Source: Hydrogenobaculum sp. 3684 (GTDB taxonomy: Bacteria > Aquificota > Aquificia > Aquificales > Aquificaceae). From it: a stretch of 64,000 nucleotides of DNA. Positions 1 through 64,000 of the stretch are shown one piece after another. Position 1 is the stretch's first letter. Each line of letters starts with the position of its first letter. The notes beneath the pieces were generated by a model. The model made no database searches. It was not told the origin of the DNA and worked only from the letters and a program-made list of their open reading frames with translations. The translations under genes were made by a program, and so were the position numbers. Location: NCBI RefSeq assembly GCF_000213785.1, contig NC_015557.1, positions 1,344,664-1,408,663 on the forward strand, written 5' to 3'.

Positions 1-543
1 TTTTTAAAAGCCAGAGAAAACGGCGAGCTAACCCCCGATATAGCCATAGATACCACTGATATAGTGGAAACGAAACCAGGTACCGTTGAAAACGCAGCAC
101 CAGTGGAGTTTGATATTACTTATCACGGTGATAAATTTAAAGTCAAAGTAGAAGGTGTAGCTCCAAGTCAAGAGCCTGGAAAACCTAAAAAATATTACAT
201 AAGAGTGAACGGAAAGCTTGAAGAGATACAGCTTTATCCTATAGCAGAAGCTCTTGTTTCTGGTCAGGCTAAACAAAGTGGAGCTGCTCAAAGCTCTGGT
301 AGTACAAGACCAAGACCAGAGAAAGAAGGCGATGCAGTACCACCTATGCCGGGCAAAGTTTCAAAAATTTTAGTAAAAGAAGGGGACAAGGTAGAAAAAG
401 GTCAAACGGTGGCTATAGTAGAAGCTATGAAGATGGAAAACGAAATACATGCACCTATAAGCGGTATTGTAAAGGGAATATACGCTCAACCCGGTGAGAA
501 TATTACACCTGACGAAGTTATCGTAAGGATAGAACCAGCTTAA
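1..543 (+). CDS. cfiA: Biotin-dependent carboxylase large subunit, C-terminal part (2-oxoglutarate/pyruvate carboxylase type)
   Basis: The reading frame is open from base 1, so the 5' part of the gene lies outside the window. About 180 C-terminal residues are visible. The last 80 form a biotinyl carrier domain with the classic EAMKMEN motif (about residue 143 of the visible part), whose Lys is biotinylated, preceded by a PPMPGKV turn. An Ala/Gln/Ser/Pro-rich linker separates it from the upstream conserved carboxylase segment. This C-terminal biotin arrangement is known for PycB, oxaloacetate decarboxylase alpha and the CfiA large subunit of 2-oxoglutarate carboxylase. The last makes oxalosuccinate in the reductive TCA cycle of Hydrogenobacter. 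The adjacent korAB favours CfiA, but the fragment alone cannot separate these paralogues. Confidence 0.8.
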   Translation, partial: FLKARENGELTPDIAIDTTDIVETKPGTVENAAPVEFDITYHGDKFKVKVEGVAPSQEPGKPKKYYIRVNGKLEEIQLYPIAEALVSGQAKQSGAAQSSGSTRPRPEKEGDAVPPMPGKVSKILVKEGDKVEKGQTVAIVEAMKMENEIHAPISGIVKGIYAQPGENITPDEVIVRIEPA

Positions 544-552
544 TATTGCTTG

Positions 553-575
553 GCGCGCCATATATTATGGCGCGC
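553..575 (+). terminator. GC-rich hairpin after the carboxylase gene
   Basis: A perfect 10-bp inverted repeat (553-562 with 566-575, GCGCGCCATA arm, 3-nt loop) starts 9 nt after the stop codon and is followed by TTTAT. It looks like a rho-independent terminator with a weak U tract, so it may only attenuate transcription into korA. Confidence 0.65.
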
Positions 576-676
576 TTTATGATTGAAGATCTTTTTAAGA
601 TGAATTGTAAGTATATATTTATTTTGTGAAGTATGTATTTATTGTTTTTAAGTGCTAACTAATTTAGGAGGTGTTT

Positions 677-2500
677 ATGGCTTTTAGTCTTGTTATCAAG
701 ATTGGTGGAGAAGGTGGAGAAGGTGTAATCTCTGCTGGGGATTTTTTGACAGAAGCCGCTGTTAGGTCTGGTTATCACGTGGTGAATTTCAAGAGCTTTC
801 CCGCTGAGATAAAAGGCGGTTATGCAAATTCCACTGTGAGAATATCAGATGAGAAACTCTATAGCACGGGCGATGGATTTGATATTCTATGCTGTTTTAA
901 CGCTGAAGCTTACGCTTACAACAAAAAGCATCTTAAACCTGGTACCGTGCTTGTTTACGATTCTTCAGATTTTGAACCAGAAGAGCATGAAGGTGTAATC
1001 ATGTACCCGGTGCCTCTTTCTGATATAGCAAAAAATCAGATTAAGGCATATATTACAAAAAACATAGTAGCTCTTGGGGCTCTCACTGGCTTGTTTAATT
1101 TACCTGTTGAGTCTTTAAAAGACTCTATAAAAGCAAAATTTTCAAGAAAGGGTGAGAAGATAGTTTCTATGAACTATCAAGCTCTAGAAGCCGGTATAAA
1201 CTATGTAAAAGAAAATCTTGTTAAAAAAGATGGCTTTGAGTTCCCACCGCCTATAGGCTTAAAAGATGTAGTAATTATGGAAGGTAATCAAGCTGTGGCA
1301 AAGGGTTGTGTGGCTGCTGGATGTCAGTTTTACGCAGCTTACCCTATAACACCTGCTACGTCCGTTGGAAACTATATAGTGGAGGATCTAATAAGAAAAG
1401 ATGGCTGGCTCTATCAAGCAGAGGATGAAATAGCGTCTTTGGCTATGGCCATAGGTGCTTCTTTTGCCGGTGCAAAAGCTATGACAGCCACTTCTGGTCC
1501 TGGTCTTTCACTCATGTCAGAACTTATAGGTTATGCTGGTATGACAGAGACTCCTGTGGTAATAGTAGATGTACAAAGGGTAGGCCCAGCTACAGGTATG
1601 CCCACAAAGCATGAACAAGGAGATCTATACCACGCCGTTTATGGTTCTCACGGTGAGATACCAAGGGCTGTTTTAGCTCCAATATCTGTGGAAGATAGCT
1701 TTTATATGTCTGTTGAGGCTTTTAACTTGGCAGAAAAATATCAAATGCCAGTTATCATGCTTACAGACGCTGCTATGAGCTTAAGGGCTGAGGCTTTCCC
1801 AACTCCAGACTTATCCAAATTGAACATTGTAAATAGACTTATCTATAACTCAGAAGAAGATAAAGAGCAAAAGTTTATAAGACATGGAAGATTTTTAAGG
1901 TATGCTCTTTTTACCGAAGATGGTATCACACCTATGGGTATACCAGGGGACCCAAACGCCATACACGCTATAACAGGTCTTGAAAGACAAGAAAATTCGG
2001 ATCCAAGAAACAGACCAGACATAAGAACCTATCAAATGAACAAACGTTTTAAAAAGCTCGAGAAACTCTTGGAAGAAGATTACGATAGGTTTATAGAAAT
2101 AGATGCTCCTTACAAAGATGCTGATATAGGTATCATCACTTGGGGTCTTACAGCATCCATAACAAAAGAAGCAGTACAAAGATTGAGAAGTAGAGGTCTA
2201 AAGATAAATGCCATGTATCCAAGGCTTTTATGGCCAGTAAAAGAAGACGTTTTTGAATTTTTTGCTAAAAGCTCAAAACGTATATTGATACCGGAAACCA
2301 ACTACTATGGACAATTGGCTACTATCGTAAAAGATAGAACCCATATAAGACCTATATCTTACAACATTTATAGAGGAGAGCCTTTTATACCAAAAGAGAT
2401 AGAAGATATAGTGGACTTTTTGATGGAAAATCAGGAGATAACAGAAGGAAGATTTACTCCTGAGCATATTTACGGCGAAAAAGCTTACGGATTAATTTAA
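677..2500 (+). CDS. korA: 2-oxoacid:ferredoxin oxidoreductase, fused gamma-alpha subunit
   Basis: With KorB this enzyme interconverts a 2-oxoacid plus CoA with acyl-CoA and CO2, using ferredoxin; in the reductive TCA cycle it fixes CO2 on succinyl-CoA to give 2-oxoglutarate. The roughly 607-residue protein has the gamma domain first (GGEGGEGV near residue 10, then FPAEIKGGYAN) and the alpha domain from about residue 200 (AAYPITPAT near 222, then TSGPGLSLMSE). This is the fused two-subunit layout. I chose ATG 677 because AGGAGG lies at 666-671, 5 nt upstream; the GTG at 671 overlaps that site. korB follows after 10 nt. The substrate (2-oxoglutarate or another oxoacid) is inferred from context. 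Confidence 0.9.
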   Translation: MAFSLVIKIGGEGGEGVISAGDFLTEAAVRSGYHVVNFKSFPAEIKGGYANSTVRISDEKLYSTGDGFDILCCFNAEAYAYNKKHLKPGTVLVYDSSDFEPEEHEGVIMYPVPLSDIAKNQIKAYITKNIVALGALTGLFNLPVESLKDSIKAKFSRKGEKIVSMNYQALEAGINYVKENLVKKDGFEFPPPIGLKDVVIMEGNQAVAKGCVAAGCQFYAAYPITPATSVGNYIVEDLIRKDGWLYQAEDEIASLAMAIGASFAGAKAMTATSGPGLSLMSELIGYAGMTETPVVIVDVQRVGPATGMPTKHEQGDLYHAVYGSHGEIPRAVLAPISVEDSFYMSVEAFNLAEKYQMPVIMLTDAAMSLRAEAFPTPDLSKLNIVNRLIYNSEEDKEQKFIRHGRFLRYALFTEDGITPMGIPGDPNAIHAITGLERQENSDPRNRPDIRTYQMNKRFKKLEKLLEEDYDRFIEIDAPYKDADIGIITWGLTASITKEAVQRLRSRGLKINAMYPRLLWPVKEDVFEFFAKSSKRILIPETNYYGQLATIVKDRTHIRPISYNIYRGEPFIPKEIEDIVDFLMENQEITEGRFTPEHIYGEKAYGLI

Positions 2501-2510
2501 AGGAGGTTTT

Positions 2511-3410
2511 ATGGAACAACAGTTGGAGCTTCAACCAGCGGATTATAGAAGCGATATAGAACCCACATGGTGTCCAGGATGTGGGGATTTTGGTGTTATA
2601 AGCGCCATTACAAAAGCTCTTTCAGAGCTTAAAATAAGACCAGAAAACGTAGTATCTGTATCTGGTATAGGATGCTCCTCTAGAGCACCTTTGTTTTTGA
2701 AAAACTACAGTATGCATGTACTTCATGGTAGAGCTATACCTACAGCTATAGGTGTAAAAATTGCAAATCCAGATCTCACCGTCTTAGTAGAAGCTGGAGA
2801 CGGGGATTTATTCTCTATAGGTTCTGGCCATAACCCACATGCGGCTAGAAGAAACATAGATATCACGGTACTTTGTATGGACAACCAAGTGTATGGTCTT
2901 ACTAAAAATCAAATATCACCCACTTCAAGAGAAGGACTTTACGGCTCTTTAACGCCTTATGGTTCTATAGATAAGCCAATAAATCCTATATCCTACATGC
3001 TTACTTTTGGTGCTACCTTTGTGGCACAAACTTATGCTGGCAATCTCAAACATATGAGCGATATTATCAAAAAGGCTATATCTCATAGAGGTTTTAGCTT
3101 TGTAAACATCATATCTCCATGTCCTACATACAACAAAGTAGATACTTTCAAATACTATAAAGATAAGACTATAGATATAAATGAACAAGGCCACAATGAG
3201 TTAGATAACTTACAAAAAGCTTTAGAGTTAGCTATGAAAGACCTAGAGCATTATTACAACGAATCTGCCAAAGTACCTATAGGTATTTTCTATCAAAAAG
3301 AAGAGCCTACCTATCAAGATAGGGTAAAAGAAGTAAAAACCAAATACAAAGCTTCAAAGGATATAAACCCTCAAGTTTTTATAGATGAGTGTAAAGTATT
3401 GCCTGTATGA
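2511..3410 (+). CDS. korB: 2-oxoacid:ferredoxin oxidoreductase, beta subunit
   Basis: This is the thiamine-diphosphate subunit paired with KorA, 299 residues, the usual size for the family. Cys21 and Cys24 (TWCPGCGDFG), a GIGCSSR cysteine and a SPCPTYN cysteine fit the four ligands of the single [4Fe-4S] cluster of KorB-type subunits. GDGDLFSIG followed by the MDNQVYGLT segment is the ThDP/Mg site. AGGAGG sits immediately after the korA stop, 4 nt before this ATG, so the pair is one translational unit. The stop overlaps the start of the next gene (ATGA). No separate ferredoxin-like delta subunit follows, which fits the two-subunit enzyme class. Confidence 0.92.
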   Translation: MEQQLELQPADYRSDIEPTWCPGCGDFGVISAITKALSELKIRPENVVSVSGIGCSSRAPLFLKNYSMHVLHGRAIPTAIGVKIANPDLTVLVEAGDGDLFSIGSGHNPHAARRNIDITVLCMDNQVYGLTKNQISPTSREGLYGSLTPYGSIDKPINPISYMLTFGATFVAQTYAGNLKHMSDIIKKAISHRGFSFVNIISPCPTYNKVDTFKYYKDKTIDINEQGHNELDNLQKALELAMKDLEHYYNESAKVPIGIFYQKEEPTYQDRVKEVKTKYKASKDINPQVFIDECKVLPV

Positions 3411-4015
3411 ATTTTTTAGAAAAGGCAAAAACGAAGGACTTAACAGAGTGTGACTTTTCAAATGAGATATTGGAGGGCTTAAGCCTTGAGGGCTTAAGCC
3501 TTTGTTTTTCTACCTTTACCTGCGCTAGCTTTAAGAATATTACCTTTAAAGATATAGATTTTACAGAGTGTTTTGTACCAGAAGCTGATTTTGTAAACTG
3601 TAAATTTGTAAACTGCAACTTTGAGAGGGTAAATTTTCAAAGGACCACTTTTGACAAGTGCTATTTTGAAAACTGCTCTTTTAAATATGCTTTCATGGGT
3701 CTAACAAAGTTTATAAGTTGTGATATAATAAGCTCCAACATGGAAAAGGCCCAGATGCTTGATGGTGCTTTTGTAGGTACTCATTTAAAAAATGTGAATT
3801 TTAAAGATGCTATATTAAAGGGTTCTCACTTTCAAGAAAGCTCATTAGAAGATATAGATTTTATAAACACAGATTTAAGAAGTGTTAATTTTAAAAGCTC
3901 AACACTAAAGAATATAAAAGACGTAGAGGCAAAATTTTACGGCAAAAAACCTTGGGGTGGTGTATCATCAGAAAATCATCCATTAGACGAATACCACTCA
4001 GAAGGAGTGGATTGA
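3407..4015 (+). CDS. Pentapeptide-repeat protein
   Basis: A 202-residue cytosolic protein whose whole length reads as A(D/N)LXX-type pentapeptides, e.g. CDFSN, ADFVN, CKFVN, CNFER, VNFQR and CSFKY. This predicts a right-handed quadrilateral beta helix. Cys is unusually common at the repeat start position. The start codon overlaps the korB stop as ATGA, so it is translated together with korAB. Residues 22-31 contain a small internal duplication (GLSLEGLSL) from a tandem copy of a palindromic GGCTTAAGCC unit. Known family members mimic DNA or act in unknown contexts; no function can be assigned, and a scaffold role for the oxidoreductase is speculation from position only. Confidence 0.8.
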   Translation: MNFLEKAKTKDLTECDFSNEILEGLSLEGLSLCFSTFTCASFKNITFKDIDFTECFVPEADFVNCKFVNCNFERVNFQRTTFDKCYFENCSFKYAFMGLTKFISCDIISSNMEKAQMLDGAFVGTHLKNVNFKDAILKGSHFQESSLEDIDFINTDLRSVNFKSSTLKNIKDVEAKFYGKKPWGGVSSENHPLDEYHSEGVD

Positions 4016-4578
4016 TGGAAGAAAGTCCTATTGAAGAGCATGCCAAAGAACTGATAGAAGAGACTATAAAAGAGGAGAAAGCCAAAGAGAAATGGCTCTT
4101 GTGGGTATCTTTAGCCACTACAATAATGGCTGTGTTAAGCGGTCTTGTGAGTATGCAATCTGAAATATACGTTACAAAGACTATAGTGGCAAAAAACGAT
4201 GCGGTACTTTTGCAGAACAAAGCCACGGACCTTTGGAACTACTATCAAGCTAAAGATATGAGATATCATATGTATACCATAGCAAACTATATAAAGGAAA
4301 ATCCAAAGTTTGAGGAATATATAAAAAAATACAAAAATCAAAAAATAGAGATAATGAAAAAAGCCAAAGATTTAGAAAAACAAGTTGAGCAAAAGACCAT
4401 TCAAAGTGAACATTATTATGAAAAGCATCATATGTTTATGATATCGCAACTTCTTTTACAAATAGGTATTGCGGTGGCTTCAGTGTCAGCCCTTACCAGA
4501 AGAAAAGAGTTTTTTTACATTTCTTTGATATCCGCTCTTATAGGTTTTGGGCTTTTTGTATACAACATAGCTTTTTAG
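4015..4578 (+). CDS. DUF4337-like membrane protein
   Basis: 187 residues, starting at the ATG that overlaps the previous stop (TGATG), with GAAGGAG 8 nt upstream. The N-terminus is very charged (EESPIEEHAKELIEE), then comes a membrane segment (WLLWVSLATTIMAVLSGLVS, about residues 30-49). A long charged helical middle (about 60-140) looks like a coiled coil, and two C-terminal membrane helices follow. This order matches what I recall of DUF4337 proteins. A WNYYQAKDMR stretch is typical of the family. The function is unknown. It is the last gene of the kor transcription unit. Confidence 0.7.
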   Translation: MEESPIEEHAKELIEETIKEEKAKEKWLLWVSLATTIMAVLSGLVSMQSEIYVTKTIVAKNDAVLLQNKATDLWNYYQAKDMRYHMYTIANYIKENPKFEEYIKKYKNQKIEIMKKAKDLEKQVEQKTIQSEHYYEKHHMFMISQLLLQIGIAVASVSALTRRKEFFYISLISALIGFGLFVYNIAF

Positions 4579-4589
4579 TAAAAACGTTG

Positions 4590-4595
4590 TATAAT
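4590..4595 (+). promoter_or_regulatory. -10 box of polX, leaderless spacing
   Basis: A perfect TATAAT ends 7 nt before the polX ATG and no Shine-Dalgarno sequence lies between. Transcription would begin at or next to the start codon. Confidence 0.6.
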
Positions 4596-4602
4596 ACATC
4601 TT

Positions 4603-6333
4603 ATGGCATCCACTAAGGATATAGCAAAACTCTTTAAAGAGATGGCTCTGGCGGCGGAGTTTTTGGGGGAGAACAAGTTTAGAGTTTTGGCTTATCAGAA
4701 AGTAGCAGATATTCTTTTTGAAATAGACAAAGATATAAAAAGTGTAGATGAGCTAAAAGAATACCTTAGCTCAAACCAAATACACGGTATAGGGGAATCC
4801 TCTTTAGAAAAGATAGAAGAGTATTTAAAAACTGGTCGTATAAAAAAGCACGATGAGTTTTTGCAAAAAGTCCCAAAAGAACTTCTTGATATAATGGATG
4901 CTCCTGGTATTGGGCCCAAGACTCTTAAGACTCTTTACGATGTTTTTGGCATAAAAAACAAGGAAGAACTTTTAAAAGCTTTAGACGATCCACGTATAAA
5001 AACCATAAAAGGCTTTGGCCCCAAAAAAATAGAAAATATAAAAAGAGGTATAGCTCTTTTTGAACAATCAAAAGAGAGGATGTTTATAACAGAAGCCTAT
5101 TCTTTGGCTCAAGATATACTTAACTACATGAAAGGTTGTAAAGAGATAATAAATATATCTGTGGCTGGTTCTTTAAGACGCATGAAAGAAACTATAGGTG
5201 ATATAGATATACTGGTGTCTGCCAAAAAAGAGGATTTTCCAAAAATTCATGAGTATTTTAAAGCTTATAAAGATATAGAGCAAGTTATTGGAAGCGGTGA
5301 AACAAAGACATCTATTCTTCTTAAAAACTCAAAACAAGTGGATTTAAGGGTTTTAAAAGAAGAAGAATGGGGTTCTGGTCTTCAATATTTTACAGGTTCT
5401 AAAGAGCACAACGTAAGGATAAGGGATATCGCCAAAGAAAAAGGTTATAAGATAAGCGAATACGGTATTTTTGAAATATCTTCTGGTAAAAGGCTTGGGG
5501 GTGAAAAAGAAGAAGATATTTACAACATCTTGGGTATGGTGATGCCTCCACCTGAGATAAGAGAAGATAAAGGTGAGATTGAACTTGCCATGCAAGGCAA
5601 AGTACCAGAGCTAGTGGATTATGATGATATAAAAGGCGATTTTCATATGCATACCACATACTCAGATGGTAAAGCTTCTTTAAGACAGATGGTGCAAACA
5701 TGCTACGAACTTGGATATAAATATATCGTCATATCAGATCATACCAAATCCCTAAGAGTGGCAGGCGGTTTAGATGAAGAGGGCTTTAGGAATCAGTGGA
5801 AAGAGATAGAACAGATCCAAAAAGAGTACAAAGGTATGACTATACTAAGAGGCTGTGAGGTGGATATATTAGAAGATGGATCTTTAGATTTGCCAGATAG
5901 CTTTTTAGAGGAGTTTGACTATGTAGTAGCTTCTATCCACTCTCACATGTCGCCTAGCACTGATAATACAAAACGCATAATAAAAGCTTGCCACAACAAA
6001 TATGTAAATCAAATAGGGCATCCCACTGGTAAAAATTACGGTTATAGAGATGGATACATACTAAATATGGAAGAGGTGATAAAAGCAGCCCTTGATACCA
6101 ACACGGCGTTAGAATTAAACATTCCAAGGGCAGATTTATCCCCAGACAACATAAGGCTTGCAGTAGAAAGAGGGGTAACGATAAGCATAGTAACGGATTC
6201 TCATTCCTCTTCTCATCTTCAGTTTATGAAAGTAGGGGTTGGGCTTGCAAGAAGAGGTTGGGCTTTGAAAGAACGGGTTTTAAACACAAAGCCACTACAA
6301 GAGGTAAGAGCGTTTGTCCGAAAAAAGCGCTAA
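4603..6333 (+). CDS. polX: Family X DNA polymerase with C-terminal PHP domain
   Basis: A 576-residue bacterial PolX, involved in gap-filling base-excision repair. The N-terminal half has helix-hairpin-helix elements (GIGESSLEKI near 66, APGIGPKTL near 105, IKGFGPKKI near 140). It is followed by the nucleotidyltransferase core, with a GS motif near 187 and GDIDILV carrying two catalytic aspartates. From about residue 345 a PHP phosphoesterase domain follows (FHMHTTYSDG, VISDHT, GCEVDIL, SIHSHM, IGHPTG, TDSHSS). These hold the metal-binding His/Asp residues, so a 3'-5' exonuclease or phosphatase activity is expected. The length is normal. The downstream gene overlaps its last 20 bases. Confidence 0.93.
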   Translation: MASTKDIAKLFKEMALAAEFLGENKFRVLAYQKVADILFEIDKDIKSVDELKEYLSSNQIHGIGESSLEKIEEYLKTGRIKKHDEFLQKVPKELLDIMDAPGIGPKTLKTLYDVFGIKNKEELLKALDDPRIKTIKGFGPKKIENIKRGIALFEQSKERMFITEAYSLAQDILNYMKGCKEIINISVAGSLRRMKETIGDIDILVSAKKEDFPKIHEYFKAYKDIEQVIGSGETKTSILLKNSKQVDLRVLKEEEWGSGLQYFTGSKEHNVRIRDIAKEKGYKISEYGIFEISSGKRLGGEKEEDIYNILGMVMPPPEIREDKGEIELAMQGKVPELVDYDDIKGDFHMHTTYSDGKASLRQMVQTCYELGYKYIVISDHTKSLRVAGGLDEEGFRNQWKEIEQIQKEYKGMTILRGCEVDILEDGSLDLPDSFLEEFDYVVASIHSHMSPSTDNTKRIIKACHNKYVNQIGHPTGKNYGYRDGYILNMEEVIKAALDTNTALELNIPRADLSPDNIRLAVERGVTISIVTDSHSSSHLQFMKVGVGLARRGWALKERVLNTKPLQEVRAFVRKKR

Positions 6334-8779
6334 GGTGCTTTTGCTTCCACCAAACGCAGATTTAGACGCTTTAAGCTCTATATACGGTATATCGCTTTTA
6401 GAAAAAGATGCAAAACTTTTTTACACATCTTTTAGTCCAAAAGCCAGAAAACTCTTTGAAGATATAAAAGATAGATTTAATATTTTAAAATCTTTAGAGG
6501 GGCTAGAAAATATACATATTTTTACAGTGGATTATTCATCTATAGATTTTGTTTTTGGGCTTTTAAAAAAAGAAAAGATTAAAAAAATAACGCTGTTTGA
6601 TCATCACATAAGACACATAGAAAAAGAACTACTTGTGGAAGCTTACATAGATGAAACTCTTGGGGCTTGTACTACGCTTATAGTAGAGCATCTTATAAAA
6701 AAAGATGTATCTATATCAAAAGAAGATGCATCTGTCTTGCTTTGCGGTATATACGACGATACAAACTATTTTTCCATAAAAGATATAAGCCCAAGGGATT
6801 TTGAAGTGGCTTCTTATCTTATAAAGATGGGCGGGGATATAGAATTTGTAAACAAATATGTAAAATATTATATAAGCCTAAAAGATTTGATTCATGTAGA
6901 AGAATATCTAAAGAGTTTGGAGATTTTAAATATAAATGGCAAAAAGATAGGTTTTATAGTGCTTGACACTACTCAAGAAAGTGTAATTGAGAGTTTAAGA
7001 GATGTAAAGGAGCTTGAAAACCTTGATGCTTATTTTATCATCATGTCTTCTTCTATAAATACCTATGTGGTAGCACGCTCAAAAACTATAGATGTAGAAC
7101 GCATTTTATCAAAATTAGGAGGGGGTGGTCATACGCTTGCCTCTGGTTTAAAACTAAACTTTGTATCTTCTAAAAAATTAAAAAGTATCATTTTAGAGCT
7201 TTTAAAAGAAGAAAACCCAAAGATAACCCTAAAAGATATTATGACAAAACACCCGCTTACCCTAAAAAAAGATATGAGCGTAGAAGAGGCTTTTTATACA
7301 CTTTCAAACTTCAAGATCTCAAAAGCCCCAGTTTTAGATGAGAATGAACATGTGATAGGTGCCATTACCAAAAAGATATTGGCAAAAGCTTTGGATATCT
7401 CAAAAGATAGCAAAGTACAAGAGCTTTTGGTAAGTATACCGCTTTTAAAAGAGGATGATTTTATTTGGGAAGCTGAAAAAGTGTTTTTAGAAAACCCTTT
7501 GGCACCTATGATAGGGGTATTGGACAAAGAGGGAAAGTTGGTGGGTATAATAACAAAATCAGATCTTATAAGACATATCACCGAAGATGAAGAACGCAAT
7601 ATTTCCACAAAGCATATAAATATACCATCTTATATGATAGATATCATTATTGATATTAAAAACTTTATACCAAAAGGTGAAAAGCTTTATTTAGTAGGTG
7701 GTGTGGTAAGAGATATCATTTTAAATAGACCTTCTTACGATATTGATTTTGTTTTTGAAGGGGATATAGACCTATTAGAGCAAAGCTTAAAATCTCATGG
7801 TATAAAAACCCATAGATTTCTTGGTTTTAACAGCGTTCATTTTAAGTACAAGGGTTTTAAAATAGAAATCTCAAGCACTAGAAGAGAGTATTATGAGATG
7901 GCAGGTTCTTACCCGGTGGTGTCAAAAGCCTCTTTAAAAGAGGATTTGTTTAGAAGAGATTTTACTATAAATACGCTTCTTCTTTCTCTTGATGAAAAAG
8001 ATTTTGGCACTGTGATAGATTATTTTGGAGCTTTAAACGATATAAAGAATAAGATTATAAGGGTTTTACACCCACTTAGTTTTATAGAAGACCCAGTTAG
8101 GATATTAAGAGCCATAAGATTTGAGGCCAAACTAAACTTCAAACTTTCAAAAGACACCAAAAGACTTTTAGAAGAGGCTTTACAAAAAGGTATGCTAAAA
8201 TACGCTCCAAAAGGAAGAATATTCAACGAACTAAAAATAGCCCTTCAAGAAAAAGAGTTTGAAAACATTTTTGAAACTTACAAAAAATACGGCATCATAG
8301 AATCGTTGTTTGAATACAAACCAGATTATATTTATATAGAAGAAAAATCTAAAAACCTAAAGATGTTTTCTGATTGGTATTTGTTGGAGTACAAAACCCC
8401 TTTTAAAGAGGCCTCTTGGATATTTTTTTGGCTTTTGATAAAAAACGCCCCTTCTTTAGAAGAGATTTTAAAAGCTATAAGCGCCCCGGCATTTATTTAC
8501 AGATTTCTTGAGATCAATATAAAACACATTATATCAGAGATTTTAAAAGCCAAAAAACCATCGGAACTATACAAGATATTAAAGCCCTTTGGCTTGGAGG
8601 AATTAGCCCTTTTTGCCACCGAGGGAAACGTAGATGTTATGAACCGTATAGTAAAATATCTTTCTCATCTTAAAAACCTAAAACCAAATATAGATATAAG
8701 CTCTATACCACCAGCGGATCGTTCTAAAGTTATTGAAGAATCAAAATTAATTGAGATGGACAAAATTTATAGTCTATGA
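6314..8779 (+). CDS. DHH phosphoesterase / CBS pair / poly(A) polymerase-head fusion (tRNA CCA-adding type)
   Basis: An 821-residue fusion. It has a DHH phosphoesterase domain (LFDHHIRH near residue 96), a DHHA1 segment with GGGGHTLASG, then a CBS pair (about 310-430). Last comes a class II nucleotidyltransferase head (LVGGVVRDIIL near 460, then YDIDFVFEGD), with the tRNA-binding arm after it. Aquifex splits CCA addition into CC-adding and A-adding enzymes, and long proteins of this architecture belong to that group; I cannot tell which nucleotide this one adds. The TTG at 6314 overlaps polX; a GTG at 6335 just after the polX stop is an alternative start. tRNA genes follow directly. Confidence 0.82.
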   Translation: MSEKSAKVLLLPPNADLDALSSIYGISLLEKDAKLFYTSFSPKARKLFEDIKDRFNILKSLEGLENIHIFTVDYSSIDFVFGLLKKEKIKKITLFDHHIRHIEKELLVEAYIDETLGACTTLIVEHLIKKDVSISKEDASVLLCGIYDDTNYFSIKDISPRDFEVASYLIKMGGDIEFVNKYVKYYISLKDLIHVEEYLKSLEILNINGKKIGFIVLDTTQESVIESLRDVKELENLDAYFIIMSSSINTYVVARSKTIDVERILSKLGGGGHTLASGLKLNFVSSKKLKSIILELLKEENPKITLKDIMTKHPLTLKKDMSVEEAFYTLSNFKISKAPVLDENEHVIGAITKKILAKALDISKDSKVQELLVSIPLLKEDDFIWEAEKVFLENPLAPMIGVLDKEGKLVGIITKSDLIRHITEDEERNISTKHINIPSYMIDIIIDIKNFIPKGEKLYLVGGVVRDIILNRPSYDIDFVFEGDIDLLEQSLKSHGIKTHRFLGFNSVHFKYKGFKIEISSTRREYYEMAGSYPVVSKASLKEDLFRRDFTINTLLLSLDEKDFGTVIDYFGALNDIKNKIIRVLHPLSFIEDPVRILRAIRFEAKLNFKLSKDTKRLLEEALQKGMLKYAPKGRIFNELKIALQEKEFENIFETYKKYGIIESLFEYKPDYIYIEEKSKNLKMFSDWYLLEYKTPFKEASWIFFWLLIKNAPSLEEILKAISAPAFIYRFLEINIKHIISEILKAKKPSELYKILKPFGLEELALFATEGNVDVMNRIVKYLSHLKNLKPNIDISSIPPADRSKVIEESKLIEMDKIYSL

Positions 8780-8785
8780 TATAAT
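8757..8785 (+). promoter_or_regulatory. tRNA-Asp promoter
   Basis: TGGACA (8757-8762), a 17-nt spacer and a perfect TATAAT (8780-8785) lie 12 nt before tRNA-Asp. The promoter overlaps the end of the preceding coding region. Confidence 0.7.
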
Positions 8786-8797
8786 ATTTAGATGGCT

Positions 8798-8875
<78 letters not shown>

Positions 8876-8892
8876 TCTTCTTAATTAACGTA

Positions 8893-8964
8893 GGGCCTGT
8901 AGCTCAAAGGCAGAGCAGACGGCTCATAACCGTCCGGTTGGAGGTTCGAGTCCTTCCAGGCCCA
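8893..8964 (+). tRNA. tRNA with CAT anticodon (elongator tRNA-Met or tRNA-Ile2)
   Basis: Acceptor GGGCCTG/CAGGCCC, anticodon stem GACGG/CCGTC around loop CTCATAA, T loop TTCGAGT, discriminator A. CCA is not encoded. An elongator Met tRNA and a lysidine-modified Ile tRNA cannot be told apart by eye. It is not the initiator type, since the first acceptor pair is G-C and the anticodon stem lacks three G-C pairs. It lies 17 nt after tRNA-Asp and is probably cotranscribed with it. Confidence 0.9.
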
Positions 8965-9057
8965 TGCTTTTTCTCATATTATCTAACTGACAATTTCATT
9001 TTATTTTTGTAGTTTTTATACTTTTTATTTGGCTTTTAACATGATAAACTTAAAAAT

Positions 9058-10131
9058 ATGAAAGAAAATCTATTTACTCCATTAGAGCTTAGGTCTTTGG
9101 TGCTTAGAAACCGTATTGTTATGTCCCCTATGTGCATGTATTCTTCAGAAGATGGCTTTGTAAAGGATTTTCACATAGCTCATTATGGTTCAAGAGCAGC
9201 TGGGGGCACTGGTCTTATTTTTACAGAAGCTTGTGCTGTATCTCCTGAGGGTGTTATATCAAAACAAGACCTTGGTATATACAAAGATGAGCATATAGAA
9301 GGTTTAAAGCGTATAGTGGATATATGTCATAGCTTTGGAGCAAAAGTAGGTATACAGCTAGCTCACGCTGGTAGAAAAGCTTTTGGAGGAAGACCCTGGG
9401 ATAATCTTCAGAGGTTTGGTTATGATGAGCTTGATTTAATAGCACCAAGCCCAATAGCCTTTGGTCCTAATTGGAAAACTCCCAAAGAGATGACCAAAGA
9501 AGATATAAAAAATATTGTAGAAAAGTTTGTAAAAGCTACACAAAGAGCTTTAAAAGCTGGTTTTGATGTGATAGAAATCCATGCGGCCCACGGATATCTT
9601 TTAAACGAGTTCTTATCACCTATTACAAACAAACGAACAGATGAATACGGTGGTACTTTTGAAAACCGTATTAGGCTTTTAATAGAGATAACAGAAGCTA
9701 TAAGAAGCATTGTACCCGGCGAGATGCCACTTTTTGTCAGGATATCGGTAGTGGATCACGTGGATGGTGGATGGGATTTGGAAGATTCTATAGCACTTTC
9801 TAAAATCCTAAAAACCAAAGGCGTTGATGTGATAGACTGCTCTTCTGGTGGGATAGCCTTTGGAGTACCACCAAACGATTATTACAGAGCCCATCAGATA
9901 GTATTTGCTGAAACCATCAAAAAAGAAGTGGGTATAAAAACGATGGCGGTGGGTGGTATCACATCCTTTGATATGGCAAACGAGATTATAAAAAACAAAA
10001 GAGCAGACCTTGTGGCTATAGCTCGTCTTTTCTTGCAAGAGCCATATCTTCCTATAAAATGGGCTATGTCAAGAAACATCAAGATAGATATTCCAAATCA
10101 GTATCAAAGAGGATATTATCTGGATGTTTGA
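9058..10131 (+). CDS. namA: Old Yellow Enzyme, NADPH/NADH:flavin oxidoreductase (YqjM class)
   Basis: A 357-residue FMN-dependent ene-reductase of the TIM-barrel OYE family. Cys26 and Tyr28 (PMCMYS) are at exactly the positions typical of the YqjM/thermophilic-like class. The pair of substrate-binding histidines appears in IHAAHGYLLNEFLSP (about residues 172-175). RTDEYGG and the C-terminal AIARLFLQEP FMN-phosphate region are present. The physiological substrate is unknown; the family reduces activated alkenes and nitro compounds. There is no obvious Shine-Dalgarno; a TAAACT hexamer ends 7 nt upstream of the ATG. Confidence 0.92.
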   Translation: MKENLFTPLELRSLVLRNRIVMSPMCMYSSEDGFVKDFHIAHYGSRAAGGTGLIFTEACAVSPEGVISKQDLGIYKDEHIEGLKRIVDICHSFGAKVGIQLAHAGRKAFGGRPWDNLQRFGYDELDLIAPSPIAFGPNWKTPKEMTKEDIKNIVEKFVKATQRALKAGFDVIEIHAAHGYLLNEFLSPITNKRTDEYGGTFENRIRLLIEITEAIRSIVPGEMPLFVRISVVDHVDGGWDLEDSIALSKILKTKGVDVIDCSSGGIAFGVPPNDYYRAHQIVFAETIKKEVGIKTMAVGGITSFDMANEIIKNKRADLVAIARLFLQEPYLPIKWAMSRNIKIDIPNQYQRGYYLDV

Positions 10132-10244
10132 TATAATTTTCTAAAATATAAATCTTAAACACATAAACTATGGCAGACTTACTTGTCTGAAAAGTGTTTT
10201 TACTACTCTGTATTCCTATCCTATCTCTATTTATATCGTTATGT

Positions 10245-10250
10245 TAAAAT
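10245..10250 (+). promoter_or_regulatory. -10 box of the diguanylate cyclase gene, leaderless spacing
   Basis: TAAAAT ends 7 nt before ATG 10258, with no Shine-Dalgarno sequence. This supports the ATG at 10258 over upstream in-frame starts. Confidence 0.5.
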
Positions 10251-10257
10251 ATTATCC

Positions 10258-11361
10258 ATGTCATTTAAAAAAGAGGGGTTAGAACGTTTTTATATAATTT
10301 TTATAATTTTGGCTTTTCTTTTTATATCTTATGAACTTCATAGAATTGAAGTTAAGCTTTCTAAGTCTATAATAAATATTGTTTATAACCAAACCCAAGC
10401 CACAGTTTCCAATATAGCTTTAAAAGTAAACAACAAATCTTACAAGGAGCTTGACAACTATCTTCCGCTATTGCTTTCAAAAGATATACAGAGAGTTTTT
10501 GTGCTTGTCTATAAAAACGGTATTTTATACAGCGTAGAGGATTTACCAAAGCATGGTATTAGCTACCCACGGGTTTTTATGCCCACTACAGATGAAAAAC
10601 ATGTTATATTAAAAGCTATAAAAACTGGTACATCTTATGTAAAATACCATGATACTATAGAAAACGTGGGTTTTTCTCTTTACTACCCACTAAACGTCTT
10701 GATACACGATAAACCCTATAAAGCATTGATAATAATAGATTATAAGTTGAGTACGTTAAAAAGTTTAAAAGATACCTTAGCGAGTATAAAAATAGGCATA
10801 ATAATTATCGATATAATGTCGTTGTTGTTTTTGCTGACTATAGTATTTTTGCTTTTCAAAACAAGAGCTTACAAGATAGAATCTTATATAGATGAACTTA
10901 CAGGCTTACCAAATAGAAAACTGCTTAAAAGTATAAAAAACAATCAAGAAGATTACGTAGTTGCTATGTTAGATATTGATTTTTTTAAGAGAGTAAACGA
11001 TACGTATGGACACGATGCTGGTGACACAGTTCTAAAAGAGTTAGCTCAAGCTATAAAAAGTTCCGTAAGAAAAGATGATATTGTTTTAAGATGGGGCGGT
11101 GAAGAGTTTTTGATACTTTTAAAATGCAAACACCATGAGGCTTGTTTAAATACTTTAGAGCGATTGAGGATAAAAATAAAATCTATTGATATTAATATCA
11201 GCAATCACAATATAAAAATTAGCGTATCTATAGGGGTATGTTTAAAAGCTAAAAACTTGGATGAAGCTATTAAAAAAGCCGATGAGGCTCTTTATAAGGC
11301 AAAAAGAAGCGGTAGGGATAGAATAGAGGTTTATGAAGATAAAAAAGCTGTTACTTCTTAG
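10258..11361 (+). CDS. Membrane diguanylate cyclase with periplasmic sensor domain (GGDEF)
   Basis: A 367-residue c-di-GMP synthase. One membrane helix (about 12-31) precedes a periplasmic region of about 150 residues, a second helix (about 178-200) follows, and then a GGDEF domain. The active site reads RWGGEEFLILL near residue 279, and RKDD five residues before GGEEF is an intact RxxD inhibitory site, so the enzyme should be active and subject to product inhibition. The DELTGLPNRK start signature is present. Its 3' end overlaps the TonB receptor gene by 29 bp, so the two are coupled, which suggests the cyclase responds to something handled by the receptor. Confidence 0.9.
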   Translation: MSFKKEGLERFYIIFIILAFLFISYELHRIEVKLSKSIINIVYNQTQATVSNIALKVNNKSYKELDNYLPLLLSKDIQRVFVLVYKNGILYSVEDLPKHGISYPRVFMPTTDEKHVILKAIKTGTSYVKYHDTIENVGFSLYYPLNVLIHDKPYKALIIIDYKLSTLKSLKDTLASIKIGIIIIDIMSLLFLLTIVFLLFKTRAYKIESYIDELTGLPNRKLLKSIKNNQEDYVVAMLDIDFFKRVNDTYGHDAGDTVLKELAQAIKSSVRKDDIVLRWGGEEFLILLKCKHHEACLNTLERLRIKIKSIDINISNHNIKISVSIGVCLKAKNLDEAIKKADEALYKAKRSGRDRIEVYEDKKAVTS

Positions 11362-13261
11362 TTTGTTTTGTGTTGAATTTATCACCTCTTTAGCTTTTAG
11401 TCAAAACATAAGTAAGCTTTTGTCTATGTACAACAGCAAATCTGATTTATCTTATCAGACAAGAAAAGAGAGTTTAGGGCATTGGATTATTATAACAAGG
11501 CAAGATTTAAGGCGCATGCAAGCATATACCCTTGAAGATGTGCTGAAATCAATTCCAATATTTAACTATGGGCCAAATGAAAGCGGGAACTACTCTCTAA
11601 CGCTAGGTGGGTTTGCTTACGATTATTACAACCAATTTGCTATTTATATAAATGATCATCTTGTAAGCTCTGGCTTTAATGGAGATTTTAATTTGTATGC
11701 AGATTATCCTTTAAACGATGTTGATCATATAGAAATATATCTTGGCCCAGGTTCTGTCATTCTTGGCAATACGCCAAAACTTGTTATTATTAAGATATAC
11801 ACTAAAAAACCATCGAGGGAGAATATATCATCTTTAAGAATCACTCTTAACTCAAGAGGTGGCTACAATGTTGGGTTTTCTAGTGCAAAACCCATAAATA
11901 AAAACTTTTCTTATTCTTTTATGTACGATCAAGCCTACGAGGCCTTCCCAAAGTTTAACGTACTAAATATAGAACATTCAAGAAACGCCTTTAAACAATA
12001 CGCTTTTTTAAACCTAAATCACAAAGGATACACACATTTTTCTAACTGGCATATTGATATAAGCGCTGTTAGATCAAAACAAAACGTATTTGTAGGGGCT
12101 GAATTTGTAAATCCAGTGGGTGGTACAGACAAAGACCAAGATGCCTATATATCCTTTACAGATTATTTCGATAAAAGCCTAAAAATTCACTTTGCTTTAG
12201 ACATGGAACATAAAGATAATTATAAAAATTCATTTGATTTCCCTCTTTACATACCATATGCTTTAAATCAAGGAGAAATACCCATTTTTTACAATTTAAA
12301 TGCGAACATATACAAATACTCTGGGGATATACTAAAGACCTTTACCACCGATAAGAATAAACTTATAATAGGCTCTGGTTTTCAGCTTTTAAACTTTGAT
12401 ATAGATAACCTAAGTTACAACAATATACCTATAAATTCTTTAAATAAATATACTCATAGAAACTATTACACTGCTTACATAGAAGATCAATTTAATATAA
12501 ACGATAGAAACCTTTTGCTTGGAGATTTAAAGTTTGATAGGTACTCTTACAACGGGCATTTTAGAAACTCTGATTATTCTGCAAGAATTGGTTATATATC
12601 AAAACCCAAAAATAATATAGCTTTTAAAGGTTTCATTTACAAGACTTATACCCCTCCTCCTTTTCGAAATGCTTTATACAGCGGACCTTATCATCTTAAA
12701 AATGTAAAATATAAAGGTTTGAGCTTTGAAACAGATTATAATTTTTCAAGAGATAATATTAGATTCTTATACGCCTACATAGATATGAGAAATACTATAG
12801 AACCAAGCTTTAACTATCCTTATGGTTATTACAACATGTCATCTCCTATATATATGAATATATTTTGGCTTTCAAACACTTATTTTATAAACTCTTTTAA
12901 CAAGATAGAATTTGATTATTTTGTTAATAAACTTAACAAATTATATCATTCGCCAAATGAAGGGTTTTCTATAAAACTTTTTGATAGGTATAAAAATATA
13001 TATTTTTACAATGAACTTGTATACAGAAGTCCTTTTGATGGGTATTTTGGTATAAATGAGCCCTCCACATACATGTGGGATAGTGCCATCACTTACCATA
13101 TAAACCCTTATTACAGCATAACGCTAAAAGCCCAAAACATACTAAACAGCTCTTACAAGGTGCCAATTATCGTATATGATCAAAACGGCAATCCAAGCGG
13201 CTTATACAACGTAAACGCCTATCCTACGACATTTTATATAAGCTTGGAGAGGCTTTTCTAA
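11333..13261 (+). CDS. TonB-dependent outer-membrane receptor
   Basis: 642 residues, starting with a clear signal peptide (KIKKLLLLSLFCVEFITSLAFSQ). A plug domain follows at about 45-165, with ITRQDLRRMQAYTLEDVLKSI, then YINDHLV, then DVDHIEIYLGPGS and ending in VVIIKIYTKKP-like residues. The rest alternates aromatic-rich beta strands of a 22-strand-type barrel and ends in an aromatic residue (ISLERLF), as outer-membrane proteins do. The barrel is short for a siderophore receptor. The ligand is unknown. The gene overlaps the upstream cyclase by 29 bp and the downstream small gene by one base (TAATG). Confidence 0.85.
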   Translation: MKIKKLLLLSLFCVEFITSLAFSQNISKLLSMYNSKSDLSYQTRKESLGHWIIITRQDLRRMQAYTLEDVLKSIPIFNYGPNESGNYSLTLGGFAYDYYNQFAIYINDHLVSSGFNGDFNLYADYPLNDVDHIEIYLGPGSVILGNTPKLVIIKIYTKKPSRENISSLRITLNSRGGYNVGFSSAKPINKNFSYSFMYDQAYEAFPKFNVLNIEHSRNAFKQYAFLNLNHKGYTHFSNWHIDISAVRSKQNVFVGAEFVNPVGGTDKDQDAYISFTDYFDKSLKIHFALDMEHKDNYKNSFDFPLYIPYALNQGEIPIFYNLNANIYKYSGDILKTFTTDKNKLIIGSGFQLLNFDIDNLSYNNIPINSLNKYTHRNYYTAYIEDQFNINDRNLLLGDLKFDRYSYNGHFRNSDYSARIGYISKPKNNIAFKGFIYKTYTPPPFRNALYSGPYHLKNVKYKGLSFETDYNFSRDNIRFLYAYIDMRNTIEPSFNYPYGYYNMSSPIYMNIFWLSNTYFINSFNKIEFDYFVNKLNKLYHSPNEGFSIKLFDRYKNIYFYNELVYRSPFDGYFGINEPSTYMWDSAITYHINPYYSITLKAQNILNSSYKVPIIVYDQNGNPSGLYNVNAYPTTFYISLERLF

Positions 13262-13692
13262 TGAGATTTTTGCTAATTCTTGTTATCATACCGTATATAA
13301 GCTTAGCTTTTCAGATAGAAAAAAATGTCATACTCTCAAGGTTAATAGAGAAAATAGCTATAGCACTAACCCGTAAAAACAATCCGATAATATGCCAAGA
13401 CGGTGTAAATATTGAACCTGTAGCTCATTATTTTAGGTATGCTAGTTTTACTTTAAATTGTAACAATGCAGATATTGTGGTATCTAACTCTTATATACCA
13501 GCTTTTCACAAGCCCTTTTTGGCAATGAGCTATAATGCTTTGTTAAAAAATCCCGATGCTGTAGCTGGGCTTTATTGGCTTGATGGAAGATATCAGCTTG
13601 TGTTTGTAAAAGAAAGACTAAGAAGGTTTGGTATAACCCTACCAAAAGATTATAAACCTTTTGAAGTAAGCATAAAAGATTTAATTTTCTAA
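13261..13692 (+). CDS. Small secreted protein, third gene of the cyclase/TonB operon
   Basis: 143 residues with an N-terminal signal peptide (RFLLILVIIPYISLAFQ) and a soluble body. Two cysteines (ICQDG and LNCNN) could form a periplasmic disulfide. The C-terminal part (GLYWLDGRYQLVFVKERLRRFGITLP) has a Rossmann-like strand/helix rhythm seen in small periplasmic proteins encoded with TonB receptors and cyclases. It has no motif I can name; a YfiR (DUF4154)-like role as a periplasmic regulator of the cyclase is a guess from operon context. Confidence 0.6.
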   Translation: MRFLLILVIIPYISLAFQIEKNVILSRLIEKIAIALTRKNNPIICQDGVNIEPVAHYFRYASFTLNCNNADIVVSNSYIPAFHKPFLAMSYNALLKNPDAVAGLYWLDGRYQLVFVKERLRRFGITLPKDYKPFEVSIKDLIF

Positions 13693-13714
13693 ATTAAACA
13701 AACCTTCTAAATGC

Positions 13715-13720
13715 TAAAAT
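13715..13720 (+). promoter_or_regulatory. -10 box of purB, leaderless spacing
   Basis: TAAAAT ends 7 nt before the purB ATG; no Shine-Dalgarno sequence precedes the start. Confidence 0.5.
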
Positions 13721-13727
13721 ATTTTGT

Positions 13728-15029
13728 ATGATAGAAAGATATACAAGAAAAGAAATGGCTGAAATATTCTCAAATTTAAACAAGTATAAGAAGTGGCTTG
13801 AGGTAGAGTTAGCTGTTTTATATGCTATGGCAGAGCTTGGTATAATATCAAAAGAAGCTTACAAAGTTATAGATAGTAAAGCATATGTGGATGAAAGCGT
13901 AGAAAAGAAAATAGATGAGTATGAGAGGATGTATAAGCACGATGTGCTTGCGTTTGTGAGTGCCATAGGAGAGCAACTTGGTGAATATTCAAAGTATTTT
14001 CACATGGGGCTTACATCTTCTGATATCTTAGATACAGCTCTTAGTTTAGTACTAAAAGATGCTATAGACAGCATAATAATTGATATTGATATAGTTTTGG
14101 AGCTTTTAAAAGAAAAAGCTTTTAAATATAAAGATAACGTTATGATGGGAAGAACCCACGGGGTGCATGCAGAACCTATAAGCGTAGGGCTTAAATTTGC
14201 CTCTTGGTACGATGAGTTAAAAAGGCAAAGAGAACGCCTTCAAGTGGCAAAAAAAGATGTATTAAAAGGGAAAATCTCCGGAGCCGTAGGTACATTTTCA
14301 AACATAGACCCAGAGGTAGAAAAAATAGCCCTTCAAAAGCTTGGGCTTGAACCAGAACCAGCTCCCAGTCAAATAGTGCATAGGGATAGACATGCTTATC
14401 TTATGAGCGTGCTTTCTTTGATAGCCTCTTCTTTGGAAAAGTTTGCCACAGAGATAAGACATTACCAGAAAACAGAAGTCCTTGAAATGGAAGAGCCTTT
14501 TTCAGAATCTCAAAGAGGATCTTCTGCCATGCCCCATAAGAAAAACCCAATACACGCCGAGAGAATATGCGGACTTACAAGAGTTATGAGAGCAAACATG
14601 ATAGCCGCTTTTGAAAATATAGCCCTCTGGCATGAAAGAGATATATCTCATTCATCCGCTGAGCGCATCATAATACCAGATACTTTTATAGGCCTTGATT
14701 ATATGTTTGGGCTTTTTGAATACATATTGAAAGGCTTAAAGGTAAATACCGATAGAATGCTAAAAAATATGGATATCTCAAAAGGTCTTTACTTTTCTTC
14801 AAAAGTCCTTGTTTATCTTATGCAAAAAGGTGTAGATAGAGACAGCGCTTACGATATAGTCAAAAGATGTGCTATGAGAAGCTGGGATGAAGGTATTATG
14901 TTTAAAGATGCTCTTTTAGAAGACAAAGAAGCCTCCAAATACCTTACAAAAGAAGATCTTGATAAGATAATGGATCCTTATGAATTTATAAAACATAGGG
15001 ATTATATATTTAAACGAGTTTTTGGATGA
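13728..15029 (+). CDS. purB: Adenylosuccinate lyase
   Basis: A 433-residue fumarase/aspartase superfamily enzyme that cleaves SAICAR and adenylosuccinate in purine synthesis. Family signatures are GRTHGVHAEP (catalytic His, about residue 141), HMGLTSSDILDT, and the mobile loop SQRGSSAMPHKKNPIHAE with the catalytic Ser (near 262). The C-terminal helical domain is complete. The stop overlaps the next start (ATGA). Confidence 0.95.
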   Translation: MIERYTRKEMAEIFSNLNKYKKWLEVELAVLYAMAELGIISKEAYKVIDSKAYVDESVEKKIDEYERMYKHDVLAFVSAIGEQLGEYSKYFHMGLTSSDILDTALSLVLKDAIDSIIIDIDIVLELLKEKAFKYKDNVMMGRTHGVHAEPISVGLKFASWYDELKRQRERLQVAKKDVLKGKISGAVGTFSNIDPEVEKIALQKLGLEPEPAPSQIVHRDRHAYLMSVLSLIASSLEKFATEIRHYQKTEVLEMEEPFSESQRGSSAMPHKKNPIHAERICGLTRVMRANMIAAFENIALWHERDISHSSAERIIIPDTFIGLDYMFGLFEYILKGLKVNTDRMLKNMDISKGLYFSSKVLVYLMQKGVDRDSAYDIVKRCAMRSWDEGIMFKDALLEDKEASKYLTKEDLDKIMDPYEFIKHRDYIFKRVFG

Positions 15030-15607
15030 GTCATTTTGCTAAAAGCCTAAAACCTGTTTTTGAAAAAACTGTATACCCAATTCTTGATTTTTTAAAAGAA
15101 AAAAATATAAATCCAAACACAATTTCCTTGTCAGGAGTAGTTGTAATATCTATAGGCTCTTTTTTTGTTTATAAAGGGTATAATCATATTGGAAGCTTGA
15201 TTCTTCTAATAGGTGGTCTGTTTGACGCTTTGGATGGAGCCCTTGCTAGGCTTACAAACAAAAGCTCTTCCTTTGGTGCTTTCTTAGATTCTACTATAGA
15301 TAGATTATCAGATGCTTTACCGATAGGTGCTATGATACTTTTTTTCTCAAAAGCTCAAGATATAGAAGGTGTATTTTTTGGGCTTTTAGCATTGGTGTTT
15401 GGTTTTACAGTAAGCTATACAAAAGCCCGTTCTCATAGTCTTGGTGTTGATATTCCGGTGGGTTTTTTTGAAAGAACAGAGCGTTTTGGTACAATAGTAA
15501 TATTTACATTTCTTGGGTTTTATAAACTTGGACTTTTGATAGTAGGTATAGGGGCTTTTTATACAACTTTAGAAAGGATATTTTACGCAAAAAAACATCT
15601 TTCTTAA
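15026..15607 (+). CDS. CDP-alcohol phosphatidyltransferase
   Basis: A 193-residue integral membrane enzyme with the complete CDP-alcohol motif D-x2-DG-x2-AR-x8-G-x3-D-x3-D (about residues 65-88), flanked by five or six hydrophobic helices. It transfers a CDP-activated lipid to an alcohol such as glycerol-3-phosphate or inositol phosphate. The size and the short N-terminus do not decide between PgsA and an archaetidylinositol-phosphate synthase-like enzyme. It is coupled to purB and shares its TTAA stop region with era on the other strand. Confidence 0.85.
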   Translation: MSHFAKSLKPVFEKTVYPILDFLKEKNINPNTISLSGVVVISIGSFFVYKGYNHIGSLILLIGGLFDALDGALARLTNKSSSFGAFLDSTIDRLSDALPIGAMILFFSKAQDIEGVFFGLLALVFGFTVSYTKARSHSLGVDIPVGFFERTERFGTIVIFTFLGFYKLGLLIVGIGAFYTTLERIFYAKKHLS

Positions 15608-16500
15608 CCCATATAACCCATATACTTTACATACTCTGGTTTTGTTCGCCAGTTTGTAGCTTCTACTGTTAGCTCTAAGAACACTCTCTTTCCAAGCAAA
15701 AATTCAAGTTCTTTTCTGGCCTCCGTACCTATTTTTTTAAGATTTTGACCGTTTTTACCTATAATGATAGGTTTTAGATTTTCTCTGTCTACTAAAATCC
15801 TAGCTTTTATTACGATCATGTCTTTGTTGTTTTTGGCAGGTTCTATAGAATCGGTTATTACCATTACAGAATGAGGTACTTCTTGATATGTCCTTTGAAG
15901 GACTTTTTCCCTTATAATCTCTGACACATGAAGTCTTAAAGGCAAAGAAGCGTCTTCTTCATGTTCAAACATCTTAATCTCTTGTTCTGGTAAGTATTTT
16001 ACGATTGTTTTTAAAAGCTCATCTATATTTGTATTTTTGGTAGCGCTCACTGGGACTATTTCTTCTAGTGCAAAGATTTTTGATACCTCTTCTATAAGCT
16101 CTAAAACCTGTTCTTTTGATATGCTGTCTATTTTGTTTAAAACACCTATTATTTTTTTGTCGGAGTAATCCCTTTTTAGGATTTTAAAAAGATTTAAATC
16201 CTCTTCGGTAATCCCTGTTTTAGCGTCAAGTACAAACAAAAGCACATCTACATCTTCCAAAGATTCTTTGGCAGCTTTTACCATGTATTCTTCCATGAGG
16301 TCTTTGGGTCTTTTCATGAATCCAGGAGTGTCCACAAAGATAATCTGAGCATCTTCTAAATTTTTTACACCCATAACCCTTATGCGTGTAGTGCCAGCTA
16401 CGTTAGATACTATGGATACTTTTTTACCTAGTATAGCATTTAACAAAGAGGATTTCCCTGCGTTTGGCTTTCCTACTATACTTACAAATCCAACCTTCAT
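15604..16500 (-). CDS. era: GTPase Era, 16S rRNA maturation and 30S assembly
   Basis: 298 residues. The G domain has GKPNAGKSS (P loop, near residue 10), a DTPG switch II motif and NKID. A C-terminal KH domain carries the IIGKNGQNLKKIG signature, where Era binds the 3' end of 16S rRNA. The length is typical. The gene is convergent with the CDP-alcohol transferase: the palindrome TTAA (15604-15607) supplies the TAA stop of both genes, so no terminator fits between them. Confidence 0.96.
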   Translation of the reverse strand: MKVGFVSIVGKPNAGKSSLLNAILGKKVSIVSNVAGTTRIRVMGVKNLEDAQIIFVDTPGFMKRPKDLMEEYMVKAAKESLEDVDVLLFVLDAKTGITEEDLNLFKILKRDYSDKKIIGVLNKIDSISKEQVLELIEEVSKIFALEEIVPVSATKNTNIDELLKTIVKYLPEQEIKMFEHEEDASLPLRLHVSEIIREKVLQRTYQEVPHSVMVITDSIEPAKNNKDMIVIKARILVDRENLKPIIIGKNGQNLKKIGTEARKELEFLLGKRVFLELTVEATNWRTKPEYVKYMGYMG

Positions 16501-16506
16501 CTTTTG

Positions 16507-16512
16507 ATTATA
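16507..16512 (-). promoter_or_regulatory. -10 box of era, leaderless spacing
   Basis: TATAAT preceded by TGA (extended -10 like) ends 6 nt before the era ATG; no Shine-Dalgarno sequence is present. Confidence 0.6.
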
Positions 16513-16521
16513 TCACAAAGG

Positions 16522-16543
16522 AAGCGGATATCGCTATCCGCTT
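16522..16543 (-). terminator. Hairpin between the disulfide oxidoreductase gene and era
   Basis: A perfect 9-bp stem (16522-16530 with 16535-16543, 4-nt loop) lies 7 nt after the stop of the upstream minus-strand gene. The U tract is poor on the minus strand (CCTTTG) and better on the plus strand (TTTTAT), so termination is plausible but not certain. It sits just upstream of the era -10 box. Confidence 0.5.
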
Positions 16544-16550
16544 TTATATT

Positions 16551-17216
16551 TTAGTTTAGGCTTTTAAGCTTTGATGCTACTGATGTAATATACCCTAAGA
16601 AAGCTTCTTCAGGCTGAGCACCTACAAACTCCGCAAGACCATTGTTTAATACAATCTTTGGTACTCCTACCACTTGAAATCTTTCCGATAGATCCATGTT
16701 TTCTGAAGCATCTATGGCTTTTGATGTGATATAGTCGTTTGCTATTGCAAATTTAAAAGCTGTTATGGCAGCAGCAGGACAATATCCACAAGAGGTGGTT
16801 ACAAACACCATTATATCTATAGGTACATCCACCTCTTTTAATATCTCAAGGGTTCTTTCTTTAAGTCCAGGGTCTCTTTGAGATACCTGGATAATACCAT
16901 GTATAAGAGTGTTAAATTCAAGACCTGCCGGAAGGCCTATATATCTTATACCATAATCTTTTTCACCTTCTATTACGAGCGTTGGCACTCTTTCTATGCC
17001 GTAGGAAGAAGCTAGTTCTTGGTTGGTAAGCGGTGAAACAATCTCTAAAGAGAGTTTATCTCCAGCCACCTCTCTGACTTCTTGCATCAACTGTTCTGTT
17101 ATGCCACAACTCTCACATCCTATAGCCTGTGAGAATAGCTTTAGTTTTACTGGCTCTTTGAGGTTCTTCTCAAATATGTCCCTCAACTGTGCCCTTGTTT
17201 CTAAGTCTAAAAGCAT
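16551..17216 (-). CDS. Protein disulfide oxidoreductase with two thioredoxin folds (PDO)
   Basis: 221 residues from the ATG that has AGGAGG 5 nt upstream; an in-frame GTG two codons earlier overlaps that site. Two tandem thioredoxin-like units each carry a CxxC: CESC (about residue 34) and CGYC (about residue 145). This tandem layout is the PDO of thermophiles, which forms and isomerises cytoplasmic disulfides. No signal peptide is seen, so it acts in the cytoplasm. A thioredoxin reductase-like gene lies 0.6 kb away on the other strand and is a natural electron donor. Confidence 0.9.
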   Translation of the reverse strand: MLLDLETRAQLRDIFEKNLKEPVKLKLFSQAIGCESCGITEQLMQEVREVAGDKLSLEIVSPLTNQELASSYGIERVPTLVIEGEKDYGIRYIGLPAGLEFNTLIHGIIQVSQRDPGLKERTLEILKEVDVPIDIMVFVTTSCGYCPAAAITAFKFAIANDYITSKAIDASENMDLSERFQVVGVPKIVLNNGLAEFVGAQPEEAFLGYITSVASKLKSLN

Positions 17217-17279
17217 AAACACCTCCTTAAAGGATAAAAAATTTATTATATATTAATATAAACTTTTTTCGTTATAAAT

Positions 17280-17684
17280 CTATAGATAATCTGCTAAATA
17301 TTGGGCAGTGACGGTATCCATCGTTGGTACATGGATTATAAGCCAAGGTACAAATTTTTGTTCTAGGTAGTTTGCTATTAGTTCTTTGTTCTTAGTGGCG
17401 TAAAAATCCTCTTTTAATTTGTTTAACTCAGACATCCTCATTTCGTGTTCTTGTCTGTGCATAGGATAGGCAAAGAATCCTGTCTCTTTCATGGCGTTGT
17501 TCTCAAACTCAAAATGATAAACTACATCTGCTAAAAAATCTTCAAAAAGTTTTTCTATACGTTCTATGGGTTCGTTGTTTTTTATCGCATCGTAAAGCTC
17601 GTTGAGAAGGTCTATTTCTTCAAAGTGTATATCGTTCATTTCCATCAAAGCCACCTGCGGTATCCTTTCCTTTGGTAAAAGCAT
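17280..17684 (-). CDS. Bacteriohemerythrin
   Basis: A 134-residue four-helix di-iron protein that binds O2. Metal-ligand motifs are in the expected order: an N-terminal helix with IHFEEID, HFEFEN in helix 2, HRQEH in helix 3, and HVPTMD in helix 4, matching the H-HxxxE-HxxxH-HxxxxD scheme. The start has CCTCCT (AGGAGG on this strand) a few bases upstream. Its likely role in a microaerophile is oxygen sensing, storage or delivery. It is encoded just upstream of the disulfide oxidoreductase on the same strand, with a 63-nt gap. Confidence 0.9.
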   Translation of the reverse strand: MLLPKERIPQVALMEMNDIHFEEIDLLNELYDAIKNNEPIERIEKLFEDFLADVVYHFEFENNAMKETGFFAYPMHRQEHEMRMSELNKLKEDFYATKNKELIANYLEQKFVPWLIIHVPTMDTVTAQYLADYL

Positions 17685-17832
17685 AAATACCTCCTAAAAT
17701 TTCTTGCTTTAAATAAGTAAATGTTAATTTATATTTTGTACTTGATTTGTCAATATGCATTTTATCATTGTATATGAATTGTTTTTGTATTCTTTCGCAT
17801 ATATTAATCATATCTTATGCTTTAAATTTAGA

Positions 17833-17838
17833 TATAAT
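17833..17838 (+). promoter_or_regulatory. -10 box of the thioredoxin reductase-like gene
   Basis: TATAAT lies 28 nt before the ATG and AGGAG lies between, giving an ordinary leadered mRNA. The 182-nt gap here holds divergent promoters for this gene and the hemerythrin gene; I see nothing else in it. Confidence 0.6.
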
Positions 17839-17866
17839 ATTTATTTAACTTTTTAGGAGTGAAAAT

Positions 17867-18835
17867 ATGGAATTGACGCTTATTAATCAAGATAAGGTAT
17901 ACGATGTAATTATAATAGGTGCAGGTCCGGCTGGTGCTTCTGCCGCTATTTATACCGCTAGGGCTGGTTTGTCTACGTTGGTGTTATATAGGGCTGAAGC
18001 TGACGGAGCTTTGGGTGTTACTCAAAAGATAGAAAACTACCCAGGCATAAGAGGTCCTTTGACGGGTTTTGAGCTTTTAAAATTAATGAGAGACCACGCT
18101 AAAGCCTTTGGTGCAGAATTTCAAAGAGGTAAAGTTATAGCCACATCTTTAGAAGGCGAGGTTAAAAGCGTTTATACCATAGACGGTAAAGAGTATAAGG
18201 CAAAAGCTTTGATAGTATCTTCTGGAGCCATGGAAAGGGCTCACAAGTTTCCCGGTGAAGAGGAGTTTTTAGGTAAAGGAGTATCCTACTGCGGTGTTTG
18301 TGATGCTGCGTTTTTCAAAGATAGACCTGTAGCCGTTGTAGGTGATGATGATTATGGTATTGAAGAAGCGGAGTTTATCGCCCGTTTTGCTTCAAAGGTT
18401 TATTTTGTGGTGCCTTCTTCTAGAATAAGAGCACCTCAAGAAGAGATTGAGCATTTTTCAAGCCTTCCAAACGTAGAGATACTTCTTCATACAAGACCTG
18501 TTAAAATTGTTGGCGATAGTCTTGTAAGAGGGCTTCATGTGAAAAAACTATCCGCTGGTGAGGAAACCACGTTGGAAGTGGATGGTGTTTTTATATTTAT
18601 AGGTGGTAACAAACCCTCTGTGGATTTTCTAATGGGGCAAGTTAAGATGAACGAACATGGTTGCCTTGAAATAAACGAAGAGATGATGACTTCTGTACCA
18701 GGAGTATTTGCTGCAGGAGATATACTTTGCACCAACATAAAACAAGCTGTTATAGCGGCTGCCGATGGTGTAAAAGCGGCTTTAGCTGTTGATAAGTATC
18801 TAAACAAAAAATCTAAGATTACATCTCAATGGTAA
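17867..18835 (+). CDS. trxB: Thioredoxin reductase-like flavoprotein
   Basis: 322 residues with an FAD-binding GAGPAGASAAIY near residue 20, the redox pair CGVCD near residue 142 (canonical TrxB has CATCD) and a C-terminal GVFAAGDI FAD motif. The second dinucleotide-binding site reads VVGDDDYGIEEAEF rather than GxGxxA/G, so the NADPH site is altered and another reductant such as ferredoxin is possible. Its neighbour, the tandem-CxxC disulfide oxidoreductase, is a candidate partner. It heads a unit with the DksA-like gene, 13 nt downstream. Confidence 0.88.
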   Translation: MELTLINQDKVYDVIIIGAGPAGASAAIYTARAGLSTLVLYRAEADGALGVTQKIENYPGIRGPLTGFELLKLMRDHAKAFGAEFQRGKVIATSLEGEVKSVYTIDGKEYKAKALIVSSGAMERAHKFPGEEEFLGKGVSYCGVCDAAFFKDRPVAVVGDDDYGIEEAEFIARFASKVYFVVPSSRIRAPQEEIEHFSSLPNVEILLHTRPVKIVGDSLVRGLHVKKLSAGEETTLEVDGVFIFIGGNKPSVDFLMGQVKMNEHGCLEINEEMMTSVPGVFAAGDILCTNIKQAVIAAADGVKAALAVDKYLNKKSKITSQW

Positions 18836-18848
18836 TAAAGGGGGTTAC

Positions 18849-19292
18849 ATGAAACATCTTACTAAGAAGCAATTGGAAGAGTTGAAAAAAAGGCTTTTGG
18901 AAGAAAAGGCTAAGATAGTGGCCAGATACAACGAAAACTTAGAAGTCCAAAAGCGTGTATCTGAAGAGGCAAAAGAGCCTCAAGATTTAGAGGATTTGGG
19001 CCAAATAAATTATACGGAAGAGCTTTTAGAGTCTCTTTCTCAAAGGGATATGGAAGTGCTAAAAGAGATAGAAGATGCTCTAAAGCGTATTGAAAATGGG
19101 ACTTACGGTATATGCGAATGGACTGGAGAGCCGATACCTTATGAAAGACTAAAAGCTATACCTTGGACAAGGTTTACCGCCAAAGGTGCCGAAGAATATG
19201 AAGAGACTATGGGTACATCAATGACCAACAATACATACGAGCCACCTGTAGAAGATATAACTATAGAAAGGGATGATATAGGGGAAGACTGA
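18849..19292 (+). CDS. DksA/TraR-family protein lacking the zinc-finger cysteines
   Basis: 147 residues: a long N-terminal coiled coil (about 1-80), then the family signature NGTYGICEWTGEPIPYERL. The coiled coil has acidic residues near its tip (EEAKEPQDLEDL), where DksA touches the RNA polymerase secondary channel. Only one of the four zinc Cys remains (Cys89); the others are Thr, Thr and Phe-flanking positions. Zinc-free members exist (DksA2, Bacillus YteA-like), so the fold can persist. A role in modulating RNA polymerase is inferred. gatA starts 2 nt downstream. Confidence 0.8.
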   Translation: MKHLTKKQLEELKKRLLEEKAKIVARYNENLEVQKRVSEEAKEPQDLEDLGQINYTEELLESLSQRDMEVLKEIEDALKRIENGTYGICEWTGEPIPYERLKAIPWTRFTAKGAEEYEETMGTSMTNNTYEPPVEDITIERDDIGED

Positions 19293-19294
19293 AT

Positions 19295-20728
19295 ATGCTT
19301 TACAAAAATAGTGTTTCTTGGCTTTTAGAAGAAAAAGTAAAACCCTCTGAGATATTGGAAAGTTTTAAGAAAAGAAAAGAAGCTTTCGAACCAACGATAA
19401 GAGCCTTTGTGACAGATCTATATGACCAAGCTTATGAAACGGCGAAAGCTTTGGATAAACAAACACCCAAAGGTAAGCTATTTGGTATACCTATAGCTAT
19501 AAAAGATAATATAAACGTTGATGGATTTCCCACCACTTGCTCCTCAAAGATGCTACAAAACTATATATCTGTTTACGATGCCACTGTGATTAAAAAATTA
19601 AAACAAGAGGGAGCTATTATAGTAGGTAAGACCAACATGGATGAGTTTGCAATGGGTTCTTCTACAGAGTATTCAGCCTTTTTCCAAACAAAAAACCCTT
19701 GGAATATAGAGTATGTACCGGGAGGTTCTTCTGGAGGTTCTGCTTCTTCGGTAGGTGCCAACATGGTGCCACTCTCTCTTGGTTCTGATACTGGAGGTTC
19801 TATACGACAGCCAGCTTCTTTTTGTGGTGTTATAGGTTTAAAACCCACTTACGGTAGAGTATCAAGGTATGGCCTTGTGGCTTTCGCTTCCTCTTTGGAC
19901 CAGATAGGGCCTTTTGGTAGGTATACAAAAGACGTAGCCCTTCTTTTGGAAGTGATATCTGGTTACGATCCAAAAGATAGTACAAGTGCCAATGTAGAAC
20001 TTCCTTCTTTTTCTAAAAACCTAAAACCAAGGACAGAGCTCTGTGTTGGTATTCCAAAAGAGTTTATGGCTTACAAGATAGATAAAGAAGTAGAAGAATC
20101 TTTTAAAAACTTTATAAAATTTTTAGAGGACAACAAAGCTACCATAAAAGAAATTTCTTTGCCACATATAGAGTACGCTATACCAGTTTATTACATAATA
20201 GCACCGGCTGAAGCCTCTTCAAACTTAGCTAGGTTTGACGGGGTAAGATATGGCTATAGGGCTAAAGATTTTCAAGATATCTTTGAGCTTTATGCAAAAA
20301 CAAGAGATGAAGGTTTTGGCCCTGAGGTAAAACGCCGTATCATGCTTGGGACTTATGTGCTTTCTTCTGGGTATTACGAAGCATATTATGGTAAAGCTAT
20401 TGCTGTTAAAAACCTAATAAAAAAAGAATTTCAAGAAGCTTTAAAGAAAGTAGATGTGATAATAAGCCCCACTTCTCCTACACCACCTTTTAAGTTTGGC
20501 GAGAAACTAAGCGACCCAATATCGATGTATCTTTCTGATATATTTACAGTTTCTGTAAATTTAGCTGAGCTTCCAGCGATATCTATACCATCTGGGTTTA
20601 CAAAAGTTGGACTGCCAATAGGTGTGCAAATCATAGGAAGGGCTTTTGACGAGCAGACACTTTTGGATGTATCCTACGCTTGGGAACAACACTATCCTCA
20701 CTATGAATATATATCAAATGTATGCTAA
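19295..20728 (+). CDS. gatA: Asp/Glu-tRNA amidotransferase subunit A
   Basis: A 477-residue amidase-signature enzyme. Lys near 69 (IAIKDNI), the cis-Ser in PGGSSGGSA near 145-150 and the nucleophile Ser in DTGGSIRQP near 169 make the Ser-cisSer-Lys triad. It liberates ammonia for transamidation of misacylated Glu-tRNAGln or Asp-tRNAAsn with GatB and GatC, which are not in this window. The length is normal. Its end overlaps tsaB by 7 bp. Confidence 0.95.
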   Translation: MLYKNSVSWLLEEKVKPSEILESFKKRKEAFEPTIRAFVTDLYDQAYETAKALDKQTPKGKLFGIPIAIKDNINVDGFPTTCSSKMLQNYISVYDATVIKKLKQEGAIIVGKTNMDEFAMGSSTEYSAFFQTKNPWNIEYVPGGSSGGSASSVGANMVPLSLGSDTGGSIRQPASFCGVIGLKPTYGRVSRYGLVAFASSLDQIGPFGRYTKDVALLLEVISGYDPKDSTSANVELPSFSKNLKPRTELCVGIPKEFMAYKIDKEVEESFKNFIKFLEDNKATIKEISLPHIEYAIPVYYIIAPAEASSNLARFDGVRYGYRAKDFQDIFELYAKTRDEGFGPEVKRRIMLGTYVLSSGYYEAYYGKAIAVKNLIKKEFQEALKKVDVIISPTSPTPPFKFGEKLSDPISMYLSDIFTVSVNLAELPAISIPSGFTKVGLPIGVQIIGRAFDEQTLLDVSYAWEQHYPHYEYISNVC

Positions 20729-21267
20729 TTTTGAGTTTGGATACTTCTAGTAGCAATGTATCTTTTTGTTTGCTAAAAGACTCAAAACCAGTATTGAGCT
20801 TTTATAAAAAAACCAACGAAAAAACGCTTAGCTTATTGCCGTTTTTGTTTAATACTTTTGATATAAAACCAGCAGAGATAGATGCTTTTTTTGTATGTAT
20901 AGGCATAGGTTATGCTACACCGCTTAGGATAGGTGTAAACTTTACAAAGGCTATGTGCATAGCTCTTGAAAAACCGATATACTCTTTTATAAACATAGAT
21001 GCAGTGGCAAAAACAATGTTTTCAAAAGATAGTTTGTTTCTTTATAGAAAAGTTTCAAACGCCTATGTTGGTGCTTATTATGAGAAAGGATATAGAGTAT
21101 CTGATATAGAAGAGTATAAAGAACTTCCAGATGCTATGTCAAAAGATATAGAAGAATATGAACACATGTTTTCTTATCTTGGTTATGAGGCTTTTAAAGA
21201 AGAAAAACCAAGCGATATATTTTTTGTAGAACCTATATACACAAGACCACCCACAAGGGTCTTTTGA
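20722..21267 (+). CDS. tsaB: TsaB-like tRNA threonylcarbamoyladenosine protein
   Basis: 181 residues of the ASKHA fold. The start ILSLDTSSSNVSFCLL is typical of TsaB/YeaZ, and residues around 72 (PLRIGVNFTKAMCIAL) match its TGLRIG..AKGLA segment. The usual GPGSFTG is replaced by GIGYATP. TsaB scaffolds TsaD in t6A synthesis. The protein is short, as the C-terminal subdomain of TsaB is reduced. The identification is moderate because of the divergence; the gene is coupled between gatA and the helicase. Confidence 0.72.
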   Translation: MLILSLDTSSSNVSFCLLKDSKPVLSFYKKTNEKTLSLLPFLFNTFDIKPAEIDAFFVCIGIGYATPLRIGVNFTKAMCIALEKPIYSFINIDAVAKTMFSKDSLFLYRKVSNAYVGAYYEKGYRVSDIEEYKELPDAMSKDIEEYEHMFSYLGYEAFKEEKPSDIFFVEPIYTRPPTRVF

Positions 21268-23414
21268 TGAGTGAAACACTCTTAAAAGAACTTTTAGAAG
21301 GACTAAATGAAGAGCAAAAAAAAGTGGTTTTATCAAATGGAAAACCACTTTTGGTGGTGGCTGGAGCTGGTTCTGGTAAGACTAAAACCATAATACACAA
21401 AGCCCTTTATCTTATATTTAACCAAGAGTATAAGATAAGAGGGAGTAGGCTTTTGATGATAACCTTTACCAACAAAGCTGCCAACGAGATAAAAGAAAGG
21501 ATACAAAAATACGCTAACTTATTGGGTAAAGATATAAATATAGAATGGGTGGGTACATTTCATTCTGTGGCTTCAAGGATTATAAGAAAGCATCATGCAA
21601 TATTTGGGCTTTCAAACGATTTTAGAGTGCTTGATGAAGAAGATTCAGTAAGGCTTTTCAAGAGCATAATAAAAGATCAAGATATAAAAAAAGATGAAGC
21701 AAAAAAGCTTTACATAGCTGTAAACCAAGCTATAGAAGGCATAAGATTTTTAGACGAAGACAACAAGTTTGATAGAAAAGTGCTAGAGCTTAAGGATATA
21801 TTTTTAAACGCTATGATAGAGACAAGCGCTGTTACATTTTCATATCTTATGGGAGCTTTTAAGGATATGCTTCAAAAAGATGGGGCTTTTAGAAACTACT
21901 ATCAGAATTTTTTTGATTATATCATAGTGGATGAGTTCCAAGACACCAACACCACTCAGTACGAGATAATAAAACATATATCAAAAAAAGACAACATATG
22001 CGTGATAGGAGACCCAAACCAATGCATTTACGAATGGCGTATGGCCCACCCAGACAACATAATAAGCTTTATAGAAGATTACAACCCAGAAATAATAAAA
22101 TTAAACATCAACTATAGATCCTCAAGCGAGATATTATCTTTAGCCAATGATGTTTTAAAAAATTCAAAAGCCAAATGGAAAGAGCTTGTACCTATTTTAA
22201 AAAGTCATAAAAAAGACAATCAAACCCATCCAAAACCTGTTATAACGTTTCATCCAAACGAAGAAAAAGAAGCAGAGTGGATAGCCAAGAAAATAGAGGA
22301 ACTTAGCAAAAGCGTACCATTGGAAGAAATAGCTATCCTTGTGAGGGTAAGCTATATAACAAACTTTTTAGAGCAAGCTCTTGTAAAAGCAAAGATCCCT
22401 CATAAGATAATAGGTGCTTTGAGATTTTTTCAAAGAAAAGAGATAAAAGATATACTATCGTACTTGCATCTTGCGATAAATCCAAAAGATAGCTTATCTT
22501 TTCAAAGAGCTATAACAAATCCAAAAAGAGGCATAGGAGAAAAAACAATAGAGAAAATTATAAACCTCTCTAAGCAAAAATCTATAGATCTGATCCAAGC
22601 TACAAAGTATGTTTTAGGTAATAAGCTTTTTGAAGAAAACGACTTTATAAAGGCTATGGAAAGATTGGTTTATAACTTGGAAAAGGGGCAAGCCAACGGC
22701 AGAAATATATCTTTTTACGTGGAGAAGCTTATAAAGGATATAAAATATTTTGAATATTTGGAGCAAGAGTACAAAGAAGATTATCAAGAGCGCATCGATA
22801 ACGTAAAGGAGCTTTTAAGATTTTTTGAAATAGAAGCCCAAAAACATCAAGAAAATCAAAAAGAAAATTTAAAAGAGCTTTTACAAGAGATTTCTTTAAT
22901 GGAAGAAGATGACAAAGACAACTCAAAAGCCGTTAAAATTATGACCATTCACAAGGCAAAAGGTTTGGAGTTTGAAGCTGTTTTTATGCCAAGGCTTGAA
23001 AATGGTATACTTCCTCATTCTTCAGCTTTTAGCGATGTGCTTGATATGGAAGAAGAAAGAAGGCTTTTATACGTTGGTATTACAAGGGCAAAAAGATATT
23101 TGTTTTTAAGTTATACTGCTGCTGGTAAAGCTAGCGATTTTATAAACATTATGGACAAAACCTTGCTGGACACATCGTTTTTGCCTAAAGAAACACTGAA
23201 AAATCAAGAGGCAAAAACTCTAACAAAATATGAATCTATATCTTATAAAAGCTCAAAAAATAAAGTATCAAAAGTAGATATAAAAATTGGGGATAGCGTA
23301 TTTCACGAGGTTTTCGGAGAGGGCGTAGTTTTAAATATATCAAACGGCGTAGCAAATGTGAAGTTTAAAGATAAAGAAAGATCAATTGTAAAAGAATTCT
23401 TAAGACCAGTATGA
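21267..23414 (+). CDS. pcrA: UvrD/PcrA/Rep-type superfamily 1 DNA helicase
   Basis: 715 residues from the ATG overlapping the tsaB stop (TGATG). SF1A motifs are in order: GAGSGKTKT (Walker A, near residue 33), TFTNKAA, VDEFQDTN (motif II), GDPNQCIYEWR (III), NYRSS (IV), KIMTIHKAKGLEF (V) and RLLYVGITRAK (VI). The C-terminal 45 residues (DSVFHEVFGEGVV) are the Tudor-like domain of PcrA/UvrD, which contacts RNA polymerase in characterised homologues. It unwinds DNA in repair and in transcription-coupled processes. Confidence 0.93.
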   Translation: MSETLLKELLEGLNEEQKKVVLSNGKPLLVVAGAGSGKTKTIIHKALYLIFNQEYKIRGSRLLMITFTNKAANEIKERIQKYANLLGKDINIEWVGTFHSVASRIIRKHHAIFGLSNDFRVLDEEDSVRLFKSIIKDQDIKKDEAKKLYIAVNQAIEGIRFLDEDNKFDRKVLELKDIFLNAMIETSAVTFSYLMGAFKDMLQKDGAFRNYYQNFFDYIIVDEFQDTNTTQYEIIKHISKKDNICVIGDPNQCIYEWRMAHPDNIISFIEDYNPEIIKLNINYRSSSEILSLANDVLKNSKAKWKELVPILKSHKKDNQTHPKPVITFHPNEEKEAEWIAKKIEELSKSVPLEEIAILVRVSYITNFLEQALVKAKIPHKIIGALRFFQRKEIKDILSYLHLAINPKDSLSFQRAITNPKRGIGEKTIEKIINLSKQKSIDLIQATKYVLGNKLFEENDFIKAMERLVYNLEKGQANGRNISFYVEKLIKDIKYFEYLEQEYKEDYQERIDNVKELLRFFEIEAQKHQENQKENLKELLQEISLMEEDDKDNSKAVKIMTIHKAKGLEFEAVFMPRLENGILPHSSAFSDVLDMEEERRLLYVGITRAKRYLFLSYTAAGKASDFINIMDKTLLDTSFLPKETLKNQEAKTLTKYESISYKSSKNKVSKVDIKIGDSVFHEVFGEGVVLNISNGVANVKFKDKERSIVKEFLRPV

Positions 23415-24628
23415 GATTAAAAACTATAAAGCATTTTGTTTTCAGGATGTTTGAAGACCCTTCTTCCACCGCTTATAAAACCTATCAGCCTATAAGTATA
23501 TTTATAGTGCTTTTATCTATAGTACTTGGGCTTCTCAACGAGTTTCACGCTTTACATGAAGATCTTTACTCTATGGCTTTTGTGTTTGATTTTGCTGCAT
23601 CTTTCGTAATAGGTTTTGAATATGTTTCTAGGCTGTGGCTTTGTAGCGATTTTACCGAGGATTTCATAAGAAACAGGGATCAGGGTTTTTTGAAAGCTTT
23701 TATAAAAGCCATAAAACCAAAAATTTTATGGATGTCAAAACCTTATTCTATAGTAGATTTTATATCTATTTTTCCTATATTTCATCCTCTTAGGCTTATA
23801 AGAATAGTGGTGCTTTTAGCAAGATTCTTCAAGATATCAATGCAATACAAAGAGATTTACACTACTCTAATCAGCCATATATCAGATGTTGTAAATGAAA
23901 TATTTGGTATATTGATGTTTATTTTTATAAGCATGTTCTCTTTGACGATCATCTTATTTTCTGTAGAAAAAGAAGCGCATAACCCTCATATGCACAATCT
24001 TTTTGATGCTTTTTACCTTGCTATGATAACTGCTACAACGGTAGGATACGGAGATATAACGCCCATCACCACTGTGGGAAGAATTGTGGCCGTTGTTATT
24101 GCTTTTATGGGATGGCTTTCGTTTTCAGTGTTAACGGCTTTTATAAGCTCTGGGCTTATAAGATATATAAATTTGTTGAAAACAGGAGGTATAATAATGG
24201 CGGATTTAAAAGATCATATTATTTTGGCTGGATGGACAGAAGCCACTTCTTATATGATAGAAAAACTATCTCATAGCAAAGATAAACCGATGATAGTGGT
24301 TATAAGCAATCAAGATTTAGAACTTCCAAGCGGTTTTATATTTAAAAAAGGGGATTTTGTAAAAGAAAAGGTGCTAAAAGATGTAAAGATTGAGCTTGCC
24401 AAACGGATAAATATATTTCCAGAACCTATTCAAAATCTTGACTCCGAGTCTATAGATGCAAGGTCTATGCTAACTGCTGTAGTGGCAAGAGGTTTAAACA
24501 AAAATATAAAGATAAATCTTCAGCTTTTAAAAATAGAAAATGCAAAGACTTTTAGAAAAAGAAACATAGCGGATAACATCATAGTGAGCGGTGAAATATT
24601 GGGAGATATGTTCTTAAAGGATTTATGA
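23411..24628 (+). CDS. Voltage-gated-type potassium channel with degenerate RCK domain
   Basis: 405 residues with six predicted membrane helices. A segment with regularly spaced Arg (RLIRIVVLLARFFK, about 126-139) resembles an S4 sensor, and the pore holds the selectivity filter TTVGYGDITP near residue 210. The C-terminal 145 residues resemble a TrkA-N/RCK domain (DHIILAGWTEATSYMIEKL). They lack a GxGxxG loop, since the turn reads AGWTEAT, so NAD binding is doubtful. The start overlaps the helicase stop (ATGA). Confidence 0.85.
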   Translation: MRLKTIKHFVFRMFEDPSSTAYKTYQPISIFIVLLSIVLGLLNEFHALHEDLYSMAFVFDFAASFVIGFEYVSRLWLCSDFTEDFIRNRDQGFLKAFIKAIKPKILWMSKPYSIVDFISIFPIFHPLRLIRIVVLLARFFKISMQYKEIYTTLISHISDVVNEIFGILMFIFISMFSLTIILFSVEKEAHNPHMHNLFDAFYLAMITATTVGYGDITPITTVGRIVAVVIAFMGWLSFSVLTAFISSGLIRYINLLKTGGIIMADLKDHIILAGWTEATSYMIEKLSHSKDKPMIVVISNQDLELPSGFIFKKGDFVKEKVLKDVKIELAKRINIFPEPIQNLDSESIDARSMLTAVVARGLNKNIKINLQLLKIENAKTFRKRNIADNIIVSGEILGDMFLKDL

Positions 24629-24634
24629 TACAAT
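24629..24634 (+). promoter_or_regulatory. -10 box of the epimerase gene, leaderless spacing
   Basis: TACAAT ends 6 nt before the epimerase ATG and overlaps the end of the channel gene. Confidence 0.5.
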
Positions 24635-24640
24635 ACTCTT

Positions 24641-25609
24641 ATGAAAACCATACTTGTCACAGGGGCTGCTGGTTTTATAGGCTGGAAAGTATCTACGCTT
24701 CTTTTAGAAGAAGGTTATCGTGTTGTTGGTGTTGACAATCTTAACGATTATTACGATGTGAAGGTAAAGCTTTGGAGGCTTGATACTCTTAAAAGCCATG
24801 AAAACTTCAAATTTTATCCTATAGATATAGAAAACAAACAAGCTCTTGAGGTGATATTTCAAGATAATCCCATAGATGCCATAATAAATGAAGCAGCAAG
24901 GGCTGGTGTAAGATACTCTTTGGAAAATCCATTTGTTTACCTTTCTACCAATACGCTTGGTGTTTTAAACCTTTTAGAGTTGGCAAAAGACTTTGGTACA
25001 AGGAAGTTTGTCCAAGCTTCTACATCTTCTTTGTACGCTGGTCAAAAGATGCCTTTTGTGGAAGAGCTTCCAGTAAATACTCCAATATCTCCTTACGCTG
25101 CTTCTAAAAAAGGTGCAGAAGCTATGCTTTATAGCTATCATTACCTATACGGCATAGATGTGTCTATACTAAGATATTTTACCGTTTATGGGCCCGCTGG
25201 AAGACCAGATATGTCTATATTTAGGTTTATAAAATGGATATACCAAGAAGAACCTATAGAACTTTTTGGAGACGGTTCTCAATCAAGGGATTTTACATAT
25301 ATAGACGATATAGCCAAAGGTACCATAAAAGCCCTAAAACCACTTGGTTATGAAATCATAAACCTTGGCAACAACAAACCAGATAAACTTATCTATGCTA
25401 TAGAACTTATTGAAACTTATCTAGGCAAAAAAGCCAAGATAAATTATAAAGAGTTTCACAAAGCCGATATGATGGCCACTTGGGCAGATATCACAAAAGC
25501 TAAAAATCTTTTAGAGTGGGCCCCTACGGTATCTTTGGAAGAAGGCATCAAAAATACCGTAGAATGGACCTTAAAAAACTGGGATTGGATAAAAGATGTA
25601 AAACTCTAA
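24641..25609 (+). CDS. NAD-dependent sugar-nucleotide epimerase (UDP-glucuronate 4-epimerase type)
   Basis: A 322-residue extended SDR enzyme: NAD-binding GAAGFIG at residues 8-14, catalytic Thr/Ser in ASTSSLY, and YAASK (Tyr-xxx-Lys). DNLNDYYDVKVKLWRLDTL and the RYFTVYGPAGRPDMS loop are hallmarks of UDP-glucuronate 4-epimerase. It supplies galacturonate or a related sugar for surface polysaccharide. Its last base touches the next gene on the other strand, so no terminator separates them. Confidence 0.88.
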   Translation: MKTILVTGAAGFIGWKVSTLLLEEGYRVVGVDNLNDYYDVKVKLWRLDTLKSHENFKFYPIDIENKQALEVIFQDNPIDAIINEAARAGVRYSLENPFVYLSTNTLGVLNLLELAKDFGTRKFVQASTSSLYAGQKMPFVEELPVNTPISPYAASKKGAEAMLYSYHYLYGIDVSILRYFTVYGPAGRPDMSIFRFIKWIYQEEPIELFGDGSQSRDFTYIDDIAKGTIKALKPLGYEIINLGNNKPDKLIYAIELIETYLGKKAKINYKEFHKADMMATWADITKAKNLLEWAPTVSLEEGIKNTVEWTLKNWDWIKDVKL

Positions 25610-26026
25610 TTATCTATTTTCCACCGGTGCGATAACTTTTTTCATACCGCTATATTTAAACTTAAGCCAAAGGGTTACTTTTTCTCCTTTTTTAAGAGGA
25701 TGCTTTAAATCTATAAGCATTATGTGATAACCCCCTGGTTTTAAAATAAACGTTTGCCCTGGTTTTATCACAAACTTTCTTACTCTTACCATCTTCATCA
25801 CTCCGTTTTTGGTTATGGTTTTATGAAGCTGTGTAATCTTTGATACAGATGACTTTGCCCACAACAACACATCTTCTGAACTTCCCTTATTTTCTATCTT
25901 CATATAAGCGGCGCTTACTTTTGAAGTAGGGGGCATAAGTCTAACCCAAGGGTCTTTGATCGCAATCTCTGGTTTTGCAAAGGCCGCACCACTTACAAGT
26001 ACCATTGCCAATAAAAGCTTTTTCAT
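25610..26026 (-). CDS. Periplasmic copper chaperone, PCu(A)C family
   Basis: 138 residues with a signal peptide (KKLLLAMVLVSGAAFA) and the family Cu(I) motif: His and Met in LHKTITKNGVMKM near 85-95, then a GGYHIML His-x-Met near residue 115. These proteins deliver Cu(I) to the CuA or CuB site of cytochrome c oxidase. AGGAGG precedes the start. No oxidase genes are nearby. The gene is monocistronic, and its promoter lies in the 98-nt AT-rich divergent gap upstream. Confidence 0.88.
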   Translation of the reverse strand: MKKLLLAMVLVSGAAFAKPEIAIKDPWVRLMPPTSKVSAAYMKIENKGSSEDVLLWAKSSVSKITQLHKTITKNGVMKMVRVRKFVIKPGQTFILKPGGYHIMLIDLKHPLKKGEKVTLWLKFKYSGMKKVIAPVENR

Positions 26027-26124
26027 AAAAAACCTCCTTAAAATAAATTTAACTTTATTTTATCATAAATTTTTGTTTATTTTTATGCGTTGCAAACGGC
26101 CAATATGTTATTATCTTTAATGTT

Positions 26125-26358
26125 ATGATAAAAAAGGGTATGTTTAGTAAGATGGGCGATATAATGGTAAAAAGGTATATAGAGGATTTGGAGAAAGAGC
26201 TCTCCCAAAAACCAGAGGACAAAGATCTTATATTTAAATTAGGTGTTGCCTATGTTAAAATAAACGATATAGATAAAGCACGGGAGTGCTACAAAAAGCT
26301 AAAAACTATGGATGAGGTTATGGCTAAAGAACTTTTTGATATGATGTACGAAGTATGA
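26125..26358 (+). CDS. Small TPR-like protein
   Basis: 77 residues at most, forming about one tetratricopeptide repeat (DLIFKLGVAYVKINDIDKARECYKKL). No Shine-Dalgarno is visible; the start could be 26125, 26140 or 26164, and the last (VKRYIEDLEKEL) begins the conserved-looking part. The stop overlaps the start of the transporter gene (ATGA). Its function is unknown; it may be an adaptor. Confidence 0.6.
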   Translation: MIKKGMFSKMGDIMVKRYIEDLEKELSQKPEDKDLIFKLGVAYVKINDIDKARECYKKLKTMDEVMAKELFDMMYEV

Positions 26359-27575
26359 AAAAAGAAGAACTTTTTGGTTTTATAGGGGCTTTTTTAGGAT
26401 GGGTGTTTGATAGCATGGATGCCACCATCTATGCTTTGGTGATGGTGAGCGCTTTAAAAGAGCTACTAAAAAACCAAGGTATTTTAAACACAGAATCCAA
26501 TGTGGGCTTTTACGGAGGGTTGATATTTTCTATATTTCTAATAGGCTGGGCTATAGGTGGGGTTAGTTTTGGCTATGTGGCGGATAAGATAGGTAGAGTT
26601 AGGGCTCTTACTATAACGATAGGTCTTTATTCCATATTTACCGGCCTTTCGTCCTTGGCTCAAAATGTATGGGAACTTGGGCTTTTTAGGTTTATAACGG
26701 CCATTGGTATAGGTGGTGAATGGGCTGGTGGTGCTACACTGGTGGCAGAGATATTTAAAAATAAAAATAGAGTTTTTGCTTCAAGCCTTCTTCAAAGCGC
26801 TTGGGCTTTTGGGTTTTTGCTGGCATCTATTATATATTTTACTGTGGGGCGTTATCACTCTTGGCGGGTGATGTTTTTAATAGGTATTTTACCTGCTTTG
26901 TTGGCTTTTGTTTTTAGGCTTTTTGTAAAAGAATCCCAAGAATGGATTTTAAATAAAAATACATTTTCTTATATTAAAAGCCTAAAACTTCTTTTTAGAA
27001 AAGAGTATATAAATCAAACTATCATAGGTTCTTTGCTTGCTTTTGTAGCGGTCTTTGGGCTTTGGGGGGTTACAAACTGGACTCCAGCTTTGATATCTTA
27101 TATTTTGCATAAAAAAGATATAGCCTACTATGTAGGGCTTGGCTCAATAGCTTTAAACATCGGTGCTTTGTTTGGTTATATATCTTTTGGTGTTATAACA
27201 AAACGTATCGGCATAAGAAATACGTTTATTTTGTTTTTTATGGGTAGTTTTTTGATGGGGCTTACAACGTTTTTATATGTTAAAAGCTTTGATAAACTTT
27301 TAATATCGCTTGCGTTGCTTGGATTTTTTAACAACGGTGTTTTTAGCGGGTTTTCTATATACTTCCCTCAGGCGTATCCATCTTTTATTAGAGCCACTGG
27401 AGCTGGTTTTTGTTTTAACGTAGGAAGGACTCTGGCGGCTGTTGGGCCTTTTATAACAGGTTATATTACATATCTATTTGGTTCTGTGGCAAAAGCTGGG
27501 GCTATGGCATCTTCTATATATATAATTGGTGTTTTGGTGGTGTTTTTGTTAAAAGAAAAAAACTATCTTCAATGA
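26355..27575 (+). CDS. MFS transporter, metabolite:H+ symporter type
   Basis: 406 residues with 12 predicted membrane helices. The loop 2-3 motif GYVADKIGRVRALT (about residue 73) and the helix 4-5 region RFITAIGIGGEWAGGATL match the SHS/metabolite:H+ symporter branch that contains sialate, shikimate and alpha-ketoglutarate transporters. The N-terminal WVFDSMDATIYALVM is also typical of that branch. The substrate cannot be predicted. It is coupled by ATGA overlaps to genes on both sides. Confidence 0.88.
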   Translation: MKKEELFGFIGAFLGWVFDSMDATIYALVMVSALKELLKNQGILNTESNVGFYGGLIFSIFLIGWAIGGVSFGYVADKIGRVRALTITIGLYSIFTGLSSLAQNVWELGLFRFITAIGIGGEWAGGATLVAEIFKNKNRVFASSLLQSAWAFGFLLASIIYFTVGRYHSWRVMFLIGILPALLAFVFRLFVKESQEWILNKNTFSYIKSLKLLFRKEYINQTIIGSLLAFVAVFGLWGVTNWTPALISYILHKKDIAYYVGLGSIALNIGALFGYISFGVITKRIGIRNTFILFFMGSFLMGLTTFLYVKSFDKLLISLALLGFFNNGVFSGFSIYFPQAYPSFIRATGAGFCFNVGRTLAAVGPFITGYITYLFGSVAKAGAMASSIYIIGVLVVFLLKEKNYLQ

Positions 27576-28660
27576 AAATCTTAAGTGTTTTGGATGCTGT
27601 GGGCTGGGGTGGTACCAAAGAGCAAGCTTACATAACAGCCGTTGGTCTTAAAAATCTTGGTTTTGATGTATCTTTTGCACTTTCTTTTGATTTTGAGGCT
27701 TTTAAAGAAAAAATAAAAGACAAAGTCCCATATTATGAGTTTGAAAAAGAAACGCCTTTTAAAAGGATAAGTTTTTTTACCTACAAAAGGCTTTATGATA
27801 TTATTTCAAAAAATAATTTTGATGTAATATTTGCAAACTCTCCAAAAGCCCTTGATTATGTGAGGGTGGTCTATCCTTTTTTATCCAAAAAGCCTAAAAT
27901 AGTGGCTTTTAAAAGATCTGGTAGAAAATCAAACATGCTTTCAAAATATTTTAAATACTCTATTGCCGATAAAATAGTGGTGGTATCTAAAAAAGTTTAT
28001 GAGGAGCTTTTAGAAGAAGATTTTTTTAAAGATAAGCTTAGATTGATCCAAAGCGGGATAGACTTATCGAGGTTTAAAAGAGCAAGCTATGAGGAGAAAA
28101 TAGCACTTCGCAAGAAATACAATCTACCGCTTGACAAACATATATTTGTAAATGTAGCCAATTACAACCCTGAGATAAAAGGTCATATCGATATACTAAA
28201 AGCCTACAAACAAATAGAAAAAGACAATACCATGCTCTTGTTTGTGGGGCTTTTAACAGATAAAGACGCTATGAAAGAAGCATCTTCTTTTGGTATAAAA
28301 CATTTTTTAGGGCTTGGGTACAAAGAAGATGTAGAATATATTTTGAGAGCTTGCGATAGTTTTGTGCTTGGCTCAAGGTTAGAAGGTATAGCAGGAGCGC
28401 TTTTACAGGCTATGGCAAGTGGGCTTGTTTGTATAAGTACAAATGTGGGTGGTATATCAGAATATATGAAAGACGGGATAAATGGATTTTTAATCCCTCC
28501 AAAGGATATAAACGCCATGGCAAACACCATGGAAAAGGTACTAAATTTAGATAGTAATGTTAGAGAGCATATAATTCAAAATGCTATTGCTACTTCAAAA
28601 GAGTATAGCATAGAGAATATGCTATCAAAGTATGTAAAATTGTTGGAAGAGTTGTCTTAG
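27572..28660 (+). CDS. GT4-family glycosyltransferase
   Basis: A 362-residue GT-B glycosyltransferase. The N-terminal domain has the GGTKEQAY acceptor-side loop. The C-terminal domain has FVNVANYNPEIKG and the donor-binding SRLEGIAGALLQAMASG with GLVCISTNVGG, which contains the conserved Glu of the family's E-x7-E region. It probably acts at the inner membrane in LPS core or other surface-glycan assembly. It is the last gene of the TPR/MFS/glycosyltransferase unit; a tRNA promoter overlaps its end. Confidence 0.87.
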   Translation: MKILSVLDAVGWGGTKEQAYITAVGLKNLGFDVSFALSFDFEAFKEKIKDKVPYYEFEKETPFKRISFFTYKRLYDIISKNNFDVIFANSPKALDYVRVVYPFLSKKPKIVAFKRSGRKSNMLSKYFKYSIADKIVVVSKKVYEELLEEDFFKDKLRLIQSGIDLSRFKRASYEEKIALRKKYNLPLDKHIFVNVANYNPEIKGHIDILKAYKQIEKDNTMLLFVGLLTDKDAMKEASSFGIKHFLGLGYKEDVEYILRACDSFVLGSRLEGIAGALLQAMASGLVCISTNVGGISEYMKDGINGFLIPPKDINAMANTMEKVLNLDSNVREHIIQNAIATSKEYSIENMLSKYVKLLEELS

Positions 28661-28667
28661 ATATAAT
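28640..28667 (+). promoter_or_regulatory. tRNA-Leu promoter
   Basis: TTGTTG (28640-28645), a 16-nt spacer and TATAAT (28662-28667) end 12 nt before tRNA-Leu. Confidence 0.6.
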
Positions 28668-28679
28668 AAAATATCTAAA

Positions 28680-28762
28680 GCGGATGTGGCGGAATTGGCA
28701 GACGCGTAGGACTCAGGATCCTATGGTGAAGAGCCGTGTGGGTTCAAGTCCCACCATCCGCA
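28680..28762 (+). tRNA. tRNA-Leu (CAG)
   Basis: A class II tRNA: acceptor GCGGATG/CATCCGC, anticodon loop CTCAGGA (anticodon CAG), a long variable arm (TGGTGAAGAGCCGT), T loop TTCAAGT, discriminator A. CCA is not encoded. Confidence 0.94.
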
Positions 28763-28789
28763 TGTAATATCCTGTATAATTTTTATAGG

Positions 28790-29581
28790 ATGAATATACT
28801 AGCTATTGGGGATGTGATAGGAAGAACTGGTAGAAGGGTTTTAAAATCAATATTGCCGCATGTTTTGAAAGAATATGAAGTAGATTTTGTGCTTTTAAAT
28901 TGTGAAAATGCAGCTGGTGGTTTTGGTATAACTTTAAAGGTTTATGAAGAGCTAAAAGCCCTTGGGGTAGATGTGTTTACCTCTGGAAATCACATATGGG
29001 ACAATAAAGAGGTTTTTAGCTTTATAGATCAAAAAGAAGACATATTAAGACCAGCAAACTACCCAGATGGGGTGCCAGGTAGAGGTTTTGGTATTTTTAA
29101 TAAAAACCAAAAACAAATTCTTGTGTTAAACCTTATGGGTAGAGTTTTTATGGGAAATCCAGCGTTAGAAAATCCTTTTTTTGTGGCAAAAGATATACTC
29201 TCTAAGTATTATTTTGACATAGCTATAATAGATTTTCACGCAGAAGCCACTGCCGAAAAATACGCTTTTGCCCTTTACATAGAAAACGAGTTTAAAGATG
29301 TGGCCAACAAGATATTTATTTACGGTACTCATACGCATGTGCCTACCGCTGACGCTTTTTTATTTCCATCTGGTATGGCATATGTAACAGATATAGGAAT
29401 AACTGGAGCTTGGCATAGTATAATAGGTACAGAGTACGCAGCTATTACAAAATACCTAAACGGCATCCCGGCAAGGTTTGAAGTGGATAAATCTCAAGGT
29501 ATATTTAACGCAATCTTATTAAAAGCCGAAGGTACGATAGAATCTATAAATAGGCTACAAATATTTGAAGATGTAATATAA
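28790..29581 (+). CDS. ymdB: YmdB-family metallophosphoesterase
   Basis: 263 residues from ATG 28790, where the family sequence MNILAIGDVIGRTGRR begins. Metal ligands include GD near residue 8, NCENAAGG (Asn-Glu), TSGNHIWDNKEV (Asn-His), the IDFHAEATAEK His and GTHTHVPTAD (His-x-His). Bacillus YmdB is a 2',3'/3',5'-cyclic nucleotide phosphodiesterase affecting biofilm and motility. A TATAAT at 28775-28780 lies 9 nt before the start, with a weak TAGGA. Confidence 0.92.
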   Translation: MNILAIGDVIGRTGRRVLKSILPHVLKEYEVDFVLLNCENAAGGFGITLKVYEELKALGVDVFTSGNHIWDNKEVFSFIDQKEDILRPANYPDGVPGRGFGIFNKNQKQILVLNLMGRVFMGNPALENPFFVAKDILSKYYFDIAIIDFHAEATAEKYAFALYIENEFKDVANKIFIYGTHTHVPTADAFLFPSGMAYVTDIGITGAWHSIIGTEYAAITKYLNGIPARFEVDKSQGIFNAILLKAEGTIESINRLQIFEDVI

Positions 29582-29588
29582 TAATTAA

Positions 29589-30320
29589 ATGCCAAACGTT
29601 TTTGAAATAGATATAAAAGAGGTCGTTGCAAAATTACAAAAGGGTAAGGAGTACAATATATATACTGTGTATAGAGATGTACCTATCAACATAAAGGTGC
29701 CCTTTTCTTGGTTTGACATTTCTAAAACTAACGAGGTTTATTTGGCTTTTAATTGGAAAAATACATCTATGAAGTATGCTTTTCAAACTGGAAACCCAGT
29801 GTATGTGAAGATTGTTATACCATACCAAAGTAGAGAACTCTCTTTTTATATAAAATGTAGCGTTTTTTCAAGTGCTAGAGATGAGCTTGTGCTTATGGCA
29901 GAATCCTTAATAGATGTACCGCCATTTTTAAAAAGATCGAGCGTAAGGGTGGAGTTTGATTATAAGCATAAAGCTTATGCAAAGTTGTGCCTTGAGGACT
30001 TGGACGAATGTTTTTCAAACCTATCGTTAAAAAATATTAGCGAAACTGGTTTTGCTATAAAAATAGAAAAAGATGAAAACAAAGATATGATATTGGGTAA
30101 GATGAAAGATTTGGCAAGCAAAGATACTGTTTTTGATGTGGAGCTTTATATAGATGGCGATATCGTTAGGGGTAAGGCTAATCTAGTAAGTATATACGAA
30201 GAACAAGATGAGTTATACGCTGGCTTTAAGATGTCTGTGGATAAAAAAGACGCTGCAAAGCTAAGCTCTATCATTATGAAGCTTCAACAAGAGATAATTC
30301 AAGAGATAAAATCTCTATGA
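29589..30320 (+). CDS. PilZ-domain c-di-GMP receptor
   Basis: 243 residues. The first 110 form a beta-rich YcgR-N/PilZN-like domain. The PilZ domain begins with RSSVR (RxxxR, about residue 115) and continues with NISETG (N/DxSxxG, about 150), so both c-di-GMP-binding motifs are intact. It is coupled to the lipoprotein gene by an ATGA overlap. With the diguanylate cyclase at 10.3 kb and flagellar genes at 38.7 kb, a role in motility or surface attachment is likely. Confidence 0.88.
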   Translation: MPNVFEIDIKEVVAKLQKGKEYNIYTVYRDVPINIKVPFSWFDISKTNEVYLAFNWKNTSMKYAFQTGNPVYVKIVIPYQSRELSFYIKCSVFSSARDELVLMAESLIDVPPFLKRSSVRVEFDYKHKAYAKLCLEDLDECFSNLSLKNISETGFAIKIEKDENKDMILGKMKDLASKDTVFDVELYIDGDIVRGKANLVSIYEEQDELYAGFKMSVDKKDAAKLSSIIMKLQQEIIQEIKSL

Positions 30321-31207
30321 AAAAGAATATATTTTTTTTATTTCTGATTTTGGCTTTCATAGTTAGCTCTTGCTCTAAAAAGCCCTTCAACAACGAATGT
30401 ATGTCAAAACTATATCAGGGTGATTTTAGATTGGCGGTGTTTGAGGGTCATAACGAACTTATAAAAAATCCCAAAGACCCAGCAGCTAGCCTTTGTCTTG
30501 GAATCATGAGTGAGATAAATGGAGATTATCAAGATGCTGTGGTGTTTTTGAAAAATTCTCTTGACAATACAAAAAATATAACGATGATGTCCGAGGCAGA
30601 AAGCTATCTTTGTAAAGTTTTTGCCATGAGCGGGGATTTAAATAAAGCCTCGACGCACTGCCAAAACGCTATGAAGTATAACCCAACGGGCGACGCCCTT
30701 GCCATAGCCTTAGAATCGGAAGGTTTTTTAGAAAGCGCTAAAAACAACTATCAAAAGGCTATAGAGTTTTTTGATGAGGCTTTAAAACATGCTAAATCAG
30801 ATTTTATAAAATCAGATATAATGGCTTTAAAAGGTCTTGCTTATTATCACATAGGAAATCTTGATAAGGCGAAATCTATTTTAGAAAAAGCTCAAAAACT
30901 TGCCAAAAAATCAAAAAACCACGATGCAAGGGCTATAGCCTTGCTCTCTTTAGGCGAGATAGCAAGAGAAAACAAAGATTATAAAGACGCCTTGACGCTT
31001 TTATCAGAAGGCTATCAAGAGGCTCTGGAAGCGGATGATAGTTATTGGGAGTCTATGGCGTATGCGTATCTTGGTTTTTATTATAAAGATATGAATGACC
31101 CCATAAAAGCTAGAGCATATATCCAAGGAGCTATAGAATATCTAAACCAAATACATGCAGATAAAGAAGTACAATATCTTCAATCTTGGTTAAATGGATT
31201 ACAATAA
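30317..31207 (+). CDS. TPR-repeat lipoprotein
   Basis: 296 residues with a lipoprotein signal peptide (KKNIFFLFLILAFIVSSC, lipobox Cys near residue 19). At least five tetratricopeptide repeats follow (e.g. AKNNYQKAIEFFDEALKHAK and GNLDKAKSILEKAQKLAKK). The size and layout resemble PilW/PilF-type pilotins, but no pilus genes are adjacent. Its position behind a PilZ gene suggests a surface-appendage or envelope role. Confidence 0.8.
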   Translation: MKKNIFFLFLILAFIVSSCSKKPFNNECMSKLYQGDFRLAVFEGHNELIKNPKDPAASLCLGIMSEINGDYQDAVVFLKNSLDNTKNITMMSEAESYLCKVFAMSGDLNKASTHCQNAMKYNPTGDALAIALESEGFLESAKNNYQKAIEFFDEALKHAKSDFIKSDIMALKGLAYYHIGNLDKAKSILEKAQKLAKKSKNHDARAIALLSLGEIARENKDYKDALTLLSEGYQEALEADDSYWESMAYAYLGFYYKDMNDPIKARAYIQGAIEYLNQIHADKEVQYLQSWLNGLQ

Positions 31208-32060
31208 ACTAAAGATATTTTTTAGGCTTTTAAGGGTAAAACAATATACAAAAAATCTAATGCTTTTTATTCCTATTGTCTTTGCAAGGGAAGTATTTAA
31301 TAAAACTTTGTTCTTAAATACAAGCCTTGTCTTTATAGGATTTTGCCTTATAGCATCTTCCACATATATATTAAACGATATAATAGATGCGCCAAAAGAC
31401 AGGCTTCACCCTAAGAAAAAAAATAGGCCCATAGCAAAAGGTGATATATCTATCAAACTTGCATCTTTGATAGGAATATCTTTGTTTATAACAGGGTCTA
31501 TCCTTGTGACTAGAGTCTCAATGCTTGCCTTTGCAATGTCTATGGTGTATGTATTAAATAGTTTTGTTTACAGCTTTTATTTTAAGAAAAAACAGCTTTT
31601 TGATGTGTTTTTTATAGCCTTTGGTTTTTTGATAAGGATATACATAGGGGCTTTTGCGGCATCTGTGGATGTGTCTCCTTATCTGTTTTTAGATATGTTT
31701 TTTATAAGCCTTTACCTTGGTTTTGGCAAAAGAAGGTATGAGTTATTTACAATGGAAGAAAAAAGTGAGGACTTTAAAGAGGTTTTAAAGTATTACAGTG
31801 TTTATTATCTTGACCAGCTTATGGTAATATCTGCCACTTTGGGACTTGGCATATATACTATGTATACTCTAAGTATACCCAGCAAAATATTTTTTTATAG
31901 CGTTATAATAGCTACGTTTGGTATATTTAGGTATTACCATATAACCCATAATTTAAAAAGCGGAGAACCCTCAGAAGAGCTTTTAAACGATAAGCTTATA
32001 CTTCTTAGCGCTATAGCTCTTGTGTTGTACGACGGGGTTATACTATACTTTCATTTTTAA
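31194..32060 (+). CDS. UbiA-family prenyltransferase, decaprenyl-phosphate phosphoribosyltransferase type
   Basis: 288 residues with about eight membrane helices. The first Asp-rich motif reads NDIIDAPKDRLHPKKKNRPIA (about residues 61-81) and the second region QLFDVFFIAFGFLIR is near 140. The LHPKKKNRPIA ending is typical of the DPPR-synthase branch, which makes polyprenyl-phosphoribose, rather than of quinone UbiA. The acceptor is inferred. The start overlaps the lipoprotein gene by 14 bp. Confidence 0.8.
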   Translation: MDYNKLKIFFRLLRVKQYTKNLMLFIPIVFAREVFNKTLFLNTSLVFIGFCLIASSTYILNDIIDAPKDRLHPKKKNRPIAKGDISIKLASLIGISLFITGSILVTRVSMLAFAMSMVYVLNSFVYSFYFKKKQLFDVFFIAFGFLIRIYIGAFAASVDVSPYLFLDMFFISLYLGFGKRRYELFTMEEKSEDFKEVLKYYSVYYLDQLMVISATLGLGIYTMYTLSIPSKIFFYSVIIATFGIFRYYHITHNLKSGEPSEELLNDKLILLSAIALVLYDGVILYFHF

Positions 32061-32113
32061 AACCCAGATAAAGAAGATTTTAAAATACTGTATAAGTTCA
32101 GATAGACTATGAA

Positions 32114-32257
32114 CACAGAGTGGTTTACCATGTTTTAGATGCATGTCTTTTTAACAGACACTTATCATACGATGTAAAAAATGCCTTTGGCACACTAGAG
32201 TGGTTTACTATGTTTCAGATACCTGTTTCTTAAAATACGCTTATTATACGACAAGTA
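32114..32257. repeat. Two imperfect direct repeats in a gene-free gap
   Basis: The 296-nt gap between the UbiA-family gene and the outer-membrane protein gene holds two similar blocks of about 56 nt starting at 32117 and 32197 (80-nt offset). Both begin AGAGTGGTTTAC; 23 of the first 26 bases agree, and 12 of the last 14 (CTTATxATACGA end) agree. They are not coding in a shared frame. No other part of the gap carries an obvious gene. Confidence 0.65.
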
Positions 32258-32272
32258 TACCATGGTTTATAT

Positions 32273-32290
32273 GTTCACGATGTAGTGAAC
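32273..32290. other. Small perfect inverted repeat
   Basis: GTTCAC-6 nt-GTGAAC, followed directly by the palindrome TTGTACAA. No T run follows, so this is not an intrinsic terminator; it could be an operator upstream of the outer-membrane protein promoter. Confidence 0.4.
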
Positions 32291-32332
32291 TTGTACAATT
32301 AAATCTTTTATAATTTTTCGTTTAACTAGCGA

Positions 32333-32338
32333 TATAAT
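32333..32338 (+). promoter_or_regulatory. -10 box of the outer-membrane protein gene
   Basis: TATAAT lies 18 nt before the start; AGGAGG at 32345-32350 sits between, giving an ordinary short leader. Confidence 0.6.
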
Positions 32339-32356
32339 GTTTATAGGAGGTGTTTT

Positions 32357-32917
32357 ATGAGAAAGTTTTTGATGGGTTTGTTGGTTTTTGGTGGTATGGC
32401 TATGGCACAGCCTTATTATGGTGATAACGTTAGCACTCAGAATCTTGGTGATTTTACATCGTATATGAAGCTTGATTATATGCATTTTACGGGTTCTCAT
32501 ATAAGTAGTTTTGATGGGCCTTATCTTGGTGTTGGTGTAGATTGGAACTGTAGGCTTTTTAAAGTGGCTTACGGACAATTAAAACCCTCTTTACAGCTTG
32601 GTACGGGCAGAGCTTATGGAGATGGTTCTCATCTTGATTTTTCAAATATAGAACTTAACATGAGATACCTATATCCTATAGGTCAAAATCTTTTTGCTGG
32701 TTTTGGTGCTGGTATAGGAGCAGCGGATGTAAAACTCCAAGGGATGTCCTCTGGTATGGTAGGCACTATGCAAGGCTCTGGTGAGCTTGATCTTAAGATA
32801 TCTCCAAATGTATACATAGGAGCTCAAGCAAAGTATCAGTTTGCCACCGAGTACAAAAACACCGGTATAAACCCTGATAACTATAGGCTTGGCATAAAAC
32901 TTGGGATGTTGTTTTAA
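32357..32917 (+). CDS. Outer-membrane beta-barrel protein
   Basis: 186 residues with a signal peptide (RKFLMGLLVFGGMAMAQ). The mature part is made of alternating strands rich in Gly and aromatic residues (LGVGVDWNCRLFKVAYG, LFAGFGAGIGAADV). It ends in Phe (GIKLGMLF), the C-terminal signature for BAM-dependent insertion. This predicts an eight-strand barrel. Strong AGGAGG and TATAAT suggest abundant expression. No specific family is recognised. Confidence 0.75.
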   Translation: MRKFLMGLLVFGGMAMAQPYYGDNVSTQNLGDFTSYMKLDYMHFTGSHISSFDGPYLGVGVDWNCRLFKVAYGQLKPSLQLGTGRAYGDGSHLDFSNIELNMRYLYPIGQNLFAGFGAGIGAADVKLQGMSSGMVGTMQGSGELDLKISPNVYIGAQAKYQFATEYKNTGINPDNYRLGIKLGMLF

Positions 32918-32941
32918 GCTTGAAAACTTTGTAAGAGATCC

Positions 32942-32947
32942 TATATT
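32942..32947 (+). promoter_or_regulatory. -10 box of trpG, leaderless spacing
   Basis: TATATT ends 6 nt before the trpG ATG; there is no Shine-Dalgarno sequence. Confidence 0.45.
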
Positions 32948-32953
32948 TTAAGT

Positions 32954-33544
32954 ATGAAGCTTTTGATGATAGATAATTATGACTCTTTTACTTACAACTT
33001 GGTGCAGTATTTTAACATATTGGGTCAAAATGTAGAAGTTGTGAAAAACGACGAAATAAAACCAGAAGATATAAGAGATATGGACATAGACGCTATAGTA
33101 ATATCTCCAGGGCCTTGCTCTCCAAAAGAGGCTGGTATATCTGTAGATGTAATAAAAATGTATAAAGATAAATATCCAATATTGGGGGTTTGTCTTGGGC
33201 ATCAAAGCATAGGATATGCTTTTGGAGCTAATATAGTAAAAGCTAAAAGACTTATGCATGGGAAAACCTCTATGATATCCCATGATAACGAGGGTCTTTA
33301 TAAAGGTCTACCAAATCCCTTTAAAGCGGTAAGATATCATTCGTTGGTGATAGATAAAAGTACGCTGTCAGATGAGTTTATTGTAGATGCTGTGGCCGAG
33401 GATGGCGATATAATGGGTATAAGACATAAAGCTCTTCCTATTTTTGGTGTGCAGTTTCATCCAGAGTCCATAGTTTCTGAGTATGGATTTGATATACTAA
33501 AAAACTTTTTACAAGAAGCTAAATTGAGTTATAATAAAGTTTAA
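32954..33544 (+). CDS. trpG: Anthranilate/aminodeoxychorismate synthase glutamine amidotransferase
   Basis: A 196-residue class I glutaminase. The oxyanion region SPGPCSPKEAG (near 53), the nucleophile Cys in GVCLGHQSIGYAFG (near 80) and the catalytic His-Glu in VQFHPESI (near 170) are all present. It supplies ammonia for anthranilate (tryptophan) or aminodeoxychorismate (folate) synthesis; one protein often serves both. No trpE or pabB is in the window. Confidence 0.92.
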   Translation: MKLLMIDNYDSFTYNLVQYFNILGQNVEVVKNDEIKPEDIRDMDIDAIVISPGPCSPKEAGISVDVIKMYKDKYPILGVCLGHQSIGYAFGANIVKAKRLMHGKTSMISHDNEGLYKGLPNPFKAVRYHSLVIDKSTLSDEFIVDAVAEDGDIMGIRHKALPIFGVQFHPESIVSEYGFDILKNFLQEAKLSYNKV

Positions 33545-33563
33545 ACGGATAGGAGGTTGCATT

Positions 33564-33746
33564 ATGAAAGGCGTAGCTCTTATATGGCTCACAACTCTGG
33601 TTTTGGTGGTGGCTGAAGTGGCTGGTGCTATTTTGTGGCACGGGCAAGAATACTCTACGGTTACATTTGGTTTTCTCATGGTGGTGGCTGCTGTTCTAAA
33701 CGGCATTTGGGTTGGTTTGGTAGTGCCTTTAGCAGCTAAAGACTAA
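33564..33746 (+). CDS. Small two-helix membrane protein
   Basis: 60 residues, almost entirely two hydrophobic helices (about 4-23 and 33-56) joined by a short polar loop (WHGQEYST). AGGAGG lies 7 nt before the ATG. The stop is 5 nt before the ABC ATPase start, so it may belong to that transporter unit. It is not recognised. Confidence 0.65.
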   Translation: MKGVALIWLTTLVLVVAEVAGAILWHGQEYSTVTFGFLMVVAAVLNGIWVGLVVPLAAKD

Positions 33747-33751
33747 AGCGT

Positions 33752-34540
33752 TTGGAAGAGTATTTTTTAGAAGTCAAAGACCTAAAGAAAAGTTACAACG
33801 GTTTTGAGGCTTTAAAAGGTATAAGTTTTGAAGTAAAAAAAGGTGAGATTTTTGGTCTTCTTGGTACAAACGGTGCTGGGAAGACCACCACTATAAAAAT
33901 AATAGCCGGTATAATACCACCTACTTCTGGTGAAATAAAAATTCAAGGAAAATCTATAAAAGAAAATCCCGTCAAGATAAAAAGCCAAATTGGCTATGTG
34001 CCTCAAGATATTTCTATAATACCTAACCTAAGCGCTTACGAAAATCTAAGGCTTATAGGAAAGCTTTACGGCGTTTCCAAAGATAGTGTTGAACAAATGC
34101 TAAAAGCCGTTAATCTATGGGATAGAAAAGATTCTATGGTTCAAACGTTTTCTGGTGGTATGATAAGGAAGTTAGAGATTGCTATGGCGCTTTTGCACAG
34201 TCCAAAACTGCTTCTTTTAGATGAGCCAAGCGTAGGTCTTGATCCAAACTCTAAGCTTAGTATATGGAATTTTTTAAAATCAAAAAAACAAGATATGGCG
34301 GTTTTAATCACCACTCACGATATGAACGAAGCTGAACGTATATGCGATAGAATAGCAATCATGAAAAAAGGGCAAATAGTGGCAAAAGGTACATTAGAAG
34401 AGCTAAGAGAACTCATTGGCGACAAAAATGCCTCTTTGGAAGAGATTTTTATTCAGCTTACCGGTGAGAATATCGAAGAGGATACCCAAGATATAAAATC
34501 TATAAGAAAAACAAGGAATATAGTCAAAAGGCTTAGTTAG
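33752..34540 (+). CDS. ABC transporter ATP-binding protein (ABC-2 export type)
   Basis: 262 residues starting at TTG; no ATG or GTG is near the conserved N-terminus. Walker A GTNGAGKTTT near 38-47, Q loop VPQDIS, signature FSGGMIRKLEIAMA near 135, Walker B LLLLDEPSVGLDP and the H-loop TTHD are intact. It belongs to the CcmA/NodI/drug-exporter branch. The permease starts at the very next base after the stop. Confidence 0.9.
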   Translation: MEEYFLEVKDLKKSYNGFEALKGISFEVKKGEIFGLLGTNGAGKTTTIKIIAGIIPPTSGEIKIQGKSIKENPVKIKSQIGYVPQDISIIPNLSAYENLRLIGKLYGVSKDSVEQMLKAVNLWDRKDSMVQTFSGGMIRKLEIAMALLHSPKLLLLDEPSVGLDPNSKLSIWNFLKSKKQDMAVLITTHDMNEAERICDRIAIMKKGQIVAKGTLEELRELIGDKNASLEEIFIQLTGENIEEDTQDIKSIRKTRNIVKRLS

Positions 34541-35305
34541 ATGTGGTTTTTGGCTTTTATAAGAGGAAGCTTTGTAATACTTGAAATAGAACTAAGAAAG
34601 ATGATACGTCAAAAAGTAGATATAATAACGAGGGCTTTTCAGCCCCTTATTTGGATACTGCTTTTTGGCAATGTGTTTAAAAATATAAAGAGCATACCTA
34701 TAAAAGGCGATTACCTTTCTTTTATGACACCGGGCATTTTGGCTCAATCTGTGATGTTTGTTTCATTTTTTTATGGTATATCTTTAATATGGGACAAAGA
34801 TCAAGGTCAGATAACGAGATTTTTAAGTGCTCCTATACCTTATTCTTCTATTACCACTGGGAAAGCTATTTTTTCTGGTGTTAGATCTTTAGTACAAGCT
34901 TTTTTAATAATGATACTCTCAAAAGCCATAAACGTTAACATCTATATAAACATTTATACAATTTTGCTTTCAATTGTTGTTATCATGCTATCTGGTATAT
35001 GTTTTGCCAGTTTTTCTATGCTAATAGCCTCGATATTTAAAAATGTTGAGAGGTTTATGAGCGTAATTCAAATAATAACGATGCCTATTTTTTTCTCCAG
35101 CAGTGCTTTATACCCTATATCTTTAATGCCAGGATGGTTGAAGGTTGTTGCGTTCTTAAACCCTTTAACTTACTCTGTGGAAGGTCTCAGACTTTTACTT
35201 TATAAAAATAGTATTTATATAGGCATACCTTTAGCGGTATTGAGTTTCTACAGCGTTGTTTTCTTGGTTTTTAGCGCTTTTTCTATAAAAAAGCTTGTAA
35301 ATTGA
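34541..35305 (+). CDS. ABC-2 type permease
   Basis: 254 residues with six membrane helices and the ABC-2 arrangement: an N-terminal amphipathic stretch (IELRKMIRQKVDIITRAFQPLIW), a long cytoplasmic loop with ISLIWDKDQGQITRFLSAPI, and a C-terminal ALYPISLMPGWLKVVAFLNPLTY motif typical of NodJ/daunorubicin-type exporters. It pairs with the ATPase just upstream. The substrate is unknown. Confidence 0.88.
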   Translation: MWFLAFIRGSFVILEIELRKMIRQKVDIITRAFQPLIWILLFGNVFKNIKSIPIKGDYLSFMTPGILAQSVMFVSFFYGISLIWDKDQGQITRFLSAPIPYSSITTGKAIFSGVRSLVQAFLIMILSKAINVNIYINIYTILLSIVVIMLSGICFASFSMLIASIFKNVERFMSVIQIITMPIFFSSSALYPISLMPGWLKVVAFLNPLTYSVEGLRLLLYKNSIYIGIPLAVLSFYSVVFLVFSAFSIKKLVN

Positions 35306-35329
35306 AATTTCTTAGCTAAATTGTTATGG

Positions 35330-35335
35330 TATAAT
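35330..35335 (+). promoter_or_regulatory. tRNA-Ser -10 box
   Basis: TATAAT ends 10 nt before tRNA-Ser; no clear -35 is seen. Confidence 0.55.
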
Positions 35336-35345
35336 GTTTAGGTAA

Positions 35346-35437
35346 GGAGAGGTGGCCGAGTGGTCGAAGGCGGCGCCCTGCTAAGGCGTTGTACGGTTAA
35401 AGCCGTACCGCAGGTTCGAATCCTGTCCTCTCCGCCA
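35346..35437 (+). tRNA. tRNA-Ser (GCT)
   Basis: A class II tRNA: acceptor GGAGAGG/CCTCTCC, anticodon loop CTGCTAA (GCT), a long variable arm with TACGG/CCGTA, T loop TTCGAAT, discriminator G and an encoded CCA. Confidence 0.95.
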
Positions 35438-35445
35438 TATCTTAA

Positions 35446-35748
35446 CTATTTGTGCTTTCTTTCAAACATCCAAGGCATCGGCCCGCAGTAGTAAGGATTT
35501 GGATAGGGACAAGCTGGCGGCATATATCCTCCCCAAAGCTCGTACAAGTTACACCCTTTTAAATCTTTCCAAGACTGGGCTTGATCTACGCATATCTCCA
35601 TATTTTGTAGCATATCTATTTTATCGTGTATAACCTCCAAAAGATAGGCTTTTTCTTGGTTTAGCATTATACCATCGTTAGCATATGAAGTATTAAATAC
35701 TAAAAGCCAAATACCCACTGTTAAACCTACTTTTAAAAGATTTTTCAT
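35446..35748 (-). CDS. Small secreted Cys/Pro/Tyr-rich protein
   Basis: 100 residues with a signal peptide (cut after NTSYA). The mature part has an acidic helix followed by a Pro/Tyr-rich tail (PPACPYPNPYYCGPMP), with four Cys in the mature chain that could form two disulfides. An AGGAGG-like CCTCCT (35757-35762 on the plus strand) supports the start. It lies convergent to and 8 nt from tRNA-Ser. No family is recognised. Confidence 0.6.
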   Translation of the reverse strand: MKNLLKVGLTVGIWLLVFNTSYANDGIMLNQEKAYLLEVIHDKIDMLQNMEICVDQAQSWKDLKGCNLYELWGGYMPPACPYPNPYYCGPMPWMFERKHK

Positions 35749-35826
35749 GTTTAAAACCTCCTATTTAGAATTTAAGCACACATATATGAATATTTTATGA
35801 ATAGTCTTGTTTTATTTAAAAGATGC

Positions 35827-35837
35827 TATAATATAAT
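35827..35837 (+). promoter_or_regulatory. Overlapping -10 boxes of the ferredoxin gene
   Basis: TATAATATAAT contains two TATAAT copies, ending 10 and 5 nt before the ATG; either would give a very short or absent leader. Confidence 0.5.
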
Positions 35838-35842
35838 CTCCT

Positions 35843-36355
35843 ATGGAAAAATACGTAATGCTTATGGATATAGATAGATGTATAGGATGTATGTCTTGCG
35901 AAGTGGCTTGCAAGCAAGAAAAAAGTCTTTTCCAGGAAGGACCAAGACCTATGAAAGTACTTAGATTTGAACATTACGAAGAAGAACAGATTTCTTACTT
36001 TATGCCTATGAACTGTTTTCACTGCGATGTAGCTCCATGCGTATACGCTTGTCCCACTTCAGCTATGACAAAAAGAGAAGATGGTCTTGTGTTTGTGAGG
36101 GATAACCTTTGTATAGGCTGTAAAGCTTGTATAATAGCCTGTCCTTACGGGGCTATAAGCTTTAACCCAGAAACTGAAAAAGTGGTAAAGTGTGATTTTT
36201 GTATAAACAGACTTGAAAAAGGGCTTTTACCCTCTTGTGTAACCAAGTGCACTACAAATTGCCTTTACTTTGTAAAAGTAGATTATCCTATACCTCAAAA
36301 ACACATTTCCAAAAGCTTTGATGTTTACAATGAATTTAGACTGCAAGAAGTATAA
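35843..36355 (+). CDS. Four-cluster [4Fe-4S] ferredoxin-like electron-transfer subunit
   Basis: 170 residues with four Cys groups: CIGCMSCEVAC, CFHCDVAPCVYAC, CIGCKACIIAC and CDFC with a C-terminal CVTKC/C pair. This is the DmsB/HybA/NrfC-type layout of four [4Fe-4S] clusters. There is no Tat signal and no membrane anchor, so it is cytoplasmic. It normally partners a molybdopterin or hydrogenase catalytic subunit, none of which is nearby. Its 3' end overlaps the start of murE by 26-35 bp, an odd pairing. Confidence 0.88.
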   Translation: MEKYVMLMDIDRCIGCMSCEVACKQEKSLFQEGPRPMKVLRFEHYEEEQISYFMPMNCFHCDVAPCVYACPTSAMTKREDGLVFVRDNLCIGCKACIIACPYGAISFNPETEKVVKCDFCINRLEKGLLPSCVTKCTTNCLYFVKVDYPIPQKHISKSFDVYNEFRLQEV

Positions 36356-37712
36356 TATTACAGACAACTCCAAAGAGGTAGATAACAATACGATATTCTT
36401 TGCCATAAGAGGCGTTTCAAAAGACGGTCATGATTTTATAGAAGAAGCCATTGGAAAAGGGGCTCCTTACGTTGTAGCAGAAAAACCTTTTAAGGATTTT
36501 AAGAATATAATAGTAGTAGAAGATTCTAAAAAAGCTTTTGGAGAGTGTGTAAAAGCTCATTTTGATGCTCCAGATGAACATCTGAAAGTCATAGGTGTTA
36601 CCGGGACCAACGGTAAAACAAGCACCACACATATAATACACGCTATTTTGTCTCAAAAATATAAAGGTGGTATCATTGGTACTATGTATTACAAACTTGA
36701 CGATGAGGTTATAGAAGCTCCCAATACAACTCCCGGTGTAAAAACGTGGTTTAGCCTTTTATCAAAAGCCAAAGAAAAGGGGCTTGATTTTGTGGCAGCA
36801 GAAGTATCTTCTCACGCTTTGGATCAGCTTAGAGTTTATCCTACAAAGTTTTTTGCCACCGTCTTTACAAACCTTACCCAAGATCATCTTGATTATCATA
36901 AGACCATGGAAGATTATTTCAACGCCAAAAGAAGGCTTTTTAAAGATTACGAGTATGAGGTTTGTGTTTTAAATATAGACGATGATTACGGTAGCATGCT
37001 TTATAAGGAGTTTAAAGACAAAGCTATAACCTATGGGTATTCGAAAAACGCCCATCTGAAGATAGAGTATTTTGATCAAAAAAACAAGGTTTTTGGCTTT
37101 TACTATAAAAATAAACATTATGAGATTAAGACAAACCTGATGGGTGGATTTCAAGCTTACAACATGGGAGCAAGTATAGCCCTTGGGCTTTATATGGGGT
37201 TTGATATAGAAGATATTCAAAGAGGTATTCTTTCTTTAAGCTCAATACCCGGAAGGTTCGAAACGATAGAGCTAAACGGTGTTAAGGTGATAATAGATTA
37301 CGCTCATACTCCAGATGCCCTTGAAAAGCTTTTAAAAACCGCAAGAGCAATAACCAAAAACCGTCTTATATGTGTCTTTGGTGCAGGTGGAAACCGTGAT
37401 AAAACCAAAAGACCAAAGATGGGCAAAATAGCTTCAGAACTTTCTGACATAAGCATTGTAACTTCCGATAATCCGAGGTTTGAAGAGCCGATGGATATTA
37501 TCAAAGATATACTTGAGGGTATAGACCCATCTAAAGGGCCTATGGTGGAAGAGGACCGCAAAAAAGCCATAGTTTTGGCTCTTGATATAGCCCTTGATGG
37601 TGATGTGGTGGTAATAGCTGGTAAAGGACATGAGGATTACCAGGAGATAAAAGGTGTAAAATATCATTTTAGTGATAAAGAAGAGGTGTTAAAGTATAAA
37701 AATAACACTTAG
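36330..37712 (+). CDS. murE: UDP-MurNAc-L-Ala-D-Glu:meso-diaminopimelate ligase
   Basis: About 460 residues. It adds the third residue of the peptidoglycan stem peptide. The ATP-binding GVTGTNGKTSTTH is near residue 90, followed by NTTPG, FTNLTQDHLDYH and the ligase C-terminal domain. The DNPR motif near residue 380 is the known signature for meso-diaminopimelate specificity. Two ATGs (36321 and 36330) are possible; both lie inside the ferredoxin gene. Confidence 0.93.
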   Translation: MNLDCKKYNITDNSKEVDNNTIFFAIRGVSKDGHDFIEEAIGKGAPYVVAEKPFKDFKNIIVVEDSKKAFGECVKAHFDAPDEHLKVIGVTGTNGKTSTTHIIHAILSQKYKGGIIGTMYYKLDDEVIEAPNTTPGVKTWFSLLSKAKEKGLDFVAAEVSSHALDQLRVYPTKFFATVFTNLTQDHLDYHKTMEDYFNAKRRLFKDYEYEVCVLNIDDDYGSMLYKEFKDKAITYGYSKNAHLKIEYFDQKNKVFGFYYKNKHYEIKTNLMGGFQAYNMGASIALGLYMGFDIEDIQRGILSLSSIPGRFETIELNGVKVIIDYAHTPDALEKLLKTARAITKNRLICVFGAGGNRDKTKRPKMGKIASELSDISIVTSDNPRFEEPMDIIKDILEGIDPSKGPMVEEDRKKAIVLALDIALDGDVVVIAGKGHEDYQEIKGVKYHFSDKEEVLKYKNNT

Positions 37713-37725
37713 CATATAAACGCTG

Positions 37726-37731
37726 TATAAT
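37726..37731 (+). promoter_or_regulatory. -10 box of nth, leaderless spacing
   Basis: A perfect TATAAT, preceded by CTG, ends 6 nt before the nth ATG; no Shine-Dalgarno sequence. Confidence 0.6.
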
Positions 37732-37737
37732 AATTAT

Positions 37738-38373
37738 ATGGATGAGAAAACGTTAGCAAAAGAAGTTTATCAAAGGCTTTCAAAAATATACAAAAACCCA
37801 AAAATAGACCTTGAATTTGATAACCCTTTTGAGCTTTTAATAGAGACAGTTTTAGCAGCCCAAGAAAAAGACGAGAAGGTAAATAGCATAAGAAAGTCTT
37901 TCTTTTCTAAGTTTAAAAACCCAAAAGCTCTAAAAGAAGCCCCGTTGGAAGAGATAAAAGAAGCGATAAAATCTATAAGCTTTTACAACAAAAAAGCCAT
38001 CGCTATAAAAGAAATAGCTACTATTTTAGTAGATAAATACAACTCTCAGGTCCCAGACGAGGAAGACGAGCTTTTAAAACTTCCAGGGGTTGGTAGAAAA
38101 ACCGCCAATATGGTGCTGGCAAACGCTTTTAGAAAACCTGCTATAGCGGTAGATAGGCATGTGCATAGGATAGTTCAAAGGCTTGGTCTTGATAAAAACA
38201 AAGATCCAGATAAAACCACAGAGCACTTAAAATCTATTGTAGATAAGGAGCTTTGGACAACGTTTTATCTTCTTTTGTTAAGGCATGCAAAAGAAGTTTG
38301 TACTGCAAAAAATCCAAAATGCCAAGAATGTGTATTAAAAGATATCTGCGAAAGCTTTGGTAAGATAAAATGA
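37738..38373 (+). CDS. nth: Endonuclease III
   Basis: A 211-residue DNA glycosylase/AP lyase for oxidised pyrimidines. Helix-hairpin-helix LPGVGRKTANMV is near residue 115, including the catalytic Lys. The catalytic Asp is in AVDRHVHR. A C-terminal [4Fe-4S] loop C-x6-C-x2-C-x5-C (CTAKNPKCQEC..C) is complete. The stop overlaps the next start (ATGA). Confidence 0.95.
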   Translation: MDEKTLAKEVYQRLSKIYKNPKIDLEFDNPFELLIETVLAAQEKDEKVNSIRKSFFSKFKNPKALKEAPLEEIKEAIKSISFYNKKAIAIKEIATILVDKYNSQVPDEEDELLKLPGVGRKTANMVLANAFRKPAIAVDRHVHRIVQRLGLDKNKDPDKTTEHLKSIVDKELWTTFYLLLLRHAKEVCTAKNPKCQECVLKDICESFGKIK

Positions 38374-38672
38374 CAACGCTTATAGGTGTTTTTCTAATAG
38401 GAGTAGTGATAGGATATCTAATAAACAAGATTACATCGCTTTTTGCCCTTATTCTTATAGTTTTTATAATAGTAGGGTATTTTTTACCCGGCGCTCATTC
38501 TAACGTTTTTTATCATATTTTAGAAAATTTTTTTGATTTTGCCAAAAGCCAGATAATAAACCACAAATCAGAGTTTTTTGAACACAGTTCTTTACATAAG
38601 TTTATAGATTTTAAGAATTTGAATATAGTAGTGTTTTTGGTAGGTTTGGTGGTGGGGTTTAAAATAGGCTAA
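38370..38672 (+). CDS. Small membrane protein between nth and flhA
   Basis: 100 residues: two or three N-terminal hydrophobic segments (about 3-18 and 23-43), a polar amphipathic middle, and a C-terminal membrane helix ([15 protein letters not shown]). Glycine-rich GxxxG-like faces resemble FUN14-type proteins, but I cannot assign it. It is coupled at both ends (overlaps of 4 bp and 1 bp), so it is expressed with flhA. Confidence 0.6.
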
Positions 38673-40720
38673 TGCAACAAAGTTTTGTCATAGTATTTTT
38701 TGGTATTATTTTAGCTGCTATACTTATACCTCTCCCAGCTTTTTTGCTTGATATTCTTCTTGCTTTTGCCATAGGCTTTTCATTGGTGGTGCTTATTTTG
38801 GTACTAAATGTAAAATCTCCTTTAGAGCTTTCTTCGTTTCCTTCCATACTTTTGATAGGGACGTTGCTTAGGCTATCTTTAAACATAGCTGCAGCCCGTA
38901 GAATACTTCTTTACGGAAACGAAGGTCCTTCTGCTGCGGGACATATTATAGAAGCTTTTGGAAGGTTTGTAGTAGGGGGCAACGTAGTTGTAGGACTTAT
39001 TATATTTCTTATTTTTATTGTTATAAACTTTGTGGTTATTACAAAGGGTGCCGAGAGAGTATCGGAAGTGGCAGCTAGGTTTACACTGGATGCAATGCCC
39101 GGTAAACAGATGAGTATAGATGCAGACTTAAATGCAGGTCTTATAAATGAACAAGAGGCAAAACAACGAAGAAAAGAACTAGAAAAAGAGGCGGCATTTT
39201 ACGGTGCCATGGACGGTGCTTCTAAATTTATAAGAGGTGATGTGGTAGCGGCTATCATCATACTCTTTTTAAGTATAATCGGCGGTTTAGTGGTAGGTAT
39301 AGTTATAAAAGGCATGGATTTTCAGGAGGCAATAAAAAATTATACGCTACTCACTGTAGGTGAAGGTCTTGTATCCCAGATGCCAGCTTTGATACTATCT
39401 GTTTCTGCTGGTATACTTACTACAAAATCCTCCACAAAGGAAGAAGAGCTCAGTAGCGCTATATATATGCAGTTTACCAAGGATCCAAGAGTCCTTTTGT
39501 TTGGCGCTATAGCGTTGGCTGTTATAGGTATAATGCCAGGTTTACCAAAAATACCATTTTTTATAATGGCTATAATCCTTGGAGGTCTTTATTTTTATAT
39601 TCAACAAAATCTTAAAACTCAAAAAGCTGTTGAAATACAAAAGGCTTTAGAGCAAGAGAAAGCACAAAAGATGGCTCCTCAAACTCAAAGAGAAGAGGAT
39701 TTTTTACCTCAACCAGACCCGATAACGTTGGAAGTGGGTTATGGGCTTATCCCATTTGTGGATGAATCCCAAGGAGGAGACCTAACCTCTCGTATTAAAA
39801 CTATAAGAAGACAAATAGCTGCTGAGTATGGTGTAATTATACCGCTTGTGCATATAAGAGACAATATGAAACTTTCGCCGAACCAATACAGAATACTTAT
39901 AAGGGGTGTGGAAGAAGATTCTTACGAAGTGATGCCTGGGTTTTTGTTGGCTATAGATCTTGGCAATGTAAAAGAAAAACTCACAGACGGAAAGCCCACA
40001 AAAGATCCTTCTTTCCATCTTCCAGCTTTTTGGATAACACAAGAGCAAAAGGCAAAAGCTACAAAGCTTGGGTATATGGTAGTAGATATATCCACCGTCA
40101 TAATAACGCATCTTTCTGAGGTAATAAAACGAAACCTTTATATAATAATAGGAAGAGCTGAGATTATAGATTTGGTGGAAAGGCTATCTCAAAAGTACCC
40201 AAAAGTCATAAAAGATATAATACCTGAAAAAGTATCTTACTCTGTGCTTCATAGGGTTGTACAGAGCCTTCTAAAAGAAAACGTACCGGTCAACGACATG
40301 GTAACTATAATAGAAACTGTGGGCGATTATATAGATAGAGTTAACGATATTGAACTTTTAGTAGAGTTTGTAAGGCAAAAGCTTTCAAAGCATATAACAA
40401 AACGTTTTATGAAAGACAACACCCTTTACGTGATTGCATTTTCTCCTAGGGTTGAAACTAAGCTAAACTCTTATATAAAAGAAGGAAGAGAAGAGGAGTT
40501 CTTAGATCTTCTTATAAACAGACTAAAAAACAACATAGCAGAAAACATGAAGCGTTTTGCAGAGTTTCAGGCTCAACCTGTGCTTATTACGTCACCTAAC
40601 ATAAGAAGATTTGTGAGAAAAGCTTTAGAAGGATACTTGCCACAATTAAACATTATAGCTTATAATGAAATAGATAAACAGGTAAATATGAAGGTGCTTG
40701 GTGTGGTAGATGAAAATTAA
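38672..40720 (+). CDS. flhA: Flagellar type III export protein FlhA
   Basis: 682 residues. Eight N-terminal membrane helices include the FHIPEP signature region ([18 protein letters not shown], near 75-90) and conserved Asp/Arg positions in [17 protein letters not shown]. The cytoplasmic export-gate ring domain follows from about 330. The full-length family size is about 690. The C-terminal end overlaps flhF. It indicates a flagellated cell; the remaining export genes lie elsewhere. Confidence 0.95.
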
Positions 40721-41831
40721 AAAGATTTTGGCAGACTCACTCCAAGAGGCGATAGAACTAACGAAAACGATGTATGGAGATAAAGCTACCATTATGTCCA
40801 CAAAAGTAGTAAAAACCAAGAAATGGTTATTTTTTTCTACAAACAAATTAGAGGTTACAATAGGTATAGCCGATGACGAGGATTTCCAATCACATTTTAA
40901 CAAAGAAAAAGAATTATATACAGAGATAGAGCAAATAAAAACTACTTTAAAGGACGTGGTAAATGTTGTTAAGAATGTAAAACAAGAGCCTCCGCAACAA
41001 ATGCAAACTCCTAAGCCACAATATCAATCAAACGATGATTTTTCACTTAGGGCCATGAACTTGGCCACAAGGCTTATAAATGTGGGTGTAGAACAAGATA
41101 TAGCTAAAAAAATCCTTGAAGATTCTTGTGGTTTTGATATAAACATAAATAGGCTTGATTTAAAATATGAAGATGATTACGAATCTTTAAAAGAAGGTTT
41201 ATCTAAAAATATTTCTTTAAAAACCCTAGACTTTAGTAAAAGCATTTTAAGTATATTGGCTTTGGTAGGTCCTACTGGCGTTGGTAAAACCACTACCATA
41301 GCAAAGCTTGCATATATGTATAAGATGCAAGGTTTTAAAACTGGTGTTATAACACTTGATAGTTATAGAACAGGTGCTGTGCAACAGCTTCAGTCTTATG
41401 TAAATCTTTTAGAAATGCCTCTTAGAGTGGCAGATACACCTCAAAAGCTTAGAGAATGCATAGGTGAGCTATCGAGCCTTGACGTTATATTTATAGATAC
41501 AGCTGGAAGAAGTCAATATGATTCTATAAGATTAAAAGAGTTAAAACATTATTTGGAAAATGTCCCTTCCTTGGAGATAGCTCTTACGGTTAGTACCACT
41601 ACTGATGAAAGAATAATATTAGACAGCGCTAAAAGGTTTGGAGAGCTTGGTATAAAAAGTATTATATTTACAAAACTTGATGAGACAGTTTATCCTGGAT
41701 GTATAATAAATGCATCTTTTAAAACGAATCTTCCCATATCTTTTTTGACGTTCGGTCAGAAAGTACCAAACGATATAGAGGTTGCCACCTACGACAATAT
41801 AGCTAATATTTTATTAAGAGGTACGATATGA
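40710..41831 (+). CDS. flhF: Flagellar biosynthesis SRP-type GTPase FlhF
   Basis: 373 residues: a variable N-terminal domain and linker (about 1-110, with a Gln/Pro-rich stretch), then the NG GTPase core. The P loop [15 protein letters not shown] is near 187, followed by [11 protein letters not shown] and DTAGRSQYD. FlhF sets the polar site and number of flagella. The order flhA-flhF-flhG matches polarly flagellated bacteria. It overlaps flhA by 11 bp and the next gene by 4 bp. Confidence 0.94.
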
Positions 41832-42664
41832 TGGAAGGGCAACTATCGCACCTGAAAAGGGCTATAGAAAGAGGTTCAAATACAAGATATATAGCGATAT
41901 CTAGCGGTAAAGGTGGTGTTGGCAAAACTCTTATAAGCATAAACCTTGCTATGATCATAGGAAATACTGGCAAAAGGGTGCTTATCATAGACGGAGATTT
42001 TGGTCTTTCAAACGTACATATCATGCTTGGACTCACTCCAGAGAAAAACCTGTCTGATTTTATAAACGGTAAAGCAAGTATAGATGAGATAGTTTTTAAA
42101 ATAAACAACAACGTATCCTTTATATCCAGTGGAAACGGTATTCAAGAGCTTGTAAACTTATCTTCAAAAGATATAACAGAGATTCTTGATAGAATTCATG
42201 AATATGCTGAGAATAACTTTGATATCATTATTTTTGATACACCCCCAGGCATTCACAACGAAACGCTTATTATTACATCGTCTTCTGATATACCGATTGT
42301 TATATCTACACCAGAGCCTACTGCTGTAGCAGATGCGTATGCTCTTATAAAGGTGTTAAACACATCTATGATGTTAAAAGATTTTTACGTTTTGATAAAC
42401 AAATGTAGTTCAAAGGAAGAAGGTTTAAAAATATTTAACAGTATAAACACTGTGTCTCAGCGCTTTTTAGATATAAATTTAAAATATTTAGGTTATATAA
42501 CCTACAACAAGAATATTATAAGAAAAATAGTGGACCAAAAACCTTTTGATAAGACTCTGACAGATGAGCTTACCCAGAGTTTAAAGAACATACCTCTAAA
42601 CATAAATGTACAGTCTAAACAGAGTTTCTGGTCAAAACTTATAGAGAGGTTAAAACCCACATGA
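41828..42664 (+). CDS. flhG: Flagellar number regulator FlhG (MinD-like ATPase)
   Basis: 278 residues. The deviant Walker A SGKGGVGKTLISINLA near residue 26, DGDFGLSNVHIMLG (switch I) and FDTPPG (switch II) define the MinD/ParA fold. A C-terminal helix (SFWSKLIERLKP) can act as a membrane-targeting sequence. FlhG antagonises FlhF to limit flagellar number. Confidence 0.92.
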   Translation: MMEGQLSHLKRAIERGSNTRYIAISSGKGGVGKTLISINLAMIIGNTGKRVLIIDGDFGLSNVHIMLGLTPEKNLSDFINGKASIDEIVFKINNNVSFISSGNGIQELVNLSSKDITEILDRIHEYAENNFDIIIFDTPPGIHNETLIITSSSDIPIVISTPEPTAVADAYALIKVLNTSMMLKDFYVLINKCSSKEEGLKIFNSINTVSQRFLDINLKYLGYITYNKNIIRKIVDQKPFDKTLTDELTQSLKNIPLNINVQSKQSFWSKLIERLKPT

Positions 42665-43410
42665 ACAGCACTTTTATATATGAAACTATAGGTTTTGGCA
42701 AAGTTTATATTGATAAAAAATTAAGAGAAAGTGTAAAAAATAGCGTAGATAACGTTGAAAATAAAAATCAAGAGACCTTAAATAACAATTCTGCCACGAT
42801 TTATAAGTCAACCGCATCAGATTTGTTACAGCAATTAAAAGCTTTTTATGAGACTTGTAAAGATTGTAAGAAATGCAAACTATCAGAGCAAAGGACTCAA
42901 GTGGTGTTTGGTGATGGTAACCCTGATACTGGTATAATGTTTGTTGGAGAAGCACCAGGGGCTGATGAAGATGTTGAGGGTAAACCGTTTGTTGGAAAAG
43001 CTGGCAAACTTTTAACTCAGGAACTTGAAAGAGTGGGGCTTTTAAGACAAAGGGATTATTATATAACAAATGTTGTGAAATGTAGACCCCCAGACAATAG
43101 AACTCCAGAAGAGCAAGAGATGATAACGTGCTCTTATATACTAAAAGAAGAGATAAAGCTTATAAAGCCAAAGCTTGTAATAGCTCTTGGAAGAACGGCG
43201 GCAGTCGGGCTTTCTGGCATAAAACAGATATCTCCCACCAAGGTAAGGGGAAGTTTTATATTGGCAAACCTAAAAAGTCCCGTTTTAGCACCTGGGACAA
43301 AAATATTTGCCACTTACCATCCTTCCTATCTTCTTAGGAATCCAAACGAACTTAGCAATTTTAGAGAAGATATTTTAAAAATTAAAAGCCTTATAGACAG
43401 CTTACGTTAG
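42661..43410 (+). CDS. Type 4 uracil-DNA glycosylase with [4Fe-4S] cluster
   Basis: 249 residues: about 55 poorly conserved N-terminal residues, then CKDCKKCKL (first two cluster Cys), the catalytic region [17 protein letters not shown] and [18 protein letters not shown] (last two cluster Cys, 15 residues apart). HPSYLLR is the leucine-loop His motif. It removes uracil from DNA, important at high temperature. It is the last gene of the flagellar cluster, coupled to flhG by ATGA. Confidence 0.93.
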
Positions 43411-43412
43411 AT

Positions 43413-43922
43413 TCATCTTTTAAAAAGCCCAAAAAGAAAGGCGCTTCCTAATATATGAGATCTTATTTTTTCTTGGATGGCTTTTATTGTGGCTCCTTTT
43501 GGTAATCCTAAAGAGCTTATATTTAAAGCGTAAAGGTTAAAGTAGTATCTATGCGGTTTTCCAGGTGGTGGACATGGTCCTCCATATCCTATATTGCCAA
43601 AATCGTTTAAGCCTTGAAGATATTCTTTTGTACCTTCTTTTAGCTCATGAACACTTGAAGGTATATCGTATACGCTCCAATGATAGAAAACACCGCCAGG
43701 TGCGTTCAAATCTTCCACTATGATGACAAAGCTTTTGGTATCTTTTGGAGGGTTTTTCCAATATAACTCTGGAGATATGTCTTTACCAAGACAAGAAAAT
43801 AACGGCGGGATATAACCGCCGTTTTTAAAATCTTTACTATAAAGTTCAAAAGCTGATGCTTGCTCAGTCATAAAAACCGCTATAGCTATAAATAAAGAAA
43901 AGACAAAAAGCCTCGTCTTCAT
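43413..43922 (-). CDS. YbhB/YbcL (PEBP) family protein, secreted
   Basis: 169 residues with a signal peptide (TRLFVFSLFIAIAVFMTEQASA). The PEBP core has the anion-pocket motifs PPKDTKSFVIIVEDLNAPGG, FYHWSVYDIP and GPCPPPGKPHRYYFNLYAL. The family resembles Raf kinase inhibitor proteins; its bacterial role is unclear. The gene ends 2 nt from the end of the uracil-DNA glycosylase gene on the other strand, without a terminator. Confidence 0.9.
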   Translation of the reverse strand: MKTRLFVFSLFIAIAVFMTEQASAFELYSKDFKNGGYIPPLFSCLGKDISPELYWKNPPKDTKSFVIIVEDLNAPGGVFYHWSVYDIPSSVHELKEGTKEYLQGLNDFGNIGYGGPCPPPGKPHRYYFNLYALNISSLGLPKGATIKAIQEKIRSHILGSAFLFGLFKR

Positions 43923-43925
43923 ACT

Positions 43926-46361
43926 TCATTTAGTAGTTACTACCTCTTTCTTGGTATTCTTTTTCTTACTCTTTATGTAAGGGGTATCGTTTTTCACATC
44001 AATTACTACTTTTGCTACATCTTTTAGCTCTTTGTTTATAAGCTTTTCTGCTAACATATCTTCTATATGTCTTTGTATAGCTCTCCTTAAACTTCTGGCT
44101 CCATACTCTTTCTTATACTCTTTGGAAATTATCCAATCGGCAAACTCTTTTGTAATTTCTACACTAAGACCTATATCTTGTAGGTTTTTGTTTATCTCTT
44201 TGGTTTGAAGATATAGTATCTTTTCCAAGTCTTTTTCGTCTAAAGGCTCAAATACTATCATTTCATCTAGTCTGTTGATAAACTCTGGGTTAAAGTGTTT
44301 TTTCACCTGTTCTATTATATTTTTCTTCATACTCTTTTTATCCACCTCATGTTGCTTGCTTTCAAATCCCAAGGTTGTGTTCTGCATTATAGATTTTGCT
44401 CCTAGGTTTGAAGTCATTATGATTATGGTGTTTGAGAAATCTACAACTCTTCCACTACCATCCGTTAACCTTCCATCATCGAATATTTGTAAAAATATAT
44501 TGAATACATCTGGATGGGCTTTTTCTATCTCGTCAAAAAGTATTACAGAGTAAGGTTTTCTTCTTACTTTTTCAGTGAGTTGGCCACCTTCTCCATAACC
44601 TACATATCCAGGAGGCGAGCCTATTAGCTTTGATACGGTGTGCTTCTCCATATATTCAGACATATCAAACCTTATGAGAGCATCCTCTGTATCAAAAAGA
44701 TATTCTGCCAAAGCTTTTGCAGTTTCAGTTTTACCTACACCAGTAGGACCTAAGAACATAAATACCCCTATTGGTTTGTGTTTGCCTTTTAACCCTACGT
44801 GTGAGCGTCTTATAGCTTTTGCTATAGCTTTTATAGCCTCTTCTTGACCTATCACCCTTTCTTTTAACTTTTCTTCTATGTGCATTAGTTTTGATAGGTC
44901 ATCTTCATAGAGTTTATCTACCGGTACTCCAGTCCATTTTGCTACTACAGAGGCAACATCTTTTACGGTCACTAAAGGTTTGTTTATAGCTTGTTCTTGT
45001 TTCCATTTTAGTCTTGCGGTTTCAAACCTAGCTCTTAATCTCATCTCTTCGTCTCTTAGGTTTGCGGCTTTTTCGTAATCTTGTTCGGCGGCAGCTTGAT
45101 CTTTAGCTTGTTCTATTTCTTTTATTTGTTCCAGCATTTTTTGAAGTTCTTCTGGCATTTCGGAGCCTCTTATTTTTACCAAAGCTCCAGCCTCATCCAT
45201 TACATCTATAGCTTTATCTGGTAGGTATCTGTCGTTTATGTATTTATTGGAAAGCTCTACTGCCTTTTTAAGTGCTTCTTCTTCGTATTTAACGTTGTGA
45301 AAGCTTTCAAACCTTGGAGCTAATCCTTTTAAAATCTCAATACTTTCTTCTACAGAAGGAGGTTCTACCAACACTGGTTGAAATCTTCTTTCTAAGGCAC
45401 CGTCTTTTTCTATGTATTTTCTATATTCATCAAGTGTAGTGGCCCCTATTATTTGAATCTCACCTCTTGCTAAAGCCGGTTTTAGCATGTTAGAGGCATC
45501 CACAGAACCCTCTGCTGCTCCAGCTCCTATAATCATATGAAGCTCGTCTATGAAAAGAATTACATTAACCGCTTTTTCTAACTCTTTTATAATAGTTTTC
45601 AGCTTTTCTTCAAACTGACCTCTATACTTTGTACCAGCTACTATAGATGCTATATCAAGCACTACCACTCTTTTGTTTATCAAGGATTCTGGTACTTGTT
45701 TGGCTACTATTCTTTGTGCTAAGCCTTCTACTATAGCAGTTTTTCCTACTCCAGGATCTCCTATCAAGACAGGGTTATTTTTTCTTCTTCTTGCTAGTAT
45801 CTGAATAGTTCTCTCTATTTCTTTTCCTCTTCCCACCACTGGATCTAACTTGCCTTCTGCAGCAAGAGCTGTTATATCTCTACTGTGTCTGTCCAGCGTT
45901 GGTGTTGCTACATATTTTGTGGTTTCTTGGGTGGGTAGTTCTCCTAATATTTGAAGCGTTTCTCTTCTTACGGCGTATTCGTCAAGGCCTAAACCTCTTA
46001 ATACTCTGCCACCAAGACCCGTTTTTTCTCTTACAACACCTATAAATATGTGTTCTGTACCAACGAATTGATGATGTAGTATCCTAGCTTCTTCAACTGC
46101 AAACTCTAGCACTCTTTTGGCATCTGGAGCAAACAATACTTCTCCTGTGTGGTTTCCCCTTGACATCTGGCTTGTAATAGCTTTCCTTACCTTCTCAGGG
46201 GTAATGTTAAACTTAGCCAACACGAGTGTTGGTATATCGTCTTCTTTTAAAAGAGCCAAAAGCAAGTGCTCTGTGCCGAGATAACCATGACCAAACTCTA
46301 TAGCCTCTTCTCTTGCTTGTAATATAATCTGTCTAGCCCTTTCAGTAAATTTCTCAAACAT
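43926..46361 (-). CDS. clpC: ATP-dependent Clp protease ATPase subunit ClpC
   Basis: An 811-residue Hsp100 unfoldase. It has two N-terminal Clp repeats (about 1-145), AAA1 with [13 protein letters not shown] near 200, and a UVR middle segment (about 420-455, [10 protein letters not shown]). AAA2 has [13 protein letters not shown] near 535. A UVR-bearing M domain and no long ClpB coiled coil identify ClpC. A ClpP-binding loop should lie in AAA2 but I did not place it. AGAGG precedes the ATG. Confidence 0.94.
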
Positions 46362-46452
46362 ATAAACCTCTTTTCACCAAAATTTTTAGAGCCTTAGTTA
46401 GACTCTATATATAAAAATATAGAATTATTTATTATTTTTTATGATAGAACTC

Positions 46453-48366
46453 TTATGTATCTTTGCTAAGTTGTCTATTAACAAAACCGCTAAATTCTTT
46501 TATAGCTTTTATAGTATTATTATAATATATTTTCGCCAATTTTTTCTCTTTTTTATCTATGCCGTATTTTGAATACTTAGCTTTTATATAAATATCAAAA
46601 AAGTTTTTAAAGCCGTTTTCTTTTATGAACTCTGAGACGTGTTCTGGTGTACAGTATTTTACATCAGGCTGTTTCAACCTTTTGCATATATCTTTGTACA
46701 TGGCATCTATACTAAACATCAATAGTATTCTATTAAAAGCCATATAAAATACCGTCAAAACAAACAATCCATAAGCTACATATTTTGCATAATGAGTAGC
46801 TATGGCTTTTATATGTTTAACGGCACTTTCCAATAGGTATTTTTGCCTTGCGCTAGAATAATATACTACGTTTATATCCCATAGGTAGTTTATATAATCA
46901 AAAAACATCCTTGCTTTACTTAACTTTGGTATTGTCTGGGTGTAGTCTGTTGGGGTTGTGTCTACAGTTTGCCATTTGCCGTTGTAATATGCTTCTACCC
47001 ATGAATGAGCTAAGGAGTTTGTTACAAAAAAATAATGTCCATCTTTGTTGTAAATAGCCCCATGAAAACCCACCACCACTCTCGAAGGTACACCCATCAA
47101 CCTAAGCAAAAGAGCGGTTGAAGAAGCATAGGCTTCGCAGTTTCCAGTCTTATACTTAAATAAAAAATCGTATAGAAAATTTTTTGAAGCTTTGTTGCTT
47201 AGAAAATATTTGAAGTTTTCCTGCTTAAAATAGTTTTCTATAGCCTTTATGGGGTTTTTGTTTTGGGCTTTTATAAACTCAGCAAGTTTTACTATAGATG
47301 GGTCTATGTTTTGAGGCAGTTGTAAAAACCTATTCATATTCATAAGGTTTTGTCTATAGGAATCTGTCACGTAAGACCATACCCTATAAACAGTTCTATT
47401 TGTGATAGGCTTATTTGTCTTTATCGTGTTATCGCTTGTTATATAAGCTTTTATAGGGCTTTTATAGATTTTAACCATGTGTGGAAACAAGATACCAAAA
47501 AGAATATTGTCGTAGCTTGGTTCTATCATAATATCGTAAGATACAATATTGCCTTTTATAACCTTTGGCCCCTTTGCTCTATGTTTGTGAGTCCAGCTTA
47601 TGCCGTTGAAATAATCTAAGGTTTCTCCTATAAAGTAAGCATCTTTTAAATTTATATCTCCTTTTATGTTAAATATTCTGAAAACTGTGGATGTGTTTTC
47701 TAATACGTTGGTGGCGTTTGATGGAGAAAGTGTATTAGAAAATCCTACTGTATTTGAAATACCTCCTATTCCTATGTTTAAAAGAGGCGATTGTATCCTT
47801 GGCATAGTAAGAAATATGAAAAATCCTATAACTACGGTGCTTATAGATATAAGCCCTACAACGTAGCTGATAAGTTTTATATGATATTTTGTTAAGATTT
47901 CGTCTTTTAGGCTTTTAAAAATATTTGTGGTTAAGAATATAAAAATGCTTAAGAAAACCCACATTATTAGCATCATTAAAAACTTTATATCTGTGGTGGC
48001 AACCCCTACTATACCCATACCCATGGTTTCCAGTATAAGTATTTGGTATATGTCTCTTGGTTGCTTTTTCTCTAAGGATTTGATGCCTAAGAACGTTATT
48101 ATTATGTTTTTGGCAAAATCAAAAAGTGCAGTTATATTGAAGCTTGCTGCAAAAACCAAAATCACAGATGAAACTGCAATTGTATTTACAACAATTCTTG
48201 GTAAATATTTGTTTTTAAAATCCTGAAAAATACCTATAACAACTAAAGCAATACCTATAAAAAATATAGGGCTAAAACTAACTAAGCTTATAGATAGTAT
48301 TGAGAATACTATGCTTAAATATACAAGTATTAAAAGAAAGCTGTAAACTTTTAAACTTTTAGTCAT
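46453..48366 (-). CDS. TgpA-like transglutaminase membrane protein (DUF3488/transglutaminase)
   Basis: 637 residues: six or seven N-terminal membrane helices (about 1-190), a periplasmic region, then a transglutaminase core and one membrane helix near 545. The triad is visible as Cys in KTGNCEAYA (near 410), His in AHSWVEAYY and Asp in WQTVDTTPTD, so it is probably catalytic. A cytosolic tail follows. The ATG lies only 4 nt after the 3' end of tRNA-Phe, with no Shine-Dalgarno outside the tRNA. Confidence 0.87.
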   Translation of the reverse strand: MTKSLKVYSFLLILVYLSIVFSILSISLVSFSPIFFIGIALVVIGIFQDFKNKYLPRIVVNTIAVSSVILVFAASFNITALFDFAKNIIITFLGIKSLEKKQPRDIYQILILETMGMGIVGVATTDIKFLMMLIMWVFLSIFIFLTTNIFKSLKDEILTKYHIKLISYVVGLISISTVVIGFFIFLTMPRIQSPLLNIGIGGISNTVGFSNTLSPSNATNVLENTSTVFRIFNIKGDINLKDAYFIGETLDYFNGISWTHKHRAKGPKVIKGNIVSYDIMIEPSYDNILFGILFPHMVKIYKSPIKAYITSDNTIKTNKPITNRTVYRVWSYVTDSYRQNLMNMNRFLQLPQNIDPSIVKLAEFIKAQNKNPIKAIENYFKQENFKYFLSNKASKNFLYDFLFKYKTGNCEAYASSTALLLRLMGVPSRVVVGFHGAIYNKDGHYFFVTNSLAHSWVEAYYNGKWQTVDTTPTDYTQTIPKLSKARMFFDYINYLWDINVVYYSSARQKYLLESAVKHIKAIATHYAKYVAYGLFVLTVFYMAFNRILLMFSIDAMYKDICKRLKQPDVKYCTPEHVSEFIKENGFKNFFDIYIKAKYSKYGIDKKEKKLAKIYYNNTIKAIKEFSGFVNRQLSKDT

Positions 48367-48370
48367 AAAA

Positions 48371-48443
48371 TGGCCCAGGGCGGAATCGAACCGCCGACAC
48401 TACGGTTTTCAGCCGTATGCTCTACCAACTGAGCTACCGGGCC
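48371..48443 (-). tRNA. tRNA-Phe (GAA)
   Basis: Acceptor GGCCCGG/CTGGGCC, D loop AGTTGGT, anticodon loop CTGAAAA (GAA), T loop TTCGATT, discriminator A. CCA is not encoded; TTTT and the next start codon follow at once. Confidence 0.95.
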
Positions 48444-48453
48444 TTATCTTATT

Positions 48454-48459
48454 ATTATA
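48454..48459 (-). promoter_or_regulatory. tRNA-Phe -10 box
   Basis: TATAAT preceded by TGA (extended -10 like) ends 10 nt before tRNA-Phe and overlaps the end of resB. Confidence 0.55.
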
Positions 48460-50062
48460 TCACAGTTTTTAGTTTTTGTAGGAAGGTTTTTTGAAACTCT
48501 TCTTTAAACTTGTGAGAGTAAAGTGCTATTTTCATTTCGTTTCCTTGCAACCTTATCCACACTTTCCTATTTACCCTATAGAAAGCTAGCATCATACCAA
48601 GTATGGTAACAATAGAACCTAGCCATATTATATCTGTACCTGGATTTTTTGATATTTGGAATCCTGAAAAATATTGGGGTACAAAACTATCCATAAAAAA
48701 TACGTATGGAAAATCTTTTGTACCGGGTATCTCGTTGTAAGCTACAAGCGTTAGTTTTGGGCTGTATATAACGGGAATCAAATAACTTTTACCGTTGTAC
48801 TTAGCTTTTAGCATAACAGCAGGCTTCAAATCGCCATTAGCTCCAGCTTGGGGGTTTTCTATGTTTAATGTGCTTTTTAAAATCTCAAGACTGATGCCAT
48901 TAAACATTGCAAATTTAGAATTTACAAATCTTACAGTACCGGCCAAAGCTTTTTGAGGATTGCCAGATGCTGCTTTTTTCTTGTCTATGGCGATAAGCTC
49001 CATTTCTTTTGGAAATCCCGTAAGTCCATAGGATGCTTGATATATGTTGTATCCATCGTAGTTGTAAGGTTTGTTTACCGCCAAAGACCCTTGGCTTACT
49101 ATCTTGTTGTCTTTTATTATGTATATGTAGCTCTCATAGGATTTTACCGCAGAAGCAAACTCTGGAGATGACTTGCCGTAGTTTATTATCTTAAACCTTT
49201 TTTCATACACATAAAACGGAAGTTTATAAACTTTGTTTGAAGCCAAATTTAAACTCATAAGCAAGTTTGATTTTTCACCTTCTGGGACCTGCATAATACC
49301 CCTTATGCCAAAGTAAGAATCTATAAGTGTTCCTGCAAGAAGTATTATAAGTCCTATATGCACTATGTAGACCCCAAGCCTTGACCATTTTCCTTTTTCG
49401 GCATATATGTATTTTTTGTCTTTTTCTTCTTCGTAAAAAACCCTAAAGCCCTCTGATTTTAAGAACTTTGCTATTTCTATTGGATCTTTTTGAGATTTTA
49501 CACTTATAGGTTTTAAATGTTTTTCTGCTTTTTCATCGAGTTTTAATATACGTTCGCTTCCAAAGGTATGTTTCCATACCGGTGGTAATCTTTTTATTGA
49601 GCAAAGTATTAGGTTTATACCAAAAAGATAAAGTAATATCCTATAATACCAAGAGTGAAATACGTTGTTTAAATGAAGAGCCATTATAAGATGGGCTTCA
49701 TTTACTCCATATTTGGAAGCGTAAAAACTAAAGGGCTGTTCTTGTTCTACGTATGTAGAACCAAGCATAGAAAATATAGCTATTGCAATCATTAAAAAGA
49801 ATGCAAGCTTTAAAGATGATAAAAGATCGTATATTACATCAAAAAGGCCTTTGCCAGAGCGTAGTTCTTTTACAACCTCCACTAACTCATCGTAAAGGAG
49901 CTTTATTATTGAAAGCCCAAAAACAAAAGATGTGATACCAAAGATTGTATAGAAAATAGGACCTTTAGTATGATCATAAAAAAGACCGTATACGGCTTCT
50001 GATAGCCATAACACCAAACTTATTGTAAGTATCGCTAGTGTGTTGGTGATATACTTTCTCAT
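48455..50062 (-). CDS. resB: System II cytochrome c biogenesis protein ResB
   Basis: 535 residues with four or more membrane helices: the YDLLSSLKLAFFLMIAIAIFSMLGS region near 87-110, another pair near 140-155, LGVYIVHIGLIILLAGTLID near 232-250, and a C-terminal helix near 475. In between lies the large periplasmic domain. The SSLKLAFFLMIAI and VHIGLIILLAG segments, the latter with the conserved His, are typical of ResB. With ResC it carries haem to apocytochromes. ccdA, another System II component, lies 0.8 kb upstream on the same strand. Confidence 0.9.
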   Translation of the reverse strand: MRKYITNTLAILTISLVLWLSEAVYGLFYDHTKGPIFYTIFGITSFVFGLSIIKLLYDELVEVVKELRSGKGLFDVIYDLLSSLKLAFFLMIAIAIFSMLGSTYVEQEQPFSFYASKYGVNEAHLIMALHLNNVFHSWYYRILLYLFGINLILCSIKRLPPVWKHTFGSERILKLDEKAEKHLKPISVKSQKDPIEIAKFLKSEGFRVFYEEEKDKKYIYAEKGKWSRLGVYIVHIGLIILLAGTLIDSYFGIRGIMQVPEGEKSNLLMSLNLASNKVYKLPFYVYEKRFKIINYGKSSPEFASAVKSYESYIYIIKDNKIVSQGSLAVNKPYNYDGYNIYQASYGLTGFPKEMELIAIDKKKAASGNPQKALAGTVRFVNSKFAMFNGISLEILKSTLNIENPQAGANGDLKPAVMLKAKYNGKSYLIPVIYSPKLTLVAYNEIPGTKDFPYVFFMDSFVPQYFSGFQISKNPGTDIIWLGSIVTILGMMLAFYRVNRKVWIRLQGNEMKIALYSHKFKEEFQKTFLQKLKTVI

Positions 50063-50319
50063 AGGTTCTCACTCAGCATTTTTAATACGTTTTGTTTTAT
50101 ATATTCTGTTATATTTTGGTCTAAAAGCTCAAAAAAAGGTTTTTTGGAGTCTTTGCAGGTGGGCATTTGCAAGAATACGCTGTTGTCTAGTTTGTTTTGT
50201 AATACTTTTATATACTTTAATCTAACGGCGTTTTCTAGCTTTACATCTACGTATCCTAAGACTCTGTAATTTCTATAATCTACTTCAAAGCTATAAAACT
50301 TTTCGATATAAACGTTCAT
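50059..50319 (-). CDS. SpoVG-like small protein
   Basis: 86 residues. The pattern VDVKLENAVRLKYIKVLQ, FLQMPTCKD and a C-terminal helix ITEYIKQNVLKML follows SpoVG (site-specific nucleic-acid-binding) closely in order and length. It keeps the MP motif after the central strand. SpoVG proteins bind DNA or RNA and regulate division or sporulation genes. It is coupled by ATGA to resB and overlaps def by 4 bp. The identification is by eye only. Confidence 0.6.
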   Translation of the reverse strand: MNVYIEKFYSFEVDYRNYRVLGYVDVKLENAVRLKYIKVLQNKLDNSVFLQMPTCKDSKKPFFELLDQNITEYIKQNVLKMLSENL

Positions 50320-50831
50320 GCACTTACTTTTTCTTTTAGCATCTTCTGATACTTTTCAAGGGCAAGACGTTTTTTGATACCGCTTAATCTATCTAAAAAT
50401 GTTATACCATTAAGATGGTCAAACTCGTGTTGAAATACTATTGCCGGAAGTCCACTTAAGTTTAATATCACTTCTTCTTCGCGCTCGTTTATGGCTTTTA
50501 TAGTGATTTCTTTAGCTCTTACAACTTCTACTTGCAAACCCGGAAAAGAAAGACATCCTTCTTTAAACTTTATCTCGCCTTCTTTTGCTAAAACTGTTGG
50601 ATTTATAAGTACATCTTTGAATTTTTCTTGGTCGTCTTCTCTTGAAGTGGTATCTATAACCATTATGCTAAGGGGTATATTTACCTGATTGGCAGCTAAG
50701 CCTATACCATCGTTTTTATACATGGTTTCTTTCATCTCTTTTATGATTTCTTTTATCTCAGCATCAATAGATTTAACTGGGTTTGTCTTGCGCTTTAAAA
50801 TTTCGTTTGGAAATGTAACAATTTCAAGCAT
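50316..50831 (-). CDS. def: Peptide deformylase
   Basis: 171 residues with all three motifs: GIGLAANQ (near 42), EGCLSFPG (metal Cys, near 92) and QHEFDHLNG (metal His pair and catalytic Glu, near 133). It removes the N-formyl group from nascent proteins. fmt, which adds that group, lies at 58.5 kb. Confidence 0.96.
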   Translation of the reverse strand: MLEIVTFPNEILKRKTNPVKSIDAEIKEIIKEMKETMYKNDGIGLAANQVNIPLSIMVIDTTSREDDQEKFKDVLINPTVLAKEGEIKFKEGCLSFPGLQVEVVRAKEITIKAINEREEEVILNLSGLPAIVFQHEFDHLNGITFLDRLSGIKKRLALEKYQKMLKEKVSA

Positions 50832-50837
50832 CTAAAT

Positions 50838-50843
50838 ATTATA
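50838..50843 (-). promoter_or_regulatory. -10 box of def, leaderless spacing
   Basis: TATAAT ends 6 nt before the def ATG; no Shine-Dalgarno sequence. Confidence 0.6.
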
Positions 50844-50902
50844 TATCAACATCTTCTATTTTTATCTGATATAAGATATTATTATGCAATATATAATATG
50901 AT

Positions 50903-51754
50903 TTATATCAAAGATGATATCATGGTAATTTTACCAAGCACCAAGAATATTCCCATTAGCACCAGGAGTATACCACCCACAACTTCCACCAATTCGAAAG
51001 CTCTTTTAAAGCGCTTTAAAAATCCTATGAAAGCTCCAAACAAAGCCCCAGATACGATGAAAGGCACTCCAAGCCCCATAGAATATATAAAAAGAAGATA
51101 AGCACCTTTGTAAAGGGTACTTTCTTGTGAAGCGTAAAATAGTATAGAACCAAGCACCGGTCCTATACAAGGAGTCCAACCGAAGGCAAAGCTAAGACCC
51201 ACCGTAAAAGCAAAAATATATTTTAAAAACCCTTTTCTTGTGTTAATGTTTATTTTTGAATCGTCTGTAAGCTTAAACTGTTGATATAAAACGTTGTGAA
51301 GGTTTAGCATGTAAAGGGCGAATACTATGCTTACCACTGCCGATAACTCTAAAAATGTTTTTAGGTTTATCATATGAAAAGCATAAAAACTAAACAAAAA
51401 CCCTTCAAAAGCCCCAAGGTATTTAAGAAAATCTTTTTTGATAAGAATTCCAGAAAAATGAAGCCCAAAAAATACTACAAAAGCCCCACCTATTTTACTA
51501 ATATAAGATGAGTAATCTCTAAAAAGCCCACCTATAAAAGATGCAGATAACCCCATTATACTAAACACCACTGTAAAACCAAGCACAAAAAATATAGACG
51601 CTAGAAGTATATCAATATCAAAATTTTTATCTGCTCTTACACTGCTATTTCCAGAAAGATAGGATAAGTAAGCTGGAACTATAGGTAACACACAAGGAGA
51701 CAAAAAACTTATGACACCTGCTAAAAAAGCTGCTAAAACAGATACATTTTCCAT
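50903..51754 (-). CDS. ccdA: CcdA-family cytochrome c biogenesis protein
   Basis: A 283-residue membrane protein of the DsbD/CcdA transmembrane domain type. The redox Cys of the first half lies in FLSPCVLPIVPAYLSYLSG (near 20) and that of the second half in GWTPCIGPVLGS (near 192). It passes electrons from cytoplasmic thiols to the periplasm to keep apocytochrome CxxCH reduced. The start is 4 nt after the murJ stop, so it is cotranscribed with murJ and nfi. Confidence 0.92.
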   Translation of the reverse strand: MENVSVLAAFLAGVISFLSPCVLPIVPAYLSYLSGNSSVRADKNFDIDILLASIFFVLGFTVVFSIMGLSASFIGGLFRDYSSYISKIGGAFVVFFGLHFSGILIKKDFLKYLGAFEGFLFSFYAFHMINLKTFLELSAVVSIVFALYMLNLHNVLYQQFKLTDDSKININTRKGFLKYIFAFTVGLSFAFGWTPCIGPVLGSILFYASQESTLYKGAYLLFIYSMGLGVPFIVSGALFGAFIGFLKRFKRAFELVEVVGGILLVLMGIFLVLGKITMISSLI

Positions 51755-51758
51755 ATTA

Positions 51759-53261
51759 TTAATTTATCATATCATTAATTTTACGTTTTAGGCTTTTAAA
51801 AATAGAGATAAAAAATGGTTCTTTTAAAAGAAAAAGAGACATCAAATACACCAAAGCACCAGCTGGTATGAATATGGCTATCTTTAGCCAAGAATAAGGT
51901 ACAAACCTTTTAAAATATAGTATAAAAACACACATCAACAAAGCCCCCGCAAGAGCTTTTAGACAAGTGCTTGTTAGCATTTTTAAATCTATAAATTCAC
52001 CCTTTGAACGCCACATTAAAAATAAAAACGAACTAAGACCAGATAACACAGTACCCATAGCAAGCCCTATAAAAGAAAAATGCAGTAAAAAAGCAAACGT
52101 ATAACCAGATATACCTTCTACCAAAACACCTATAAGCGTAGATAGGCTTGGAGAAAGTGTATCTTTATTGGCAAAAAAAGCGCTTGAAAGTATCTTTTGC
52201 CAAGAGAAAAACGTAATACCAAGAGATAATACGGCAAGTACGTGAGCGGTGTTTAAAGCATCTTTTTCGTTAAAAAGCCCGTGATGATATAGCGTATTTA
52301 TTATATCCTTTGATAATACGAAAAGCCCAAAAGAGGCTGGTATCGTAAGAAGGCTTATCACAGCTATGGCTTCTGATGTTCTCTTGGTTTTATCCTCACC
52401 TACACTTAAAGATGATAAAAGCGCATTGGCAAGCCCCACTGACATAAGTCCTATAGGAAGCTGGAAAAGTCTGTTGGCATAATACATGTAAGATATTACC
52501 CCTTTTCCAAGCATAGAAGCTAAAAACGTATCCACAAAAAAAGAAAGCTGTGCTACCCCAAACCCCAGCAAAGCAGGTATTAGTCTTTTAAAAAACGTTT
52601 TTATATAATCATTCCATTCAAAATAAAAGCTTAGTTTTATATCGAGTTTTAGGGCTTTTGAGAATAAAAATAACACTTGGGATACCCCTCCCATCAAAGC
52701 ACCTATTATAGCTGAAAATATGCCAATTTTATCTTGAAGAACTATTATGAAAAATATCATACTCATATTAAATATCGCTTGAGTAAAAGCGCTTCTAAAA
52801 AATATACCTTTTACATTCAAAACACCCATCAAAAGGGCGTTTATGCTAAAAAACATCTGATTTACTATCAAAAATCTTATAAACAAAGAGGCCTTTTCTA
52901 AAGCCAATGGATTTGTGATACCTGGGGCTATTATCTTTACCACATAAGGGGCAAAAAGTATAACAAAGGTTATTATAATCACATTTATAAAAGCCAAATA
53001 CCAAAATACCCCTGAAAAAAACCTGTTTGAAAGTTCTTTGTCTTTTTTGTAAAGCTCCCCATATATAGGCACAAAAGAGGCGTTTAAACCCCCTTCTCCT
53101 AAAAGCCTTCTTAGTGTATTTGGCAGTCTCCAAGCTATAAAAAAAGCATCGGATAGATAAGAAACACCAAAATAATATGCAAAAACAGCATCTCTTATAT
53201 ATCCAAGGATTCTACTTATAAAAACCGCAACGGAAAAAAATAATGCGTTTTTAAAAATCAA
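51759..53261 (-). CDS. murJ: Lipid II flippase MurJ
   Basis: A 500-residue MOP-superfamily protein with 13-14 membrane helices. The N-terminal FISRILGYIRDAVFAYYFG and the LRRLLGEGGLNASFVPIY segment near 50-67 are hallmark MurJ/MviN regions. It moves lipid II to the periplasmic side for peptidoglycan synthesis. The start overlaps the nfi stop by 4 bp. Confidence 0.94.
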   Translation of the reverse strand: MIFKNALFFSVAVFISRILGYIRDAVFAYYFGVSYLSDAFFIAWRLPNTLRRLLGEGGLNASFVPIYGELYKKDKELSNRFFSGVFWYLAFINVIIITFVILFAPYVVKIIAPGITNPLALEKASLFIRFLIVNQMFFSINALLMGVLNVKGIFFRSAFTQAIFNMSMIFFIIVLQDKIGIFSAIIGALMGGVSQVLFLFSKALKLDIKLSFYFEWNDYIKTFFKRLIPALLGFGVAQLSFFVDTFLASMLGKGVISYMYYANRLFQLPIGLMSVGLANALLSSLSVGEDKTKRTSEAIAVISLLTIPASFGLFVLSKDIINTLYHHGLFNEKDALNTAHVLAVLSLGITFFSWQKILSSAFFANKDTLSPSLSTLIGVLVEGISGYTFAFLLHFSFIGLAMGTVLSGLSSFLFLMWRSKGEFIDLKMLTSTCLKALAGALLMCVFILYFKRFVPYSWLKIAIFIPAGALVYLMSLFLLKEPFFISIFKSLKRKINDMIN

Positions 53262-53887
53262 GCCTCTACCTCTTTTCTTATCTCTTTTAAAAGGTTATGA
53301 GCAAGTCTTGTGGGTTCTGGTATTCTATATTTTGAAAAGTGAAGGGTTATATTTACAGCGCTTTCAAGGGATATTTTATGCCCTATTGATACGTAGATTG
53401 GTTTTACGTTTTTCTTTGTTTTTAGGGCTTTTCCTACAATGATGTTGTTTAATATTATGTTGTTCTCTTTGTCTATATCACCTATAAGGAGTTTTTTAGC
53501 TACACCAAAAGAGATTTTATCTAGATTTACACCAAAGTGTGAGGCAAGTCCGCAAAATCTTGGATGAAGCATACCGTTGCCGTCTATCATATAGATGTCT
53601 GGCAATACTTTTGAAGTGTTTACAAGCTTTTCCATAATAGGAAACTCTCTATAGCTAAGAAACCCCGGTATATAAGGAAAATCCACATAATCTTTATAAG
53701 TGTGTTCATAGATTTTATTTTTATCTTTATCAAGGATTACCAAAGCCCCTATGCCTATAGTTTTATCCTTATTTTTTATAAACGTTAAATCTATACCACC
53801 TATTGTATTAAAATCATTGAAACCATCTTTTTTTATTATCTTTTTTGAGCATTCTATTTGCTCGGTTTTTAAGTGTGCTAAAAGCAT
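53258..53887 (-). CDS. nfi: Endonuclease V
   Basis: 209 residues. The metal Asp lies in GGIDLTF (near 31), YIPGFLSYREFP carries the conserved Tyr and Glu (near 80), and DGNGMLHPRFCGLASHFG carries the second Asp (near 100). It nicks DNA 3' to deaminated bases such as inosine. With polX, nth and the uracil-DNA glycosylase, this is the fourth base-damage repair gene in the window. The start has AGAGG upstream. Confidence 0.93.
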   Translation of the reverse strand: MLLAHLKTEQIECSKKIIKKDGFNDFNTIGGIDLTFIKNKDKTIGIGALVILDKDKNKIYEHTYKDYVDFPYIPGFLSYREFPIMEKLVNTSKVLPDIYMIDGNGMLHPRFCGLASHFGVNLDKISFGVAKKLLIGDIDKENNIILNNIIVGKALKTKKNVKPIYVSIGHKISLESAVNITLHFSKYRIPEPTRLAHNLLKEIRKEVEA

Positions 53888-53946
53888 TTATTACCTCTTG
53901 GGAACTTTGTTTGCAAGACGTAGAGCTAAAATGTGCTTACAGCACT

Positions 53947-54543
53947 TTATGTCCCGCATGAAAAAGATTCTTCTTTTACCACATCTCCATTTGGACTTAG
54001 TTCTTTGTAGACTTCAGCAGAAAAAGAATAAACCTCTACCTGCGGGTTTTTATAGCAATCTCTTGGAAGACCGGCCTTTAGACACGTGTGTTGTAAAAAC
54101 GTTTCCCAGTTCATATTGTATTCTGTGGCTACTTGTGGAAGCAAAAGCCCTGATATTTTGCCGTATTTTACTATAAGCCCATCTCTTCCTATGCATATAT
54201 ATCTTGGATCAGGTATTATGCGCTTTGGTGTAGTTAAAATGCTAAGCTCTATCACTATGTTTTCAAGTTCTTCTTTTTTTAACGGTTCAAACCTTGGGTC
54301 TTTAAAAGCTGCCAACCTAGCTGTGTATACTACCCCAAGCCAAAGCGGATACCTTGCTTCTACAAAACCTATACATCCTCTAAGCTGATGATCTTTGTAT
54401 GTATTTAGTGTGGTGAAAACCCCTTGGGGTTTTGAAAACTTTGCTTTTATATCCTCTTCTACGAAGGGCTCTTTGTTTTCAAACTCCGTCTTTATGCTTT
54501 CCCTTGCCAAGGCAATTAGTTTTTTAGCATCTTTTATATCCAT
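53947..54543 (-). CDS. AMMECR1 domain protein (AmmeMemoRadiSam system protein A)
   Basis: 198 residues with the AMMECR1 core LRGCIGFVEARYPL (near 68-81) and PRFEPLKKEELENIVIELSIL. In many archaea and bacteria this protein is encoded beside a Memo-like protein and a radical SAM enzyme; neither partner is in the window. The biochemical function is unknown. There is an extra Cys-rich C-terminus (LQHTCLKAGLPRDC and a final CGT). Confidence 0.9.
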   Translation of the reverse strand: MDIKDAKKLIALARESIKTEFENKEPFVEEDIKAKFSKPQGVFTTLNTYKDHQLRGCIGFVEARYPLWLGVVYTARLAAFKDPRFEPLKKEELENIVIELSILTTPKRIIPDPRYICIGRDGLIVKYGKISGLLLPQVATEYNMNWETFLQHTCLKAGLPRDCYKNPQVEVYSFSAEVYKELSPNGDVVKEESFSCGT

Positions 54544-54549
54544 AGTTTT

Positions 54550-54555
54550 ATTATA
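54550..54555 (-). promoter_or_regulatory. -10 box of the AMMECR1 gene, leaderless spacing
   Basis: TATAAT preceded by TGT (extended -10 like) ends 6 nt before the ATG; no Shine-Dalgarno sequence. Confidence 0.6.
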
Positions 54556-54582
54556 ACACTTAACAGGTGCTTAAAGTTTTTA

Positions 54583-54588
54583 TATAAT
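54583..54588 (+). promoter_or_regulatory. -10 box of the SHOCT gene, leaderless spacing
   Basis: TATAAT ends 6 nt before the ATG. This promoter and that of the divergent AMMECR1 gene share a 51-nt gap. Confidence 0.6.
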
Positions 54589-54594
54589 AAAATT

Positions 54595-54780
54595 ATGCTT
54601 GTGATGATATTGTGGCTTTTATCTTTGGTGATACTTGTTTTTGGGATTTTAGGGATATTGGGGAAATTGTTTGGAAGTCATAAAGCCAATACGCTAAAAG
54701 CTCTAAACGACAAATATTTAAGAGGGGAAATATCAAAAGAAGAGTACGAACAGGCCAAAAGGGTGTTGGAAAACCTTTGA
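54595..54780 (+). CDS. Small membrane protein with SHOCT domain
   Basis: 61 residues: one N-terminal membrane helix (about 3-26), then a SHOCT motif (NTLKALNDKYLRGEISKEEYEQAKRVLENL) at the C-terminus, the usual place. SHOCT domains are thought to mediate oligomerisation or interaction. The start is supported by the -10 box 6 nt upstream. Confidence 0.75.
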   Translation: MLVMILWLLSLVILVFGILGILGKLFGSHKANTLKALNDKYLRGEISKEEYEQAKRVLENL

Positions 54781-54785
54781 TGTGA

Positions 54786-54791
54786 TATAAT
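54786..54791 (+). promoter_or_regulatory. -10 box of metE
   Basis: TGATATAAT (extended -10) lies 27 nt before the metE ATG, with AGGAGG at 54809-54814: a leadered transcript. The leader is too short for a riboswitch. Confidence 0.6.
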
Positions 54792-54818
54792 AATGTATTT
54801 AAATATTTAGGAGGTATT

Positions 54819-57086
54819 ATGAAAGCACTGGCGTATGGTTATCCAAAATTAGGTGAAAAAAGAGAGTTTAAAAATGCCCTTGAAAGCTTTTGGAAAAAAG
54901 CTATAACAGAAGAACAGTTTTACGAGCAGATGAGAAACATCGAAGCCCAAAGGATAAGAGCTTATTCAGAGAGCGTTGATGAAATCCCTGTGGGAGAGCT
55001 TTCTTTTTACGATTTTATGTTAGATACCGCTCTTATGGTGGGTATGATACCATCTCGCTTCGGTGAGTACAAAGGGCTTGAAACCTATTTTGAAATGGCT
55101 CGTGGCAAATCTGCCATGGAGATGACAAAGTATTTTAACACAAACTATCATTATATAGTCCCGGAGTTAGAATCAAACAATTTTAAGCTTTTAGAAAATA
55201 AACCCAAAAGATGCTATTTAAACGCCAAAGACAAAGTCCAAAACCCAAAACCATACCTAATAGCCCCCTTTACATTTTTAAAACTATCAAAAACCTATAA
55301 AAAAACCACAAAAGATGGTTTTAGTGTTTTGGAAACCTCAAAAATAGAGGATGAGAAAACCCTTTATTACTTTTTAGAACCTCTTTTGGAAGTGTATAAA
55401 GATATTCTTAAAAACCTAAAAACAGAAGGTGTAAATATCGTTTCTTTACAAGACCCAGGCCTAGTGTTTGATCTGAAAGATTATGAAGTAAATGCCGTCA
55501 AAAAAATATACGAGGAGTTAAGTCAAGTATCAGATATAGAGCTAATCACGTATTACGATAGTGTTAGTGCTTATAAAGATATTATAGATTTACCTGTAAA
55601 ACGTATAGGGCTTGATCTTTGCTCAAACGCTGAAAACCTTGAAAACCTTAGAAAATACGGCTTTCCAAAGGACAAAGAGCTTATAGCTGGTATTATAAAC
55701 GGCCGTCAAGTATGGAGAGCAAACCTAAGAGATAAGTTAAAGCTAATAGATGAGCTTTCAAAAATAGCACCAAATTTATCTATTTCAAACTCTGCTCCTC
55801 TTTTACATCTTCCAGTAAATGTTGAGCTTGAAACAAAGATGGACAAAGATCTAAAAGATAGACTTAGCTTTGCCAAGCAAAAGCTTGAAGAACTAAAAAC
55901 CCTCAAAAACGCCTTCTTAGGGGACAAAGAAAGTCTAAAAGAAGTAGAGGCTTCAGCCAAACTTTTTGAAGGAAGCTTTGGTAAAAATCAAGCCGTGATA
56001 GATCGTATAAAAGCTCTAAAAGATAGTGATTTTCAAAGAGAACTTCCTTACAAAGAGCGTATAAAACTCCAGCAAAGCATACTAAACTTGCCTATTTTCC
56101 CCACCACCACCATAGGGTCTTTCCCTCAAACCGAAGAGGTGCGTAAAACCAGAAGCGCTTTTAGATCTGGCAAAATTTCAAAGCAAGAGTATGAGGCTTT
56201 TATTAAAAGCCAGATAGACAACGTCATAGCCTTCCAAGAGGAAATAGGACTTGATGTGCTTGTACATGGGGAGTTTGAGCGTACAGATATGGTGGAGTTT
56301 TTTGCCGAGAAGTTAAAAGGTGTTGCCACCACAGAGCACGGCTGGATCATCTCTTACGGTTCAAGAGGCTATAGACCACCTATCATATACGGCGATGTTT
56401 ACAGAGATGAGCCGATGACACTAAATGAAATACTCTATGCTCAATCAAAAACCCAAAAACCTGTAAAAGGCATGCTAACTGGTCCTGTTACTATACTAAA
56501 TTGGAGCTTTTATAGAGAGGATATACCAAAAAAAGAGGTGGCTTACCAGATAGCCTTAGCTATATTAGACGAGGTAAAAGACTTAGAAAAAAGCGGTATA
56601 AAGATAATACAAATAGACGAACCAGCTTTTAGAGAAGGTACACCCATAAAGAAAAAAGACTGGGAAGATTATTTTGATTGGGCTATAAAATCTTTTAGAC
56701 TGTGCTCAAAAGCAAATCCAAAAACCCAAATACACACTCACATGTGCTACTCAGAGTTTAACGATATCATAGACAAAATATACGATATGGATTTTGATGT
56801 GATATCCATAGAGGCTTCAAGAAGTAAAGGTGAGATTTTAGAGGCTTTTGAGAGATTTGGGAAATGGGACAGACAAATAGGTATAGGTGTGTACGATATT
56901 CACTCGCCAGCTATTCCAAGCGTAGAAGAGATGGAAATTGTGATGAAAAGAGCTATGAAGGTTTTAGATAAATCCCTTTTATGGGTAAACCCTGATTGTG
57001 GTCTTAAAACCAGAAGATGGGAAGAGGTAAAACCAGCCTTAAAAAATATGATGGAAATGGCTTTAAAGCTAAGAAAAGAGGCCTAA
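54819..57086 (+). CDS. metE: Cobalamin-independent methionine synthase
   Basis: A 755-residue two-barrel enzyme that transfers methyl from 5-methyltetrahydropteroyl-triglutamate to homocysteine. Zinc ligands His641 and Cys643 ([10 protein letters not shown]) and Cys727 (NPDCGLKTR) are present. The [10 protein letters not shown] start of the C-terminal barrel is near 428. [11 protein letters not shown] and the N-terminal [12 protein letters not shown] are family hallmarks. Length and spacing match the Escherichia coli enzyme. Confidence 0.96.
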
Positions 57087-57096
57087 ATTTTATCTG

Positions 57097-58035
57097 ATGT
57101 CAAAAACTGCGGTAGTGCTTTTAAATATGGGCGGACCGGATTCCATGTCCGCCATTCGCCCTTTTTTGTACAATTTATTTTCCGATCACGATATCATACA
57201 AATCCCAAGACCCATTCAAAAACCAGTGGCTTTTTTCATATCTACATTTAGAGCCAAAAAAACAGAGTATTACTATAAGATAATGGGCGGTAAATCCCCT
57301 CAGAAAGAGCAAACCATTCTTCAAAAAAACGCCCTCCAGCAAGCTTTAGGTCAAGATTATATCGTTGAAATAGCGATGAGATATTGGCATCCTTTTACCG
57401 CTGAGGCTATATCAAACTTAGAAAAGGTAAAACCTTCAAAGATAGTGCTTTTACCCCTTTATCCACATTATAGTTCCACCACCACAGGTTCTTCTTTTAA
57501 AGAGTTTTATAGGCTTTTTAAAAAATCAAGTTTAAAAGACACACCTGTAAAAGAGATAAGAGATTATCACAATCATCCGCTTTTTATAAAAGCCTGGACA
57601 GAAAATATTAAAAACAGCGGTATAGACGATGAATATTTTATACTCTTTTCAGCCCATAGCCTGCCTCAAAAGATAATAGACAAAGGAGACCCTTACAAAG
57701 ATCAGATAGAAAAATCTGTAGAGCTTATTATGAAAAACTTTAAAAACAAATATATGATCTCTTATCAAAGCAAAGTAGGGCCAGTGAAGTGGTTAGAGCC
57801 CCCCACCGATAAGACCATAGAAAACTTGGCAAAGCAAGGTATAAAAAAACTTTGCCTCGTGCCTATAAGCTTTGTATCAGAGCATTCAGAAACCCTTTAC
57901 GAGATGGACTACCTTTATAAAAACATGGCTAAAGAACTTGGTATAGAACACTTTAAAAGAGTACCTACCTTGCAGACAAACCCCACTTATATTGAGCTTT
58001 TAAAAGAACTATCCACCAAAGCCTTTGCCACATAA
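57097..58035 (+). CDS. hemH: Ferrochelatase
   Basis: A 312-residue enzyme that inserts Fe2+ into protoporphyrin IX. LLNMGGPD is at the N-terminus. PLYPHYSSTTTGSS (near 128), the metal-site His in FSAHSLPQ (near 188) and the Glu/His in FVSEHSETLYEMD (near 268) are intact. The start is 10 nt after metE. Its last 49 bases overlap the end of the PAP2 gene on the other strand. Confidence 0.94.
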   Translation: MSKTAVVLLNMGGPDSMSAIRPFLYNLFSDHDIIQIPRPIQKPVAFFISTFRAKKTEYYYKIMGGKSPQKEQTILQKNALQQALGQDYIVEIAMRYWHPFTAEAISNLEKVKPSKIVLLPLYPHYSSTTTGSSFKEFYRLFKKSSLKDTPVKEIRDYHNHPLFIKAWTENIKNSGIDDEYFILFSAHSLPQKIIDKGDPYKDQIEKSVELIMKNFKNKYMISYQSKVGPVKWLEPPTDKTIENLAKQGIKKLCLVPISFVSEHSETLYEMDYLYKNMAKELGIEHFKRVPTLQTNPTYIELLKELSTKAFAT

Positions 58036-58511
58036 AAACTAAATACCCCTATCAAAGCACCCGTGATGGTGTCAAGAGGAAAATGAACCCCTACGTAAGA
58101 CCTTTCATACATTATTAAAAAAGCGTAAGAAAAGAAAAATGCTTTCACAAGAGGTTTTTCGTTGTAAGAACCCACCATGGCTATCACAAAAGCCATAGCA
58201 GTGTCCCCAGAGGGAAAAGATCCCCAATAGAGTTTATAAAGAAGATGAACATGTTTTAAAACACTTGCTGGTCTTGGCTGATCAAAGATGTTTTTTAAGG
58301 CCGTCACAAGTATTGTCTCTATGATAAGAGCCACAAGATAAACCTTTAACTTGTATCTTCTAAATGTATATATGTAAGCTAAAAAAGGTAAAAGCACCCA
58401 ACCAGAACCAAAAGATGCATATGTATAAAAAAATCTATCAAAAAATTTATCGTGATGATGGTTTATTAGATTAAAAAGTTCTATGTTTTCTTTGAAAAGC
58501 TCAAAAACCAT
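57987..58511 (-). CDS. PAP2-family membrane phosphatase
   Basis: 174 residues with five or six membrane helices. Phosphatase motifs: KNIFDQPRP (C1, near 68), FPSGDTA (C2, near 95) and RSYVGVHFPLD (C3, near 138), which keeps the nucleophile His. C2 has Asp where most family members have His (PSGH). It may dephosphorylate undecaprenyl pyrophosphate or lipid A. The C-terminal 16 codons lie antisense to the end of hemH. Confidence 0.85.
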   Translation of the reverse strand: MVFELFKENIELFNLINHHHDKFFDRFFYTYASFGSGWVLLPFLAYIYTFRRYKLKVYLVALIIETILVTALKNIFDQPRPASVLKHVHLLYKLYWGSFPSGDTAMAFVIAMVGSYNEKPLVKAFFFSYAFLIMYERSYVGVHFPLDTITGALIGVFSFYVAKALVDSSFKSSI

Positions 58512-58513
58512 TT

Positions 58514-59422
58514 TTAATAAAATTTTTTAACTTGATTTAGATAACCCATTGCAAACTCTTTTCCGCTTACCCTTTTTCCTTTTAAAGACATAATCTCTAA
58601 AATCTCCAAAGGTAAATCTCCAGTGCCTACAAAAAGAGATTTCCCATCGTAAAAAAGCTCACCGGGTTTTAAATTTAGATCTTTTTCTACGATATTTGTT
58701 TTTAGGATTTTAATATTGCGATCGGCTGAAACCCCGTAGGCGTTTGGATATACACCTCTTATCTTGTTGTGTATGCTAAAAGCACTTGTTTTAAAACATA
58801 TTCTTAGCTCTTCTTTTAAAATAGGCATAGCGTATGTGGCTTCTTGGTGATTTTGAGGAATAGGCGTTATTTTACCACTTACCCAGTTTAAAATAGTATC
58901 TTTTAAAAGCTTTGCACCTTTTATAGATAGTTTGTTAGATAGCGTTTCATAATTATCCTCTTGTTCTATAGGTATAGACTCCATAGATAAAATATCTCCC
59001 TCATCCATTTTAGAAGACATCAAAATCACTGTGTTGCCCGTTTGTTTTTCTCCCTGCATCAAAGCCCGTTGGATTGGGGCTGCTCCTCTATACTTTGGAA
59101 GCAAGGACCCGTGAAGGTTTAGCGATTTAAACGTTGGTATTTCAAGCATGGATTTTGGTATTATCTGCCCGTAAGCCACCACTATCATGATGTCTGGTTT
59201 TATATTTAAAAGCTCTTGTTTTATAAAAGAGATTTTTTCTGGCTGGGAGATGTTTAAATTTAGCTCGAGGGCTTTTTGCTTTACAGGAGGGGGCGTGAGT
59301 TTTTGACCTCTTCCAGCTGGTTTATCTGGTTGGGTGATTACAAGGGCTATTTCAAACTCACTGGCTAAAAGCTCCAAAGAGGGCACCGCAAAAGAAGAGG
59401 TACCGCAAAATACTATCCTCAT
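58514..59422 (-). CDS. fmt: Methionyl-tRNA formyltransferase
   Basis: 302 residues from ATG 59422, which overlaps the ubiX stop as ATGA; an in-frame ATG four codons upstream precedes the conserved start [16 protein letters not shown] and is less likely. HGSLLPKYRGAAPIQ (near 107) holds the catalytic His and N10-formyl-THF site, and the C-terminal domain is present. It formylates initiator Met-tRNA. It ends 2 nt before the PAP2 start. Confidence 0.95.
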   Translation of the reverse strand: MRIVFCGTSSFAVPSLELLASEFEIALVITQPDKPAGRGQKLTPPPVKQKALELNLNISQPEKISFIKQELLNIKPDIMIVVAYGQIIPKSMLEIPTFKSLNLHGSLLPKYRGAAPIQRALMQGEKQTGNTVILMSSKMDEGDILSMESIPIEQEDNYETLSNKLSIKGAKLLKDTILNWVSGKITPIPQNHQEATYAMPILKEELRICFKTSAFSIHNKIRGVYPNAYGVSADRNIKILKTNIVEKDLNLKPGELFYDGKSLFVGTGDLPLEILEIMSLKGKRVSGKEFAMGYLNQVKKFY

Positions 59423-59982
59423 GAGGATTTCCACCTTTTGTAGATGTTGTGATCTATCCTTAGGGTATCTAAAACTTTTCCCACTACAAAGTCTATACTT
59501 TCTTCTAAGGTTTTTGGCTTATGATAAAAACCAGGGCTTGCGCTCATTATGATGGCACCGGCGTTTGTTAGTTTTAGCATGTTCTCAAGGTGTATACTGT
59601 TGTAAGGCATCTCTCTTACAAGCATAACAAGAGGTACTCTCTCTTTTAGAGCTGTATCGCATACTCTGTGAATGAGATTTTGGGCAACACCGCTTGCCAC
59701 AGCTCCCAAAGTCCCCATAGAACAAGGCACCACCAAAACTCCTTTAAACTTGCATAAAAAAGACCCGCTTGATATAGGAGCTGCAAAATCTGTATAATCG
59801 TAAACATGGGCTTCTTTTTTAAAAAACTCCTCACCGACTCCTGTTTCATAACCCATTACGTACTTGGCGGTTTTTGACATCACCACATGTAGATCGTAGC
59901 GTTCTTTTAGCACTTCAAAAGTCCTAACAGCGTAAATACTGCCACTGGCACCGGTGATAAGAAGGGCAATAGATTCTTTCAT
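59419..59982 (-). CDS. ubiX: Flavin prenyltransferase UbiX
   Basis: 187 residues. [12 protein letters not shown] at the N-terminus, [13 protein letters not shown] (near 91) and the [20 protein letters not shown] region are typical. It makes the prenylated FMN used by UbiD-type decarboxylases in quinone synthesis; no ubiD is in the window. Both ends overlap neighbours by 4 bp (cmk-ubiX-fmt). Confidence 0.94.
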
Positions 59983-60608
59983 AAAACCTTTTTAATATAC
60001 TCCATACAAAGATTTATTACCTCTTCTTTTGTCATACAAGTGGTATCTATTTGTATGGCATCTTCTGCTTTTCTAAAAGGATAATCTTTTCTGTTTTTAT
60101 CGGTTTCATCTCGTTTTAGGATTTTATTTAAAATATCCTCATAAGACCCACCTTCTTCCAAATATCTTCTTAATGCTCTTTCTTTTGGATCTGCGTCTAT
60201 AAAAAACTTTATCGTGGCATCTTTAAATATGTGAGTACCAACATCCCTTCCTTCTACAACGGCGTTATCTTTTACCAAAGACCTTTGAAACACGATTATC
60301 TTTTCCCTTAAACTTGGTTCTTTTGCCACCTCTGACGCTAAAGCCCCTACATATTCTTTTGTAAGTTCTTTTGTTATATCATCATGATCAAAAATTACTT
60401 TTGTTTGTCCTATTAAAAGCTCAAAAACAAGTCTATTTTTTTCTACAGCATCAAAAAAATCTATATTTTTTGATTTTAAAAAACCAATGGCCCTATAAAC
60501 AAGACCTGTATTGAAATAAACATATCCCAAAATCTTAGAAAGCTCCCGCGATACGCTTGATTTACCACTGGAAGCTGGTCCATCTATAGCTATAATTTTA
60601 TAGTTCAC
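59979..60608 (-). CDS. cmk: Cytidylate kinase
   Basis: A 209-residue NMP kinase that phosphorylates CMP and dCMP. The P loop [16 protein letters not shown] is near residue 8, [11 protein letters not shown] is near 122 and the LID region [11 protein letters not shown] is present. The start is GTG at 60608. No ATG is available and the -10 box lies 6 nt upstream, which supports this start. Confidence 0.94.
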
Positions 60609-60614
60609 CTAAAT

Positions 60615-60620
60615 ATTATA
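60615..60620 (-). promoter_or_regulatory. -10 box of cmk, leaderless spacing
   Basis: TATAAT ends 6 nt before the GTG start of cmk; AGG directly abuts the GTG and is too close to act as a normal Shine-Dalgarno. Confidence 0.55.
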
Positions 60621-60643
60621 CATTAAAGCTTAAGTTTAATAAA

Positions 60644-60665
60644 AAGGCCCTAAGCCTAGGGCCTT
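60644..60665 (-). terminator. Rho-independent terminator after the CDGSH/interrupted-gene unit
   Basis: A perfect 9-bp stem (60644-60652 with 60657-60665, 4-nt loop, GGCCCTA core) is followed on the minus strand by TTTATT, extending the T run to five with the stem end. It separates this unit from the cmk promoter. Confidence 0.85.
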
Positions 60666-60671
60666 GCATGT

Positions 60672-60875
60672 TTATTTTAACTCGCCTTCCCAGTATTCGA
60701 TGGCACCAGATATATTTTCAGAGTTTTGTTTTAGGTTATCATACATTGCCTTCATAAAACGCTCACAGCCTTCCACTGGAGCATGCTTTGCTACGTTTTC
60801 AATGTCTTTTAAAAGCTCGTCGTTTTAGGCTTCTATGTAAGCTTTCACTTTTTGTCTGTCAAACTCTTGATCCAT
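60672..60875 (-). pseudogene. Small gene interrupted by one in-frame stop codon
   Basis: Reading the minus strand from ATG 60875 gives 16 codons (MDQEFDRQKVKAYIEA), a TAA at 60825-60827, then 50 more in-frame codons (NDELLKDIENVAKHAPVEGC, ending IEYWEGELK) to a TAA at 60672-60674. The reading frame on both sides of the stop looks like one helical protein of about 67 residues. AAGGAGGG lies 5 nt upstream of the ATG, and a strong terminator follows the second stop. The 3' part has no good start of its own. I do not recognise the family. It is either a recent nonsense mutation or a sequencing error. Confidence 0.7.
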
Positions 60876-60885
60876 AAATCCCTCC

Positions 60886-61074
60886 TTATGTTAATTCTAT
60901 CCTTTCGTTTTCACCGTATATATAAAGCTTTCCTTCAGCTTCGTCTTGGGTCTTTTTGTGAGATCCATCGCAAAATGGAAAACCCTTTGACAGTCCACAC
61001 GTGCAAACCCATTTTTCTTCTTGGGCTTTTACCTGTATAGGTCCTTTGCCACTTAACTTGACAAGTCTTGCCAT
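60886..61074 (-). CDS. CDGSH iron-sulfur domain protein
   Basis: 62 residues with one complete CDGSH motif: CTCGLSKGFPFCDGSH (about residues 24-39), whose three Cys and one His bind a [2Fe-2S] cluster. No membrane anchor is present. AGGAGG precedes the ATG. The interrupted gene starts 10 nt after its stop. Bacterial members are small electron- or cluster-transfer proteins of unclear role. Confidence 0.9.
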   Translation of the reverse strand: MARLVKLSGKGPIQVKAQEEKWVCTCGLSKGFPFCDGSHKKTQDEAEGKLYIYGENERIELT

Positions 61075-61107
61075 AGGTTAAACCTCCTTTGGTTTTTTGA
61101 TAGTTTT

Positions 61108-61136
61108 ATATTAAAGTGTATAGTTTATCTTGTCAA
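61108..61136 (-). promoter_or_regulatory. Promoter of the CDGSH unit
   Basis: Consensus TTGACA (61136-61131), a 17-nt spacer and TAATAT (61113-61108), then a 33-nt leader with AGGAGG at 61083-61088. Confidence 0.65.
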
Positions 61137-61181
61137 GTAGGCACTTTATAGTGAGTAAGTATATAAAAGTATACTTCCTCT

Positions 61182-62384
61182 TTATACAAAAACAGTTTCT
61201 GGTATACCAAAACCGTTGAAGTTGGCAGCATAAACCGTAGTGTAAGCACCCGTTGCCATTATATATATTCTATCGCCTACATCCACATCTGGAAGATATG
61301 TGAAATTTGATATGATATCCATGCTGTCGCAACTAACCCCAGCTATGGTGTAGGGTTTTATCTCGCCTTTTTGTTCAGCATACATAGGATAGCTTATACC
61401 CCCTAAAACTTCCGCAAGCCCGTTAAATACCCCAGTATCTAAGTAAATCCAGTAAGATTCTTCACCGTTTATATATTTTGTGGTTTTACCTATCACAGAA
61501 CTAACCAACACGCCCGCATCTCCTACAAGCCCTCTTCCTGGTTCTATTTGTATTTCCATAGGCTTTATAAGAAAATACTTTTGCAAAAGCGCCTCTATGT
61601 AAGAGCCAATATCTCTTATGCTAAGGGATTCGTATTGATAGTTTACGGGGATACCGCCACCTAAATTTAGCATTGTAAGTTTTATATCTTTGTATATGGC
61701 TTTTTCCCAAAGCTCCCAAGCTTTTTTTATACCTATAAACCAATTTCTTAGATTGTTGCATTGAGAACCCACATGAAATGTAATACCATAAGGCACAAGC
61801 CCTTGGTATTTTGCATACTCAAGAATATCTAAAGCGGTATCTACATCAACGCCAAATTTGTTGGTAAGAGGCCAATCGCTTCCTTCGTTTGGTACTATTA
61901 GCCTTACGTATACTCTTGATCTTGGAGCTATCTTTTTTAACTTATCTATTTCTTTGTATGAATCTATGCTAAAAGCTTTAATACCAGATTTATAAGCGTA
62001 ATCTATAAAATCTAATGGTTTTACCGGGTTGCTAGATATAATTCTTGAACCATCTACTCCAAGTCTTAAGACTTTTTCCAGTTCCCAGGAAGAAGCCACT
62101 TCATAACCACTGCCAAGGTAATTTAGCAAAGCCAATATTTCTTGATGATCGTTTGCTTTTACCGCATAATATATCTTTGCTTCTTTTAAAGCCTCTTGTA
62201 GTTCTATAAACCTCTCTTTTATTCTGTCTAAGTTTATGACTAGAGTCGGGGTTTTTACGCTTTTAAGAACGTCCAATATAAAGGGTTTTCTTAATACTAT
62301 GCTATCAAAATATTGCTTTGCAAACTTATACTGCAAAGGATATACATCCGGTACCTCTTCAGCTTCCAAAACTTTTTCTGGCAT
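61182..62384 (-). CDS. Ornithine/lysine decarboxylase-like PLP enzyme (fold III)
   Basis: A 400-residue alanine-racemase-fold decarboxylase. The PLP Lys lies in YAVKAND (near 72), HVGSQC near 207, the phosphate loop GGGIPV near 245, EPGRGLVGDAG near 285 and GVSCDSMD near 350. The catalytic Cys-Asp of eukaryotic-type ornithine decarboxylase corresponds to CDSMD. An extra 45-residue N-terminus precedes the barrel. It probably makes putrescine or cadaverine for polyamines, which matter in thermophiles; DapDC-type (LysA) activity is less likely. Confidence 0.85.
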   Translation of the reverse strand: MPEKVLEAEEVPDVYPLQYKFAKQYFDSIVLRKPFILDVLKSVKTPTLVINLDRIKERFIELQEALKEAKIYYAVKANDHQEILALLNYLGSGYEVASSWELEKVLRLGVDGSRIISSNPVKPLDFIDYAYKSGIKAFSIDSYKEIDKLKKIAPRSRVYVRLIVPNEGSDWPLTNKFGVDVDTALDILEYAKYQGLVPYGITFHVGSQCNNLRNWFIGIKKAWELWEKAIYKDIKLTMLNLGGGIPVNYQYESLSIRDIGSYIEALLQKYFLIKPMEIQIEPGRGLVGDAGVLVSSVIGKTTKYINGEESYWIYLDTGVFNGLAEVLGGISYPMYAEQKGEIKPYTIAGVSCDSMDIISNFTYLPDVDVGDRIYIMATGAYTTVYAANFNGFGIPETVFV

Positions 62385-62390
62385 AAGATT

Positions 62391-62396
62391 AGTATA
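62391..62396 (-). promoter_or_regulatory. -10 box of the decarboxylase gene, leaderless spacing
   Basis: TATACT ends 6 nt before the ATG; an overlapping TATTAT would give 9 nt. No Shine-Dalgarno sequence. Confidence 0.45.
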
Positions 62397-62414
62397 ATAC
62401 CTTTTTATTAAATT

Positions 62415-63608
62415 TCAATTATTTTTTGCCAAGTCTATATATAGATAAGGAGCATCGTATTTAGCTTTGATTGGTTCATAATCTCTTAGTTTTCTTGGAA
62501 GCATTACGTGGGATTTAAAGTTACCAGCCCTTACTATGATCTCATCCTCTCCTTTTATCACAGATATAGCGTCTTTTCTTATATATGGGGCTCTTAATTT
62601 CAACATGTAGTTGCCGTTTGATTGTAAGAACTCAAAAGGCTTATCTTTAAAAAGTATATCTGCGGGATTTTTATCTTTGTATATTAAATCAGATAACATT
62701 TCTAGCTTTTGCAAACCGCATACTTCTTCTTGCATAGTGGGTACATCAAATATAGGAGTAGGGTTAAACAAAGATTTTATCTCTTCAAGATAACTTTGTT
62801 GAGATTTTACCCATTCTTTGAAAAACTCACAATCTGCCACTTTGTCTTTTGGAAGGACTTTGTTTACCACAACAGCATCTACGTTTACACCAAAGAGATT
62901 AAAATACATATAAGCCCTTTGGCTTTCTTTTACCACCATCTTTTCTGGATTTGCCACTATTCTTACAGACGTTGTATCTGGATCTATAAGTATCTCATCT
63001 ACACCTTTTAGCTTTTCATAAAAGTTTTCAAGTGCTTGGAAATAATCATCATCGGGTAGCGGGACATCTGTTAACCTTTTTGCCACAGGCCTTGCCACTT
63101 TAAAGATCATGCGCTCTGTTTTAAATACACGTTTCATATACCATTTTAAAACCGTAGGCATCGAAACAAATCTAAGAGATTCTCCAGTGGGTGGTAAGTC
63201 TAGTATCAATACATCAAACTCTTTATCTTTGTAATATTTGTTTACGTACAGCAAGCTTGTGACTTCTTCCATGCCAGGAAGTATGGCTAGTTCTTCTGAT
63301 AAAACCCCATCAAGCCCTGTGGTGTTAAAAAGAAGCTCTAAAAATCTATAGACATCTCCCCAATATCTATCTATTTCTTCTTGAATGTCTATTTCTTGTA
63401 TATAAAGATTTTCATTTATCTGAATTGGAAGACCTTTAACGGCATATTTTTGCTCATCTGGTATATCAAAAGAATCTCCTAAACTGTGGGCTGGGTCTAA
63501 AGACACTACAATTGTCTTATAACCCATTTTGGAAAGCTTATAACCGGTAGCTGCCGATACCGTAGTTTTTCCTACACCACCTTTACCAGAAAAAAGTATT
63601 ATTCGCAT
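62415..63608 (-). CDS. ArsA/GET3-like ATPase
   Basis: 397 residues from ATG 63608, directly before the P loop (RIILFSGKGGVGKTT). Switch motifs LDPAHSLGDSFD (near 42) and LDLPPTGESLRF (near 140) define the ArsA family. The last 80 residues form an HSP20-like beta domain (IIVRAGNFKSHVMLP). One ATPase unit is present, so it works as a dimer. No arsenite permease is adjacent; many bacterial homologues of this form have no known cargo. Confidence 0.88.
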   Translation of the reverse strand: MRIILFSGKGGVGKTTVSAATGYKLSKMGYKTIVVSLDPAHSLGDSFDIPDEQKYAVKGLPIQINENLYIQEIDIQEEIDRYWGDVYRFLELLFNTTGLDGVLSEELAILPGMEEVTSLLYVNKYYKDKEFDVLILDLPPTGESLRFVSMPTVLKWYMKRVFKTERMIFKVARPVAKRLTDVPLPDDDYFQALENFYEKLKGVDEILIDPDTTSVRIVANPEKMVVKESQRAYMYFNLFGVNVDAVVVNKVLPKDKVADCEFFKEWVKSQQSYLEEIKSLFNPTPIFDVPTMQEEVCGLQKLEMLSDLIYKDKNPADILFKDKPFEFLQSNGNYMLKLRAPYIRKDAISVIKGEDEIIVRAGNFKSHVMLPRKLRDYEPIKAKYDAPYLYIDLAKNN

Positions 63609-63646
63609 ATACAAAATTTAATATATAGAAATTAAAAGTCAATCTT

Positions 63647-64000
63647 TTAAATGTTTATCTCGGTAAAATCCTTTATACAACCTTCTTTTTCGCAAGGATT
63701 TTCCCTTGATACTAGACATGTTTTCATGCCGGCTTTTTTAGCAGCGTTTATCTCATCTTCTATATCTGACAAAAATAATATTTCTTTAGGGTCTAAACCT
63801 ATGGTTGAGGCTATTTTCAGATAGGAATCTGGGTCTTTTTTAGAACCTACTGTTGTATCAAAAAACCCATCAAAAAGGTATGTGATATCTCCGTAAGAGG
63901 AGTGTCCAAAAAATAGTTTTTGGGCTTTTATAGACCCAGAAGAATACACAAAAATTTTGTATCCTTTTTCTTTTAACTCTTTTAGTTTGATATAAGCATC
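63647..64000 (-). CDS. mtnC: Enolase-phosphatase E1 of methionine salvage, partial
   Basis: The reading frame is open to the window edge, so the N-terminal part is missing; about 117 residues are visible. VYSSGSIKAQKLFFGHSSYGD, then GFFDTTVGSKKDPDSYLKIA and FLSDIEDEINAAKKAGM match MtnC, a HAD phosphatase that converts 2,3-diketo-5-methylthiopentyl-1-phosphate. The HAD motif II Ser and motif IV Asp pair are visible. It complements the metE and polyamine genes, since polyamine synthesis yields methylthioadenosine. Confidence 0.88.
   Translation of the reverse strand, partial: DAYIKLKELKEKGYKIFVYSSGSIKAQKLFFGHSSYGDITYLFDGFFDTTVGSKKDPDSYLKIASTIGLDPKEILFLSDIEDEINAAKKAGMKTCLVSRENPCEKEGCIKDFTEINI

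What the first reader, a model, noticed from the sequence alone, without database searches (positions are those of the whole stretch)
4590..62396. Systematic TATAAT-N6/7-start codon signature: predicted leaderless mRNAs in about a dozen operons
The last base of a TATAAT-like hexamer lies 6-7 nt before the start codon, with no Shine-Dalgarno sequence, at polX, the diguanylate cyclase, purB, era, the epimerase, trpG, nth, def, the AMMECR1 gene, the SHOCT gene, cmk (GTG start) and the decarboxylase. The ferredoxin gene is similar at 5 nt. Since transcription starts about 7 nt after the -10, the mRNA would begin at the start codon. Several copies have TG just upstream (extended -10 like), and -35 boxes are poor. 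Genes with AGGAGG (korA, metE, CDGSH, outer-membrane protein) have their -10 18-35 nt away, so the two classes are distinct. Leaderless initiation on this scale is not a standard feature of this phylum as far as I know.
Basis: partly seen in the sequence, partly recalled or inferred. Interest (0 to 1): 0.75.

Follow-up and report, generated by a model that had tools for sequence, protein, structure and literature searches.

The report
Leaderless genes in Hydrogenobaculum and relatives
Many genes of this hot-spring bacterium have a promoter box placed so close to the start codon that the messenger RNA should begin at the start codon itself; the pattern is real and shared by every Aquificaceae genome sampled, but it was already reported for the phylum in 2011.

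Summary
The window lies in a Hydrogenobaculum genome (Aquificota). All 12 named genes, plus the ferredoxin gene at 5 nt, carry a TATAAT-like -10 box at the stated distance (7 exact, 5 with one mismatch). In 464 kb of this genome (364 genes), TATAAT peaks sharply at 6 nt before the start codon: 18 versus 0.74 expected, P = 3e-19. It is the top hexamer there. In-frame internal starts show no such peak. Strong Shine-Dalgarno (SD) genes have their -10 boxes mostly 15-35 nt upstream. Extended -10 (TGn) is enriched and -35 is not. TTG starts are nearly absent from the class. The hexamer and its spacing are conserved among Hydrogenobaculum species.

The leaderless interpretation is the best one, but no RNA 5' ends could be examined. 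The claim that this is unusual for the phylum is wrong: Zheng et al. 2011 (PMC3160421) reported such genes in 2 of 5 Aquificae genomes (20.7-32.4% of genes), with the same geometry. My sampling adds a family boundary: all seven Aquificaceae genomes have the peak; three Hydrogenothermaceae-like genomes, one Desulfurobacteriaceae-like genome and a small sample of a fifth family lack it; one sister family is unclear.

The parts
4590..4595 (+). TATAAT -10 box, 7 nt before ATG 4603 of polX
   Evidence: conserved in the Hydrogenobaculum relative G003; start supported by NCBIfam PolX profile, residue 3 to model position 3.
10245..10250 (+). TAAAAT -10 box with TGn, 7 nt before ATG 10258 of a GGDEF (diguanylate cyclase) gene
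   Evidence: GGDEF domain; box and spacing kept in G003 although most of the upstream sequence differs.
13715..13720 (+). TAAAAT -10 box with TGn, 7 nt before ATG 13728 of purB
   Evidence: profile 1-to-1 at the N-terminus; conserved in three other Hydrogenobaculum genomes.
16507..16512 (-). TATAAT extended -10 box (TGaTATAAT), 6 nt before ATG 16500 of era
   Evidence: N-terminus 1-to-1 with the Era profile; box and spacing kept in G001, G003, G004 and UBA2488 while flanks diverge.
24629..24634 (+). TACAAT extended -10 box, 6 nt before ATG 24641 of an NAD-dependent epimerase
   Evidence: start consistent with profiles; TAGAAT at the same place in G003 and PNJC.
28775..28780 (+). TATAAT 9 nt before ATG 28790 of a YmdB-like gene, just after tRNA-Leu (weaker, possible member)
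   Evidence: YmdB profile starts at residue 4; conserved in G003.
29577..29582 (+). TATAAT -10 box, 6 nt before ATG 29589 of a gene with no Pfam domain found (243 aa)
   Evidence: no Pfam family at E<=0.001; conserved in G003.
32942..32947 (+). TATATT -10-like box, 6 nt before ATG 32954 of trpG
   Evidence: start consistent with TrpG profiles; conserved in G003.
35832..35837 (+). TATAAT 5 nt before ATG 35843 of a 4Fe-4S ferredoxin gene; an overlapping TATAAT lies at 10 nt
   Evidence: Fer4 domains; identical in G003.
37726..37731 (+). TATAAT -10 box, 6 nt before ATG 37738 of nth
   Evidence: residue 7 to model position 4; present in G003 with a one-base longer spacer.
50838..50843 (-). TATAAT -10 box, 6 nt before ATG 50831 of def
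   Evidence: profile 1-to-1; conserved in G003.
54550..54555 (-). TATAAT -10 box, 6 nt before ATG 54543 of the AMMECR1 gene
   Evidence: AMMECR1 domain; kept in G003 although the sequence further upstream differs.
60615..60620 (-). TATAAT -10 box, 6 nt before GTG 60608 of cmk
   Evidence: residue 4 to model position 3 of cmk.
62391..62396 (-). TATACT -10-like box, 6 nt before ATG 62384 of a LysA-like decarboxylase; start codon not validated
   Evidence: profile begins only at residue 37.
54786..54814 (+). contrast class: metE, TATAAT 27 nt before the start followed by AGGAGG 4 nt before ATG 54819
   Evidence: both elements conserved in G003.
   Evidence: conserved in G003.
17833..17866 (+). 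contrast class: trxB-like gene, TATAAT 28 nt before ATG 17867 with AGGAG between
   Evidence: conserved in G003 and PNJC.
8780..8785 (+). TATAAT of the predicted tRNA-Asp promoter (-35 TGGACA, 17-nt spacer); a non-coding instance of TATAAT-N6-ATG
   Evidence: (11 of 12 matches), tRNA-Asp at 8798.

Best explanation
These are housekeeping (sigma-70 type) promoters, often of the extended -10 kind, whose -10 box is fixed 6-8 nt before the start codon. RNA polymerase starts at the A (or G) of the start codon, so the mRNA has no leader and no Shine-Dalgarno sequence. The ribosome must then engage the 5'-terminal AUG/GUG directly, as on known bacterial leaderless mRNAs. In this genome this mode serves roughly 15-30% of genes and a larger share of first genes of transcription units, beside a second class with a -10 box 15-35 nt upstream and a strong SD. 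Shown: motif, spacing, specificity, validated starts, conservation and taxonomic spread. Inferred: the exact transcription start, and translation of the leaderless mRNA.
For: Peak at 6 nt with TATAAT the top hexamer. Excess of boxes at 5-11 nt: 93 versus 31.3 expected, P = 4e-19, equal to 17% of all genes and 26% of leading genes. Two-motif EM without a fixed position learns TGNTATAAT at 6-7 nt and AAGGAGG as separate classes, about 31% and 36% of genes; among leading genes 41% TA versus 27% SD. TGn before the box: 22/63 versus 7/109 in far-upstream controls, P = 3e-6; -35 not enriched. Start codons at the 6-8 nt class: 58 ATG, 4 GTG, 1 TTG, against 55 TTG in 300 other genes, P = 2e-4. Strong-SD genes: 0 of 57 have the box at 5-9 nt; their nearest cluster of boxes is at 15-29 nt. 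N-termini match curated profiles. Hexamer conserved in 24 of 25 orthologue comparisons and spacer without gap in 24 of 25; era and AMMECR1 keep box and spacing while flanks diverge. Same geometry as published TA-led leaderless genes.
Against: No RNA 5' ends were available. SD absence in the class is partly forced, because the box occupies the place where an SD would lie. A pyrimidine at -1, expected for a start at A(+1), is not more frequent than in SD genes in Hydrogenobaculum (0.70 versus 0.72), though it is in the five other Aquificaceae genomes (0.83 versus 0.58, P = 1e-5). TTG depletion against strong-SD genes alone is only P = 0.054 in this genome. Some boxes lie at 9-11 nt, which would allow leaders of a few nucleotides. 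Gene starts came from a simple caller, not curated annotation.
Confidence: 0.9

Rival explanations
1. Very short leaders rather than strictly leaderless: transcription begins 1-5 nt before the start codon, still too short for an SD.
For: Boxes at 8-11 nt exist (11, 9, 7 and 8 genes with <=1 mismatch at 8, 9, 10 and 11 nt against about 4.5 background), and other Aquificaceae centre on 7-9 nt.
Against: In Hydrogenobaculum the mode is exactly 6 nt, which puts +1 on the start codon at the usual -10 to +1 spacing.
Confidence: 0.2
2. The box is a real -10, but the true protein start is a later codon, so the mRNA has a normal leader and the called start is wrong.
For: The decarboxylase N-terminus extends about 20 residues beyond its profile.
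Against: polX, purB, era, epimerase, trpG, nth, def and cmk align with curated profiles from residues 1-7; era aligns from residue 1 or 2 in relatives. A misplaced start would not give a sharp 6-nt peak.
Confidence: 0.04
3. An AU-rich translation-enhancing element on longer mRNAs, not a promoter.
For: AU-rich stretches upstream of non-SD starts can aid ribosome binding (general knowledge); Nakagawa et al. 2017 note U/A bias near -10 in Aquificae non-SD genes.
Against: The enrichment is for TATAAT and TAAAAT in one register, with TGn before it. Equally AT-rich Hydrogenothermaceae-like and Desulfurobacteriaceae-like genomes show no excess there.
Confidence: 0.03
4. Chance in an AT-rich genome.
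For: TATAAT is common at 35% GC; one exact TATAAT-N6-ATG precedes a tRNA gene and two are not at gene starts.
Against: P = 3e-19 at 6 nt; no peak at internal starts; no peak in AT-rich control genomes.
Confidence: 0.001

Closest known systems
TA-led leaderless genes of bacteria as defined by Zheng et al. 2011 (PMC3160421), with Aquifex aeolicus VF5 as an example genome
   Same: TAtaaT box about 12 bp before the start codon counted from its first T (here 6 + 6 = 12), no SD, tens of percent of genes, coexisting with SD-led genes; same phylum.
   Different: Hydrogenobaculum is not named in the main text; here the spacing mode is tighter (6 nt) than in the Aquifex-sized genome (7-8 nt), with clear TGn enrichment.
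Leaderless transcripts of Mycobacterium (mapped by RNA-seq, e.g. PMC3898074, PMC4633059, titles and abstracts only seen) and of Deinococcus-Thermus
   Same: From general knowledge: -10 box directly upstream of the start codon; ATG and GTG starts.
   Different: High-GC genomes with a TANNNT box; here a low-GC thermophile with near-consensus TATAAT; no 5'-end map for this genus was found.
Lactococcus-type leaderless promoters with a TG peak (Zheng et al. 2011, described in text)
   Same: AT-rich genome with a TG peak before the box and little role for -35.
   Different: Much lower fraction of leaderless genes in Firmicutes (average 4.2% in that survey).

Membership tests
TA-led leaderless genes (Zheng et al. 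2011) | TATAAT-like signal enriched at a fixed position about 12 bp (first T) before the translation start | tested here: met
TA-led leaderless genes (Zheng et al. 2011) | No Shine-Dalgarno sequence at these starts while other genes have one | tested here: met
   0/63 versus 95/300; partly forced because the box overlaps the SD position.
TA-led leaderless genes (Zheng et al. 2011) | A substantial fraction of genes in the genome | tested here: met
   17% excess by count, about 31% by EM; published Aquificae range 20.7-32.4%.
TA-led leaderless genes (Zheng et al. 2011) | Enriched at first genes of transcription units | tested here: met
   TA class 41% of leading versus 17% of closely following genes.
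Leaderless mRNA, sensu stricto | Primary 5' end at the first base of the start codon | not testable with these tools
   No RNA data; no 5'-end study of Hydrogenobaculum found.
Leaderless mRNA, sensu stricto | Translation from the 5'-terminal AUG/GUG | not testable with these tools
   Needs ribosome profiling, toeprinting or N-terminal peptides.
Sigma-70 extended -10 promoter | TGn directly upstream of the -10 box, weak -35 | tested here: met
   22/63 versus 7/109, P = 3e-6; -35 mean 2.78 versus 2.69 matches. Holds for about a third of the class.

The most novel reading that the evidence does not exclude
Leaderless initiation is a main mode of de novo initiation in one family (Aquificaceae), present in every genus sampled, and absent from the other families of the phylum that gave a clear answer. 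It would then have been gained or lost once at that level without loss of ribosomal protein S1, making the phylum a clean natural comparison of the two initiation modes.
Probability: 0.6. Interest if true: 0.4.

Novelty: already known. Interest (0 to 1): 0.22.

Why it matters
It confirms, in a genome not named in the earlier main text, that a thermophilic bacterial family uses leaderless genes widely, so gene callers that expect an SD will misjudge starts here. The boundary between Aquificaceae and the other families, which are also thermophiles and in several cases have the same or lower GC, argues against heat or AT-richness alone as the cause and offers a tractable comparison. Otherwise it is an ordinary feature of this lineage.

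Tried and rejected
The genome-contig search for era found only close relatives. Loss of ribosomal protein S1 as a cause: rejected, S1 domains occur in all nine genomes tested and this genome encodes an S1-like protein of about 533 residues with several S1 domains. Pyrimidine at -1 as proof of the start site: not discriminating in this genus. EM on the f3 genomes and E. coli yields no TATAAT-like class at a fixed distance, so their EM 'TA' weights are noise. The sister family f2: TATAAT-like excess 9 versus 3.7 (P = 0.014) and a weak TTAAA signal at 10-13 nt; left undecided. Literature searches for a mapped 5'-end set in Aquifex or Hydrogenobaculum found none in the open library.

Full report
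Where the window lies. It is G000:C1:1344664-1408663 of a single-contig genome of 1,552,775 bp, 35% GC. Its Era protein is 97% and 95% identical to Era of two Hydrogenobaculum sp. assemblies, so the genome is Hydrogenobaculum, family Aquificaceae, phylum Aquificota. These identities, and the family names given to f3 and f4, are recalled from size, not tested.

The observation in the window. Every named gene has the box at the stated distance: exact TATAAT at polX (7 nt), era, the gene at 29589, nth, def, AMMECR1 and cmk (6 nt); one mismatch at the GGDEF gene and purB (7 nt), the epimerase, trpG and the decarboxylase (6 nt). The ferredoxin gene has it at 5 nt and an overlapping copy at 10 nt. 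TATAAT-N6-ATG occurs 8 times, 1.79 expected; N7 gives 3 and N12 gives 1, both near chance. Thirteen of 53 called genes carry the box at 6-8 nt against 1.65 expected, P = 2e-8. Curated profiles support the start codons of polX, purB, era, epimerase, trpG, nth, def and cmk; the decarboxylase start is not supported, and no SHOCT domain was found in the 29589 gene.

Genome scale. I took 20 stretches of 20 kb, called genes with a simple codon model that ignores upstream motifs, and counted the distance from box to start. Exact TATAAT at 6 nt: 18 of 363 genes, 0.74 expected, P = 3e-19, the most enriched hexamer at that position. With one mismatch: 35 at 6 nt, 17 at 7, 11 at 8, background 4.5. The excess at 5-11 nt equals 17% of all genes and 26% of leading genes. 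A two-motif EM without a fixed position finds TGNTATAAT at 6-7 nt (about 31% of genes) and AAGGAGG (36%); among leading genes 41% are of the first kind and 27% of the second. The EM figure is an upper estimate because it absorbs weak matches.

Anatomy. TG stands one base before the box in 22 of 63 cases against 7 of 109 for boxes far upstream (P = 3e-6), while -35 matches are at control level. Starts in the class are 58 ATG, 4 GTG and 1 TTG; other genes have 55 TTG in 300 (P = 2e-4), consistent with a purine at +1. No gene of the class has an SD, but that is partly forced by overlap. Strong-SD genes have no box at 5-9 nt and their boxes concentrate at 15-35 nt, most clearly in the five other Aquificaceae genomes (26 boxes at 20-24 nt among 217 genes).

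Conservation. Among Hydrogenobaculum genomes the box persists in 24 of 25 orthologue comparisons, with no spacer gap in 24 of 25; identity over -12 to -7 is 0.98 against 0.82 at -24 to -19. At era the sequence upstream in G004 and in UBA2488 is unrelated, yet TGATATAAT and the 6-nt spacing remain; AMMECR1 in G003 shows the same. In other genera era varies: the Aquifex-sized genome has GGAGG instead.

Distribution. The 5-11 nt excess is present in all seven Aquificaceae genomes (P from 3.5e-6 to 4e-19) and absent from three f3 genomes, one f4 genome, a 60-kb sample of f5, and an E. coli control (100 kb), although several of these are as AT-rich as Hydrogenobaculum. One sister family, f2, is undecided. 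Ribosomal protein S1 domains are present throughout.

What is known. Zheng et al. 2011 (PMC3160421) surveyed 953 bacterial genomes and reported TA-led leaderless genes in 2 of 5 Aquificae genomes at 20.7-32.4% of genes, with Aquifex aeolicus shown as an example and the box about 12 bp before the start, the same as 6 + 6 here. My family split fits their 2 of 5, but their list of which genomes was not read. Nakagawa et al. 2017 (PMC5397173) note U/A bias near -10 in non-SD Aquificae genes. The claim of novelty for the phylum therefore fails.

Verdict. A real, strongly supported leaderless-gene signature, already reported for this phylum. The step from sequence to leaderless mRNA stays an inference until 5' ends are mapped.

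Noticed in passing
L036:17822-17844 (G000 about 837,822-837,844): Two divergent genes have start codons only 23 bp apart; one 8-bp palindrome ATTATAAT supplies both -10 boxes (7 and 8 nt from the two ATGs). The arrangement is kept in G001, G003 and apparently G004. If both mRNAs are leaderless, this is a minimal two-way promoter.
   Followed up: partly
L109:16680-16740 (G003 era, about 1,370,690): era of G003 differs by a one-base deletion relative to this genome, splitting the frame of a normally essential GTPase; a sequencing error or a real frameshift.
   Followed up: partly
L112-L122 (family f2, pooled MAGs): Few SD sequences (28%) and a weak TTAAA-like signal 10-13 nt before starts; possibly leaderless or short-leader genes with another -10 form.
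   Followed up: partly
window 8757-8798: Near-perfect sigma-70 promoter (TGGACA-17-TATAAT) before tRNA-Asp; its TATAAT-N6-ATG is a non-coding look-alike of the leaderless signature.
   Followed up: yes
L043:2006 and L043:6876: Two copies of a gene with identical upstream -10 and identical first 25 residues (MDQQNRHPQDIDITIKNIILPLLES), possibly a mobile-element family carrying its own leaderless promoter.
   Followed up: no

Follow-up and report, generated by a model that had tools for sequence, protein, structure and literature searches.

A conserved gene triad points to a probable trans-envelope signaling module joining TonB-dependent receptors to c-di-GMP enzymes or kinases in Aquificota and Campylobacterota

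Introduction

Little is known of the routes by which signals from outside the cell arrive at c-di-GMP enzymes. We analyzed a stretch of 64,000 nucleotides (hereafter the window) from the complete, 1.55-Mb genome of Hydrogenobaculum sp. 3684, in which genes for a membrane diguanylate cyclase, a TonB-dependent receptor and a small secreted protein overlap one another. An earlier note on this DNA had suggested that the three products form one signaling path from outside the cell to c-di-GMP. Here, we ask whether the arrangement is conserved, what the small protein resembles, and whether a signaling role explains the locus better than its alternatives.

Results

A Three-Gene Unit with Overlapping Reading Frames

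The locus lies between genes for an FMN oxidoreductase and an adenylosuccinate lyase and consists of the following features:

10258..11361, + strand: DGC, inner-membrane diguanylate cyclase, 367 aa (GGDEF, E = 1.6e-41)
11333..13261, + strand: TBDR, TonB-dependent receptor, 642 aa (Plug, E = 3.3e-10)
13261..13692, + strand: SML, small secreted protein, 143 aa, mature form about 125 aa (predicted fold, without family match)

The DGC gene starts with an ATG at 10258 and its stop codon ends at 11361. It overlaps the TBDR gene by 29 bp, and the TBDR gene overlaps the SML gene by 1 bp, with the final base of the TBDR stop codon (13261) serving as the SML start. The three reading frames and both overlaps are exactly as the earlier note had given them. 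Its further statement that the proteins are made together is strengthened by the overlaps and by conservation across phyla (see below), from which we infer that the three genes are cotranscribed; promoter scans were uninformative in this AT-rich DNA.

DGC consists of a transmembrane helix, a Cache/PAS-like periplasmic domain, a second transmembrane helix and a GGDEF domain, with the two predicted membrane helices flanking the periplasmic domain. A Pfam scan detected GGDEF only and neither CHASE8 nor HAMP. The sequence retains an intact GGEEF active site and RxxD I-site (RKDD-IVLRW-GGEEF), and by these GG(D/E)EF and RxxD motifs the protein is predicted to be of the active diguanylate cyclase type. 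An AlphaFold model of residues 1-221 (pLDDT 87) found its nearest folds among the Cache domains of sensor kinases and chemoreceptors; the input domain is Cache/PDC-like both in relatives and by this model.

TBDR combines the plug and beta-barrel of a TonB-dependent receptor and lacks an STN domain. Its barrel gave no PF00593 match, and its length and conserved C-terminal F fit a barrel. Cir, CntO and FoxA are the nearest solved receptors, at weak similarity. No canonical TonB box was obvious in TBDR; proteins with a TonB_C domain are encoded in the genome. N-terminal to the plug lies a subtype-specific segment, LLxxYxxxSDLSxxTxxESxGH, which is conserved in triad receptors.

The Triad Is Conserved in Two Phyla

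SML homologs were found in 44 of 136 Aquificota genomes and in 87 of the 397 Campylobacterota genomes sampled. A scan of named genomes with an alignment of six SML sequences picked up Persephonella, Sulfurihydrogenibium and Aquificaceae MAGs, and among Campylobacterota, for example, Sulfurimonas. All five Hydrogenobaculum species examined carry SML, as do many members of a second family in the order and, within the family of Hydrogenobaculum, one further genus. A search of a plasmid collection with SML gave no match.

At 81 of 93 distinct SML loci, receptor, SML and effector genes form a complete triad, adjacent and on the same strand; these loci were picked by SML, so that the linkage is conditional on SML, and related species do not count as independent cases. 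The usual order is receptor-SML-effector, with the effector first in Hydrogenobaculum and at one Campylobacterota locus (L178). Triads, one to three per genome, occupy several unrelated chromosomal sites and vary in gene order; nearly all of their junctions lie between about -28 and +12 bp. Because the layout recurs in two phyla with nearly always such tight junctions, we do not regard it as a product of chance. The earlier note had named a lack of co-occurrence in related genomes as grounds against its proposal; the triad proved to be conserved in them.

The 12 remaining loci include five at contig ends (L037, L088, L187, L188 and L192), three with split reading frames (L032, L083 and L195), one with an opposite-strand reading frame adjacent to SML (L165) and one where neither partner was recognized (L177). 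At L185 and L186, from two related MAGs, SML and effector adjoin and the receptor is absent.

Searching from the receptor side, with the subtype N terminus and plug, found this receptor in 38 Aquificota genomes, and 37 of them encode SML as well (Fisher P of about 5e-25, uncorrected for relatedness). Tree distances are correlated among the three proteins (r values of 0.57 to 0.66, permuted maximum 0.17), which partly reflects shared species history. A few paralogs of the triad receptor stand alone, accompanied by neither SML nor effector; they share a single conserved position in Persephonella-type genomes (L260:5494-7386, L261:3889-5814 and L262:5694-7586). They occur in genomes that also carry complete triads.

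The Output Changes while the Receptor and SML Stay

The effector output is GGDEF only in Hydrogenobaculum; elsewhere, GGDEF-EAL is commonest, with both motif sets intact. Several Aquificaceae effectors have lost the GGDEF motif and kept the EAL motif, GGDEF-only effectors occur at five Campylobacterota loci, and histidine kinases take the effector position at L092, L153 and L162. Effectors with c-di-GMP outputs and those with kinase outputs have periplasmic domains that can be aligned with one another, with the exception of L162, which has a LapD/MoxY-like domain. For some members, Pfam classifies the input domain as Cache/PAS-like (dCache_1, best E = 4.5e-6). A LapD/MoxY domain was also considered as the general input domain and rejected, as it matches the kinase variant L162 only.

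Signaling is much likelier than transport, because the output is swapped behind a mostly unchanged Cache-like domain. That receptor and connector stay the same while the output varies fits a signaling pathway and is hard to square with transport alone. At L153 (451-8698), the kinase triad precedes genes for a 963-aa protein, whose N terminus is substrate-binding-like, and for a response-regulator-like protein, and the region possibly encodes a longer signaling cascade.

The earlier note had also proposed that a PilZ receptor at 29.6 kb could read the signal. The PilZ-like protein at 29589-30320 of the window contains the RxxxR (RSSVR) and NxSxxG (NISETG) motifs and falls below the Pfam cut-off (PilZ, E = 0.03). 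Any connection to the triad is speculation, since the genome has 11 GGDEF matches.

SML Resembles YfiR in Its Predicted Fold and Lies outside DUF4154

At its N terminus, SML has a hydrophobic stretch that looks like a signal sequence; it lacks a lipobox. Sequence searches against Pfam, NCBIfam and the PDB gave no match, in keeping with the earlier note, for which kinship to an unrelated enzyme family would have spoken against a signaling role: SML matches no enzyme family. Weak Pfam matches of single members, such as that of 1 of 21 to poxvirus VLTF3 (E = 0.004), were discarded as chance. SML represents a putative connector family of Aquificota and Campylobacterota that neither Pfam nor NCBIfam contains.

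The AlphaFold model of SML (pLDDT 90) is a single alpha/beta domain. Across 26 sequences, W106, G109 and R110 are invariant; they belong to a conserved W-x-x-G-R hairpin and sit on its tip in the model, which we propose as a possible contact site. The best PDB matches by Foldseek (TM about 0.5) were a Rhodothermus single-domain substrate-binding protein, a Vibrio protein and YfiR chains, the substrate-binding-protein-like matches being 5z6v and 3lkv. YfiR chains made up 6 of the top 15 (TM 0.45-0.55, E = 0.08-0.22), and no Foldseek match reached E = 0.001.

We compared SML with YfiR by profiles, using a DUF4154 set verified against YfiR structures. The two align collinearly over their full length, with a probability of 87 when signal peptides are included. 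For the mature regions the probability was 10.7, a weak value that nevertheless exceeded those of all 100 shuffled decoys. None of 21 SML proteins matched DUF4154 (PF13689), and no DUF4154 match was found in the Hydrogenobaculum genome itself. W43, at the end of the N-terminal helix and invariant in the YfiR alignment, has no counterpart in SML. Given the predicted structure and weak profile homology, SML appears to be YfiR-like in fold and not a DUF4154 member. This sharpens the view of the earlier note, which had taken YfiR-YfiN control as the nearest known idea and had called the small protein not clearly YfiR.

YfiR-Family Proteins Occur in a Parallel Arrangement

In Campylobacterota, at L229, L235, L236 and L238, the gene for a true YfiR-family protein has a TonB-dependent receptor gene on one side and a GGDEF or GGDEF-EAL gene on the other. 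Plasmids of Sphingobium, Indioceanicola and Pseudoalteromonas also show the receptor-YfiR-effector arrangement. In plasmids from Alpha- and Gammaproteobacteria (L256, L257, L258 and L259), YfiR-like proteins are flanked by a TonB-dependent receptor and by an effector of the kinase or GGDEF-EAL type, and in the three plasmid effectors that were scanned, CHASE8 is combined with a kinase or GGDEF-EAL output. We found no description of a TonB receptor arranged with YfiR, DUF4154 or a diguanylate cyclase in the open-licence papers searched.

Discussion

We consider it likely, judging from sequence and gene order, that the three genes encode one trans-envelope signaling module of receptor, SML connector and inner-membrane effector. 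The best reading is a YfiNR-like module in which a TonB-dependent receptor takes the place of YfiB and SML is a new YfiR-like connector. Linkage and modularity speak for the single path from outside the cell to c-di-GMP that had been suggested; the path itself we infer.

In the proposed mechanism, an external ligand would bind the outer-membrane receptor, and the state of the receptor would pass to SML, probably via the conserved N-terminal segment. SML would then bind the Cache-like periplasmic domain of the effector and set its activity, which at this locus would be c-di-GMP synthesis. The periplasmic face of the receptor would most likely contact SML, which would leave or rejoin the Cache-like domain and so alter c-di-GMP output. 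Like YfiR, SML might keep the cyclase inactive for as long as it is not sequestered by the loaded receptor; this repressing sign is roughly an even call, and an activating role of SML as a ligand carrier would be the less favored option. The physical contacts and the control by ligand are likewise presumed.

Such a carrier role leads to the alternative that fares best, which we hold to be possible rather than probable. It retains the signaling frame and differs in the role of SML, which as a ligand carrier or cosensor (as in NspS-MbaA or LuxP-LuxQ) would bind the imported ligand and activate or switch the effector. The substrate-binding proteins 5z6v and 3lkv among the fold matches agree with this role, as do the many GGDEF-EAL effectors, the output type of NspS-MbaA. 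However, SML is a single domain without a two-lobe cleft, its strongest conservation lies at the WxxGR hairpin tip and not in any obvious pocket, and the structures of YfiR, a protein-binding repressor, are similarly close to it.

That the triad is a true YfiBNR system diverged beyond recognition we regard as rather unlikely. The YfiR-like fold, the collinear profile alignment and the output swap (as in Malone et al. 2012) would all fit, but DUF4154, CHASE8, HAMP and a YfiB lipoprotein are missing, and some Campylobacterota genomes carry DUF4154 genes apart from their SML genes. Quite improbable is a nutrient-uptake locus with the c-di-GMP enzyme as a mere neighbor: although receptors and SML-like folds occur in uptake systems and the genome encodes TonB, the third gene nearly always encodes a signaling enzyme, whatever its class of output, and no conserved inner-membrane transporter was seen in the loci read. 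We give practically no weight to an accident of compact genomes, which are indeed small and gene-dense, against linkage across two phyla, differing chromosomal contexts, paralogous copies and more than one gene order.

Returning to the YfiNR-like module, we lean slightly towards the wider claim of a new, widespread kind of cell-surface signaling, in which c-di-GMP enzymes or kinases are directly controlled by TonB-dependent receptors through a dedicated periplasmic connector, without sigma or anti-sigma factors, with the SML family, absent from Pfam and NCBIfam, as the connector across Aquificota and Campylobacterota. If true, this would add a second general output route for TonB-dependent receptors, besides the mainly sigma regulators, and offer a route by which external cues reach c-di-GMP enzymes. 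It would also help to trace what many orphan GGDEF-EAL proteins of hot-spring and vent bacteria respond to, and it puts a name, SML, to a conserved uncharacterized protein family.

Among known systems, FecA-FecR-FecI resembles the triad in that a TonB-dependent receptor carries an external signal across the envelope. It differs in its parts: STN, FecR and an ECF sigma factor were not found in TBDR (Plug only) or in the immediate neighbors of the triad, and the triad output is c-di-GMP or a kinase, which bears out the distinction from the FecA-FecR-sigma route drawn in the earlier note. In NspS-MbaA of Vibrio cholerae, a periplasmic protein controls a membrane GGDEF-EAL enzyme; unlike the triad, that unit has no outer-membrane receptor, and NspS is a full two-lobe binding protein.

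YfiBNR (YfiN is also TpbB or DgcN) of Pseudomonas and E. coli shares with the triad a small periplasmic alpha/beta protein, a cyclase in the inner membrane whose periplasmic domain is PAS-like, an outer-membrane partner and swappable output domains (PMC3375315). YfiR represses YfiN via its periplasmic domain (Malone et al. 2012, PMC3375315). In divergent systems, GGDEF-EAL or a histidine kinase can replace the output of YfiN, and YfiB is often absent, in an account whose main text does not mention TonB (PMC3375315). The triad, in contrast, has a TonB-dependent receptor instead of the Pal-like lipoprotein YfiB, SML instead of a DUF4154 protein, and an effector without CHASE8 or HAMP. The receptor-YfiR-effector triads share gene order and apparent logic with the SML triads, but they have a true YfiR-family protein, CHASE8 in the three scanned plasmid effectors and a different receptor N terminus. 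In some YfiR systems, a TonB-dependent receptor may be the missing outer-membrane partner.
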